From assembly GCA_944474755.1 (NCBI GenBank), contig OX104118.1:75409865-75473864 (forward strand): a stretch of 64,000 bases of DNA, written 5' to 3'. Each line of letters starts with the position of its first letter. Position 1 is the stretch's first letter. Shown piece after piece: positions 1-64,000 of the stretch. A program made the position numbers and the translations under genes. The notes below the pieces were generated by a model. The model ran no database searches, was not told where the DNA came from, and saw only the letters and a program-made list of their open reading frames with translations. The DNA comes from Limnoperna fortunei (taxonomy: Eukaryota; Mollusca; Bivalvia; Mytilida; Modiolidae).

Positions 1-980
1 TCATATTTCGTAAATGACCACTCTGATTCTAACAAAAAGTTCTCTATGACTAAAATCATCTGAATGTTTGACTTTCTGATTGATTCCACATTCAAAAGGG
101 TACCAACTGTGCTGTTCGTCTTGCTGACCTTTTCCGCAATATGTATGATGCGAATTTTACGCAACGGTTACTTAAAAACAAGGACAAACGGTTTACCGTC
201 TCCTTCAATTTCACGTTTCGCTATATAGACGCGGTTTCCATAAATAATCCAAAACACGGTGACTATGTTGATCGCATTTACCCGATTGAACTTTAAAAAA
301 GGACACCACAGAGACAACCCGGTCTGCCTCATACATTGACATACATCTAGAAATTGACAATGAAGGTGAGTTGAGAACCAAAATTTACGACAAAAGGGAT
401 GACTTTAATTTTCCTATTGTGAATTTTTCATTTTTGTGTGACAACATTCCAACATCATCTGCATATGGAGTACTCAAGAGCCTGTATTTCCCATCGAGAT
501 TTCCTTGATAAAGGTTTTTCCTGGCAAGAAAGCTACTTATCCAGGGGTTCACAACAGCAAAATTGAAGTCATCAGTTAGAAAATTTAAGGTCGCCATTAT
601 GACTTAGGTGATCGTTACGGAATATCTGTGTCACAAACGAACATTGATTTGGTGCGCCTGTCGTAACCTCTTTCTTGCTAAATTATGACTACCTGGGATA
701 TGACTTATTACTGGATTTTAACCTGACTAATGCGACGGTTTGCACTACTGGAAAAGGATTTGCTTACCCATCCGGAGCACCTGAACCCATCCCCCGGTGA
801 TTAGTAGCGTTCTTGTTACTCATTTGGTTTTTTGTGCATGTTTTATGTTTTGTTGTTCCCTGTTTTGTTTAGCCATGGTTTTGTCTGTTCTTGACTTATC
901 GTGTTATCGTGTTTTGATTACTGATTGGTATCTTCGATTTTCTTTTTCTCACAAAAGTACATGTAGCTAACCATAGTCTT
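1..980 (+). pseudogene. Decayed Penelope-like reverse transcriptase fragment
   Basis: Broken + strand reading frames match the C-terminal half of the reverse transcriptase at 11,340-12,594. Around 204-251 the frame reads FNFTFRYIDAVSINN, where the other copy has RYIDD, so the second catalytic aspartate is lost. Around 388-435 it reads KRDDFNFPIVNFSF. Several frameshifts and stops separate these pieces. After about 800 comes a T/G-rich tail like the one that follows the 12.6 kb copy. The left part of the element lies outside the window. Assignment to Penelope-like elements rests on motif style and is tentative. Confidence 0.6.
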
Positions 981-1269
981 ACAATAAATAAAGGCATTAT
1001 TTTGAGAAATTAAATTAAATGTTGATGGATTATAACACTTCTTTAAGCAAAAAATGAGCATAGAAAACAAGAATTTTTGAGAAAAACGCCAACACTAAGC
1101 TTTTTACTGAAAATACTTTTTAAGTCACGGCCATCTCTTGGCATCGTGCATTTTCCTTTTTTCTCTTCTCTGAAGTTGATAGATTTTTATCTCCGTTTAA
1201 ACGTTAATCTAAAAGCACTTTGCTCAATCCTCCAGCAATAAAATAAAATAATAATATGAAAAATTAAAA

Positions 1270-1535
1270 TTTTATAACATTTACAACCACTGGGTCTATG
1301 CTTCTGTTGGTGAACTGTAAGCTCCCCAGGGTATTACCAGTGGTTACACGTCGGTGCTGGCAACAATACAACTGGGTCTTTCAGTCATGTAGTCATAGCC
1401 TAAATTTATTGCCCTGAACGTGTGGATGGCCTAAGCTCGCCTTGGTAAAGCGTTTTTGAATTTTGATGAGTCTTGCTTAGACGAAACGTTTGTCTATAGT
1501 ATTAAATTTTATTACCTTGGTATCTGATGACATAT
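1270..1535 (+). repeat. Dispersed bivalve repeat, degenerate copy
   Basis: The stretch contains ACAACCACTGGGTCTATG near its start and TTAGACGAAACG followed by CCTTGGTATC near its end. I remember this combination from an abundant mussel repeat. A second fragment with the same end motif lies in the opposite orientation at about 8,405-8,590. No coding frame is visible. Confidence 0.45.
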
Positions 1536-1627
1536 GCATATCATTCTAAAATTGTCTAAATTAGCTAATTTAACTGATCTCAAGATCATTGTATTGTTTT
1601 AATTTGAACTCTATAGTTTTGCGAAAA

Positions 1628-1790
1628 GTTGTTTGTTTGTTTAAATGGGGTTGAACGCCACTTACAGCAACTATTCAGCTGTATCGTGACGTCCACGTTT
1701 TGGGGAGGAATCCAGAGTACCCGGAAAAGAAACCCCGACATTTGGTAGGAAAACCGACAATTGTTTTCAATTAAGATTGAAGCTCGCGAA
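1628..1790 (-). repeat. tRNA-derived SINE, 5'-truncated
   Basis: On the - strand the body of the SINE seen complete at 60,722-60,987 is recognisable and ends in a CAAACAAACA-type tail (left edge). The tRNA-like head with its A and B boxes is missing on the right. Confidence 0.6.
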
Positions 1791-2609
1791 AAGGAGTACA
1801 TAGCAAAAATCATGAATGTTCAAAGGAAGTTTATATTTGACTAAACATGATAATTGTAGCATAATGAAATACTTAGACAAAGCAAACATCAGTATAGATG
1901 GGCAATAAATGCCCGCCAATCCAAATCTTATGCGATGGCCAAACCAGCTTTTGATTTATTTCATGATATATTAGTCAATGTACGTGCTGAATATAGATAA
2001 AATATAATGCTTGTATGACGTTCAACATCAATCATCTAAATTTACTGCCTAGAAATTTCAAAAATATTTTTATATCGTCTATTCAGGGACTGACAAACGG
2101 CATATTAAACACTTAAATGGTGGTGAATGTTTCATTTTAGGAATAGGTAAGCCAGAAGACTGATCAAAAGATGTAGATAGCCTCTTGTTTGTTATTTTGA
2201 ATTAACTAGCACGTGGATAATTATCAACTACAGCGAATTTTACAAGGTAAATGATAACTACATTGTCCAGCCAACTACCTAGGTTATATAGAAATGAAAG
2301 CTATAACATAATATATTAAAAACACAGTAAAGGGCTTCCAGCTGGATATTTGTAGTTCTTATTTATGAAGAACGTCAAAGACCGCTTATTCTTTCTATTC
2401 CATCGTTTTACATGATCAGGTAAGAAAATGTAAAATTTCAAGTAAGAATAGGCGACAAAAATACTGATTATATTGAAATTATTGTGAATTTATATTATAA
2501 ATTATATAAATGAAAAAATATTGAATTTGGACATGTAAGTAATGTATTATGTATGTACACAAGCACTTAAGCACGCACAATACAAATTCACTGCATTTAC
2601 GTCTATACA

Positions 2610-3069
2610 TAAATATATTAGAGGTCTGGAAGGTTGGATGCTGCATCATCAAACTGCAAGGTTTCGATTTCCTGGTTACCGTATCTAACCAAACGTTGTT
2701 AATTTCAAAGTACATTCTCGTTTCGATGTTCTCTTTATATGTGTTGCGTACATCATCGAGATCAGATCATTAACAGTTTTCTCATGCATTAGTTGTTCGA
2801 TGAATATTAAGATGTTTTTTGGATACTTTTCTGCAACTTGCTGTGACATTTCAATAGAAGATTGGTAGTCTTTGGTCACTGTGTTGCGTAGAAGTTCCTT
2901 ATGTGCCTATCCCGAATCTTGTAAAAAAGTCCGTGAATGAAGTGTCGTTGATGCTATCTGTATAAGTTTCAAACCATAATTTTTCGACCTCAGCAGAAGT
3001 TACGTACACTATTTGGAGGACAGCAGCACGACGAACAAGTTCATGAATGTTGTCTTTTTGTATTGACAT
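2610..3069 (-). pseudogene. Frameshifted coding-like fragment, unknown family
   Basis: Three adjoining - strand frames read like one protein broken by frameshifts. The first begins with ATG at 3,069 (MSIQKDNIHELVRRAAVLQ) and continues as EVEKLWFETYTD up to about 2,905. The second continues as TKDYQSSIEMSQQVAEKY and ILIFIEQLMHEKTVNDLI. The third continues as NTYKENIETRMYFEINNVW towards 2,610. Amino-acid composition looks like a real helical protein, not random AT-rich DNA. I do not recognise the family. It may be a decayed gene copy or, less likely, one or two true exons of a gene with wrongly guessed edges. Confidence 0.4.
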
Positions 3070-3321
3070 GTTTCTTCAAATACTTCAGATGTAACAGAAA
3101 AAAGCAACCTTTTGCGTTTATTCATTCGAATACGGAGAAGAATGCATTTCTGATGCGACTTGGTAGTCCAGAAAGATAGTGGTAGACGTAGACTTTAGTT
3201 GTAATTTGTGTTAATGACATACATTTTTATTAATATGAAAACCTTATTTATACTGGTTGGCTCTTATTCTCTACTAGTGGATACATTACACTCACAAAAT
3301 CTGTGTGAAAAGGAGGAATAT

Positions 3322-3415
3322 TATAAATAGCAACATGAAACTATATAATTTACTTTGTTTCACGTGATTAATTTTCCGTGGTTAATTATATTATATAGTT
3401 CATGTTGCTATTTAA
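3322..3415. repeat. Short inverted-repeat hairpin
   Basis: Two arms of about 25-30 bp containing TAAATAGCAACATGAA and its complement face each other around a roughly 35-bp loop. It lies about 200 bp upstream of the PHYHIP-like start codon. It is probably a small foldback element. Confidence 0.6.
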
Positions 3416-3619
3416 AGAAAAAGATTACCGTATCACGGGGAAGTTTAAATATGACACATATAAACCACTTTAGGAAAATCAGTCCTAACAAACTTGTCAG
3501 TGTAAATTTTCAAAACTTGTAAATATTAACGTCAGTTTTAGTTTCGAAACTAATCATTTTAGAAGACGACAACTGTGTTATTATTAGTGTGTTTATCCTA
3601 GTTACCGCATTTACCAAAT

Positions 3620-6600
3620 ATGGACCAACAACATGTAAGTACAATAAATGAACGAACTGCTTTTTGATGATATGTTGTACTTTTATTTTAACCTGATATA
3701 ATGATAATGAAATGTTATGATATATAGCACTATTTGATATAAAAAAATTATATAAATAGAATAATACATGACATGACAGTGTTTGCTGTTTCGTATACTT
3801 CAGACTTAAATGTTGCGAATAAAATTGTATTCACAGAAAAAAGTAGCAATTTAAATCGTAAAAAATTAATAGTGATTATTTTTTCAAAGCATGTTCGTTC
3901 ATGTAAAACATTTCATTGCAGACGCCATTACGCTCCTGGACGTTTGCCTTCAAAGATATGAAAGATAAACCCATGACTATGAAGATAACAGCTCCTATTA
4001 CTTTCTTGTTTGACTTAATCTTCATTTTAATTACTGATTTATCCGACTCATCGTCTACAAGCCTTCTAATAAACGCACAACAACATACACTGTTTGTTTC
4101 ACTGAAGAAAATTCTAAACTCTGTTAATCACCGTGTACATATATACGGCCTAAAGACGATCCACACAAATACTGGAGAGTATGACCATGTTGTCTGTTAC
4201 AGTGAGAAGGACTTTACATTAGGTATTTAATCGGTACACGTACAACAGTTTCATAAATATATATGTGACTCTGTTAAACACGAAGTTAATGTCCTCGTAG
4301 TTTTAAGTTTGTTCAATTATTTGTAATTGGTGGGGGGGAGTGAATTTTTGTTCTGCCTTTCCTTAATCAAATCAACTATATTTATAATATAAATTTAATG
4401 GGCGATATATGTTAATAACAATCATTAGGGGAAAAAAATAAAGACACAAAATAGTATAAAAATAATTCACATATTAGACTGTGGGTAATTACTTGCGGGT
4501 GGACGATGCTCTTGTCGATATACAGTGATCATGATCTCCTTAATTTTACTTTATGTTATAGGATAAATTATCCACAATGCATTTCTTCCTTTAATTTTCT
4601 TTAATGTTTTTTCTGGTTACGTGTTAATTTGTTTCTACGATTAAGTATACCTGTATACATGTTTCAAACTTAACATCTTGTTAGAAATATTATTGTTTAT
4701 CATTTATGTAAAATATAATTATCTGTACTATTTGAAGAGGATCTTTGTAAGTTTCCAATTCTTTTGTTAATATTTAGCTATAAAATATGTTTACACTACA
4801 AGTCACACCCGCGTGGAGTGCATTTTTTTTGCTTGTATTTTTTAATCATTCTATATTTTACTTTTTTATTACAAATATCAAGTAGAAAAAAATTTAGTTA
4901 CGATAACCTGTCATTGTTTTTTATGCTTATGTTGTTTACTTGTCACAAATCGTCCTTGACATTTTCAACGCTTATTTTACATAGTAAGTCAGCCAAAAGT
5001 TCGTCTGCGTTCGTTACGTTCAATGGTATTCGGATAGAGCGATTTTCCATAGTTAGTCATTTTGGTTTCTAAAGGGATCTAATATTGTTTACAAAAGTTC
5101 GTCTGCTTTCGTGACGTTCAATGGTATTCGGACAAACCGCGAGACTTTTCCCGCCTTAACAGACAACATTACCCAAAGGATTTCGAATCTATTGTTCCTA
5201 ACGTACCTTCCGTTCTAATTTATGTCAAATTTTACTACCAAAATGAAAAAAAACGCTGAATATCTCGAGGAAATAATTATTGATTTGAAAAAGTACCTTT
5301 CTTGATTTACGATAAGCTGGACCATACGCGGTAGCAGTTTTCATTTGTCCTTACCAAAAACACGTGAACTTGTAGTATCATATTATCTAATCTTGTCTGA
5401 GAGGTTGTTAGATTAAGTCAGTGGGTTAAGTCCTGCCGCGGAATATACTGGGTGATGTGTTTGTAGAGTGACGCCACTCTTATTCCCCGATAAAGACCAC
5501 AATTGCAGATTTCGAACCTTGGAGACACGTAGCATCTACAACAGTCAATGTTCACCGTCCCTATCAAATATTTCATTATTTAACAGAGAACCATTTAAAA
5601 TTTGAATTTAAATGGCTATTGGTAACCTATTGCCCTAATTTATTGTTCGTTAATATTATATTTTTGCCCTGATTAAAACTGAAATGTACCTTGCTAGATG
5701 TTAAACAACAATTCAATCAATCAAACTATTACAGCACAATTATTATAATTATATCTTCATGTTTGATTCCAAACATTATACATATGTGGCTCGATAATTG
5801 AATTTCATTTCTTTTATATGTTGGTGCATATTGTGCATAGAGATGTTCTCTAAGTACCACTGAAGTTTGGGTTTATTTTTAGTTACTGGAGAAAACATAA
5901 CAATAAATGTACATTTAAAGAACTATGAAGAGGAGATTTTACCACTGTCAAATCTAACGCAGGTAATTTTTTATTTATGACTAAAAACTTTTAAAGAATG
6001 ATCTACATTATGGCATTTAAACAAGTTTTACTTCTGTTAACTAGGTAACCTACTTCTAAATTAAAATCTATAAACATGACCTATAAGAGTAATTTGTTTT
6101 GAAAACTCGAAACAAAAATTTCATTTTTAGGGGACATTGCTTACTTCTATTTGGTTTATTTATTCTTTTTATGGATGCTGCTCTTTTTTTGCTGAAAACT
6201 TTAAAAATTAATTTAATTTATTATTGTATCTTGTATATCGCGTAATTGTATGGAGATATTACTTTTGTCGGTCATTATGCTTAATATTACTGTATATATG
6301 GCAATTGATAGTTACATGCTGTTCAATTTTTTGCAGGCATTACCAGTAACCATTCATCGTAATCCCCCATCTTCCTTTCGCCTTGATGTAAACCACGTTT
6401 TTTCAAATCCACAAGATTTCGTTGTAATTGTAAAGGTTAAAAGCCAGCTAATATGCTGCTTTCTTACAAGCCAACGTTTGCAGATGACCTTTCCTTTTGA
6501 ATTGCCTTCTGCTTCAGTAATATGCTGCAAAGTAATAACTGCACATCGACACGAATACAAATCTGGAAGTTACTGCCTTATAGAAACGACATCTCACAGC

Positions 6601-7758
6601 AAGCCAATTATTTTTAACACATGTAAGATATATAGGTGTGTTTTTCTATTGTTGATGCAGAACATGACTTTTTTCAGTAAAATAACAAAGAAGAGAAAAG
6701 TTCTTCTGGCATGATAAAGAATTATTTTAACTTGTTCTCGTACCAAATAAACTGAAATATTTCGATCAATGTACTTCCAGCAAATTTCAGAAGTATCTCG
6801 GTTTATACTAAATATATCGATACGCCAAAAAATGGAATAGTACAACATTGTTCGATTTAAGTTAGAATACTATCAAAGTTCTAATTTAGTGTGTCTTTTT
6901 ATAATCATTTGGATTTGTAGATTTTAATGTTTGGACGTATATTAGTTACTGTAAATTGATTTAGGAGCTATTTCTGTTTTATTTAACAGAAAAAGTTCCT
7001 TAAAATTACCTTTTGATGTATTGGTTTAACATGGCGTCGTGGTATTTTCTCCCTTTCTGAATTTAAAATGATTTCTTTCAGTTTTATCGGTAATGGACAA
7101 TATCAGATTATTCAACATGGCCGTACAGTTTGATATCCGAAAAGGAACATCAGGATTGAAGCCCATAAAATACTTTTACAGAAATAAGTCGGTCGAATAT
7201 TTTAACGTAATTATAAATCACTTAAACGGCCAAATGAGACCGTACCTAAAGAGTTATGGCGGGGATCAAGGCTCGGTTCTTAATGGGCGACTTTCTGGCT
7301 TGTTTTTCAGTACATACTTGGACGACCAAACAAACAAACCAAGCCCTCAATCATTTTATGGACCAATACGGCTTCATATTCAAGCCCAAGTGATGTTTAA
7401 TCCTTTCTGTAATTTGTATTTCGCAGACTTTTATTGTCACTATAAAAGACATCACGTGACTATTGTTCTAACTCCGGCACTATCCTCATGCAACAAGTTT
7501 TGCCAACAATATTTACTTCCGCTGAATATTTATAACAATCCATACTTATGTCTTCGTTTTAATACAAATGGTTCCGTGGTTGTGTTTGCGAACATGAACG
7601 TTACAGTGGAAGTCTTCTATACTGAAACTATTAATGTATTAACCGCTTTGAGTGCAAACTTTGGATATGTTGAAGCAACAGCTACTATCGGTAGGGGATT
7701 TGCCCCGCCGACAGGCATACCGAAAAACCCTTCATGTGAAATATGCAACTTAAAATGA
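3620..7758 (+). CDS. PHYHIP-like protein (phytanoyl-CoA hydroxylase-interacting protein family)
   Basis: Five exons fit one continuous frame of about 452 residues: 3,620-3,634, 3,922-4,222, 5,883-5,962, 6,337-6,622 and 7,082-7,758 (TGA at 7,756). Intron phases are 0, 1, 0 and 1, all with GT-AG ends, and the reading frame is kept across each junction. The last exon carries the family's C-terminal domain: LNGRLSGLFFSTYLD, then FNPFCNLYFADFYCHY, a run like HHVTIVLTP...FCQQYLLPLN, then VTVEVFYTE, and a cysteine-rich end PKNPSCEICNL. These match the C-terminal domain of vertebrate PHYHIP/PHYHIPL as I remember it. The exons at 5.9-6.6 kb are beta-rich and probably form the fibronectin-III-like part. 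Vertebrate members are about 330-380 residues, so this one is longer at the N terminus. Exon 1 encodes only five residues and is the least certain; the start could lie elsewhere. Vertebrate members bind phytanoyl-CoA hydroxylase or neuronal partners; the role here is unknown. No clear polyadenylation signal was found just downstream. Confidence 0.75.
4223..5882. other. PHYHIP-like intron 2, no genes seen
   Basis: AT-rich intron. It contains a short imperfect direct repeat (about 4,990-5,045 and 5,090-5,145, sharing AAAAGTTCGTCTGC and TTCAATGGTATTCGGA). No coding or RNA gene was seen. Confidence 0.5.
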
Positions 7759-9280
7759 AGAACAAAATGCAGCTATAAATCATCAAGGAGGATTTTTTCT
7801 CATTTTCAAACTGAACGCTACATGTGAAATATGCAAACAAATTAAGGACATTTTCGTTTTCCTATCCTCACATAGAACATTTGCTGAAAATCAGTAATGT
7901 CATTTTCATAAATGTGACAAGAATATTTCGATATCTGTTACATGTATAACAGTTTTTTTCTGCTTAAAAAATTGATGTGCAAGTAAATTATAGGTAAAGC
8001 GACTTAATATAAAACGATGTCAAATTACAGTATTAAGACAAAATGATATTCGTTGCATGTATCTATGCTATATCACAAGCAAATTCATCTAAAACGCCAG
8101 GAAATTTGTTAATGAAAGTTTAATTGGTTTAAAATGAAAACAACACACGAAACCAGTATACTAACGATCTTTTATATGTCATAATGACATTCGGCGGATA
8201 TATATACATCGTCACTTAAAGTGTTGTATCTCTTGGACAGGTTGCAATAGGTAATGATCTGCGATAATGGCAAATGTTGTATTTAACATTTCAAACATCG
8301 AAAAAATATATCTTCATAGAAATATGTATTCATTGAACTACTCTTCATAAATTCGATTATCAGAATATAGTATATATTTCGTGTGCAACATTTTAAAGTC
8401 CATCAAGGATACCAAGGTTATAATATTTACTAAGCAAGAAATGCGTTTCGTCTAATCAACACTCATCAGTTGCGTTCAGACCCAAAAGATATTGTAAATC
8501 CAAATAATTCAGATATTGTAGATCTTTATCATCAAAATTCTAAATCGGTATAATACATTTGGCTAAGGCCATGTACAAATATATACCTAATGATACGTTA
8601 ACATCTTGCTTCTATAAATGGTCCAAAAACAACAGTTTAATCGAAATTAATTATATAAAACTAATGTATGATCCATATGACTTTATGTTAGACTTGTGAT
8701 TGTTGCATAGAGTATAACTTGAGAATATGTTAATTGATATCGCGGCTACCCGTTATATAAATGGATTTCATGGAAAATACTAAGATTATAAATTTCGTCT
8801 TTATTCATGTGGCCATAACAAAAGTATGCTTCTTACATCCCTGTATATCTCAAAAGCTATTACATGGTACAAATTAGCAAATATCTATACAATATATTAT
8901 AACGGTAGAGCATGACACAACATCAGCGTTCACACAGAAGATTCTTTCCTGGAAAAGAAGTACTCTAATTTCTTAGTCGATTTTGATTCAGGCTATATAT
9001 CTACTACCCGCCAGAACGCAGATACAATATATATTCTACTATGAAGAGAAATGCAAACCATACACATTTTCCGATTGTATCTTTAAAACGTTTGAAATGG
9101 CTAAAGGTCTTTTTATCAGGAGTACATTGGGAACAAATTATGTTAAAATCTAAATTCAATATAAAACATTAACTAAAATGAAACAAATATGACCCACTTT
9201 AACCTTAAAATAAAAAAATCAATACAAAATACGTGGACACCTGACGAAAACTCGGTCAATAGGCATAATCAAACCATCTA
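7759..9280. other. Non-coding AT-rich spacer
   Basis: No coding frame is supported. The only recognisable piece is a fragment at about 8,405-8,590 of the dispersed repeat also seen at 1,270-1,535 (reverse orientation, with GCGTTTCGTCTAATCA). Confidence 0.5.
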
Positions 9281-9284
9281 TATA

Positions 9285-9420
9285 ACGATTATCATCCAAT
9301 GTTGTCTAATCAGCAAGAAAAAGTGTTCAATAAGAACGTGTGTCGAATATTGTCAATTAAACTTTCAAACGAAGAAAGACAACTATGCTCTACCAAGAAT
9401 CGAGAAACTATTTAACATCT
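9285..9420 (+). pseudogene. Gypsy-like reverse transcriptase scrap
   Basis: The + strand frame reads KKKCSIRTCVEYCQLNFQ followed by TKKDNYALPRIEKLF. This resembles the start of LTR-retrotransposon (Gypsy/Ty3) reverse transcriptases, which typically have a D-G-S-x-R-x-C-V-D-Y-R-x-L-N run and then P-L-P-R-I-E. No further element sequence is visible, so it is a short relic. Confidence 0.5.
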
Positions 9421-11339
9421 GAACAGGAAACAGGTTTTATTCATAACTACAGCCGCATTGAAAGCACAAAACTGCTGGTTTTCAACCCTGCGAATAGTAC
9501 CGCCCTACCCTGTAGTTATGAGAAATTAATTTCCCCTAACGATCAATTAAATTATGGTGACGTCTATTAAATTTTAACAATGGTAGTTCTGAAAAATCTA
9601 GCACATCATATGGAGGCATGAAACTGTATAGTACTTGTATATAATATTGATGTATTAAGTTAGATTTATTTTAAATTTTGTGAAATATATTTATCAAAAG
9701 TTTGTTTGATTGTTATCTAAAAAAACAAGAAAACCTGAAAATATATATAAAAGATTTGTAGCTCGTTTATTTTATATGTGTAATTTTGTGAATTACCTGT
9801 AGATCAATGAACGCCTTGAAAACTACCAAAAGGATTAAATTTTATAGACAAAGCATGACATTTTATTCTTCTAAACCACAACCAATGGTACAGAGACAAA
9901 AGTAATTCATAAATTAATAAACAAAAGAAGCATTTACACGTACATTCACACACTTTTTACATTCTCTCATACAACAGAAAGCTCAAATAATAGTCTAGAG
10001 TGCAAATTGTGCTTTGAATGTCCTAATATATCTATATAAGTTTTCTAGTATAAAAATACTGTCAATTCGTAGTTTTCTTTTGTTAAAAAATATAAAGTAC
10101 CTTCTATTTTATAAAAATATTAATTAATTCTGTGTGTTTTATATGTAAGTCTGTTATATAGGTATCTTTCAGACTCAGAAGAAGTGGTTTTCATCTGCAA
10201 TTGTATTAATATTGCACATTTTGCAGAGCCTATCATTTGTGAAAGCTTTGTTGTATCTACCTCTTTCTTTTTTCTAGAAATTGGTCAATAATTTCCATTG
10301 AACATACTTTTTTTTCTAAAAATGTGTATTTAAGTAAATAAATATTGATTAATTGTACAATCACATTTAAATTTTACTAATAAATTAATGAATACAAATG
10401 AAAGTAATAACAAATTACCGAACACCGAAAAAACCGTTAAAAAGACCATCCACAAATCAGTTCGAGAAACCTGCAAACTCCAGAACCAACAACCAAAAAC
10501 ATAGCACTGGTCCTAACTTGGTTCAGGCATTTCAAAAGAAATGGTGGTTTAACAGGGTTTTATGGCATGCCAAACCTCCGGCTTCCATTACTGTATTATG
10601 TGACTGTTGATTAAAATGGATGGAAATCATATAGCACTAGTCAGTAATAGGTGTATCCAACAATCATCGTAGCCTACTCACTGTACACTGAATTCAAAAA
10701 TTGGGAAAACTGTCTGCAACCATATTTTCAAAAGAGTCATCTCACAGCATCCTCGTCTTTGAATACCGATTTAGGTCGATTATTAATGCAATGTCTAAGA
10801 TTCTTAATTCGACATTTTGCGAAAGACCTTATTGTTTTTACCCAGTTAGACAGTGCATATAATTCTGAATCTCGTTCCCTTTCTCTCTTCATCTATTCCC
10901 TGTCATAGTCTTCGATTGCATCCATAATAGTTTTGAAATTTAAATTCCAGTCTACTGGTTGAGGTTATCTGAATTTTGGACCACAAGAAATAATTTTTCA
11001 GAGATTCTCGTGGTCAATGATGTCAGATTACCAGTAATGACATGACCAGAGGGATTGTATATGATTGAAGAATCAGAACAAGTGCATTCAGTAGGTTTGA
11101 GGTATGTTTCAATGTCTAAGTCCTGCAATGCTTGTAGGTAATTGAAGATTTTACAGGCGGCAATGGTGTTGGTATATTTATGACAAGATAGGAATAGATT
11201 GATTTTTCAAATGTGAAGTGATCGGATCTTTTAATTCTTTTATATTTAGAATATTGCTGATGTTAACTGCATCAATTCCTTTATTTCTGAATTTCATGTA
11301 AAGGAATTTTACATAGAGTGTTTAATTAATGAGTTAGGC
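9421..11339. other. Non-coding spacer with a small repeat fragment
   Basis: Mostly AT-rich with no supported gene. At about 10,505-10,610 there is a fragment (GGTTTAACAGGGTTTTATGG) similar in style to a dispersed bivalve repeat. Part of the 5' end of the Penelope-like element may extend into the right end but cannot be read. Confidence 0.4.
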
Positions 11340-12594
11340 ATGGACAGTTCACTTGGCAATCCTACTTACACATTTACTGCGCTTTCAAAAGAGGAGATTA
11401 TTGAAAATCACAAATCGATATTGGCATCCTTTGGTCTCAAAATCAAAGTCGAAGATTGTGATCTCCCCTTATTGTATTGGATACCAAAACTTCACAAAAA
11501 TCCATACAAACAGCGTTTTATAGCAGGATCGTCTAAGTGTTCTACCAAAACACTATCGCAACTCCTGAAAACTATTTTAACAACAGTAAAAACGGGGCTT
11601 CAAAAATACAACGACAATTTCTACTCCAGAGTGGAATAAATGAAATGTGGATATTAAAAAATTCAAAAGACCTGATAAACATCTTGAGGTCTGGATCTCT
11701 TTCCCATTGTAACAGCATTAAAACATTTGATTTTTCGACACTCTATACGCCATCCCTCATATGCAGCTTAAAACTAGGCTTAAAGATCTTATAAAACGCT
11801 GCTTTTTCAAGAAAAATGGAAAGAGACGATATAAATACCTAGTAATTAGTCATGACAGAACTTTCTTCGTCATTAATGACTCTAAATCTAATACTAAATA
11901 TACTGAAGACCAAATCTGTCATATGTTAGATTTTCTGATTGACAACATATTCGTCATGTTTGGAGGACATGTTTTTCAACAGACTGTTGGTATTCCAGTG
12001 GGTACTAATTGTCCTCCTCTCCTCGCCGACCTGTTTTTGTACTCTTATGAGGCTGAGTTCCTAGAAGGCCTGCTGAAGAAGAAAGAAAAGACACCGGCCC
12101 AGACCTTTAATTTAACATTCCGCTATATTGATGATGTTTTGTCATTCAACAATGCTAAATTTGGTGACTATTTACATTCAATTTACCCTAGCGAGCTTGA
12201 AATTAAAGACACCACGAATACATTAAGCTCAGCCTCTTACTTAGACCTACTTCTAGAAATAGACTCAGGAAAACTACAAACTAGACTCTACGACAAACGT
12301 GATGACTTCAACTTTCCAATTGTCAACTTCCCGTTCATCGACAGCAACATCCCAGCAGCTCCAGCGTATGGTGTGTACATTTCACAACTTATACCTTATT
12401 CTAGATCCTGCGATCGGTATTCCTATTTTCTAGACCGATCCCTGCTGTTGACTGCTAAACTACTCAAACAAGGGTTTGTTGCACCTAGGTTGATGTTATC
12501 TCTCCAGAAGTTCTATGGTCGTCACCATGACTTAATTGATCGTTATGGGAAATCAGTGTCTCAAATACGATCTTACATGTTTGCTGAGTCATAG
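11340..12594 (+). pseudogene. Penelope-like reverse transcriptase, frameshifted
   Basis: Three overlapping + frames (11,340-11,639, 11,537-11,794 and 11,761-12,594) together cover a reverse transcriptase. Visible motifs in order are LPLLYWIPKLHKNPYKQRF, motif A FDFSTLYT, the P-V-G-T-N-C-P-P-L-L-A-D run, and the catalytic RYIDDVLSFNN. A conserved tail follows with LYDKRDDFNF and AYGVYISQLI. At least two frameshifts break it, so it is not functional as it stands. No GIY-YIG endonuclease domain follows before the TAG at 12,592. Penelope-like assignment is from the motif A and fingers style (W-I-P-K-L-H-K); other non-LTR classes are less likely. Confidence 0.7.
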
Positions 12595-13000
12595 GTAGTG
12601 ATTCCTATTCCTGGATTTGACTTTTCCCTAGACATGACAATGAGTAACTCGACGGGTGTCTAATTAGAGGCAGGCACTGCTTACTCGTCCGGTGCACCTG
12701 AGTGCACCCATGGTTTTTATTAGGTTCGGTTACTCTCTTTCTGTTTTTGTGTTTTTGGTTTTTGTTTTGCGTTTTGTCTATATCCGGATTTGTAACTGTC
12801 CCTTGACTTTTGGCTCTTGTTGTTCGGTCGGTTTTCTTTGCTATTTTTCTATTCTCATCAAGAAGAGGCTATGTCCTAAAAGGTTTAAAAAGACGGAGAG
12901 AAATACCTTTTATGTTGTCCTCAACCGGTAAGAGCTTTTTAAAACCCAAAGAAATTCGACAGGCAAAACATTTATCCGTGCTGGAGTTACAAGGTTAATT
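12595..13000 (+). mobile_element. 3' tail of the Penelope-like element
   Basis: A T/G-rich stretch with many TTTTTG and GTTTTT runs follows the reverse transcriptase stop. A similar tail follows the decayed copy at 800-980, so it probably belongs to the element. The exact end is not clear. Confidence 0.45.
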
Positions 13001-14559
13001 ATTGCAGACAGGCGTAATATAATAACTGTTGAGCCCTTTAATAATTCAGAGATGTCCTTTTTGTACTTGTTAAGCACATGTAATTTAGCCAATTATCATT
13101 GGTGGCAAAATTTCACGTTAAAATTTACAAGGACTAAACTCTTCTAAACTAAAATTACCTGATTAGTTAAGTATCTAAAATACAAAGGTAAACCTTTTAA
13201 AGATTTATCTCATATTGCACACACAAGAGAAAAAAAAAACAAAAAAAAAACAAAAAAAACCAAAAAAAAACAGAGCAAACAGAACAAAACAAACAAAAAA
13301 AACCACCAGTTATGTTCATATTGTTACAAAATTCCAGGTTTTTCCAGGCATTTCTTGAAATAATGAACGAGACAAAGAGCCTTTAAATTATCTGTCCCAG
13401 TTTCCAGTTAATATTTTAATGAATTTTGGGGTAAACTTCGAAGGCATTTTAGAAATTTTTCACAACTGCATGATTTAACAATTCTTTTATAAATGTAGTT
13501 CATGTATATGTAGACATGTAATAGTACAGTACACTATTTGTGTATAAAAATACATTCATATTAAAAAAAGGTATAAAAATAAAAAATATTTCTTTTTACG
13601 ACAATTCAGTGCTTTTAATATTTTTGTGGCAATTAACAAATACAATTTGTCAATCTTTTAGCATTTTATAATTGAGATTCAAAGTTATCCTGTCCTATGC
13701 TATTTTGTATTAAATATTTCTTAAAAAGTGTCATTGAAGTTACATGTATATTGTAAACATTCATAAAAAATATCAGTATTAGTAAAGCCATTTAATTTCA
13801 TATCAGAGAAAAAAATAAGGGTTTTAAGGAGAAGCTGGTAGTTAAAAGGTACTTAAGGTAACAGTGTACGGATGTTTGGGATCCAATAATAAATTATATA
13901 GTACCAGTAATCATAATTCATTGTTAACTGTATAGTATGTCAGTGCGAGTTAACAAATATGTCTCACCCTTCTATAATTCTTTTCTGAATAGCCATAAAT
14001 CAGGATTATCACAGAGTACTTGTAAATGTAAACACAAGGTTCTTATTCCCAATTCTGTTCTTACACAATTTATTGGAACACGCGTTGACAATGTGATATC
14101 AAGTGATGTGGTTATATGATTGTCACAATTATTCAAAACAAACATACAAACAAAAGTTCTCTGTAAAATAACAAAGACGGTAATCATATAAAATTTTATT
14201 TAACAAAAAACATAAGCAAGCAAAATTAATTAACATACACAAATTCACCTCTTTTTTTTAATGCCAAATGAAGAACACTTCAGTTCCAAAGTGATATAAA
14301 TTCAGCATTATACTGCGTCAACTTAATTGACCACATTATTTTGTATTTTGTGTTAATCAATATTTAATGATGCATTCTTATTTCTGGAGATTCCCTGCAC
14401 AGATAATAAGGAGCACAGCTTTCAGTGGCAGCAAATCTGTCCACAAAGATTGGTGAACTCTAATGCATTCTGTATCATTTGATCAAAATTTGCCTAATGC
14501 TACTATTAATTTTTTTCATACACAAGTTATTACCATGATAAAAAACTGTCATAAAGTGA

Positions 14560-14965
14560 AGTGAGAAGAGCATTACAATTAATTTTACAGGTAGACTTAA
14601 AAAAATTAATTTGGGATTAAAAAAAAACTATTTTTTTATAAAAATAACAACAAAAATTTCAGAAATTTTTTGGCAATCTCTGAAACATTATATTTAAAAA
14701 GGGAAAATCATATGACATTTATGTGATGTCACCATTAAAGAAAGACATCTGGAATTCCGAGGCCCTGTATGGGTGCTCCAAATCACGAATCATGAATGTG
14801 TTATGCTCGTATTAAGACTGCAATTATATTCATATTACAGTTTTCCTTCATTGTCAGAAAATTTATTTACATAAAATTTATTGTACAAGCCTTAGAAACA
14901 AGTCGAAATGTGAGCCTCTGACGAGCATTTCTACCCTTTTCTAAGATTCGTACAAATAAAATGTA
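14560..14965 (-). repeat. Degenerate copy of the 450-bp inverted-terminal element, with adjoining hairpin
   Basis: At 14,560-14,770 the sequence AAAAATAACAACAAAAATTT followed by a GTGATGTCACC run matches the element at 52,605-53,057 and, in reverse, 39,280-39,700. At 14,877-14,965 a palindrome (TTGTACAAGCCTTAGAAAC facing TTCGTACAAATAA) matches the one at 38,903-38,993. The two pieces appear in mirror order in the 38.9-39.7 kb copy, so they may be one composite element. Confidence 0.55.
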
Positions 14966-15431
14966 CAATTGCTTTTATCCTGCACCCATAAAATTCCTTT
15001 TATACTAATGAAAAACATGAAAAAAGTGTACTTACAGCCAATTTCTGATTTCAAATCCACATTTGTATAGCTTTACATAGTTGCAGGATAAAAAAGAGTT
15101 ACTTACAATGAAAGACTAATCTCCGATTTCATTTTTCAAATGTACTATAATCATAAATACTTTTTAGTATACAAAAATACAGAAAAAAAATCATTAGATT
15201 TTACATCACATGTAAAACAACAGATACTCAAACAAAATACTGTTTATTCTAACAAATATTACAATTTTACAAATAAAAAAAATTTCAACAAGAGCTGAAA
15301 GACAAGAACTAACAATTTAAAAATTAATATGCCAAACAAGAATCATTCATACTAAAGTCATAACAATGTAACTTTTAAAATGAAAGTGAGTCAGACTGTT
15401 TACTTATTTTTAGTGTTTTATCACAATCAGC

Positions 15432-15437
15432 TTTATT
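15432..15437 (-). terminator. Candidate polyadenylation signal of the RNF213-like gene
   Basis: AATAAA on the - strand, about 100 nt downstream of the stop codon. Other AATAAA hexamers occur further downstream in this AT-rich DNA, so the site actually used is uncertain. Confidence 0.3.
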
Positions 15438-15539
15438 TACATATATGCAAATTAGTTATTTAGCACAGATAAGTTATTGTGATATCTTCATGCAATGTTA
15501 ATAAGTCATCTAATCCCCATAATAATAAAAAAAAACAAC

Positions 15540-15738
15540 CTAGTGTCTCTGCTTTTGTTTTTGGATGAAGACCTTGTTAACTAGACTCCACACCTCTACA
15601 GACTGTCCTGTCAGAACCCTGTTGGGATCCTCCTTATCTGCAGACAGTTGACCAATGGCTGCCATTAATGTATCATCAATATGTAGTTCTTCTTCATACG
15701 GACAGGCACCTAGATATCCAAATATAGCATCTCGTAAA
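15540..15738 (-). CDS. RNF213: RNF213-like exon 38 (last coding exon)
   Basis: Starts after a TTTATTTCAG acceptor in phase 2 with the residues SLRDAIFGYLGACPYEEEL and ends ...VEVWSLVNKVF...QRH-stop. The S-L-R-D and the late V-W motif fit the human C terminus. Confidence 0.9.
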
Positions 15739-18700
15739 CTGAAATAAAAAATTGTAAAGTGACCTGTAATACAAACATGTCTTATAAATTACATAGCTGC
15801 CAGCTATGTTTTAATACAACTGTTGAACTTGTAATGTAGTATAAAATTAAAGGAGAGCAGACGATGAAGATCTTATGAAACAAGAAAATATGTCTCTTTG
15901 ACACTGATGTCCCGCTTGGCACATATTGGTAAACACCCCATTAAAGACTGAAACATTTAGCACAGCCATACAGAATCTTGCCAGTGAAGAGATATCATTG
16001 TGTTGTATTTGTGTATAAAGCTTCATGAAGACGTGAAGTCATCTTCATAAAAACAATGCTTCAACACAAAGGTAAAACCTGAGGTGGGATGGACGAAGGA
16101 ATGAATGAACGATTGGACATAAATTTGACATGTCCACAAACTTTTGTTGCTTGGACATACAAATTGTAAAACATACATACGAAAAAAAAAGCAACAGACA
16201 TAACTCCAGTAGAAACTTATGGTGAACTCAAGTGTGCCAGAATAGAATAGCAGTTCCAGTTATACATATAGTTAATGGTATCTATGAAAGATGATGTGTA
16301 AAGTAAATATTTGTTTTTTTTACTTATAAACAAGTTAATTGTACCTGAATTTTGACATGTCAACATAATCTTCATCGTCTTCATTCTGAGGAACATCAAT
16401 CCTCAACACAATACATTCAAAGATTAACTGTACTAATGTATCAATCTGTTCTAATGGGATTTTGTTCAAAATGTCACTGATAATGTTTACTTGCACTTCT
16501 GTCAGCGGCTGTTTAAAGTTATCTGATATTCCCTCAAAGGCTTTCTGAAAACAAAATGGCAATACATATAAATTTGTTAGTTAGTTAAAACTTAGCACGA
16601 AATGTTTAGTTACCCATTAGCTAGGCCAGAAAAATAACAGTTAAATTATACAACATGTCTTTAGGGAGACCATGTATCTGAGTTATCCACTTACATCTAC
16701 CAATAGTTCACTGTAGCTTGGTACTACTCAGGTGTGATTCTGTACAATAGTACATAACTACAAAACGAATGAACTCGATACTGTAGCATGGGATACATCT
16801 ATAGCTTATATAACTAGTGGTTACAAGAGAAAGGTACTTGGTTTTCTCTGATATACTAGTTGCCATGATGTATGTAGTTGAAAGGGGCGTTGAAACACAT
16901 TCAACCAACCAACATGAAACAAATGTATTTTTTATAAAGACTTGGCATGTAATTTTTCTGGATCTTGAGGGCTTTAGTCACTTTTGCCATTGCGCTGTAT
17001 TAGCATCCATTGTACTGGTGACATGTACAGGTAACTGTACAGTATAAACAAGTATATTCTTTCAATTGCAGCTTATATATTTATAAAAAAAATCAATGAT
17101 TAAAATAAAACATATTTATAAATTTTAAAAGAACTTCACCTTTAAAACTAATTTAAAATTGTTTGTTCATCAATCTGTTTCAATTTTTAATTAAGGGCCA
17201 TTGTACTATATATGTGCTCTCCTTTTTCTAAGTGGTTACCATCAATAATTAGGCATATTACCGAAATGGACGTATCATGGCATGTAATCCATTTCAAACA
17301 CATCAAACATACAAAAAATTAGTCATATCTGCAAAATCTTTGCAATTTTTATTTGCATTACACATATAATCAGAAGTTGCAAGTCTGTGTGCATCAATAT
17401 GATCTATACAATACTATCATATCATTGACCAGGATGATGATGATGATGGGGGTTTTTAACGTCCTACACTGGTAAATTAATACCCTCTGTTGGACGGTTG
17501 TTAGTCGTTAGTATTCCATGGACTCCACCATGGTGGTTTTGTCGAAGCCCGGCCTTCGGGATACCTGGTCGAAAAACTCGGCAGCATATGTACTAATAGC
17601 GGCCAGGCTGCTCCAATGTAACGTTGGCCTACTCCAGTACCCCACATGGGTAGGAGCGTTTCCCCACTCTGACCGTCTTGGAGGTCTTACATCTGCAGAG
17701 TGATTGACCAGGAGCACCACTTAATCGGATTTATCTATGAAAACATTGACACCTGCTGTTATCAAGGATCATGGTGAAGTCATTAAATTTCTTGTTAATT
17801 GGCTTGGGGTCATAAATATGTCATTTTACACTGGGTAGAATGAATATCAAAATTTTTTTATTATATTTGTCGGAATTCAAGCGACGAAATTGATTTATGA
17901 ATGTATTGTCAATTTTCAAATGTTTCATCAATAATGAAAGTGGTGAGCACAAAAAATATTCAGTGCTTGCTCAATATATGAATGGGTTCTGGCATCTATA
18001 AAGTCATTGAGACACCTGCAAAATACATTAAATTAGAAGTATATTACTGAAAATATCTTACCTTGCCATATTTAGCAAGGACTCTGGCTCTCTCCAATGC
18101 CAAGGTCATCCACAGAGACATAGTATGTTTACACTTGCTTATCTGTTGTGCCTTAAAAAAAAATTATAGAGATTAGACTGGTGTTTTACTGTTGTATTGA
18201 TTCAGACATCAGGCTAAAGTAATCAAAAGCTTTTTTTTAATATTATGTTTAATCTAATTCAAGTAATCAAGAGGTAATTTACTGTTATGTTTGATCAGAA
18301 TCAAATAATCAACAAGTATTTTATAAACAACAAATTCAAGTAATGAAGAGAAATTTTTCCAATGTGTTTAATCACTTATACAACTTTTCTGTTAAGCTCT
18401 TAGACTCAAGTTTTCAAGAGGTATTTTACTGTTATGTTTAATTAAACAACAGAATTTATCCAGGAGTATTTCACTGTTGTGTTTGAATTTGTGCAGATTT
18501 GTCATGTTTAATCAGACTAAAGTAATCAAAGGATATTTTACTGTATGTAATCAGAGATTAGACTTAAAAAATCATTAACTATTTGACTGTTATGACTCCA
18601 GCAACTTAAATTTTTATGTTTTATGAAATAACTTCTACAACATAACAAAACTGTAACCACTAACAAATACATGCCGTGACAATAAAATACAGTTGGCACA

Positions 18701-21700
18701 TGTTATTATAGTAAATGTTTGGTGGTCCTTATCCTCACAAGTCAGGGTTTCTGTGTCAACATGTGTCCACGAAACCCTGACAAACGTAGCTAGGAAATTC
18801 CCGGGCTTGAAGTCACTATTTTGATTGGCTACATCACACCTGAATGTAGCCAATCAAAAGCTCACTTTCATTCACGACTTGTTTGGGGGATATCCCGATG
18901 TCGATTGTAAATAAACCAAATGGATGTGTTGCATAGACCATGTGAAAATCAGTGTATTTTGTACAGTAGTGTTAATAGTTTGTTATTACGGCACTATTTA
19001 TTAGTTACATTTTCTTCCCACTCAAGAATGAGTATGAATGACTACTGCCAAACACTTGCTTCTTTGAAGCAATTTCATTAATTGATATTTTGAAGGTTTG
19101 AAGTCATATGAAAATCTTCTAGCCCTGGAATTTCCTAGCTATGTTTGTCAGGGTTTCATGGACACATGTGGACACAGAAACCCTGACTTGTGAAGATGGT
19201 GTTATTGCTTTGTTATTGAAAGTGTTGTTTTTTATTAATGTGGCGATTTCATTTTGTCATGATTATTTTGGTGAAACTTATGTCCTTTTGTTTGGATTAA
19301 GTTTAAGTGGACCATTTTGTGGGGAAAGCAGTCTTACCTTAGGACTTGGGAATGGATTGTCCATTGTTAAAGTGTTGGTCATGAAGTCATACAGAGAACT
19401 GTCAGGATCAGATCCCACAGACTTCAGGAAACTAATGGCTATGTCCAACTTATCTAAGCTCTCACACAAGTCTGTTAAAGATCTCCTACACAAATCTCCC
19501 AATATTTGACTCTGTACAGCGGGATTTAATCTCTCCTATAAATAAAAAAAATTAATCAATTTCATCTTAAAAAAATACAAATCTGACTTCTCTAATAATA
19601 GTAATAAAGAAAACTAAGATCTTAGAAATAAAATATAATACTTTAATTACCAAATAAATTTTGGTTCAACACATCAACAACAATCATAGTTTGACTGTGA
19701 ACATGTACATTACAGCATAATTGTATAAGTAAACAGCTCTGCAGAGTATTTAAATAACTATAAATAAACAAAGGATAAAATTATTATACTGACTTGTTTA
19801 ATTCTATCACACAAACTCTTGAAGACCACAGCATTGGTTGATTCTGATCTGTATGTGATGGTTTCTATCTGTAAACAGAATGTTTTACAATTTTTTAAAC
19901 ATCTACCTGGTTTTTAAGACTTGACTATTTTGAAGAAACATTGTTTGATCAGCTAGATCATACAATTTTATTTTACATAGATATCAATATATTTTGCTTT
20001 TTAGTAAAAATGCTCTAAGATCCATGTGCCAAGTTTCCATTTTACATGCATTATTAATGAGTATAGGTTATACCCTGATATTACCTTAAAAGAGAATACA
20101 TGTATGTGTGGAAAACCACAAGCAGTTTTTAACATCCCATATTTATTGCCTGTTACTAGTATTTCAATTCTCTACTTTTTATACTCTTACTGGTGTGTAA
20201 GTTAAATGAACATTAATAAAACTTTCAAGACAACACAAAACTAGACTATATTATTTTTTTATTAGACTAGACTGACTAAACAGTATGTCCAATGAAGTTA
20301 CTACCGGTATTAAGTGACACACTATATATCTATATCAAAAGAAGTGACAGAACAGCCATCGTCATATTTGGACTCAGGTTGGTAGTCACCACTCAATATA
20401 CTTTAGCATATAACACTTGAGGTGTGAGTTAGCACTAACTCTGTATGGTGGCAGAGTGTTTAAGTAAGTAGTTCGTCTACTATTGATATCATTGATTGTG
20501 GGTTCGAGTCTTAATGCAAGGTGTACTAGACTCCGATCATAACTGACAAGGATTGCCAGTTTTCCCACCAAAGGTCAGGTATTTTCTCTGAGTACTCCAG
20601 CTACAATAATTTAGCTCCAATTGGAACATCTCTCGGCCATTTCCGTCAAGGGTTGGGAAAGTGACCTCGGAGGTAAGTGATCTCCATTTTGAACTATCTT
20701 CAGTCATTTCAAAGAATTTGTTACCTCACAAGTTGGTTTCTAACGTTGTAGTTCATTCATTTGATTGGCTTGTCATTGACGGTTAGTTGATTGTTACTGA
20801 TGACGTCAGATTGTAAACAAATACTTATCAATTTAAATGTTGTTGAAGAAGGAATTTGTTAGCAGTGTTAGCGAATTTAGGTTTAAAAAATACAATCTTC
20901 TATCCGATTCTTAGTTCTGCTTCGATAAAGATCTGTATAGTTGAATAATTAAAGGATAATCTATTTCATCGCACTAAAATAATGTTGCTGTGTAAACAGG
21001 CTAACCGTATCACATATGGACCGACTTTTTGGTCCATATCCATAGACTTACCTCCGAGATTACTTTCCTACTATAGGCGGAAATAACCGAGGTGATCTGA
21101 TTGAATTTAGCTCCTTTTTTTATAATGGACAGAGCTACAAAGTGGTCCCATTACTCATAATGGAGCAGCCAGGAGTGATTCACAACGGGGGTTTTATGCA
21201 TATAGTTTAATTGATATTTCTACAACACCTTATTCATTAGTTTTACACTTTATTTGTAATCATGGCATTATTGACAACATTTGAATTCCGGAAGTGCATA
21301 ATTTCTGAATTGATTTGGTAAAAAATGTTCCTTTCAGATCAATGTTTCCAGATTCATTGCATTAGCTGAGATCAAATTTTTACTGATTCAATTCTACAAT
21401 TTTACACTCCACAATTTCAAGTTTGTCAACAATGCCAATTAGACATTGTAGAAGAGTAAGCTGAGCGGCTTAGAAAGGAAAAAGTATTTATTAAACAAAA
21501 ACAGCAGTTTAATGGGGAAAATATGTATAAAACCTAAGAGAGCTTGTGTTCCATTACGAGTAATGGACCTCTTTGTAACTCCATAAAATAACCAGAGGCT
21601 CTTAAGAGCCTGTATCGCTCACCTGATTTTATAGGCAATGAAGCTGGCATTTCCCTGATGTTAAAGTAAGTCCTGTAATTTTCAATAAACTTTAAATAGG

Positions 21701-24700
21701 ACCATCCAAACAATATTACTAGAAAGCTTTGTTTCATTGGTTAACCAGTTGTATAGAGATTTTTTTTATTTGCCCATAGGGTCCTATGTTAAACTAAGTC
21801 CTGCGGGGGAGTTGGCCATTTTGAATTTCCAATTGCCTTAAAAAACATAAACTTTATAAAGGACCATCCAAACAATATTGCTAGTAAGTTTTTGTTTCCA
21901 TTGATTAACCGGTTTCGGAGAAGAAGCCTTTAAAAACTTTTTCCCATAGGGTCGTATGTTAAACAAAGTCCTGCGGTAGCGGCCATTTTGAATTTCCAAT
22001 TGCCATAAAAAACATAAACTTTATAGAGGACCATCCAAACAATATTGCTAGTAAGTTTTTGTTTCCATTGATTAACCGGTTTCAGAGAAGAAGCCTTTAA
22101 AAACTTTTTCCCATAGGGTCCTATGTTAAACTAAGTCCTGCGGTAGTGGCCATTTTGAATTTCCAGTTGGCATAAAAATCATAAACTTTATAAAGGACCA
22201 CCCAAACAATATTGGTAGTAAGTTTTGTTTTGATTGGTTAACCGGTTTCAGAGAAGAAGCCCTTTTTAACATTTTTCCCATAGGGTCCAATGTTAAACTA
22301 AGTCCTGCGGTGGTGGCCATTTTGAATATCAGATTGGGATAAAAAAACATTAACTTTATAGAGGACCATCCAAACAATATTGCTAGTAAGTTTTGTTTCC
22401 ATTGGTTGGCCGGTTTCAGAAAAGAAGCCTTTCAAACTTTTTCCCATAGGGTCCTATGTTAAATTAAGTCCTGCGGTGGCAGCCATTTTGAATTTCCAAT
22501 TGCCATAAAAAACACAAACTTTATAGAGGACCATCCAAACAATATTGCTAGTAAGTTTTGTTTTGATTGGTTAACCGGTTTCAGAGAAGAAGCCCTTTTT
22601 AACATTTTTCCCATAGGGTCCAATGTTAAACTAAGTCCTGCGGTGGCGGCCATTTTGAATATCAGATTGGGATAAAAAACATTAACTTTATAGAGGACCA
22701 TCCAAACAATATTGCTAGTAAGTTTTGTTTCCATTGGTTGGCCGGTTTCAGAAAAGAAGCCTTTCAAACTTTTTCCCATAGGGTCCTATGTTAAATTAAG
22801 TCCTGCGGTGGCAGCCATTTTGAATTTCCAATTGCCATAAAAAACACTAACTTTATAGAGGACCATCCAAACAATATTGCTAGTAAGTTTTTGTTTCCAT
22901 TGATTAACCGGTTTCAGAGAAGAAGCCTTTTAAAACTTTTTCCCATAGGGTTCTATGTTAAACTAAGTCCTGCAGTAGCGGCCATTTTGAATTTCCAATT
23001 CCCATCTAAAACACAAACTTTATAGAGGACCATCTAAACAATATTGCTAGTAAGTTTTGTTTTGATTGGTTAAACGGTTTCAGAGAAGAAGCCCTTTTAA
23101 ACTTTTTTCCCATAGGGTCCTATGTTAAACTAAGTCTTGAGGTGGCGGCCATATTGGTTTACCAATCAAAATAAAAAACACAAACTTTGTAAAGGTCCAT
23201 CCAATGAACATTATGGCCAAGTTTGGTTTCAATTGGCCAAGTGGTTTCAGAGAAGAAGATTAAAATGTAAAAAGTTTACAGACGCCGACGACGACGACGA
23301 CGACGACGACGGACGCAAAGTGATAACAATAGCTCACATGACCCTTTGGGTCAGGTGAGCTAAAAAAGGAGGTACATTATTGTTGCTACAGGTACACCAG
23401 CTTCCTCCCCCAATAAAACTGGACACCATGATATAGCTGAAAATTTGCATAAAACATCAAACAAACTTTGTACAATTACAACTGAATTAATAAACTGATG
23501 TGTAAAAGTCAATATAGCTAGTGTAGGCAGTTCTTTACGTGTACAGGTGTCCAACATAAAACTAGGTATATAATATATAATTCTAGCCATCCACGCTCTT
23601 ATTCAAATTAAACAGACTGTCCATACAATAGGGCTATTCACCTCAGTTAAACCAGTTATAATAGATTTGGAAAAAAGGAATCTGTCCATCAGCTGTCTCT
23701 CCAGGTTGGTAAAGTTATACTCCACTCTGGTACCCTGACCGACTTCAAACGAGTAGTTACAGTTGGCCAACACCATGGGTAACAGGTCTCTGTCTGGGTG
23801 GTAACTGATCAGATGGGCAGACGATATGTCCTTCACATAAACTTTTGGTAAGCTGTCCTCCCTACAATTATTGTGTACAATAGTAGTGAATGTTAGCCAA
23901 CATCAAGGGTAATACATCTCTGTCTGGGTGGTAATTTTCCAGACAGGCATAAAACAATATCATACATTTGCAGTTTGTAGATTTTATTGTTTTAAGTTTA
24001 AATAAACCTATTAAGTAAATAATAAGATAAATTTACATAATTAAAAGGAGTGATTCAGCCTAACACATATTTTATCAGGCTGAAAATGGAGCCAATTTAG
24101 AAATTTAATTGATAAGCAGTTTGAGGCTACAGATCATTAACTGTATTTGAGGACCATCCAAGTACCATTGCAAAAAAGATCAGTGCATGTGGTCAAAGGG
24201 TATCAAATTTTACAAATATTAGATAAACTTGACACATTCACAAGGTATTGTAGTTAATAAATAGTGTTGGCTAAACAAGATGCTATTTAATTGCAGACTT
24301 TTCCTTGAAAACTACTATTGGTAACATAAAACATACTTCTGTTTAGTCTGCACACAGTAATTCTGTAAGAACATATTCTGTTTCTTCATGAGGTAAAACA
24401 ACAGTGCATATGAACAGAGTCCTGCATCCCTATGTGTGGGGAGTAGTTGTGATATTGGTGTCTTGTCTGTAATGTCTGACCTGCAGTACTCCATAGCCAC
24501 TGTCACTAAACTACCATTTGCAGGACATGCTAAAAACAAATGACCATATCATGTTTAGAAATAAACTTGCTGGGATTTGAACTTAGTTTTTCTTTAAAAG
24601 TTGGTATTGTGAAAATCGTACTTATTCCTAGAATAAAATGTCTTCTGACATCAGATTATTTAAATTTATTTCATATCAGTAAAATTATGTTTGTTTCAAT

Positions 24701-27700
24701 TGATAAAACAAGGTCAGCTGGTATTAATTAATCTGCAGTAATTTGGTGTGAGGGCATTATCACGCCCTGATACCTCCTGTGGGCATTATCATGTCATGGT
24801 AATGCCCCATCCAGTAACAAGCAATTGTTTGTTTTTAATTTATATAAATAAATGTATGTACATGCACAACCCAAATGAGGAAAAAATGTAATAAGGTTTA
24901 GAGAACGAACTGTGTATAACCTGAAAATGCCAAACAATGATGTATCTTGAGACTCACAATCAAGTCATACATCAAACAGCTACAAATAAAATAATATGTT
25001 GTCTAAAATACTTGGTTTCTTAATTCTTCAATAAAATAAATATAATAGTTACTTATAGTAGCTGGCATTGTCATGCTTCTTGATAGCAGTCAGGGCAGTG
25101 GCATTGCCTTCAACATTAATGATGCACTCACCTTTGAGTCGGGACTATTATCAAAGTTTCAGGCAAGACCACTCTGCCCTTGTGCAGTCAAGATATATCA
25201 TGGCAATGTCCTCTGTATAAGCAACAATTGAATAATTATTCCTCTACATAATTAGTCCTGCTTTTAATCAGAATATTTTGTTCAAATCTCTGCTCTTTAG
25301 CAACTTCAAATATTAAATTTCGAGCAAACAAATTAAATTTTCAATGGAATGCACAACAGTCCAAATAAGGGAAATAACAGAACAGAACATTTCCAAAACT
25401 TTATGATGTTTTGTTATCTACATCTGGCTGCAATTTAAATAAATTCTTCCAGACCATTTTTTTTTAACATAACCACCAGTATAATTAAGTCGACCTTAAT
25501 GATTTTACGTTTAAAGGCTAAATGCCTAACATAAGATGTTATTGCCTCATCTAACTACCTCAACATACACAATACTTACCATGTGTTTCAAGACTGTCTC
25601 TTACACAGTTCCAAGCCTCAATATAATCATCCAACAGGGTTTCAAATTCTGGCAATCTTCTTTCTAAAATTAAAATTATGAATAAGTCTACTAATGCATG
25701 TTACTACTGTCTAACCAACACCTATTTGATGTTCCAACTGGTGACTTCTTATCTATGCAGTGTAAATTTGAACAAGGCAACTACAAACAAGTGTGGACTG
25801 TGAGCACGCTCACAAAGCGATACCCCACTTCGCTTTCAAGTCCAATTATATCCCCTTAATGATAATCGAGGTCAATAAAAATCCTTCATGCACATCTACA
25901 TATAATGTACTTCCTTTATGCTAAGTTTCATTAAATTTCATAAGGCGGTTTAGGAGGAGTTGCGCTTTCAAGGGATGTGGACAGACGGACAGATGGACAG
26001 ACAGACAGGGTGATTCCTATACACCCCCCCAAAACAAGTTTGCGGGGGGGGGGGGGGGGGGGGGTGGGGTATAAAAAGTCTTCAAGTAAGTTAACCAGCT
26101 ACTTATAAAAGTTAAAATAATAGTTCCAATCTAATAGGTGTGGACACAGAAAATGTCTTGCCTGCAATTTGCATCAGTATTTTAAAAAATTTACTTTATT
26201 AGCAACATGTAAATAGCATTATATTGTCATCAAATAAAATATATAATGCATGGTAACAGAAAGACTGACCCTAAATTAAAGAAATTCAATGTAGTCACTG
26301 GACCATGAAATTGATGTCAAGGTCAGGTGACAGGTGACTGAATGACAAATACTCATCATAAGCTACCACTGCACCAAATATGATGGTCATAGGGCTTAAG
26401 TGTACAAAAATATAAAGCAAACTCAGTAAAGTGTTAATTCGGCAGCTGCCGGAAACCATATATATGTCACGCCTGTAGCAATTTCAAGTTGTATCTGTAC
26501 GTTTAGGGAAAATATCTATCTCTTATTGTGTTGCAAAATTTTAAGCTTGGCCAATCATTAAATTATTTAAAAATTTAAGCAAATTAATAAAAAGCCTAAT
26601 ATTAGCTCTAGCCAGTCAAAATAGATAATTTTTTTCCCAAGCATATGCATTAGGCCAATCACATAATACAATTGACTAAATAAAATACATATTTCCGACA
26701 CACTACACCTTATCATTCAATGATCTATAAGCAGACATGTGAGGATTATGTAAATAGGATTATATTAATAGCTAATTGTTGATATATCTTTACTAGACTA
26801 TCACAGAACAGTTTACCTTGCTTCATCTGTTCTTTGACTTTGTCTAATGTCAAGATTGTAGCCTCTGCTCTGTCCAACTTTCTACCATACTTCTGTATCA
26901 ACATTTTGTGTAGTCTGATGATACTGGGAACAAACCTTAGTGCTCTCAAGTGATGATCCTAAAAGAATAGATGTAGTGTAAGGATACAAACAATACACAC
27001 TTGAAATTACACTGCTTAACTACCAATGGCTTCTGCTTTTAAGCAATTATACAAAGGTATAGTTTGTAAAGATTGCGGTCATTCCTTTTACATTTTTCTG
27101 ATACAACTGTTGACAAATTAAGTGTGCTGCACAATCCTTGCAAACTCACTTTGTGAGTTCTGTCTTCATTTCTTAAATTGCTTACTAAATGATGACTTGA
27201 CACTTTGTTATAAAGAATAGTTCTAAGAAACAATCTGCTTGTCAAATTTTGAGATTTTATTTTAAAAGAGTTCAAAAATTAAATTCCTATAAATAAAATT
27301 AAAAATAAAATAAATAACCTCATCAAGAAAGAGCCTCAGTACAGGTAATTTTAACTTTGTTGAGTCTATCATTTGTTTGAGGTGGTTTACAGAGATAATA
27401 GCTCGATATCTCCATACTGCTGGTATTTCATGTAAAGTTAGGATATCTTGTGTCTCCTCTCTTTTATCAGTCTCATACAATATTTGCAGTAATGGATCAG
27501 AACCTAAAAAATGTTTAAAATTACAAGTAAATGCTATGTTATAAACTTAAACTTTGAACACTTCTTAAAATATTTTACTCCCTGTTTGTTTCCATGATTT
27601 ATCAACTGCCTAATAAGCTGGACACTGCAATACTTCATAAATAAATCTGTAAAATCTGATACCTGTGTCAGATAGATTGACAGTCATTGAAGTTTAAACA

Positions 27701-30700
27701 CCAAAAGTAGGATAAGAATTATCATAGGATTAAATGAGCACAGGCATCAGTTATAAATGATAAACAGGGAATTTAAATAAAAACAGAAAAAGAACAGGCA
27801 GAGAGATGGGTAGAACACTATACCAAAGTATTAAATTGCCAAGATCCTGATTTTCCAGGAAATCCATTAGCTGTAGAAGAAGACATAAACATCAACATAG
27901 AACCACCTTCATTAGATAAAGTCAGAAAGGCAATCAAATAACTAAAATCAGGAAAGTCACCTGGCATAGATATGATATAGAAATGTTAAAAGTAGACATT
28001 GAAACAACAGCAAAAACTCTCCAACGGCTTTTTCACAAAATTTGGCAAAACAATCACATACCGTCTGATTGGAGAAATGAACTTATTGTAAGACTTCCCA
28101 AGAAAGGTGATCTGAGAAACTGTGACAACTGGAGAGGCATAACGCTCTTATCTATACCAAGCAAAGTATTTTGTAAGATCCTTTTGAACAGAATAGAAAC
28201 AACAATTGATACTAAATTAAGAGAAGGAAAGGCTGGGTTTAGGAAAGGCAGAGGTTGTGTGGACCAAATATTTGCACTAAGAAACATCATCGAACAATGC
28301 ATTGAGTGGAATACTCCCTTATACATCAACTTTTTAGATTTTCGAAAGCCTTCGACAGCATACATAGAGACACGTTATGGAAAATATTAGCATCATATGG
28401 AATTCCAAGAAAAATAATTGAACTAATTAAATCTTTTTACTGGTTGTGGCCTTATGTCCAACCAGGGATGAAGAGGATTAGGTAATGATTATTTCCGGTA
28501 ATTCATCAATCTATGAAAGAGGTCGACTCACACACCAAAGAAATAATAGCCCACAACCGTTTATAATAAGTTTTGAGTGAGTCAACCTTGTTCATACATT
28601 GATGAATTATGGAAAGAATGCATTTAATCCTTATAATTCTTCCAAAATTGGTTTTAAATATTTATTATCTTTTACCATCATGAGTTTTTTTACATAAAAT
28701 TTCATAATAAGTGTGAGACGAATACGAATATACACAATGAACTCAACATGAAAACATGGTCAGTTAGGAGGGAATGACTAGCATTAAAATCAATATATTT
28801 TACGATTAGCCAAGAAAATTTTTACTGAAAACAAAAGGACAAAGAACAACAAACAATACTTTTGTGAATTCAGCATACCAAGGTTGCTCATTGTATTGCA
28901 GATTCTATGTAATGTCATAGCTTTTCCAATGCTTGAAAAGCTAGACGTTCCTTATTTAATATGACACTAGAAAGACGGATTTTTTGAGCCAGTGGTATTG
29001 ATTCTGGTGGTTACATTTATGATAGCAATATAAGGAACACAACTGAGGTTAATATGACAGTGATGGGTTGCTTTGCATAAATTTGGGGTCGTTGTCTCTC
29101 ACAAATTTACCAAAATGTTTATCATCTATACTACTAAAATTATAGACCCCCTTTTTAAGCGTGCATCAAAAAACACAGAGAAATAATTTAATAATCGACT
29201 TTATCGATATCAACATTAAATATTTTTAATGTGCAACATCAACTGCATGTAACCTTATACATATTTAAGTACGAACTACAGCTATAGACTTTCGTCACGT
29301 GAAGCAAGCAGACAGTTCGTTCTTGTTTAAATTCAGCCGGCTCACTTCAAGAAAACTATTGGAATCGAAGGGATTTTCACCAGTCATGTCTGGTAGGTCC
29401 TACGAATTTTGTTTTCACTGTGATCAGTACTTACATGACATTAAAAAAGAACTAAAGTTACGCTTTTCACTGATTACAAATTTACCTCATAATAAATGCC
29501 TTCCAATTTAAAAGTTGCCAGTTGGGTAGGCGTACATTTGTTTTTTACCACTCACGGATTTTCCATGTCATAAATTTTTTAATTTTAAGGGTACTGTATA
29601 CGGTACAAATTTGCGAACGTAATTAATCATTGATTGCTAATAATTTAAAGCAATAATCGATATAAAAATTAAATATTTTGCATATGCAACATTAACTGCA
29701 TGCAACCTTATATGGGTTAATACTGCGCTATTTTTCTTTGTTTTGTGATGCCTGCTTAAAAAAAAAGGGGTCTATAATTTTAGTACTATAGATATCAATA
29801 TCCGATAAATATATTAACAGACAAGTTGTCATTGTTGGATGGAATTTAGCAGTGAAAAGGGAAGTTGCAGTGCTGAAACATGGAGTTGGTTGCAAATTCA
29901 TGCATCTTGCTCATCTTGTTGATTTGTTGTGACTGAATTTTGGCAATTTATTCAGCATTCAAAGCAGAGTGCGCTGTTAAAATATTGCATGTATTTCTCT
30001 AAACTAATAATTTCTCAATAATAATATACATTTGTCAAGCAAATAACTTTTTGTTTATGCGCTACACCACTTGAGGTGTCTTCATTGCCGAAATTCTAGT
30101 GTACTGCCTAAGTTTATTGTCTGAGGCACACAAGACATGGCCAGCATATTTGTTTACGTTTAGCAACAAAAAGTTGTTCCCAAACAGTAGTTTATGAAAG
30201 TATGAATCTGGGAACTACTGATTTAAACCCTTTTAATCAATCAAATAGTAATATAAATGTAAACGAAAATAAGCTAAGAATTATGACAACATGAGAAATA
30301 GTTTAAAGGATCACAGATAAGATCTACAGAAGCAGTTACTCAGTATTTCATGAATAATAAAAATTTAAAAATAGCTAAATAAAAGCCCCAACTGATTCTA
30401 CTTTCATAGTCTGTAATATACTTTTTGTGTAGCTGATAGATAAATTGATATAAAAACAAAAAACATTTGGAACAAACAAATGTAGATCTGATCAGATGAA
30501 CAGGCTATATCTTGTACTTTATGGAAGAAAATGAAGAAATAAATTACCTAGCCTTCGATCATTTAATATTCTGTTGTTACATTGTCTCAATATAGTGTCT
30601 ATATCCTGGAAATAAATAAACATAAAGTATAACCTGGGCAACACACACAACTTATAAAACAGGATATTTTAATTCCCCTTAATTATTTTCTGTTCTTCTG

Positions 30701-33700
30701 TATTCTTAATTTATTGTTGTTGTTTGCTTAAATGGGTTTAAATGTCACTTTCAGCAATTTTTTAGCTATATCATGGCATCCAGTTTATTTTTTAGGGAGG
30801 AAGCAGGGGTACCTAGAGAAAACCCAAGTCCTTCAGGAGGAAAACTGGCAATCATTGTCAATTAAGGTTAGAGTCAAACACACCCAACCTTCAGAATGGC
30901 TCAAACCTGCAACTTCATTGTTGACAGTCACATGATCAATAGTAGATACCTAATTACTATAATCTCTTGGAAAACAAGACCCTTTATTTATATAAACATC
31001 CTTTTTAATGCCTGTAAACTGAACAAACAATAAAATGTGTGTTTTTATACATACCCTACTTTATAATTATACCTATTAGTAGACTGAGAACAACTGTTCT
31101 GCTGTACCATAAGATAAAAAGATGACGGTCTGCAATTAAATGTCTCAGTTTAAATTTAATACCATAACAGGAGGTTATGAAACTTTCTAAATGTTAACAA
31201 TTGTGTAATTCAGCCTATGACAACTAACTAATGGATGACAGGAAACTCTCTGATACCACATCTGTTTTGTTTTATTCTTACTGATTTGGGATAGATAAAT
31301 AGAAATCATATATACATGTAGCAGTTACCTGCAGAACTGGTTGGATAAATCTCCTGGCAAACTCCTCTTCCCAGTTTGACCTTGAAGCTTTGTCCAGTAG
31401 TCCACATATGTTTGGAGGATTATTCTCTCCTAAAATTAAAGTTTATGCTGATTGAAATGATATTGATAAATCTATTATTGTAATGGTTAAACATGAACGT
31501 TTGCTTGGTTTAGTATTCAAAGACTGGTTCCTTAACACCCCTATAATGTGATTGTGCACAACAATGTAAGGTATAATACTTATTGATTCTTAAAAACAAA
31601 AAAAAACATCCAGCAGTTAATTGCTAATAACATTGTTAATACACACACATTTTGTTAAGAGAACACACCAATAACAAAGGGGAATAATTCACTTGAATAT
31701 AAAGTAACATTCTGAAACTTATTAAACATGCATTTAACCTAAACATGCGTGGCAATCAACCAATAATTTAATTTTGTTAATTTCCAATGAGTACAGAATC
31801 CACCTTTCTGTTTAGGGCATTTCATATTACATGAAAAGAATATTTGAACATGCAAAATTATCTTACCTATGGCAGCTATGTTGTGTTCATCCATGATCTG
31901 AGCCAGAAGGAAATGAATTAGATCCAGGATGTCATCTTTGTTTTTACCGAGTATATTCAGTAAGGAGGTCAGGTCTAGATCTATGTGTTACATAAAGAAT
32001 CTTACCTATCACTGCCATGTTGTGTTCATCCATGATCCGAGTTAGAAGGAAATGAATCAGAACCAGGATGTCATCTTTGTTTTTACCAAGTACATTCTGT
32101 AAGGAAGTCAGGTCTAGATCTATGTGCTCTAGTATGTATATTACCTATGACAGCCAACTTCTGTTCATCCAGTTGATCCATGATCCGAGCCAGAAGAAAA
32201 TGAATCAGAACCTGGATGTCATCTTTGTTTTTACCGAGTACATTCTGTAAGGAAGTCAGGTCTAGATCTATGTGCTCTAGTATGTATCTTACCTATGACA
32301 GCCATGTTGTGTTCATCTGTGATCTGAGCCAGAAGGAAATGAATCAGAACCAAGATGTCATCTTTGTTTTTACCAAGTACATTCTGTAAGGAAGTCAGGT
32401 CTAGATCTATGTGCTCTAGTATGTATCTTACCTATGACAGCCATGTTGTGTTCATCCATGATCTGAGCCAGAAGGAAATGAATTAGATCCAGGATGTCAT
32501 CTTTGTTTTTACCGAGTATATTCAGTAAGGAGGTCAGGTCTAGATCTATGTGTTACATAAAGAATCTTACCTATCACTGCCATGTTGTGTTCATCCATGA
32601 TCCGAGTTAGAAGGAAATGAATCAGAACCAGGATGTCATCTTTGTTTTTACCAAGTACATTCTGTAAGGAAGTCAGGTCTAGATCTATGTGCTCTAGTAT
32701 GTATATTACCTATGACAGCCAACTTCTGTTCATCCAGTTGATCCATGATCCGAGCCAGAAGAAAATGAATCAGAACCTGGATGTCATCTTTGTTTTTACC
32801 GAGTACATTCTGTAAGGAAGTCAGGTCTAGATCTATGTGCTCTAGTATGTATCTTACCTATGACAGCCATGTTGTGTTCATCTGTGATCTGAGCCAGAAG
32901 GAAATGAATCAGAACCAAGATGTCATCTTTGTTTTTACCAAGTACATTCTGTAAGGAAGTCAGGTCTAGATCTATGTGCTCTAGTATGTATATTACCTAT
33001 GACAGCCAACTTCTGTTCATCCAGTTGATCCATGATCCGAGCCAGAAGAAAATGAATCAGAACCTGGATGTCATCTTTGTTTTTACCAAGTACATTCTGT
33101 AAGGAGGTCAGGTCTAGATCTATGTGCTCTAGTATGTATCTTACCTATGACAGCCATGTTGTGTTCATCCATGATCTGAGCCAGAAGGAAATGAATCAGA
33201 AACAGGATGTCATCTTTGTTTTTACCCAACACATTCTGTAAGGAAGTCAGGTCTAGATCTATGTGCTCTAGTATGTATCTTACCTATGACAGCCATGTTG
33301 TGTTCATCCATGATCTGAGCCAGAAGGAAATGAATGAGAACCAGGATGTCATCTTTCTTTTTACCTAGTACATTCTGTAAGGAGGTCAGGTCTAGATCTA
33401 TGTGCTCTAGTATGTATCTTACCTATGACAGCCATGTTGTGTTCATCCATGATCTGAGCCAGAAGGAAATGAATCAGAAACAGGATGTCATCTTTGTTTT
33501 TACCTGGTACATTCTGTAAGGAAGTCAGGTCTAGATCTATGTGCTCTAGTATGTATCTTACCTATGACAGCCATGTTGTGTTCATCCATGATCTGAGCCA
33601 GAAGGAAATGAATGAGAACCAGGATGTCATCTTTCTTTTTACCTAGTACATTCTGTAAGGAGGTCAGGTCTAGATCTATGTGCTCTAGTATGTATCTTAC

Positions 33701-36700
33701 CTATGACAGCCATGTTGTGTTCATCCATGATCTGAGCCAGAAGGAAATGAATGAGAACCAGGATGTCATCTTTCTTTTTACCTAGTACATTCTGTAAGGA
33801 AGTCAGGTCTAGATCTATGTGCTCTAGTATGTATCTTACCTATGACAGCCATGTTGTGTTCATCCATGATCTGAGCCAGAAGGGAATGAATCAGAACCAA
33901 GATGTCATCTTTGTTTTTACCAAGTACATTCTGTAAGGAAGTCAGGTCTAGATCTATGTGCTCTAGTATGTATCTTACCTATGACAGCCATGTTGTGTTC
34001 ATCCATGATCTGAGCCAGAAGGAAATGAATCAGAAACAGGATGTCATCTTTGTTTTTACCTGGTACATTCTGTAAGGAAGTCAGGTCTAGATCTATGTGC
34101 TCTAGTATGTATCTTACCTATGACAGCCATGTTGTGTTCATCCATGATCTGAGCCAGAAGGAAATGAATGAGAACCAGGATGTCATCTTTGTTTTTACCC
34201 AGTACATTCTGTAAGGAAGTCAGGTCTAGATCTATGTGCTCTAGTATGTATCTTACCTATGACAGCCATGTTGTGTTCATCCATGATCTGAGCCAGAAGG
34301 AAATGAATCAGAACCAAGATGTCATCTTTGTTTTTACCAAGTACATTCTGTAAGGAAGTCAGGTCTAGATCTATGTGCTCTAGTATGTATCTTACCTATG
34401 ACAGCCATGTTGTGTTCATCTGTGATCTGAGCCAGAAGGAAATGAATCAGAACCAAGATGTCATCTTTGTTTTTACCAAGTACATTCTGTAAGGAAGTCA
34501 GGTCTAGATCTATGTGCTCTAGTATGTATCTTACCTATGACAGCCATGTTGTGTTCATCTGTGATCTGAGCCAGAAGGAAATGAATCAGAACCAAGATGT
34601 CATCTTTGTTTTTACCGAGTACATTCTGTAAGGAAGTCAGGTCTAGATCTATGTGCTCTAGTATGTATCTTACCTATGACAGCCATGTTGTGTTCATCTG
34701 TGATCTGAGCCAGAAGGAAATGAATCAGAACCAAGATGTCATCTTTGTTTTTACCAAGTACATTCTGTAAGGAGGTCAGGTCTAGATCTATGTGCTCTAG
34801 TATGTATCTTACCTATGACAGCCATGTTGTGTTCATCTGTGATCTGAGCCAGAAGGAAATGAATCAGAACCAAGATGTCATCTTTGTTTTTACCAAGTAC
34901 ATTCTGTAAGGAGGTCAGGTCTAGATCTATGTGCTCTAGTATGTATCTTACCTATGACAGCCATGTTGTGTTCATCCATGATCTGAGCCAGAAGGAAATG
35001 AATCAGAACCTGGATGTCATCTTTGTTTTTACCGAGTACATTCTGTAAGGAAGTCAGGTCTAGATCTATGTGCTCTAGTATGTATCTTACCTATGACAGC
35101 CATGTTGTGTTCATCTGTGATCTGAGCCAGAAGGAAATGAATGAGAACCAAGATGTCATCTTTGTTTTTACCAAGTACATTCTGTAAGGAGGTCAGGTCT
35201 AGATCTATGTGCTCTAGTATGTATCTTACCTATGACAGCCATGTTGTGTTCATCCATGATCTGAGCCAGAAGGAAATGAATCAGAACCAAGATGTCATCT
35301 TTGTTTTTACCAAGTACATTCTGTAAGGAGGTCAGGTCTAGATCTATGTGCTCTAGTATGTACCTAGCAACCTCTCCTTGTTCTATGTTTGGTTTAATTG
35401 ATTGACAGACAGCCTACAAAATACAAGTATGAACAACAAAGTTCCGATAACATATCTTCAAAGATTTTATATAAATGTTGAAATAAATAAATACCCAAGC
35501 TATGATTGTTTTTAGTTTCCCAAAGTTTATTTCTAGAAGAAGGCCTAAGTAAGAGGCTGACCTATGTGTATTGGTGGTGATTTTATAGCATATCTAAACA
35601 ATTTTCTACAAAAAATTGTATCCAACAATAAGAACCATATATTGAAATCTGTATAATATTTTATGCCTCTCCCCTTCCCCTCTCAACGAATTTGGCAGTA
35701 ATAACACAGCTGTTATCTATTTTTGGAATTGATTGAGCAATAGGTAGAAAACACCTGACAGGTCATTGTATTTTGACTATAATTTCAAGCTTGCTTGGAT
35801 AGATTGAATGCAATATAGTCACAGAATTTTGAATTGTTGGACAAAACATCATCAATATAACAAAATGTGAAATTTTAGGTATGGGCCAGTGTCTTTCCTT
35901 TCTTCTTCAGCAGGCATTCAAGGAACTTAGCCTCATAAGAATACAAAAACAGCATGGTGAGTACTGGTTCATTTGACTTGATTTTTTAATTTTTAAAATT
36001 ACCTCAGGGTTTACATTGGCTCCCACATACATGGATAAATGTGTCAGGAGTCTTAGCACAGCAAATGTGGCTCTGTTTAGCTTCCTTTCTGGTGCAGTGA
36101 CAGGACCTAGGCTAGCAGCTCTACCTAGTACGTGTCCTCTCTCTGTTCTGTCAATACTGCAAAGGTATAATATTTTATAATATATTGTAGAAGTTGTAAA
36201 GAAAAATGGCTGTTCGATCCAATCAAATATACAGGGTTTTTTTAATTGTTACAACACAGCATAATGAAAAATCATGAAAGGCCTCCATATGTGGTCAACT
36301 TATTTAAACTGTGTTTGTATAAATTCAGGAGATAATGGATTGACTATTCAGTTAACAAAATAAACAAAAAAGATTCTGTGTTTGTATAACTATAGACTGT
36401 TTATTTCTAAAATACTAACAAAGTTAACAACTACTGTGGTTTCATTTATTTTCATGGGTATCAATTTTCGTGGTTGAAGGAAAAAAGACAATTCATGGGA
36501 TTCTTAAATTCGTGGTTCACAGAATCGAGGAAAATAAAAAATGAAAGATAGGTGAAGTGCTTACAGATTTTCGGTATTCACATACAATGTTAGTCTGTAC
36601 ATTTTCTAATACATCATTTTGAAGACATAATCGCTCTCGGGAGGTGACAATTGTAAAGCTGATCAAGGGATTCATAGAAATTTACGGTACTTTTAGTGGA

Positions 36701-39700
36701 AAGCGGCGACATTAAAACGAAATGGGACGGGTTAAGAAAGACGATGTAATACGAAACCTGTTATTTGTTGCAGCTTGGGGAAAGGGTTGCATTTTATGCC
36801 ATTTTATGTCTTTTGTAAACACAATTTTAAAAGACTTAAGTAAAATGCAAAATGTTCCAATAAAATCACACGATACCATAAATCACATGATAGTGTACAT
36901 CTAACTACCTATATTGAAAACGGCGTATTTACTGTTTTGTTTTCAAAGTGACATGAAGTAATAAAGATAAAACATTGTTTTGTAGCCATAAACATAATTA
37001 ATAAACATGTCATTTTATAAAAACCAATCTAAATAAACAGTTCATTGCAAATTCGTTGTACATTACCTGGGGCAAAGATTAAGTTTGTTTGTTTTACAAT
37101 AAACTTGATGATATAATTAGTGGTTTTTAAAGATGAAAATCAGTATAAAAAGTATTACAAAATAGATTGCTTTATCGATCGTTATTTCAATTAAGAAAGT
37201 TACTTTAATATTTGTGTAAACATCAACACTTTACAACGAAAAGGCACAACAGGAAGTACGTTCATTACTGACGGGATTATGCAATTAAAAATAACAACTA
37301 TGTTTTTTATCAATTTTATTTCTGTTTAGTGTCATAAACACACTAAAGTTGTTCATAGTGCAACATTGTCATATCTATCGAAAACATATCAATAAAACGA
37401 TGCACTTTGAACATGTCGTCATTATCCATGTAAACAACCGTCCCATAGCAGTTTCTCATAACAGCTTACCGTCATTATAGATTTCTAGGGGTCATTATTC
37501 GTAGAATTCTTAATTTCGTGGTTTGTCCCCACCCACGAAAACGACGAAAATTGGTACCCACGAATAAAAATGAAACCACAGTATTATTTTCAGATCTCCT
37601 ACACAATGAGTTTCCAATGATCTACTAAGTTGTAATCTTTAGGAATAGGATTGTAGTCTACACAAACAACATGCTAGATTACAGTCAAACCACTTCAAAT
37701 AGATCATTTTGGATCACAGATCAACATGAGTTTTTCAGTTTCTCCAAGGATTGATAAGTCCTGCATTGGTGATTGTAATGATTTTCCCTTCGGACAACTT
37801 TGTAGACAGCATCCATTTAATATTAATTTTCAGTATGACTTCATATAGATTTTTCAATTTCTAAAAAGAATGTATTTGATTGTTTGTTTGTATGAGGTTC
37901 TGTGCCTTTTTTGGAAGGATTACAGCAATGTTTCCAGTTATTATTGGGGGAGATTTAGCTGCAGGAAACGGTTAAAAACCCAACCTTTGGGAGGAAATCA
38001 TTTTAGATTGATTGATTGATTGATTAATGGTGTTTAACGCCCGAGCAGCAATATTTCAGCTATATTCAGGCGATGAACATGAAATGGATGATAAAATGAA
38101 CATGAAATGATGATGAATGAAAATGGGATGGGACACAAGGAAAAATAGGGGTAACGGATTTTAGATTGCCACTGGCAAATGGGAGGATGGATAGGATCGG
38201 GCAATTTAGCCTCCTGTAGCGGGATCGAAATCCCTACTCATAGCGAATACTACAGCAGCGTTCTTTAACGTGCGAGGAACGTGGCATTTTTCCCAACACG
38301 GTGCACTAATATGGTTTGCGGTCAGGTTTTCCGTATTATGGCCTGACAACCCCAGCTTGCCAGGGGTACCCCATTCAACCACCTGGGGCACACATCCCAG
38401 TCGGTCTTTAGGCAAACCGACCTGACACGCCGGTCAGGGTACTGGGCGCTATTTAGTCGCCTTTTACGACAAGCTAGCGCGACTGCGGTCTATTCTTTTA
38501 GCCACCCGGATCCCGCACGGGGCGAAATCATTTTAGAAAAACATTTCCAATTAGAACAGAAAAACAAACTTTGCAGTGAACCATCTAATGAACACTAATA
38601 TCTGTGGTATATTGGTATATATTGGCCTAGTGTTTTTAAAGAAGATGATTATATGATTTAACACAGTTTTCAATGGATTTATCGGTATATCAACAAGACC
38701 AACTAACTCACAAAGAAATAAAAGTCACAGGAATTCTATAATATGTTTGTAAATGAGTTGGTTCTGTTGATATACTGATAAATCCATTGAAAACAGTGTT
38801 CAATCTTTATAATTCTTTAAATTCATTTTCCTATTAAGGTATTCACAATACTTTGTTTCTTGTGTATTTTGGTAGCAGGGATAGTCGACCTTACATATGA
38901 ATTTTATTTGTACGAGCCTTAGAAACAGGTAGAAATGCGAGGCTATGCCGAACATTTCTTACCTGTTTTGCTGCGAGTACAAATAAACTTTACATTTTCT
39001 GACAATGTACGAATATTGTGTTTATTCTGCAATCAGAAAATTCATTAAATTCTAAAGGAAAACATGAAAACAGTGCACTTCTAGCTTGAAATTTTCGGCA
39101 CGTATTCGAGTGATAGCCTGACGTCACAAACAAATATCGTATTCGACAACAAGCCGCAAACCAGAACAGAATACTAAATATCGCTAGAAGTATAGACAAG
39201 GGTATCAGGAGTGACGTCATTTTTTACAAATAAAGCTTTGATTTATTCGTATGGTCGTATTCGTATAGTTAAAGCGGCAGTTGCAGAATAAAGTCCTTTA
39301 TTATTAATATATAATATGCATTTCATATTTGACATTACTTCCGAACACCCTGAAAGTGGCTCTAAATTCCAGTGGTCATGTGAAGTCTTTCTTTGTAATG
39401 CTGACATCACATGAAATATGATTGTCAGTTTTTAAAGATCGATTTAGAGATTGCAAAAAAAAAAACCGCATGAAATTTTTGTTATCATTTTTAAATATAA
39501 CATTTATTTTTATCTATGTCAACTTTATTTTTAAGTCTTTATTAAAATTAATTTTAGTGCTCTTCTTCATTCACTTTTTACAGTTCTTTGAAGATATCAA
39601 CTTCCAGACGAAAAAAAATCAATATCAGCATTAAGCAGATTTTGATCACATGACATGTAATTGCCGTAGAGCTCAAGGCTCTTCGCGGGCAGCTTTATAC

Positions 39701-42700
39701 ATATAATTTGTAATCGCTGTCGATATTAAATGCCGCCATCTTTATGCTAAAAAGAGTTGGTCAATGTCATTTATCCAAAAATAAATTGAGTTAACTTTAT
39801 TTATCAAAAAATAAATACCCTTAAAAACCTCAACCTTAAGTAAATTTTGGCCAATTGAATAAATGTATATCTAAATATGCAAATCATATTAGAATTATTG
39901 CTATATAAAAGTTTACAGATGCTGATGCGTTATGATGACACTGAATGATGCTAATAGCTTAATCCTTCAGGTCACATTATCTAAAAAAAGCAGTATTATG
40001 AGTAGGGTTGTGTTTTAATTAATACAGGTTCAGATCAGGTGAAATATTACCAAGGGATCTAAGAAAAATTTTGACGGTTTTTGCTTTTTCAAACAGATCT
40101 TATGTAAATTACAAGCATTTTATTTGAAATTATTTATTACAAAACTTTCAGATACCTAAATCACATGACTTACCAAAGATCAGGCTTACTGCCTGGTTTT
40201 AAATGACACCTTTTACCACCCATTTTGTAGCCACATGTTTAACCTTGACTAACCTAGGATCCAGCTTATTGCCTGGTCTTAACTGATGACCTACATCCCA
40301 TATTTCTTGGCCACATGTTTTACTCTGACTTACCCAGGATCCAGCTCATTGCTTGGTCTTAATTGATGACCTACACCCCTTATTTCTTGGCCACCGCTTT
40401 TACTCTGACTTATCCTGGATCCAGCTCATTGCCTGGTCTTAATTGATGACCTACACCCCTATTTCTTGGCCACATGTTTTACTCTGACTTACCCTGGATC
40501 CAGCTCATTGCCTGGTATTAATTGATGACCTACACCCCCTATTTCTTGGCCACATGTTTTACTCTGACTTACCCTTGATCCAGTTCATTGCCTGGTCTTA
40601 TTTGATGACCTACACCCCTATTTCTTGGCCACGTTTTACTCTGACTTACCCAGTATCCAACTTATTGCCTGGTCTTAACTGATGACCTACACCCCCTATT
40701 TCTTGGCCACCTGTTTTACTCTGACTTACCCTGGATCCAGCTCATTGCCTGGTCTTAATTGATGACCTACACCTCCTATTTCTTGGCCACATGTTTTACT
40801 CTGACTTACCCTGGATCCAGCTCATTGCCTGGTCTTAACTGATGACCTACACCCCCTATTTCTTGGCCACCTGTTTTACTCTGACTTACCCTGGATCCAG
40901 CTCATTGCCTGGTCTTAATTGATGACCTACACCCCCTATTTCTTGGCCACATGTTTTACATCTACCTACATAGGCTGCTCTTCCACACTGAAACAGAAAA
41001 TGAACTATCATAGGATAATAACAAAAAGAAACCAGAAATTATAGAATAATTAGTTTGTATGCTGACAATTAAATGTATAAGCTTGAACAAGATCACATTA
41101 AACTTACAAATCAGTCAGTGATGCGTCACCTGCAGATTGCCTCCCAATTAAATAAGAATGAAGAAGAGTTAATACTCTTATAGGGGTTAAGGACACATGC
41201 ACTGAAAATAACAATTGTTTGAACAAGGAAGAAACTATTGATTATTTGATTGATTGATTGATTGTCCAGCAAGCGTTATTTCAGCTATATTCAGGATGAG
41301 GGGGAAGAGAATAAAAAAGCTCTATAAAAAATGATTTAGAGAGTACTGGTATTTAAGCTCTTCATCTCAATGCTTTGTAAAGTATCATATACCAGTTTTG
41401 TTTTAATTAGGTATCATCTCCTGTATTTTAGCATACATGGTCTTCATAAATACAAGAAAAAATTAAGAGTAAAGTTTTAAGCACAAAACTTCCACTACAT
41501 GTAATAAACTTACATTTCCAATAACATATGGATGGCCATTGGGACATCCTGAAACAAAAAATTAAAATTATCTGTATATCTTAATAAGTTTTAAATAGAA
41601 ATAGTAATAGATCAATTGTCAAGTAAAACTTTTACAGACATTCCTAAGGTACTCATTATCTATTTATAGACACATAATTACATCTTCACAAGTCATGGTA
41701 TCTCTGTCCACCGTTTTGATTGGCTACATTATGCATGTAAATGGTCGAAAAAATCTTGTTTTCTTATGTGAATTGGTAAAAGATATCCCTATCAGGCTAT
41801 AAATAAATAAATTTAAATAAAATTGATGCTTGCTGTATAAAAGTGTTAAAATGATTTCCTAATTGTGACATTCATTAGGTGCAATAGGTTTTTTTGCTGA
41901 ATATTGTCTGCCTCCAGACATTATTTTTCTTAAAGTGATTAATTATTGATTGACATTTTTAAGCTGTGAGATCAAATGAAAATACAGGTGGTTGGGTCTT
42001 CTACATTTGTCAGGGTTGTGAAGATGCATTTTCGCACAGAAACCCTGAATTAGGATGGAATGAGAGAAAAATGTTACTTTTCTATCAAGTGTGTAAATAT
42101 TCACTCTTTAGGTTCCCTTTGAACTTGTATTAATTCACAATCAATACTTACGATAAAACACTGGGTTTTCATTTCTTTGGTGACGTCTTGCTGCTAGAAG
42201 AGCCTCCTTTATTTCTGCCATTTCATCTTGTGGCATGGTTGGATAAAAGGAATTCTGACAGACAAAAAATAAATAATTTTTATTTATGTTTAGTCACTTA
42301 GTGACTGATGTTGATGTCATTACTGGCCTACCTCAACACTATACAAAAATTTTACTGTCATGGACTTCCCATCAGAAAAAGCAACAGTTTAACAGAACAA
42401 ATAGAAACCACAATAACAGTATCACAACACCAGCTATCAGACTTGAAGTGATATTCAATCATTTTTACCATTAAAACTTTAAAAAATATACACAATACAC
42501 ACCACACAATAATGCATTCACTAAGAATTTAAAATAATGTCAACTCACTTCCAGTGATACCATCCTTTTTTAATGTGTAACCTAAACATTCTGTTGTATT
42601 AAATAATATAGGATTAAACACTGGGTTTTAGGAAATTATGGATATGTAATCTCCGGAGACTCACACCCAAACTCAATAAATTCGAAGGACTTTTATGTCA

Positions 42701-45700
42701 GGTTTGTGAGGATTTGCCGGAGTTTACACATTGATAATTTCCTAAAACACAGGTTTAATTCTTATAATTCTTTGAAATAAGACTTCCAATTTTTAAAGCT
42801 GCAAAAACAGTTACTGAAACCCACCCAGAACTTAAAATGTACCAGGACAGTAAAGTGTAGGAATATGCAAAGCATAGAACCAAAGGTATATCGGTTCTGT
42901 AGATATTTATAGAAGAAAACAACAAAATGAAATGCTATTTTCTATTGATATTATATTTTTTTGGAAATCTCAGTCAATTTAATTAGAAATTATTGCGGCA
43001 GAAAAAACATTGTCACCTCTCCCGTATGATACGCTAAGAGGACATCATCTTGTTCACATTGGATACTTAACGTAGTCTGTTTAGAGGAAATATTGATTTT
43101 TAAATTATCTGAGATGACGTAATTTAAGTGTTTTTATCCAATCAAAGCATGTAATTAATATAAATAAATTACAGCATAAATAGAATTATTGTATAGTAAA
43201 CTTGTTATTTGGAATTAAGTACAAGCAAAAACATAATTTTAAACACATATATAGCTACTTATAATGTAACAGTTTTGTATTAAACTTGTAAAATTTTCAT
43301 ATACTAACCATCATACTCTGTGGCTCTAGAGCTATTTTGAGGAGCGGTGTTATAAGAGTTGTCTTCCCTGGAATCTCTGTTATCAAAACAAGGTAATGTG
43401 TCAGTAAACAGAATATATTCTGTTGAACAAGGTCCATCCCAGGAGTGATGTTACCTGGTAACCTCCATAAAGTGTTGTTTAATATACCTTGTGTAATTTC
43501 CTGGAAAAATCAAATAATTTAAATGATACAGTAAAATATGTCTAAACCTTCCAAGGCAACATTCAAACAGCATCACATTGGACATGTTCAATTAATGTGA
43601 AATGCACTGCAAAGGGAAATAAAACTACTGATACAAAAATATAACCAGTTACTGTTTAGCAGAAAGGCTGTACGTTGGTAGTTTTAATTATCTACCACAG
43701 ACAATCTGAGTTTGGGGAATCACTTAGTAAATAGACATTGAAATGTACAGCATGATTTCATTGACAACCTGCTCATAAAACCACATTCTAAGTAGACTGA
43801 CATAAACAACTAGATTTCACCTATAAATAAATCATTAATTTTATTAAATTAATATTAAAAGATTTCTTGATCACAAAATTGAATCAATAAAAAAAATTTG
43901 TTCTTACCTTGTTTTTGACAATCCTGTGGTTCAATATAAACTGCTCCAAGAATGCTTTTCCCTAAAAAAATTGAGAAAACATTCCAGAGTAGAAAATTCT
44001 AGAAAATTTCCTTTTACACAAAAATATTATCATAGCCTGTTTTTGCACATCAAGCAATATTAAAAAATTATGAAAGTGGAAATGCTCACTGCAGTAACAA
44101 TTTATTAGATGTATGAAGTTATGTTAATATATTTCAGAACACATCTTTTAACCTAGATTTCTGTAAATTATCTTGAAAAACCATAGTTGGCCATTCCAGA
44201 ATAAATGACAGCATGTTTATTGAAGAAATCACATATACTAATAAATAACCTTGTCTGTTAACTTCTGAGGACCACCACCATACACATTGTTCATTGTGAT
44301 CTCTCTGTGTAGAGCGAGCATTAACTTTATCCTGGTCTGCCATTCATTTTCTGGTTGCTGTAGAAATATAAAAACTCAATTTTTAGAATTAAAATTTGGT
44401 TTTGTAAAATAAATACTTATCATAAATTTTGATATTTTCCCTAATTGCCACTTGTGAACCATAAATACTACAAATAAAACTAGAGGCTCCCAGGAGCCTG
44501 TATCGCTCACCTGAACCTTAAACCAAACAACTCTTTTTTATCCAGCTTTTCGTTGCTATAAGGAATTGCCCAACACTTCTGCAAAAATCATTAATTTTGA
44601 CCTTTTAAGGGAAATAACTCAGATAAGGAGGAGCTTTTGATGCTTAGAGGGATAAGGGAGGTTCACTTCAAATTTGCTGTACCTGTAATACTTTTTTAAC
44701 TATCAGTCGAAAACTCTCTCGACTCCCACCCCCCCCCCCTTTTCATTTTTTCTATTTTAAGCCAACATAGCTATGTAGGTGGTCAGGTGTCATGATTTGC
44801 AAAATTTTGGTAGAGGATGTCTAAAGATGATGTGTGCAATGTTTGAAAGCAGTCCTTTCATTGGTTAACGAGGAGAAGATTTTTTTAAAATCAAGTAAAA
44901 TTGATTAAAAAAATGTTCAAGGAGAATAATTCCTAAACGGTTCATCAGACAATCTTGACCCTAAAGTCATTTTTGTAGCCCTAATAGAGCAGAACAATTA
45001 AGCAATGCTAACTTTTTGTCTAGTTCTAATAATTTTTAAGATTTTGAGGCAAAAATGTCAAAAATAATCAATTTCGACAATTAAAGGGCAATAACTCCTA
45101 TAAGGAGTCATCATACAACTTCAACCCAATGGAGTGTTTCGTAGAGCTTTTGATGCAGATGAAGGTATGTCTCTTCGATTTTCCTGTATCTGTTACACTT
45201 TTTTAAATATATGCCAAAAACTGTATTTTACCCCCCACCCCCCCTCCGTCCTATTTTTAGCCATGGTGGCCATGTTGGTTAATCTGCAGCCATGGTTGGT
45301 GCAAACTTGGTTGAGGACATTTGAAGGATGATGAGTACAAAGTTTCAAAGCAGTACTTTCAGTTGTTTCAGAGGAGAAGATTTTAAAAAATCAATTAAAA
45401 CCGATTAAAAAAAACAGTTCAAGGGGAATAACTCTTAAACGGTTAATCAGACAATCTTGACCCTTAAGTCATTTTTGTAGCCCTCATAGAGCAGAACAAT
45501 TAAGCAATGCTAACTTTTTCTCTAGTTCTAATAAATTTCAAGATTTTGAGGCAAAAATGGCAAAAATCATCAATTTTGACAATTAAAGGGCAATAACTCC
45601 TACAAGGAGTCATCATACAACTTTGACCCAATGGAGTGTTTTGTAGAGCTTTAGATGCTGAAGAAGGAAGGTCTGTTCGGTTTTCCTGTATCTGTTATAC

Positions 45701-48700
45701 TTTTTGAACTATAAGCAAAAAACTGTATTTTGACCCCCCTGTTCTATTTTAGCCATGGCGGCCATGTTGGTTGGTCTGAGGCCATGATTTGGGCAAACTT
45801 GGTAGAGGACATTTTACTGATGATGTGTGCAAAGTTTCAAAGCAATCCCTTCAGTGGTTTTGGAGGAGAAGATTTTTGAAGAAAAGTTAACGACGACGAC
45901 GACGACGACGGACGACGACGGACGCCAAGTGATGGCAATAGCTCACATGACCCTTCGGGTCAGGTGAGCTAATAAAAGACAACCCCCATTCCCTCATGAG
46001 CATTTGCAACTCTACTCTCCATCAATTTGCTGTGAAACAAGCAGCCAGTTCCCAGAAGGGGTGGGGGTGAAGATGAGGTGGGAGGGACCTTAAATTTATA
46101 AAAATTGAGTTTTTATTACAATAACTAAGATATTATAATAAATTTTGATATATACTGAATTTAAAGTAATGCTGAATCCCCTAAAAATTGGGTGGAACCA
46201 TCACATATTGAGGTCCCAAAGTAAAGAGGTTGTCACAAAGATGGGGCATAGAGTACAAGTAGTGGTTATAGAAGGTACTGTCTGACCTTTAATAACCAGC
46301 TGACAAAGCCTCTGATAAAGAAGAGGAATTAAAAATATTCCATGAGGAGGCTAGCACTCTTACTTCATGTGCCTTAACTTGACGCTTAGACAAGTATGAG
46401 GAGAAGGGGATTAGTAAGCCATAAGGATAGATTGACAAATCCAAGTAGAAAAGGCTTTTGCCGAAATATCCTGAACTGCATTTTTAATAGGGATAAAAAG
46501 TCGGGTAGAGTTAAGGTTTCTTAAACTAGAAGACCTAGTCAAATATTCCAGCAAAGTTCTGACTGGACAAAAGGTCTTATCACCAGCCATTGCAGGTAAA
46601 GATGGAATGGTGATAGTGCTAGAGCCTTTCTCTGCCAGTTGATTCTTGGCTAGGAAAGAAGGATCTGTCTATAGGGTAACTGAAGTCTTGTCCGCTGTGA
46701 ACCGCATACAAGATTCAGAAATAGAAAAAGCATGTATCTCACTTCTCCTTCGTCCAGAAGCTAAAGCCAGTAGAAAACAACATTTAAGATAAATGTTGAA
46801 AACTGGTCGAGGACAATGGTTCAAAGGGATAAAGCTGTAAGCTTACTCGGCTTTCAAAACTACAGCCAAGTCCCAAGGAGGAACCAAATGTCTCTGTTTG
46901 GGACGCTCCAAGTAAAAGTTTCTGATAAGAAGAGACAAAAACTCCAGAAAGGTGAAAATAGCAGACCTATAACCTTTTATAGTAGAGGGTGCAAAACCTT
47001 GATCCTCAAAAAGGTAAATAAAAAATCAGCTATCTGTTGTACAGAACTTATCCAGAGATACGCTTGGCTTCCCTTTCAGAAATACCTCTTTCTGATTCCT
47101 GACGTAATAGCAGCAAAACATGAAGATGTAGAAGCTGAACACCTGAGTGTAACTTCTGACTTTCAACTGGGATGAGAGATCCTTTCAAAGAGGAAGACAA
47201 AGAGGATTTGCACAGGACAACTGTAGCAGATCTGGAAATCAACCACGTCTCTGCCAGGCTGGAGCAATTAGAATGGTCTTGCAACCATCCTTGCAAATCT
47301 TGTGAAGAATCCTAGGGGGAGGGGGGGGGAGAAGAAATGGAGGAAACATGTAACTGAACATCCCTTTCCAAGGAGTGGACATAGCATCTACTGCTATCGC
47401 CTTGTCGTCTGGAATAGGAGATACATAAGTTTCCAGTTTGTGATTTAAACTGGTTGCAAAAAGATCTCTGTGGGAATGACCCCACAACAGAATGATCTGC
47501 TGAAAAACTGCTGGATGCATTTCACATTCCTTATACAAGATTCTGCCTGCCTCGGACATGCCTCACTGTCCGAGAAGAATCGATTCTGCTGCAAAACAGA
47601 AGAATCTCTCTGCAGAGGAGAAACAGAGGGTAAGAGTGGGTTCGGCCCTAGTTCTGAAGATAAGCCACCACAGTTGAATTGTCTGTGGCTTTCAACAGAG
47701 TCTGACCCTGAATTATTTCTATGAAGTGTCTCAGGGCCAGCAAGACTGCTCTCATCTCCAGAACATTGATGTGATCCTCCAACTCAAGAGATTCCAAAGG
47801 CCTGAAACTGACCTGCCAGAAAAGCACCTCAACCTGAAAGGGAGGCATCTGTGAACAGAGTCAGATTTGGAGCTGGAGGATCTAAAGGTAAACATTTTAC
47901 AAAATTCTCCCTCTGTAACCACCAATTGAGATGAGGGAGAAGTTGAGGCCGGACAGGAATGAGAGCTACCCATTCCTGAGATGCTGGATGCCAAAACTGC
48001 ATGAGATACCAACAAACAGGTTGAATGTGAAGGCAACCTAATGGTACTATGTCCATCAGTGATATCAGGAAACCCACTAACTGAAGGAAACGATGAGAAG
48101 GGATTGTAGAGGCTTGCAAATTATAAAACTGATCAACCCAACACAAAAGAAAACTAGCAGAAAATGATATTAAATCCCATGTCATCAATCATTATGTCAA
48201 TATTTCCTTTGTAATGTATACCTGTAACATCTGTTCCAGAGTTTGGCTATTTTCGTTCAGAGCAGTAGTTACTATTGTTTCCCGTAACTGTTTATAGTCA
48301 TCTCCAGTCACTATATATCTGTCATGACATTCTTTGATCTGTAAAATAACAATGTCAGCTGATGAGCAATGTGGAAACACAAATAAGGGACCTCAAAATT
48401 GCTGAAGACTATTATTTTATCATCATGCTTATACTTGCTATAAGTTTCAAGTTGCTGGTTTTAATCATCTATTTATATAGTTATTAATACTTCTTATCTA
48501 CAAAACCTGGACATATTTCACTTGCATTTGTTTTTGGCCTTACATTAAATTAAACAAGAGTATCTGTGAGCTAATTCTCACTAGTGATACCCCCACCAAA
48601 AAGTATTCCATAAACAGGAAGTAGATGATCAAGGAGCATGAAATCACTATACACCATATGGAGCTATAGGATAAAGCAATATGCAAAATATCAGGCATGT

Positions 48701-51700
48701 ATTTATACTGTTATTTTGAGATATTTAGTGGCCTCAAATTTTACTGTATATGATATTATACACATACTGCCTGTAGTGGAGGGTGTTATGCCAGAATATC
48801 ACACAAAGTAAATATATTACCCAAGATGTAGTCGAGGGTGATATTTTTAATGAGTGTGATATTCTGGCATAACAGCCTACACTACTAGCAGTATGTGTTA
48901 TATTATACTGAATACACTTTTCAATATATTTGGGGAACACAATTTCCTGTCAAGAGGATGATATATTGAGAAGTGTGAAATATTGGGTCAATCAATTTTG
49001 GTGCTATATTGTTGTCTAGAAATTGTAGCTAGTAAAGAACAGATTGGAATAACTCATCCAATAAAAACTTAAGATTTTTGTATCAAGTATAATATCAGAA
49101 CATTTTCTTTAATAAGCTATATTTGTTCAACAAAAGTACATCAAATGAACAAAACATTACACAGAATAATATATTAATTTTAACATCACAAAAATTGACT
49201 GAAGTTAACTGTTTAAGAAATTCTAAACCTAAAGAAATATAGATAACTGGGTCACAACAGACTGTGAGAAATCTAATAGAAGTAATCTTCATTACTCATG
49301 TGACATTAACATGAGTGCCATGTGACATTAAATTGGGTGTCATGTGACATTAAATTGGGTGTCATGTGACATTAATGTGTAATATGACATTTACTTGGGT
49401 GTCATGTGACAATACTTGTGTGTCATGTGACATTTACTTTTGTGTAATGTTATATTACCGCAAGTGGTGTATGTATGACATTCATCTGGGTGTCCTGTGA
49501 CGGTCCCATGGGAATTGTGTGACATTAACCTTGGTGTCGTGTAAAATTTACTCGGGTATCGTGTGACATAAACCTAAGTGTCGTGTGACAGTCATCTAGG
49601 TGTCACAGTACAAATAAATAAATAAGATAACTAATGCATTTAACAAAAATTATCAATCAAGTCAGTTTAAGTCTTTCATTAAATGATATCACTCTAAACT
49701 TGCTTACGACAAATATATTCAAATCACCTTGTTATTCTTCAGTTCTGGCAGATGAACCCATCGTAGAAAGCTGGCTTCACTTTTGGTGACAACTGTTTGG
49801 TAACTGTCTATACCATAAGATCTACACAACTGTTTTACAAAATATCTCCTACAATGTATTATTCAAACTAATATAAGCATTTTACATTACCCTTTCAAAA
49901 TACAGAAGCTTTGATGACTGAGTGGTAAAGGTAGTTAGTAATTACCACATGGTCTGTCAACACTGAGTTTGCGGAGTCTCACTACTCTTAAGTAACAGGA
50001 TTGACAGTTTTCCTACTGAAGGTTGTTGGTTTTTTCTAGGTACTCTTGCTTCCTCCCCCAATAATAACTGGATGCCATGATATAGCTGAAAAATTGCTGA
50101 AAATGACATTAACACCTTTCAAACAAACAAACAAACAAAATATCTGTTTATAAATATTCTACTTGTAGGATATATTATTTCAGAGATAAATATGGGCTCC
50201 AGTTTTTTTTTAGAAAGCATGTCAAGTAGTAGTAAAAAGATGTTGTTTTAGTAATAACAAATATTTGTTTTTTTGTTTGTTCTTTATACTAAACAATATT
50301 AAACTGAAAATTTATTTATTATTGACCTTTTAAAAACAGGATTCCCTAATCATTTGAAATAAATATATTTACCTTGGCCATGGTGATCCACACTCATCAC
50401 AAAGTTTGGCAGCAGCATCAAAAAGTCTTCTGATGTTTGCATCAGGCATGACAGCTTTGTGTGCTCCTCCATATTGTTTATGTATATACTTAGCAACAAT
50501 TGTTAATGAAAATCGTGTTTTGGAAATATGGTCAATTTTCTCTAATGTGTGAATTTCATTTGTTATGATGGCTGATGCATCTCTCAACATTTTTGTTGCC
50601 ATGGTAATTTCATCCTCTCTGTTTGCAAAGTGTTGATGCAGAGAGTCCTAAAAGCAAAAAGAAGACATTAACAGATGAATTCCACTCAAAACAACCCACA
50701 ATTCCCCTTGCACTTTCATAGAAACATATTTTGTATCGAAAGGTTCAAAAGTATGTGTGATTGTAAGCAACTAAAAATGTATCTCTTTAAAGATTAACAT
50801 AAATATATATTATATACCATATGCACTATTATTACCTCCATACACTGAAGAACCAACACACAAAGTTCCACAAGGTGGTGGGTATTTCCAGTGGATTTCA
50901 ATAATTGACTGGCATTGTTAAAGTATGCTGAAAGATGGGTGTCAATTTCAGGTCCACTGAAATATAACCAGTTGTTTCAAGTGCATTACAATAAAACTAA
51001 AGTAGCTTTAATTAAAGTAATGTTTACTATAGTTCATTTCTGTCACCATTTTACGAAATAATAGCATAAAGACAAATCTTCATATCCAACCATTTGCAAA
51101 ATTAAAATTAGAAATATATTTCTAACCTGAGTAAAATCATGTTAATATGTTTAAAGAAAAAAAATATATATATTTCTTTACAATTTTTGAACACCAAATA
51201 TAGAATGTTATTAATTCTCTACATATGTACCTCATATTTAAATAAGTGAATACTTAAGGTTAATATAGATGACTAAAGCCTCTAAGTAATTTTATACCTT
51301 GTTTGCATCAGCTGTTGTAACAAAAATGACCGAACAACAGGTGTAGGATCAATACAGTCATCAAAGATCGTCAGTTCCTTTGACACCACTCTTTCTACTT
51401 TCTTTTTCCCGACATGACCAATAATGTAAGACAAAAGTTTCTGAACAACTTCCTGTGATGGTGGAGTCCCTTCGGCAAAACACAACTGTGACACGACTTC
51501 CATGAAAAAACTGTTACATCTGTTTCTATAGTCCTGGTATTTTTTTATTTCTCCACTGACAAAATCAATGCAGAATATTAAAATATCATAGTTGCATCAA
51601 AATAAACTTATTTTAGTTTTTTGCATTTGATATGTAGGCAAACAATTATTAAAACAAGCTAGTATTTTTACCCACATATTTGTCTTTTTCGTCATTACTT

Positions 51701-54700
51701 TTACGTTAGTTTTTGGTGATTAGTTGTTTCTGCATTTTGTGACCAATTAAATTGTGAGGCTTGTGTTTGGATTATATAAAATTTAAACAGATTTAATATT
51801 CCTTTCTTGTTATGACATTATCAATTTTTGCAAGAATTCAAAGGCTTTGGTATATAAGACAACTTAGACATCAATATCTAGCTCAATGAATCTGGACTGT
51901 CCAGTTATATTTTTTTCTGACAGCATTGCATTTGACATGTTTATTCATGAAGAAGTTATAAAAGTGTTACATTTTGCAGACAAACATCAAGCTTACTTAT
52001 TTTGAGATATATTCGGATCCAAGTCTTTTGGAAACTCTTGATGACAATTTGGACACTCATATTCCTTCAGAGTTTTGCAGTCAAGGAGACATTTCATACA
52101 GATCACATGATCGCATGGCAGTCTGACGGGTGCCCCTTCTATGTTGTTCTCACATGACAAGCATTGTATTTTTTGGCTGAAATGTACAACAGTAGGGTTT
52201 AATGATTAATTGAATGGCTGCTTAATGTACATGTATTTCAGCTACTTAAGCTGATAACACTCTAACAAGACAGAATTACCTATCCAATGCCAAGGGATGC
52301 AATGGGCAGCTCTGTGGGTTACGTACTAGGAACCATATCAATACCATGATTGTAAGTTTATAGTGGAGAAACGTTTGTCTCTATCAGAATTGTATTGATA
52401 AAAATATGATGTTACAAAAAGATCAGTTCTTGGACAAGAAATTAGATCCTTACCCAAAACACTGAGAAGCTATATCCTTGTTACAGATTTTTAAAAACTT
52501 TTCCACTTTTTCAAGAGACTGGATGTCTTTCATGTCTGCACCATCTCTAAGTGTCTGCAAAAAAAGGCATTTTTATACATGAAAAGTAGCAAAAAATTTA
52601 TATTAGCGAGCACAGCTTGCAGCGGGCAGCAGAGCTGCCCGCGAAGAGCGGTGAGCTCTATGGCAATTACGTGTCACGTGATCAAAATCTGCTTAACACT
52701 ATTATTGATTTTTTTTCGTCCGGAAGTTGATATCGTCAAAAAACTGGAACAAAGTGAATGAAGAAGCACTAAATTTAATTTTAAAGAAGGATGTAAAAAT
52801 AAATTTGACAACGATAACAAATGAATGTTATATTTAAAAATAACAACAAAAATTTCATACTATTTTTTGCACTCTCTAAATCGATCTTTAAAAACTGACA
52901 ATCAAATTACATTTCATGTGACGTCACCATTACAAAGAAAGACGTCACGTGACCACTGGAATGTAGTTGAGGCACTTTTAGGGTATTCGGAAGTAACGTC
53001 AATTATGAAAGCGCATTATATATAAATAATACAGGGACTATATTGTCTGTGCTCGCATTTTGGCAATGCCTAGTCCATATTATACTACTCTGTATCGCAA
53101 TATTCAAATATATTATTCAACAAAATAGAAAATACACTGACCTTCAAACCTCAATGTTTTCAATCATTACACAAATATTATATGTTTGTTTGTCTAAGGG
53201 TATCTGCCATTCTCAGAAAGTTTTCAGCTATATTATGACAGTATTATGATTAGTTTTTTTATTGGAGGTTTGGGGGGGGGGGATGTAAGTGCCAATCAGA
53301 ACAACCAATATTCAGCAGAACAATTGGCAATCTTGTCAGTTGAGGTTGTTGTTAAGCACATCTTGCCTAATGCCAGTTCAAACACAGCCCAAGTGTTGAC
53401 ATACAAGTGATTATTTGTAGACAGTAATCATATACTCACTGCCCAAAATGGCATACATCGTCTGATGTCGATCTCTTCTTTTCCAGATGTGCAGACATGT
53501 TCTATAAATAACTTCACGACAACAGCCCTTGTCCATTGAGATCTGGTAAAAACAAATTGACAAATTTTAGAACACATGGTTGACAAAAAAAGGTTAGAAA
53601 ATTACCAAATTTATTTGTTTATATGATAATACTGGAAATATCAGTCTTTTTTTGTTGTAATTTACTAAATAAAGTCAAATAATCATTGCTTAAATTCATA
53701 GAACATGAACCTGTATCAAGGTTCCTTAAACAGAAAACATATTTATTATTTCCGTGGTACAAAAGGTCTTTTTTAACATTTCCATTTTAAGGTTATAGAA
53801 TTTGTAATTTTTACTTTCAATTTTGTATTTACTACAGTAAAATGATATTACCTAGCCTTTTCTATGCCTTTCTGACATATCTCTCCATACTGATTCTCCT
53901 TGAGTTCGACATCCTGTACAAAATGGCTAAAAATTCTTTCTACAACTGGTCTGTAGTCACAGACTTGTCGCAGCCATTTTGTTCTGGTTTCCTGTTTGTT
54001 CAAGGCATCTTTACTAGGTTCTAGATGTTCCAGTAGCACATGTAATGCTAAGATGTCTAATGTCTATATTAAAACAAATTTCTTAAATTCATATTGCTGA
54101 TTCATAAATAATTGTGATAAATTTCTTTTTAAAACTTTACACCTTAGATTTTTTTCATAAAACAGTCAAAATTTCCACAATATAATACAATTGCGCAATT
54201 TTACCACAGGCCATGCAATTTTATTGTCTGATGCAGTAAATTTTGTACGCTTGTTAACTTTGACTGACCACTGGCTTGATGCCTCTGTTAGTGAACACTT
54301 AATTATTTCCCAAGGCTTGCACCTGCCCAGTAGTCATACACTGGGACAGACATGAAATTTTACTTATATGTTTATTGATCCAATCTTTGTTTATATTTAC
54401 TCCCAGGAAATTGCTAAAATATTTTTATTTTTAAGATATTTTTCTTTTCCCAAGGTGAAGATTACCTTAGCCAGATTTTACAATCTAATAAAATGAGATC
54501 TTCCTATTACTGACATATCATGTAGGAGATCTAACAACATTCCATTACAGGTCATCTCAGATTGACCATCTGTATTGACCAATCAAAAATTAGCTTTCAG
54601 TGTTGTTGAATCTTCTGTTAATTAATATTCAGCATTTCTCGTGCATTTATGAAAATGAACCCCTGTAACAACAAATTGCTCATTTGGAGATGCCAATTTT

Positions 54701-57700
54701 TTAAATTGGATAATATTTATATCAAAAGGTCAATCTGATACGACCCGTAATGGGATATTGTGAGATCTTTCAACACGACATACCAGTTTAAAGCGAGTGA
54801 TTAGAGATCAAATTTTAATTAGAATGCTAGATTTTGCAAAAATTTTGGGATTTTTTGGTATTATTATCGCATAATCAATCAATCAATGTTTATAATATCT
54901 AATATGTACATATCATTTAAAATATATTTTGTACGTCCAATACTAGTAATGTACTGAAATCTTACCAATTCATCATCATTAATGAGATAAAATTTAGATT
55001 CTTTCTGTTGAAAATCCAGAACTTTCTGACTACACTGCGGCCATATATGGACTAGGTGTGAAAAGTTTTTGAACCTAACATTATGTAGATTATAAGTCAT
55101 GTGACATCCCAGCATGGAGGGTAATAGACGTCCATATTCTCCTCTAATTAGCTGTCTGCAGCCAATCATTACACTTTCACATACAAGCTGAAAAATAATT
55201 CCTTGTCTCACAATATACAAATTGGTTCAAAACTGCATTAAGAACCAGTGGAAATGAAAATTAGCAGATTGCTTTCCTCATCATTTTTTATAATTAACAC
55301 AGATAAAAAAAATTAAGAAAAAACAGATGGAGACTATGAAAACAAACAGATACAATAAAATACACTTTAGATCAAGTATGAATGGTTTCAATTCAGTTAT
55401 AAGACGTCTTACATTACATTCAGCCTCAGACTGAACAGGATGGACCATGTATACAAAGTCTACAATGTAAGACTTAAGGACTTCATGAAACTGTGACCCT
55501 TCTAAACTTGATAGGAGTCTTCCCATTGGTAGAGTCTGGAATATTTCTGCTGCTTTGATCACAACATCAAAATGGCTTTCTAAAATAAAAACAACACAAT
55601 AAATTTTGCTTTTCTGCCATATTTACACTGTACACTGTATAAAATACAGGATATTAATTTGCCTGATATCATAAAACTAAGGATGCTAGTTTTTTACATG
55701 CTAGATGTCTATTAACCAGTATCAGAAATATGCAGTCACTATAATTACTATTTAAAGCAAATTCTGTCTGAAGACTTAGAATCTGTACAGATTTGTTTGC
55801 TTGTTTGTTTGGTGTTTAATGCCACTTTAAGCAATTTTTTAGCTTTATCATTGCCCCCAGTTGTTATTGGGGAGGATGAAGTACTTGATGAAAACCTTAC
55901 TTTCGTCAGGAAAACTTATCATGGTATTATCGATAATTTATTTACATTATTTATTATATATAAAAATTATTTTAGATTGTTTTTCTAGTAATACAGATTA
56001 TTTTGGCATTTACTGGTTCCAGTGGAGTGGACCACTGAGAAAAATTTGATTATTTTGTTATATTAACATACTAATGGTTTCTAACTTATATGACTCCTGT
56101 CACTAGAGACTATCTACTCACCATGTTCCACTGTATATACACTTGTTAAGTGTTTTTCACTAAAATAGCCTCCTCACAAGAGGTCACTCCTTTCATAAGA
56201 CCAAATTTTCAAAGCAGAAGGCATCTTAAGTTCTGAACAGTAATCTTATACGAATATATAAACTAAGTTTTTACCTTCAATATCTTTGGATACTATTGTT
56301 TCCCTTAAAACTTCTTCAATCTGTGAAAACATCAGCCAAGAGAAAGGCATTGCTGCTGAGAAAGCTGTTCCTTCTTTTGAGGTCATTTTGACAGCAACTT
56401 CCTGAAGTTCTAGTTGTCGATAAGGAGACACCATTGATGAATATTTTAGCTGGGTAAGTTCTGGGTTGTTCAATATTTGTATCCAAATCTCAACTGTCCA
56501 GTCCTGAGTACTCTTTCCTAGAATGTCCAGATTTCTGTTTGTATCAATGAAGGCAATAATTCCAGACAAAACTGGAATGACCTTTGACTCTAAGCTGTGT
56601 ACAGCAAACTTTCTGGAAAATAAACACAATATACTAAAAAACCCATATTTTATTAACAGTAACCTTATTGGAAAATTTTACAATAAAAGTATAATGGATC
56701 AATTGAACAAAGTTATTATACGAACAACTAACTCTATAATTGAAATTTACACTGACGGGTCATTTGGTAATATGTGGGATCACTTGAACTGGTTCAAACC
56801 CACCACAAACATATTAAAATGACTTATCTAAGCCAGCAGTTTATGCCATGGTTTTTTTCCCTTCTGTTGTTTTTCATGCATTTTGTCAGATTTGTCATCT
56901 CTCTTTGAATGACCAATTTAATGTGACCTTTGTGTTTGGCTTATTTTCTCTGTTGATTAAAATGAAAGGTGCTTCATTTTCAATCAATAAGGCTCACAAG
57001 AGCACACACAGTGCATGAGAAATAAAACAATATATTACAACATAAGAATTACTATTACATTAAGAGAATTTTGCCTGTTTTTTTTATTGGTCTAAAAAGT
57101 ACTTTCAGGTCTTGTTAAATCAAAACAGTACTAAAATTCCATCAAAAATAGTTTTGTCTTCTGCACAAGCGGTCAAATGGAATCTAATATTGACATGTTT
57201 ACTGATCTGATTCAAAGTCTAATTCATGTACGTGTTTGCAACACAAAAAATTTGGTAAACAACAATGAATGCTCCTGCTGCTAATAAATTTACTATAATA
57301 TATAAAGACTTGTTATCATTCATGTAATAAAACTTTGATATGTGGTTGAAATCAATATTTCTCAACTCTTAAAAATGTATATTCACCTTGCTTAGCGGTT
57401 TGCTGAATATTACATTTTCTAAGGTGTAAAAATCCCGATAGCGACCTATATCAAAGTAAGTAATAGTATAAAAATGTAATAATAGTAAATAACATTGTCA
57501 TATGTTTATACTCCCTGTACAGCATTCCCAATCATTACCTGAATGTACCAGCTCTGTTAATGTTTTCAGGTTTTGACGCCTCAGATGACAGCCAGTTTTT
57601 ATTAACTCTTCCAATATTTTTTTCCTTTTCATGGAGTATAATGGACAAATGTTTTGCGATTCCAGACAGAACTGTCATTTCACCTTTAAATTATTAAGCA

Positions 57701-60700
57701 AGATTAGATGAAATTAAGTTTTTACACAAATTCAGGTGTAATTTTTAAGACCCAATATGTTTTGTATCTTATTTGAGACATATTTTTATATGAAACATAT
57801 CAAATTGCTTATAAACAGTTATAATTTTAATCTGAATATTACCTTGGCAGAATAAACCTGTACCTGTATTAGTCTGTAAAAAATTAGGAATGATATTAAA
57901 TTTGTCTATTTCCCTGGATAAATCTAATCCATTAAAATGACAGTTTCCAAAGAAAGACTTCTTACTTTGTTCAGTTTGTCAACAGCTGAGAATGACTTCC
58001 AGTTCATTTTCTTTTCCCTTTAATTAATTTAACTGTTTCCAAATGAGACTACTCACCTTGTTCAATCTGTAAACAGTTACGGATGATTTTCAGTCTGTCT
58101 ATTGCCCTGGAGGGGTCTGATTCAAGATCTTTTACATTACCCAAGGGAGACCACTCACCATGTTCAGTCTGTAAACAGTTATGGATGATTTTCAGTCTAT
58201 CTATGGCCCTGGAGGGGTCTGATTCAAGGTCTTTTACATTACCCAAGGGAGACTACTCACCCTGTTCAGTCTGTAAACAGTTGTGGACGATTTTCAGTCT
58301 GTCTATTGCCCTAGAGGGGTCTGATTCAGGATCTTTTACATTACCCAAGGGAGATTACTGACCTTGTTCAGTCTGTAAACAGTTATGGATGATTTTCAGT
58401 CTGTCTATTGCCATGGACGGATCTGATTCAGGATCTTTTACATTACCCAAGAGAGATTACTCACCTTGTTCAGTCTGTAAACAGTTATGGATGATTTTCA
58501 GTCTGTCTATTGCCATGGAGGGGTCTGATTCAGGATCTTTTACATTACCCAAGGGAGATTACTCACCTTGTTCAGTCTGTTATCAGTTATGAATGATTTT
58601 CTTTCTATCTATGGCCCTGGAGGGGTCTGATTCGGGATCTTTTACATTACCCAAGGGAGACTACTCACCTTGTTCAGTCTGTAAACAGTTATGGATGATT
58701 TTCAGTCTATCTATGGCCATGGAGGGGTCTGATTCAGGATTTTTTACATTACCCAAGGGAGATTACTCACCTAGTTCAGTCTGTAAACAGTTATGGATGA
58801 TTTTCAGTCTATCTATGGCCCTGGAGGGGTCTGATTCAGGATATCTGACTTTACCCAAGGGAGACTACTCACCTTGTTCAGTCTGTAAACAGTTATGGAT
58901 GATTTTCAGTCTATCTATGGCCATGGAGGGGTCCGATTCAGGATCTTTTACATTACCCAAGGGAGACTACTCACCTAGTTCAGTCTGTAAACAGTTATGG
59001 ATGATTTTCAGTCTATCTATGGCCCTGAAGGGGTCTGATTCAGGATCTCTGACATTACCCAAGGAAGACTTCTCACCTTGTTCAGTCTGTAAACAGTTAT
59101 GGATGGTTTTCAGTCTATCTATGGCCCTGGAGGGATCTGATTCAGGATCTTTTACATTACCCAAGGGAGATTACTCACCTTGTTCAGTCTGTAAACAGTT
59201 ATGGATGATTTTCAGTCTATCTATGGCCCTGGAGGGGTCTGATTCAGGATCTTTTACATTACCCAAGGCAGGCTGAATACACTTCTTTATCAAGTAATCA
59301 ATTTTAAACTGTCCTCCTGGTCTTGGCATTTTGACAGTTAGTTTCCCTTGATTCTCAGTGTCCATCAAATCAACATCTCCTTCATTTATTTCCATTCCTT
59401 CCATCCCTTGTTCCTCTGTGTTTTCTTCAGTCTCCATATTAACCTCATCTCTGCCTTTTGCTGAGATCAATAATGCACAGACAGTTTTCCCATGCATCTC
59501 AGCCACAGATGGTATGTCTTTTGGAGCAGGGTGGATATCATCTATGTGGACAGAATGCCATAATCCACACTGAAATATAAAGTAAAATCTGAGCTTTAAG
59601 CATGGTAGTTGAGTGGACAGAATGCTCATCAGTTGTGAGAAAACATCAATGCAAATGATTAAAACACCTATAATAACAAAACAGGAATATAATTTGTATT
59701 TTATTTTATATCAGCAGTCTTGCTTTTATTAATAAATCAGTTGAAGGTCTTATTTAACAAACAATGCAATTTAAACTTTACACTCAATCGTTTTCGTAAT
59801 ATTTTGATATTTTCTTTTTAGTTCAATGATGAGTATTGATTAGACATAATAAAATGTATAACTTTTGATCACATTTATCCACAATATATCACCTACCTGG
59901 AATCCAGTAAAACATCCACCAGCTATACCTGGTAGCTGTATCATGAAGACAACATGGATGGCATAAGTTCTCTCCCTTTGGATCTGCTGTAACTCTCCCT
60001 GTACAGTATATCTAGCACATGCTATCAGGTCTGCATTCTGGTCCCCACAGTCACACTGGACTATCAGTAACATGTCTGATTCAGTACTATGGTCCATGCA
60101 GGACCTGAAAAGAAGACACAAATGGATTAGGCTCTTGCCTCTTGGATCTGCTATTGCAGCTATACTGTGCACCTAATCCAAGCTATCAAGTCAGCAATCT
60201 GGTCCCAAGGTTAACAATGAATGTACTACCATTTGGTTTGTTTGTTTGTTTAAATGATGTTTAATGCCACTTTCAACAATTTTTCAGCTATATCATGACC
60301 TCCAGTTTTTATTAATGAACTCAAGGTTTTATGGGGGATGAAGCTGGAGTACCAACAGAAAACCCCCAACCTTCAGTAGGAAAACTGACAATCCTTGTCA
60401 ATTAAGATTGGAGTCTAGCACACCCTGCTTGCAGTGAGGCTCGAATATGCAATCTCAGTGCTGACAGACCATGTGATCAATAGTAGACAAACTACCTGAA
60501 CCAATCGGCCACTGAGCAAGTCAGAAAGAGATAGAAAATTAATGGACTATCTACCTTCTAAATAAGTTTTTATTAGATTTCATCTAATTTTAAAACAAAA
60601 AAGTATCAAAAGAACACCATTGTATTTTTTCTATACTGAATATAACCAAGTGATTTTAATTTTTATAACAGTTTTGTCCCAAAAGAATGAACATTTCACA

Positions 60701-63700
60701 GAAATTTAGACTTAGAAATAGTGTGTTTATTTGTTTGATGGTGTTTAATGCCCATTTCAGCAATTTTTCAGCTATGTCATGGCGTCCAGTTTTTATTGGG
60801 GGAAGAAGCCGGAGTACCCAGAGAAAAACCCCGACCTGCGGTAGGACAACTGGCAATCCTTGTCAATTAAGATTGGAGTCCAGTACACCCTGCCTGCAGT
60901 GAGAATAGAACCCGCAGTCACAGTGTTGACAGACCACGTGATCAATAGTAGACGAACTACCTTGACCACTCGGCCACCGAGGCCCCGACTTAGAAATAGA
61001 AAGACATAAAAAATTTAAAGGATGCCTATTGTCTAAAATTATTTTCAATGTAATTAGTTTCATGTGACTGATTTATTTATATTCTTATTCTTGGTATCAC
61101 CATTCCATGATGGTCAAACTTGTCATATGTGACTTAGGACGAGAAATTGTATAAAAGTTCACATAAAGGGGGGTCTTACACAGAGGTCATAATATTTGTA
61201 AGTCAGTCAACACATGTATCTTATTGCCTGACTATTAATAAAATTATATTGATTTACATGTAGGTATGTCTATTGATCTGTGAAATCTGTATTGGTAAAA
61301 AAATTGAAAAGAAAATATCTTTCCTAAAGATTTAAGAGGTGAGTTATTGTCATTAAAGGAGGTGTTAAACTATGTTTAGCAATACAAGTACAATTATTTA
61401 GTTTTGATTTTCTGGAAATTTGCCAATTGTATTAATGAAGGTAAAAAAAGTGCAAGTATGACAAGAAACAGTTACAACAGTTCATGTTGATTGTTAAAAA
61501 AATATTTTATACATAAACATGAATCAGTAAGAATTCATCACAATTTTAGACCAGAATTGCAATAAAATCAAAGGGGACATGGAGGAATGACAAGGCAATC
61601 TAAACTTGGTTTCTGCAGATGATGAAACAACATTTTGATCACTTCCAACTTTTGTTTTATGTTTTGAAGTACAATGATAATTGACAACGGTCTAAAATTT
61701 CTTGAACACAATCAAATTATTTCAATTTTTATAACATTTTTGTGCCAAAATGATCAACAATATTTAACAGAAATTCAGCCTTATCTAATAGTTATAGGAT
61801 AATTAATTGGGCGGAGTGAATATCCAAAATATGATCACGAGTGCTGCATAACGCATCTGATTAAAAGAGTGCGTGGAACTTGTTCCGTGCACGAGTTTAA
61901 TCTGATGCTTTATGCGACATGAGTGATCATATTTTGGATATTCACGATGACCAATTGATTATCCTATTTTTTATATAGATCAAAATTGTTTTAGCAAAAT
62001 TTTAATGCTTAATCCTAAATTTTATGAACGGCGGATGAATATATGTATAGTACAAAACCATTGTGACATTTTGGCGGGAAAAAACCAGAGAGTGAAAATA
62101 AATGATAATTTTCACATGTGATTTACCGTGATTTCTGTCACTCAGAAAATTCGATATTTCATCTCTATCTATATAATAACTCTAATGATTGCTTTCCATG
62201 TATTTAATTATAACAATTATAGCCATATGGTATGTAAAGGATCGCTGGTGTAAAATGTTTACCTGGCTCTGCATGTCCATGTAACATAAACAATGACATA
62301 CCATGAGTAGATAGAATTTAACTTATAATAGTTTCATACTTAATCTGTCTGCAGAATTGTTGTTCTGTATCAAAAGACTGCAGTGTCAGTAATATAACAT
62401 TCTGTCTCTGTATGGGTATAAATCTACACAGGATGTCAATGTCTGCTGTGGACAGTAACTTGGAATTTGTTGTGATCTGAAAAAAGAAGACAATCCAATT
62501 TATTTAAAAATATTTATATGCTTTGTAATGTTCTTAATATTTGTATAAAAAACAACAAAACCCTTAAGGACAACCCTTAAGGACAGAAGTTCTGAAAATG
62601 ATTTTATAAGTTTTCATAATGAATACTTTCAGAATTTTAATGTTCAAAGGGGATACCTTGTGAAAATGTCAACTTCATATTAAGATCTTCCAACGTGCAA
62701 AGTTTCATGAAGATCTGATGAAGCAAGTAGAAGGAGATGCATCCACAAATAGAATGCTGAACTAGAAAAACTCTTAACAATTCTCATTGATACCCCTGCT
62801 TCCCCATGTCATATAATGGCAAAGTTCATGTTTTGCAATGGGAAACCCAAAATATCATTACATTCAAAATATAAAATATCAGGTACACAATGACTGTGTG
62901 ATATAGATTCTGTGAAAGTTTTATCAAAGTTTTATCAAATTCCATTCTGTGGTGTAGGTGTTGCCACATAAAATGATATTTTTGATAATTTGAATGGTGT
63001 TTAACTCAACTTCAGCAAATTTTCAGCTGTATCATGAATCCAGTTTTTATTGGGGAGCAGCTGGAGTTCTCGCAGAAAACCACCAACCTGCAGTAGGAAA
63101 ACTGGTAATCCTTGTCAATTAAGATTGGAGTCAAGCACACCCTGCCTGCAGAGAGACTTGAACCCACAACCTCAGTGTTGACAGACCACATGATCAATAG
63201 TAGATGACTAACTAACTTAACCACTCGGCCACCGAGGCCCTCAAAATGATATATAGAAAAGTATTTACTGGTAAAGGCAATGAACTGAGACTATGGAAAG
63301 AAACAAGGATTTTTTTTAAAAATACTTAAAGCAGGTGTTCAGTAATGATCCAACTCTTCATCTCTATTTTGTTTTAAATTCTATATACAGAAAAACTAAT
63401 TTAAAAAAATTAAATTACTTGGGCATGTAGATTTTTCTGTTGATGACTGATGATCTTAAATTGTAGATAATCTGCCAGACTTTCATGATGCTGTTCACGG
63501 AAATATGTGTGAATAATATTAGTATTATTGAACTGTAAAACAGCTTCTGGTGTAGCACACCATAACAATATAGACTGACCATCTACCAGTATCTGACAAA
63601 AGAAATTGGTTTATTGGTATACTATAATATCAAGCATGAGAATTCCATTCTAAAGAAAAACCATCAGTTTATACCATCAATATTCTACAACTTTATGTCC

Positions 63701-64000
63701 CAGAGAAGAATTCTCTGAATTAAACCATTTCAAAATCTTGAATTATGTGCTTTTTTTTACAACACAGTGACAATATTGCTATTCCTTAAGATTCAAAAGA
63801 TAAATATTTTGAATGACACTGAATTTTGTGAGTTCCTAACATATTTTACAAGTACTTTGACCAGACAAAAATCAGGCATCAATTATGTACAATTGTAATC
63901 ATTTTTATTATATAAATTACAACCTCTTTTTCAATTTCTGGTATCACCCTATCATTATATTTCTTCTCCTCACAGACATGAAGTATGATGGCAGCACATG
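15540..64000 (-). CDS. RNF213: RNF213 (mysterin)-like E3 ubiquitin ligase, C-terminal part, 38 exons
   Basis: 38 exons with matching splice phases give 6,020 nt, about 2,005 residues, open at the 5' side (window edge) and ending in TAG at 15,540-15,542. Residue numbers below count from the first complete codon. The C3HC4 RING is C763, C766, C779, H781, C784, C787, C799, C802. The RZ finger has C1269, H1273, C1280, C1289, C1292. RING-to-RZ spacing is 506 residues, about the same as I recall for human RNF213 (about 508), and the RZ spacing equals the human C4505/H4509/C4516/C4525/C4528 pattern. After the RING comes CNSFF and, further on, DPTPVVRSFLLQQL; near the end KFSLRDAIFGYL aligns with the human W-S-L-R-D-T-L stretch. 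Human RNF213 (about 5,200 residues) is a giant AAA+/E3 enzyme that ubiquitylates proteins and bacterial lipopolysaccharide and acts in antimicrobial defence and lipid-droplet biology. The AAA+ part is not in the window. Three introns carry tandem arrays of duplicated exon ends with splice donors. The exon set has not been checked against transcripts. Confidence 0.93.
16345..16544 (-). CDS. RNF213: RNF213-like exon 37
   Basis: Phase 0 to 2. Encodes KAFEGISDNFKQPLTEVQ and an acidic end EDDEDYVDMSKFR; donor AG|GTACAA. Confidence 0.9.
17424..17713 (-). mobile_element. Retroposon with 11-bp target-site duplication
   Basis: ATTGACCAGGA occurs at 17,424-17,434 and again at 17,703-17,713, flanking a 268-bp insert. 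On the - strand the insert starts CACTCTGCAGATG and ends with TAAAAACCCCC and (ATC)n. A 70-codon - strand frame runs through it (RPTLHWSSLAAISTYAAEF), so it may be a 5'-truncated LINE or a SINE sharing a LINE 3' end. It lies in intron 36. The class is not certain. Confidence 0.7.
18062..18151 (-). CDS. RNF213: RNF213-like exon 36
   Basis: 30 codons, phase 0 on both sides. Encodes AQQISKCKHTMSLWMTLALE, matching the human C-x-L-K-H-T-I-A-L-W region; donor AAG|GTAAGA. Confidence 0.92.
18180..18600. repeat. Degenerate minisatellite, about 60-bp period
   Basis: Imperfect units repeat TTTTACTGTTATGTTTAATC and AAGTAATCAA(A/G)AG about six or seven times between exons 35 and 36. No coding content. 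Confidence 0.55.
18731..19196. mobile_element. Foldback/MITE with 69-bp inverted repeats, each itself palindromic
   Basis: The left arm (18,731-18,799) and right arm (19,128-19,196) are near-perfect inverted copies from CTCACAAGTCAGGG to CTAGGAAATTCC. Each arm contains an inner palindrome GTCAGGGTTTC...GAAACCCTGAC. The internal DNA holds another palindrome, TTTTGATTGGCTACAT facing ATGTAGCCAATCAAAA (18,818-18,858). No transposase is present. A degenerate relative lies at 41,681-42,057. Confidence 0.8.
19338..19535 (-). CDS. RNF213: RNF213-like exon 35
   Basis: 66 codons, phase 0 on both sides. Encodes ERLNPAVQSQILGDL, then DIAISFLKSVGSDPDSSL, matching the human V-T-L-G-F-L-S...G-G-D-P-N region; donor AAG|GTAAGA. 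Confidence 0.92.
19794..19868 (-). CDS. RNF213: RNF213-like exon 34
   Basis: 25 codons, phase 0: IETITYRSESTNAVVFKSL. Donor CAA|GTCAGT is weaker than most. Confidence 0.82.
20439..20602 (+). repeat. tRNA-derived SINE, interrupted at its 3' half
   Basis: The + strand shows an A-box-like TGGCAGAGTG and a B box GGTTCGAGTCT, then AAGGATTGCCAGTTTTCC and GTACTCCAGCT. It stops where the inverted-repeat element at 20,608 begins. Confidence 0.7.
20608..21114. mobile_element. Inverted-repeat element with 11-bp flanking direct repeats
   Basis: AATTTAGCTCC flanks the element at 20,608-20,618 and 21,104-21,114. Inside, arms of about 55-60 bp face each other; both contain CGGAGGTAAGT or its complement plus a TATTTCCG/CATTTCCG run. 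Internal DNA is non-coding. Confidence 0.65.
21594..23362. mobile_element. Repeat element with 168-bp internal tandem array and (GAC)n end
   Basis: Begins AGAGGCTCTTAAGAGCCTG then TATCGCTCACCTG, and ends with a (GAC)n run at about 23,283-23,312 followed by CAATAGCTCACATGACCC and CAGGTGAGCTAA. The ends form an imperfect inverted repeat (GCTCACCTG/CAGGTGAGC). Between 21,770 and 23,240 a unit of about 166-172 bp, containing CCCATAGGGTCCTATGTTAA, is repeated about nine times. A relative with the same ends lies at 44,482-45,972. Short - strand frames inside it are not genes. Confidence 0.75.
23388..23465 (+). repeat. SINE 3' fragment
   Basis: CTTCCTCCCCCAATAAAACT then GATATAGCTGAAAATTTGC and an ATCAAACAAA tail match the 3' half of the SINE family in the + orientation. 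Confidence 0.6.
23642..23861 (-). CDS. RNF213: RNF213-like exon 33
   Basis: Phase 2 to 0. Encodes SYHPDRDLLPMVLANCNYSF, then NLERQLMDRFL, matching the human Y-E-V-E-R-D-L-T-P-L-I-L-S-N-C-Q-Y region closely. Confidence 0.95.
23885..23945 (-). pseudogene. Partial duplicate of exon 33
   Basis: The - strand reads YHPDRDVLPLMLAN, a diverged copy of an internal stretch of exon 33, only about 25 bp upstream of the true exon. It lacks splice sites. Confidence 0.7.
24337..24529 (-). CDS. RNF213: RNF213-like exon 32
   Basis: Phase 1 to 2. Encodes CPANGSLVTVAMEYCRSD, then TPISQLLPTHRDAGLCSYAL, matching the human P-I-S-V-L-L-P...G-L-C region. Donor AGAA|GTATGT. Confidence 0.94.
25580..25663 (-). CDS. 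RNF213: RNF213-like exon 31
   Basis: 28 codons, phase 1 on both sides: ERRLPEFETLLDDYIEAWNC. Donor ACATG|GTAAGT. Confidence 0.88.
25790..26066. repeat. Dispersed repeat ending in a poly-G tract
   Basis: Contains GTGAGCACGCTCACAAAGCG at its left end, then a GGACAGACGGACAG tandem run, and a G homopolymer of more than 20 bases at about 26,042-26,064. The style matches a common mollusc repeat. No coding frame. Confidence 0.5.
26817..26958 (-). CDS. RNF213: RNF213-like exon 30
   Basis: Phase 0 to 1. DHHLRALRFVPSIIRLHKML then LDRAEATILTLDKVKEQ; human has a similar L-R-A-L-R-F-L-P-S run. Confidence 0.93.
27319..27503 (-). CDS. RNF213: RNF213-like exon 29
   Basis: Phase 1 to 0. GSDPLLQILYE, then HEIPAVWRYRAIISVNHL, with the conserved W-R-Y-R. 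Donor GAG|GTTATT is weak. Confidence 0.9.
27780..28440 (+). pseudogene. Non-LTR retrotransposon (LINE) reverse transcriptase fragment
   Basis: The + strand, antisense to the host gene, reads EKEQAERWVEHYTKVLN, then after stops at about 27,940-27,980 continues SDWRNELIVRLPKKGDLRNC, NWRGITLLSIPSKVFCKIL and GFRKGRGCVDQIFALRNII. These are the finger and palm motifs before the catalytic aspartate of LINE reverse transcriptases. A frameshift at about 28,345 and truncation at about 28,440 remove the catalytic core. It sits in intron 28. Confidence 0.8.
28475..28630. mobile_element. 150-bp hairpin element, copy 1
   Basis: Arms GGATTAGG...ATTCATCAATC and GATGAATTATGG...TTTAATCC form an imperfect hairpin around ACTCACACACCAAAGAAATA, followed by TTATAATTCTT. 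It shares layout and flank with copies at 38,660 and 42,611. Confidence 0.65.
29128..29792. mobile_element. Element with 50-bp terminal inverted repeats
   Basis: Left end CTATACTACTAAAATTATAG and right end (complement) CTATAGTACTAAAATTATAG continue inward for about 50 bp including AGACCCC and GCATCA. Inside, a direct repeat shares ATTAAATATTTT and AACTGCATG with CAACCTTAT (about 29,213 and 29,668). A 70-codon frame inside is not recognisable, so it is probably non-autonomous. Confidence 0.7.
30548..30605 (-). CDS. RNF213: RNF213-like exon 28
   Basis: Small exon, phase 0 to 1: DIDTILRQCNNRILNDRRL. Acceptor TTTCCAG, donor G|GTAATT. Confidence 0.82.
30718..30935 (-). repeat. tRNA-derived SINE copy
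   Basis: Body of the SINE family in - orientation, tail at the left (GTTGTTTGCTTAAATGG); the tRNA-like head at the right is partial (CACATGATCAATAGTAGA). Confidence 0.65.
31329..31429 (-). CDS. RNF213: RNF213-like exon 27
   Basis: Phase 1 to 0: ENNPPNICGLLDKASRSNW then EEEFARRFIQPVLQ. Acceptor AATTTTAG, donor CAG|GTAACT. It receives the splice from exon 26 across the 3.5-kb array. Confidence 0.9.
31863..35363 (-). repeat. Array B: 25 tandem copies of exon-26 end plus splice donor
   Basis: A unit of usually 139 bp (some 148 bp by a 9-bp insertion) is repeated 25 times, counted by the motif GTCAGGTCTAGATCTATG on the + strand. Each unit is the exon-26 stretch from TACATACTAG to the exon end (ATAG) followed by the donor GTAAG; the next unit starts at once. 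Most units also keep a CCTTACAG acceptor-like site, so a 91-nt pseudo-exon and a 48-nt mini-intron can be drawn in each. The left (distal) end is more diverged, and the block at about 31,980-32,540 is repeated at about 32,545-33,105 (565-bp period). The parent exon is the rightmost unit. Confidence 0.93.
35230..35413 (-). CDS. RNF213: RNF213-like exon 26, parent of array B
   Basis: Phase 0 to 1: AVCQSIKPNIEQGEVARYIL, then HIDLDLTSLQNVLGKNKDDI and HFLLAQIMDEHNMAVIG. Acceptor TTTTGTAG, donor ATAG|GTAAGA. I chose the rightmost (5'-most) donor because it joins exon 27 in frame; the other 24 donors lie downstream in the intron. Confidence 0.88.
36003..36156 (-). CDS. RNF213: RNF213-like exon 25
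   Basis: Phase 2 to 0: DRTERGHVLGRAASLGPVT, then LRLLTHLSMYVGANVNPE, matching the human G-H-V-L-G...L-I-R-L-L-T-H-L segment just after the RZ finger. Confidence 0.94.
36432..37583. mobile_element. 1.15-kb MITE-like element with long inverted ends
   Basis: Left end TACTGTGGTTTCATTTATTT and right end complement TACTGTGGTTTCATTTTTAT continue inward with GGGTA(T/C)CAATTTTCGT, and further in ATTCTTAA(A)TTCGTGG. No transposase is visible; a 60-codon frame at 36,722 has no recognisable content. These ends are ones I remember as common in bivalve genomes. Confidence 0.75.
37994..38536 (-). mobile_element. Retroposon with 14-bp target-site duplication
   Basis: GAAATCATTTTAGA occurs at about 37,994-38,007 and again at 38,523-38,536. 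The insert of about 515 bp has a (GATT)n run at its left end, so it is a - strand retroposon with an (AATC)n tail after GGCGTTAAACACCATT. A 69-codon - strand frame (38,206-38,415) is not recognised. The exact duplication suggests a fairly recent insertion. Confidence 0.8.
38660..38800. mobile_element. 150-bp hairpin element, copy 2
   Basis: Arms AACACAGTTTTCAATGGATT and AATCCATTGAAAACAGTGTT pair almost perfectly; the loop has AACTCACAAAGAAATAAAAG and the right flank TTTATAATTCTTT. Confidence 0.8.
38880..39700 (+). mobile_element. Composite repeat: 90-bp palindrome plus 450-bp inverted-terminal element
   Basis: At 38,903-38,993 TTTATTTGTACGAGCC and AGAAACAGGTAGAAATG face their complement. From about 39,280 to 39,700 the sequence is the reverse complement of the element at 52,605-53,057 (for example GATCACATGACATGTAATTG and GCGGGCAGC). 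A 70-codon frame inside it is AT-rich and not a gene. Confidence 0.6.
40165..40958 (-). repeat. Array C: about 10 tandem copies of the RZ-exon end plus splice donor
   Basis: An 80-bp unit covers the 3' part of exon 24 (from ACATGTGGCC) to its end, the donor GTAAGT and about 6 further intron bases (CAGAGT), then restarts. Donors lie near 40,170, 40,248, 40,328, 40,408, 40,487, 40,567, 40,644, 40,724, 40,804 and 40,889. The one at 40,408 has lost its GT. The leftmost (distal) unit is strongly diverged. The right-hand unit is the true exon end. Confidence 0.9.
40890..40987 (-). CDS. RNF213: RNF213-like exon 24, second half of the RZ finger; parent of array C
   Basis: Phase 0 to 2: CGRAAYVGRCKTCGQEIGGV then GHQLRPGNELDPG. 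Supplies C1280, the C1289-x2-C1292 pair and H1301. Donor CCAGG|GTAAGT joins exon 25 in frame. Confidence 0.95.
41514..41548 (-). CDS. RNF213: RNF213-like exon 23, RZ finger micro-exon
   Basis: Only 35 nt, phase 1 to 0: CPNGHPYVIGN. Carries C1269 and H1273 of the zinc site. Acceptor TTTCAG, donor AAT|GTAAGT. Confidence 0.93.
41681..42057. mobile_element. Degenerate relative of the 18.7-kb foldback element
   Basis: Left end CATCTTCACAAGTCATGG and right end GTCAGGGTTGTGAAGATG, with GAAACCCTGA nearby, and the internal TTTTGATTGGCTACATTA match the element at 18,731-19,196, but the arms have decayed. Confidence 0.6.
42152..42254 (-). CDS. RNF213: RNF213-like exon 22, lead-in to the RZ finger
   Basis: Phase 0 to 1: NSFYPTMPQDEMAEIKEALL then RRHQRNENPVFY. 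Donor C|GTAAGT. Confidence 0.92.
42611..42761. mobile_element. 150-bp hairpin element, copy 3
   Basis: Arms GGTTTTAGGAAATTAT and ATAATTTCCTAAAAC pair; inner CTCCGGAGACTCACACCC, right flank TTATAATTCTTTG. Same family as 28,475 and 38,660. Confidence 0.75.
43309..43500 (-). CDS. RNF213: RNF213-like exon 21
   Basis: 64 codons, phase 0: EITQGILNNTLWRLPGNI, then MDLVQQNIFCLLTHYLVLI and PLLKIALEPQSMM. Donor ATG|GTTAGT. Confidence 0.9.
43908..43961 (-). CDS. RNF213: RNF213-like exon 20
   Basis: 18 codons, phase 0: GKAFLEQFILNHRIVKNK. Donor AAG|GTAAGA. Confidence 0.87.
44250..44357 (-). CDS. RNF213: RNF213-like exon 19
   Basis: 36 codons, phase 0: QPENEWQTRIKLMLALHREI then NNVYGGGPQKLTDK. The donor AAG|GTTATT is weak; reading on hits a stop, so the boundary is probably right. 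Confidence 0.82.
44482..45972. mobile_element. Repeat element with (GAC)n end, second copy
   Basis: Begins AGAGGCTCCCAGGAGCCTG then TATCGCTCACCTG; ends with a GAC run at about 45,890-45,925, CAATAGCTCACATGACCC and CAGGTGAGCTAA. Its interior has two related blocks of about 530 bp (GGGCAATAACTCCTA at about 45,085 and 45,587) in place of the 168-bp array of the 21.6-kb copy. Confidence 0.75.
46181..48190 (-). pseudogene. DIRS-like retrotransposon relic, 5'-truncated
   Basis: Broken - strand frames read, in order: the RT/RNase H junction (PLGCLHIQP...HLNWWLQREN...NLTLFTDASLSGW, 48,080-47,829); RNase H with EDHINVLEMRAVLLALRHF and LKATDNSTVVAYLQN (47,785-47,650); a segment with FATSLNHKLETYVSPIPDD and IAVDAMSTPWKG; then LIAPAWQRRG (47,240). 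At about 46,385-46,260 the tyrosine-recombinase end VKAHEVRVLASSW then TFYNHYL keeps the H-x-x-R and a candidate tyrosine. Many stops interrupt it and the reverse transcriptase core is missing. Same strand as the host gene, in intron 18; its readable edge is only about 30 bp from the exon-18 donor. Opposite-strand frames here are shadows. Confidence 0.82.
48222..48338 (-). CDS. RNF213: RNF213-like exon 18
   Basis: 39 codons, phase 0: IKECHDRYIVTGDDYKQLRE then NENSQTLEQMLQ. Donor CAG|GTATAC. Confidence 0.9.
48747..48910. mobile_element. Hairpin element, about 164 bp
   Basis: Arms of about 58 bp, including CACATACTGC and GTTATGCCAGAATATCACAC, pair with the right half. The loop side holds GATATTTTTAATGAGTGTG. 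Confidence 0.75.
49297..49612. repeat. Minisatellite, about 22-25-bp unit
   Basis: Units like GTGTCATGTGACATTAAATT repeat about 12 times with growing divergence to the right. It lies in intron 17. Confidence 0.75.
49728..49848 (-). CDS. RNF213: RNF213-like exon 17
   Basis: Phase 2 to 0: RYFVKQLCRSYGIDSYQTVV then FLRWVHLPELKNNK. The Y-F-x-K-Q-L-x-R-x-Y-G pattern fits the family. Donor AAG|GTGATT. Confidence 0.93.
49913..50143 (+). repeat. tRNA-derived SINE copy
   Basis: Head with TGACTGAGTGGTAAAGG and CATGGTCTGTCAACACTGAG, body with CTTCCTCCCCCAATAATAAC, tail (CAAA)n at the right. Confidence 0.75.
50373..50647 (-). CDS. RNF213: RNF213-like exon 16
   Basis: Phase 0 to 2: DSLHQHFANREDEITMATKM, then IVAKYIHKQYGGAHKAVMPD and LFDAAAKLCDECGSPWPR. 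Donor CAAG|GTAAAT. Confidence 0.93.
50836..50956 (-). CDS. RNF213: RNF213-like exon 15
   Basis: Phase 2 to 0: GPEIDTHLSAYFNNASQLL then HHLVELCVLVLQCME. Donor GAG|GTAATA. Confidence 0.9.
51298..51555 (-). CDS. RNF213: RNF213-like exon 14, just after the RING
   Basis: Phase 2 on both sides: DYRNRCNSFFMEVVSQLCF, then EGTPPSQEVVQKLLSYI and DDCIDPTPVVRSFLLQQL. This is the strongest match to the remembered human sequence (C-N-S-F-F-V-D-L-V-S and D-K-T-P-V-I-R-S). Confidence 0.96.
51997..52176 (-). CDS. RNF213: RNF213-like exon 13, RING finger
   Basis: Phase 2 on both sides. C3HC4 RING: CLSC, then RLPCDHVICMKC, then YECPNC; all eight zinc ligands are present over 40 residues. The following QEFPKDLDPNISQNK fits the human post-RING linker. 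Confidence 0.97.
52454..52554 (-). CDS. RNF213: RNF213-like exon 12
   Basis: Phase 0 to 2: TLRDGADMKDIQSLEKVEKF then LKICNKDIASQCF. Donor GG|GTAAGG. Confidence 0.9.
52605..53057. mobile_element. 450-bp element with 11-bp inverted ends and CRE/E-box motifs
   Basis: AGCGAGCACAG at the left faces CTGTGCTCGC at the right. Inside are a short palindrome (GCGGGCAGCAGAGCTGCCCGC, about 52,622), CACGTGATCAAAATCTGC, and a cluster TGTGACGTCACC...GACGTCACGTGACC near 52,917-52,953. Other copies: reverse at 39,280-39,700 and partial at 14,560-14,770. Frames within it are AT-rich and not genes. Confidence 0.7.
53186..53415 (-). repeat. Degenerate SINE copy with a poly-G insertion
   Basis: GTTTGTTTGTC tail at the left, TTTTCAGCTATATTATGACA body, a G run at about 53,272-53,282, and an AAGTGTTGACATACAAGTGA head remnant. 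Confidence 0.55.
53440..53542 (-). CDS. RNF213: RNF213-like exon 11
   Basis: Phase 2 to 0: SQWTRAVVVKLFIEHVC then EEIDIRRCMPFWA. The W-T-R...V-V-K-L-F-I-E-H-V-C run is typical of the family. Donor GCA|GTGAGT. Confidence 0.94.
53852..54063 (-). CDS. RNF213: RNF213-like exon 10
   Basis: Phase 0 to 2: TLDILALHVLLEHLEPSKDA, then RTKWLRQVCDYRPVVERIF and ENQYGEICQKGIEKA. Donor CTAG|GTAATA. Confidence 0.92.
54966..55187 (-). CDS. RNF213: RNF213-like exon 9
   Basis: 74 codons, phase 0: LVCESVMIGCRQLIRGEYGR, then HMTYNLHNVRFKNFSHLV and FYLINDDEL. Donor TTG|GTAAGA. Confidence 0.92.
55413..55579 (-). CDS. RNF213: RNF213-like exon 8
   Basis: Phase 1 to 0: SHFDVVIKAAEIFQTLPMG, then LLSSLEGSQFHEVLKSYI and HPVQSEAECN. 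Donor AAT|GTAAGA. Confidence 0.9.
55795..55890 (-). repeat. SINE 3' fragment
   Basis: GCTTGTTTGTTTGGTGTTTA then TTTTTTAGCTTTATCATTGC and CAGTTGTTATTGGGG: the 3' half of the SINE family in - orientation. Confidence 0.6.
56275..56612 (-). CDS. RNF213: RNF213-like exon 7
   Basis: Phase 2 to 1. KFAVHSLESKVIPVLSGIIA then FIDTNRNLDILG, and AFSAAMPFSWLMFSQIEEVL. Human has a similar A-F-I-D-R-D-x-N-L-x-L-L stretch. Donor GAAG|GTAAAA. Confidence 0.95.
57539..57683 (-). CDS. RNF213: RNF213-like exon 6
   Basis: Phase 1 to 2: EMTVLSGIAKHLSIILHEKE then NWLSSEASKPENINRAGTF. Acceptor TTTAAAG, donor TTCAG|GTAATG. Receives the splice from exon 5 across array A. Confidence 0.93.
57845..59268 (-). repeat. Array A: 12 clear plus 2-3 decayed copies of the exon-5 end with splice donor
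   Basis: A 102-bp unit is repeated 12 times from about 58,051 to 59,268. Each unit covers the exon-5 end (GNVKDPESDPSRAIDRLKI...QTEQ), the donor GTGAGT and about 7 more intron bases, then restarts at CTTGGGTAATG. Donors are mostly GTGAGT; the one near 58,356 is GTCAGT. Two or three decayed units continue to about 57,845 (for example LSREIDKFNIIPNFLQ). The unit is a multiple of three, but most copies read into TAA or TAG right after the donor. The right-hand unit is the true exon end. Long + strand frames here are shadows of the array. Confidence 0.93.
59179..59569 (-). CDS. RNF213: RNF213-like exon 5, parent of array A
   Basis: Phase 0 to 1. Begins CGLWHSVHIDDIHPAPKDIP, continuing GFQ from exon 4; V-H-I-D-D is a conserved family stretch. 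An acidic, low-complexity run (59,330-59,450, many E, D, M) follows, then RPGGQFKIDYLIKKCIQPAL and the unit that founded array A. Donor CAAG|GTGAGT. Confidence 0.94.
59897..60104 (-). CDS. RNF213: RNF213-like exon 4
   Basis: Phase 2 to 0: SDMLLIVQCDCGDQNADLIA, then CARYTVQGELQQIQRERTYA and VVFMIQLPGIAGGCFTGFQ. Strong family resemblance (L-V-x-Q-C-D, D-L-I-A-x-A-x-Y). Donor CAG|GTAGGT. Confidence 0.95.
60125..60215 (-). pseudogene. Diverged partial duplicate of exon 4
   Basis: The - strand reads GDQIADLIAWIRCTV followed by stops; it is a decayed copy of the middle of exon 4, about 20 bp upstream of the true exon. Confidence 0.7.
60233..60520 (-). repeat. tRNA-derived SINE copy
   Basis: Tail GTTTGTTTGTTTAAATGATG at the left, body CTTGTCAATTAAGATTGGAG, head remnants CATGTGATCAATAGTAGACA and CGGCCACTGAG at the right. 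Confidence 0.8.
60722..60987 (-). repeat. tRNA-derived SINE, full-length copy
   Basis: On the - strand it starts GGGGCCTCGGTGGCCGAGTG, containing an RNA polymerase III A box (TGGCCGAGTGG). A B-box-like GGGTTCTATTCTC follows. The body has CTTAATTGACAAGGATTGCC and GTACTCCGGCTTC, and it ends in an (ACAAATAAA)-type tail. This is the best reference copy in the window for the family. Confidence 0.85.
61794..61967. repeat. Near-perfect 174-bp palindrome
   Basis: Two arms of about 85 bp meet with almost no loop at GTGGAACTTGTTCCGTG (about 61,872-61,889). The outer ends are ATAGGATAATTAATTGG and CCAATTGATTATCCTAT. It lies in intron 3. Confidence 0.85.
62340..62476 (-). CDS. RNF213: RNF213-like exon 3
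   Basis: Phase 0 to 2: SKLLSTADIDILCRFIPIQR then LLTLQSFDTEQQFCRQI. Donor TTAA|GTATGA. Confidence 0.88.
62985..63240 (-). repeat. tRNA-derived SINE copy
   Basis: - orientation; head GGGCCTCGGTGGCCGAGTGG at the right (63,220-63,240) and B-box-like GGGTTCAAGTCTC, body CTTAATTGACAAGGATTACC. Confidence 0.85.
63419..63592 (-). CDS. RNF213: RNF213-like exon 2
   Basis: 58 codons, phase 0: ILVDGQSILLWCATPEAVLQ, then HTYFREQHHESLADYLQF. The C-A-x-P-x-A-V-L and Y-F-R-x-Q-x-H-x-S-L patterns fit the family. Donor CAA|GTAATT. Confidence 0.9.
63924..64000 (-). CDS. RNF213: RNF213-like exon 1 of window (partial, runs off the edge)
   Basis: Open to the right edge: AAIILHVCEEKKYNDRVIPE then IEKE, phase 0 at the donor GAG|GTTGTA, which is weak. 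The frame joins exon 2 correctly. The acceptor side lies outside the window. Confidence 0.75.

What the first reader, a model, noticed from the sequence alone, without database searches (positions are those of the whole stretch)
31863..59268. Three unrelated tandem arrays in one gene, each built from an exon 3' end plus its 5' splice site
Arrays A (57.8-59.3 kb, 102 bp), B (31.9-35.4 kb, 139 bp) and C (40.2-41.0 kb, 80 bp) arise from three different exons of the RNF213-like gene and share no sequence, yet have the same design. Each unit starts inside the exon, runs to the exon end, includes the full donor (GTGAGT, GTAAGA or GTAAGT) and stops about 5-13 bases into the intron. All lie directly downstream of the parent exon in the sense direction. 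Together they add more than 40 donor-like sites. One explanation is tolerance: a duplication crossing the donor leaves the first donor working and the rest in the intron, so it is invisible to selection. Alternatives are that donor clusters have a function (U1 binding, suppression of early polyadenylation, retention or alternative splicing) or that exon-intron borders are prone to duplication here. I know of no named phenomenon for this.
Basis: partly seen in the sequence, partly recalled or inferred. Interest (0 to 1): 0.87.

Follow-up and report, generated by a model that had tools for sequence, protein, structure and literature searches.

The report
Intron arrays of copied splice donors
In one very large animal gene the end of three exons, each with its splice signal, has been copied in tandem many times into the following intron, likely harmlessly because splicing would still use the first copy; this kind of array was already described in lancelets, and here it also sits in related genes and in unrelated ones such as an importin-13-like gene.

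Summary
On the minus strand of an RNF213-like gene three unrelated arrays (A 102 bp, B 139 bp, C 80 bp) consist of an exon 3' end, its donor and 8-12 nt of intron; 47 of 48 scored units keep GT. Found here: array B is shared by four paralogs with about 3 to 70 units, array C by three; a distant paralog has an independent donor-spanning array at the same exon, and its sister shows the unduplicated state with 16/18 homology at the breakpoints. In 100 paralog exons donor-spanning copies lie at 11 (5 founders), acceptor-spanning copies at none. Genome-wide, 23-bp tandem donor motifs give 163 matches (reversed control 55), acceptor motifs 54 (control 188); 5 of 10 inspected donor clusters sit on exon donors, 2 of them confirmed by homology. 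Units gather stops and frameshifts, and one paralog amplified units with a dead donor, so a required donor function is unlikely. Best reading: tolerated duplications growing as intron minisatellites, refreshed from the exon. No RNA evidence was available.

The parts
59179..59569 (-). parent exon A (391 nt) of the RNF213-like gene
   Evidence: PDB RNF213 match E 5.7e-5; acceptor and donor in gene model
57862..59268 (-). array A: 102-bp units, exon 3' end (90 nt) + GTGAGT + about 6 nt; 12 clean units (58045-59268) and two decayed part-copies (58007-57955, 57931-57862)
   Evidence: TRF, profile search, alignment
40890..40987 (-). parent exon C (98 nt), second half of an RZ zinc finger
   Evidence: PF20173 E 1.2e-8; donor position conserved in paralogs P3, P4, P8, P9, P10
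40166..40958 (-). array C: 80-bp units, exon 3' end (69 nt) + GTAAGTCAGAG; 10 units, the last decayed
   Evidence: TRF, profile search
35230..35413 (-). parent exon B (184 nt)
   Evidence: gene model; conserved with same boundaries in paralogs; weak PDB match
31860..35360 (-). array B: 139-bp units, exon 3' end (131 nt) + GTAAGATA; 25 units
   Evidence: TRF, profile search
31878..32991 (-). 549 identical bases repeated at offset 565 (about four units) inside array B

Best explanation
The three arrays are donor-type 'mirages': tandem duplications that run from inside an exon across its 5' splice site a few bases into the intron, likely tolerated because the first donor would still be used and the extra copies would leave with the intron. 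Shown: the units span the donor; the founder of B is present in four paralogs and that of C in three; a second founder arose at the same exon in P7; the copies are not kept as coding sequence; and units with a dead donor were amplified too in P5. Inferred: a founder arises by a short-homology or slippage duplication between exon and intron start (homology at the breakpoints was seen only in P7/P6), after which unequal exchange or slippage expands, contracts and homogenises the array, with the conserved exon end as the source of fresh units, while copies far from the exon decay. Inferred: splicing uses donor 1, because using the next donor would put a stop codon into the message for A, B and C.
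For: Unit anatomy. The unit farthest from the exon is the most decayed: A 0.66, C 0.73, B 0.90 identity to the exon copy against 0.93-0.97, 0.89-0.99 and 0.91-0.99 for the other units. Distinct changes against the exon copy, N/S/stop: A 31/17/2, B 19/15/2, P5's B 53/19/3, C 21/8/2, neutral expectation about .72/.26/.03; in P5's B array 41 of 68 units are frameshifted and 13 others have in-frame stops. In-frame stop 5, 59 and 1 nt past donor 1 for A, B, C. Same junction of B, with later changes, in P1, P2, P3, P5; about 25, 6-7, 3 and 70 units. In the stretches compared, P2, P3 and P5 align with the window gene at exons and arrays, and otherwise only over 133 bp of P2 (window 30851-30720), while array blocks are still about 85-90% alike, so units were probably renewed. 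P7: 69-bp array; sister P6 unduplicated, 16/18 homology at the breakpoints (58 nt exon + 11 nt intron = 69); 0.85% of 2000 random intron draws score as high. P5's C array: 19 of 19 donor-like sites that the pattern found in its distal part read GGATAAGT or GCATAAGT; TRF 15.2 copies of 64 bp. Donor 11 of 100 against acceptor 0 of 100 exons. Exons with such arrays in other genes: importin-13-like (three exons together, E 1.4e-10), Cadherin_3 (E 6e-7).
Against: No RNA data: use of the first donor is inferred. Breakpoint homology is at chance level for A (against P8 and P4) and for B (against the terminal intron), so short homology is shown for one founder only. In the window's own arrays the share of replacement changes is below neutral (A 62%, B 53% of distinct changes), which fits refreshing from the exon but also some constraint. 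Renewal from the exon is not directly shown, and the AU test does not reject a tree in which all functional exon copies, the window's included, form one clade (p 0.26). The short intronic part (8-12 nt in four founders; about 6e-5 under uniform breakpoints, post hoc) is not explained by tolerance alone.
Confidence: 0.82

Rival explanations
1. The donor clusters have a function in RNA: many U1 sites in the intron would suppress premature polyadenylation or tune splicing, and selection keeps them.
For: GT is kept in 47 of 48 units in the window and 69 of 69 in P5's B array, whose donor 9-mer ranks 8th of 131 positions in conservation.
Against: Ranks elsewhere are unremarkable: A 67 of 94, B 40 of 131, C 61 of 72. 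P5's C array amplified a unit with GT changed to AT. No array was found at exon B in P4, P6, P8 or at exon C in P3, P4, P8, P9, P10.
Confidence: 0.07
2. As in human IFI6, the units supply alternative donors that give productive protein isoforms.
For: A human precedent in an interferon-induced gene (PMC4526556, passage); units with donor scores of 5 bits or more: 12 of 13, 22 of 25, 9 of 10, parents included.
Against: Use of the next donor puts a stop 5, 59 or 1 nt past the first donor; units of 139 and 80 bp shift the frame.
Confidence: 0.05
3. A donor-directed mutational mechanism makes these duplications: breaks or stalls a short fixed distance past the donor, rather than tolerance filtering random duplications.
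For: Intronic part 8-12 nt in four founders whose units are 69-139 bp; five donor and no acceptor founders; 163 against 54 tandem motif matches genome-wide although the acceptor motif is commoner in the 170 kb held, 44 against 21; two founders at one exon.
Against: Few founders; post hoc; the two-copy case in P9 has a longer intronic part, about 21 nt by eye; acceptor-spanning duplications may simply be removed by selection because an upstream acceptor copy would be chosen first (recalled, not tested); matches within an array are not independent and only one period was tested.
Confidence: 0.2
4. Assembly artefact: collapsed or expanded repeats.
For: A 549-bp exact repeat inside B; only one assembly held.
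Against: Diverged units, decayed edges, and arrays of the same founders in several paralogs.
Confidence: 0.03

Closest known systems
Mirages: minisatellite-like tandem duplications of exon-intron boundaries in amphioxus (Adh3, globins BflGb6 and BflGb9; PGBD5) (PMC3087553 and PMC3902484, passages)
   Same: Unit spans an exon-intron boundary; units of 10-160 bp; many copies keep AG/GT signals; concerted evolution inside with excluded edges; exon copy intact.
   Different: Amphioxus has both donor and acceptor mirages (BflGb6: 6 and 3 units in two haplotypes); here five founders are all donor-type, with up to about 70 units, two founders at one exon, and a donor-dead unit amplified. There RT-PCR suggested undisturbed splicing; here no RNA was available.
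Human IFI6 (6-16/G1P3) minisatellite with multiple splice donors (Turri 1995: title in reference list only, paper not held; described in PMC4526556, passage)
   Same: Minisatellite whose units carry splice donors.
   Different: There two downstream repeat units are used as donors; here use of the next donor would bring a stop codon.
Intron gain by tandem genomic duplication (PMC4974935, abstract start in search listing only)
   Same: Tandem duplication creates extra splice signals.
   Different: No intron is created: the introns are present at the same positions in unduplicated paralogs.

Membership tests
Mirage (amphioxus-type boundary minisatellite) | tandem unit spans an exon-intron boundary of a real gene | tested here: met
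Mirage (amphioxus-type boundary minisatellite) | concerted evolution inside the cluster, edge unit excluded from it | tested here: met
   edge units 0.66 (A), 0.73 (C), 0.90 (B) identity to the exon copy, the lowest of each array
Mirage (amphioxus-type boundary minisatellite) | unit number unstable between alleles | not testable with these tools
   one assembly only; between paralogs B varies from about 3 to 70 units
Mirage (amphioxus-type boundary minisatellite) | regular splicing of the mRNA is undisturbed | not testable with these tools
   no RNA data held
Mirage (amphioxus-type boundary minisatellite) | both 5' and 3' boundaries can be affected | tested here: inconclusive
   0 of 100 acceptors, 11 of 100 donors in RNF213-like paralogs; not a required feature of each case
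IFI6-type donor minisatellite | downstream units serve as donors in mRNA | not testable with these tools
   no RNA; stops 5, 59 and 1 nt past donor 1 speak against productive use
Intron gain by tandem duplication | the duplication creates a new intron | tested here: not met
   same introns in paralogs without the array

The most novel reading that the evidence does not exclude
Splice donors are duplication hotspots in this genome: founders break 8-12 nt past the donor and hardly ever at acceptors, and the resulting intron arrays act as a reservoir that exchanges sequence with the coding exon end, so that array variants (V to I in the window gene, H to D in paralog P5) enter the protein of an expanded RNF213-like family.
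Probability: 0.12. Interest if true: 0.82.

Novelty: new member of a known kind. Interest (0 to 1): 0.55.

Why it matters
It carries a little-known phenomenon, described in lancelets with a related human case, to another animal genome and offers natural experiments that separate its explanations: an unduplicated sister, a second founder at the same exon, arrays of about 3 to 70 units from one founder, and an array that kept growing after its donors died. If the donor-over-acceptor bias holds genome-wide it bears on how introns lengthen, on how new introns and cryptic exons may start, and on whether splice donors are fragile sites. Arrays with dozens of good decoy donors would also be a natural test of how the spliceosome chooses the first of many near-identical donors.

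Tried and rejected
Donor function by conservation: no consistent excess. Coding or exonised arrays: rejected by stops and frameshifts. Breakpoint homology for founders A and B: chance level; a CCTTG.GTA likeness in P8's intron is seen by eye but could be a remnant of a lost copy. Gene conversion of exon B into P3: suspected because exon B is far more alike than the exon before it, dropped because some other P3 exons are equally well conserved. Acceptor hits (3 of 29 exons): none covers the acceptor. Exons without a GT or AG at the expected place were skipped before the count of 100; their number was not printed. The Fisher test treats matches within one array as independent and is not used as evidence. 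The planned genome-wide count of long-unit donor arrays (gaps of 60-90) did not complete.
Full report
Observation. TRF confirms three unrelated arrays on one gene: A 58045-59268 (102 bp x 12), B 31859-35362 (139 bp x 25), C 40230-40959 (80 bp x 9.2). Read on the minus strand, each unit is the 3' part of an exon (90, 131, 69 nt), its donor and a short piece of intron (about 12, 8, 11 nt). A profile search adds two decayed part-copies to A and one decayed unit to C. The gene is RNF213-like: exon A matches RNF213 chains (E 5.7e-5), exon C completes an RZ zinc finger (PF20173, E 1.2e-8), an exon with weak RING matches, all below their cut-offs, lies between, and exon B matches only weakly (E 0.45) but is held in place by paralogs. 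GT is kept in 13/13, 25/25 and 9/10 units. Random placement would let all three span a donor with P = 2.6e-4. A check of 29 modelled exons found copies across the donor at exactly these three and across the acceptor at none.

Paralogs. The window is C8:75409865-75473864 of an unnamed 1.34-Gb assembly. A 388-residue query gives 127 matches, those listed all on C8, among them about ten further RNF213-like genes; nine are called P2 to P10 here. At exon B, P1 (window), P2, P3 and P5 carry the same founder with about 25, 6-7, 3 and 70 units and the same junction AAGATA|C(A/T)TACTAG with later changes (many P5 units are 4 nt shorter there); P4, P6 and P8 have one copy. P7 has a different array at the same exon: 69-bp units, 4.1 plus 2.2 copies. 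Its sister P6 shows the state before: exon GTATTGATACATTATATA and intron GTATTGAAACATGATATA, 16 of 18 alike, placed so that duplication between them gives 58 + 11 = 69 bp; 0.85% of 2000 random intron draws score as high. The same test gives nothing for A and B. Array C is shared by P1, P2 and P5. Array A is clear only in the window gene; of six paralogs looked at behind exon A (P2, P3, P4, P6, P7, P8; about 1.3 kb each) only P2 has a further match, a 60-bp decayed copy 1 kb downstream. Exon C ends at the same place in P3, P4, P8, P9 and P10 without an array, so the first donor is the ancestral one.

Donors against acceptors. In 100 exons with both boundaries found (72 in the near-complete genes P1, P3, P7, P10; 28 in pieces chosen because they hold exons A, B or C), copies across the donor occur at 11 exons and across the acceptor at none. 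The 11 reduce to five founders: A, B, C, P7's B, and a two-copy case at the exon after B in P9. In the 72 exons alone it is 5 against 0.

Genome-wide. GGTAAGT repeated at 23 bp gives 163 matches, its reversed control 55. TTTCAGG repeated at 23 bp, the acceptor counterpart, gives 54, its reversed control 188. In 170 kb held here, mostly this gene family, GGTAAGT occurs 21 times and TTTCAGG 44 times, so the donor excess is not due to motif frequency. Matches within an array are not independent: clusters of at least two matches number 10 in the donor list, which shows 100 of 163, and 5 in the complete acceptor list. I read all 10 donor clusters and 6 of the 15 listed single matches; the acceptor clusters were not read. 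Of the 10 clusters, 5 sit on the donor of an open exon with an acceptor before it: L001, L064, L067, L068, whose arrays begin inside the exon, and L070, whose array begins at the donor itself. Two lie in the intron just behind an exon (L065, L069), 3 show no exon (L066, L071, L072; in L072 the array reaches the edge of the stretch). Of the 6 singles one (L004) looks donor-spanning, one (L005) lies close behind an open frame, four show nothing. Homology confirms the exon in L001 (importin-13, three exons together, E 1.4e-10) and L070 (Cadherin_3, E 6e-7); for L064 (E 0.0011 with the next exon, below cut-off) and L068 (E 0.096) it is weak, for L067 there is none. Only one period was tested.

How it works. 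Copies beyond the first are not kept as protein: distinct changes against the exon copy N/S/stop are 31/17/2 (A), 19/15/2 (B), 53/19/3 (B in P5), 21/8/2 (C), with 41 of 68 frameshifted units in P5. The window's A and B arrays are lower in replacements than neutral, as expected if units are refreshed from a constrained exon. Using the second donor would bring a stop 5, 59 or 1 nt past the first. The donor 9-mer ranks 67/94, 40/131, 8/131 and 61/72 among unit positions for conservation (A, B, P5's B, C): no general selection on donors, one hint in P5's B. Against donor function stands P5's C array: the exon donor is GGGTAAGTC, but 19 of 19 donor-like sites that the pattern found in the distal array are GGATAAGT or GCATAAGT, and this dead unit was amplified to about 15 copies. 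In the stretches compared, introns of P2, P3 and P5 do not align with the window's outside exons and arrays, except for 133 bp of P2, while array blocks remain about 85-90% alike: the arrays are likely renewed, most simply from the exon end. The copy farthest from the exon is the most decayed in each array, and a 549-bp exact repeat shows recent exchange if it is real.

Exon-array exchange. In the window gene the functional copy of exon B's end groups inside its own array (support 0.90), while those of P2 and P3 pair with each other and that of P5 stands near the base. All five bases at which it differs from the majority of the other functional copies occur in the arrays of P1 and P5, but at four of the five at least one outgroup has the same base, so these may be ancestral; only V to I (site 67) is absent from the four outgroups, and P2's functional copy shares it. 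In P5, H to D (site 112) is found in the functional copy and in 37 of 68 of its own units, and in no other array or outgroup. The direction of transfer is open, and the AU test does not reject one clade of all functional copies (p 0.26). This stays a suggestion.

Known things. Lancelet genes carry 'mirages', tandem duplications of exon-intron boundaries at donors and acceptors, apparently spliced normally, with homogenised interiors and divergent edges (PMC3087553, passages; PMC3902484, passage). Human IFI6 has a minisatellite with donors in use (PMC4526556, passage). The present arrays meet the structural definition of a mirage. Searches for boundary minisatellites and for mollusc cases (one search listed 20 of 77) listed no bivalve example; a clam globin paper (PMC4732748, passages) describes interspersed intron repeats. 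Subscription journals are mostly not held.

Verdict. A real, recurrent and mostly explained phenomenon: donor-type mirages, likely tolerated and refreshed from the exon. Open points are the donor-over-acceptor bias and the 8-12 nt reach into the intron in four of five founders, which tolerance alone does not explain.

Noticed in passing
window 21685-23258: 167-bp x 9.5 array is a dispersed satellite: the same unit forms arrays in introns of paralogs P3 and P7, unlike the private donor arrays.
   Followed up: partly
window 31878-32991: 549 identical bases at offset 565 inside array B: very recent exchange or an assembly error.
   Followed up: partly
L048 (C8:65843900-65848900), 2932-3902 of the stretch: Array C of paralog P5 grew a 64-bp derivative unit whose donor GT became AT.
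   Followed up: yes
L026 and L039, about C8:65850.3-65860.2 kb: About 70 units of array B over 10 kb in paralog P5, with about 640 bp between units 20 and 21 that the search does not recognise as array.
   Followed up: no
L044 (C8:4818000-4819600), about 1224-1370: Two-copy donor-spanning duplication behind the exon after B in paralog P9, possibly a founder stage.
   Followed up: partly
window 58593-59276 (+): The opposite strand of array A is an open frame of 227 codons because 102 bp is 34 codons; mechanical.
   Followed up: no
window 11731-12594 (+) and 46411-48188 (-): Open frames that look like reverse-transcriptase or retroelement fragments (recognised from memory, not tested).
   Followed up: no
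window 49296-49590: 22-bp x 13.5 intronic array; not tied to an exon boundary of the gene model.
   Followed up: no
L065 (C3:19056500-19058600): A 23-bp array starts about 110 nt behind an exon that reads like a protein kinase (HADLKPDN, motif recalled), without spanning its donor.
   Followed up: partly
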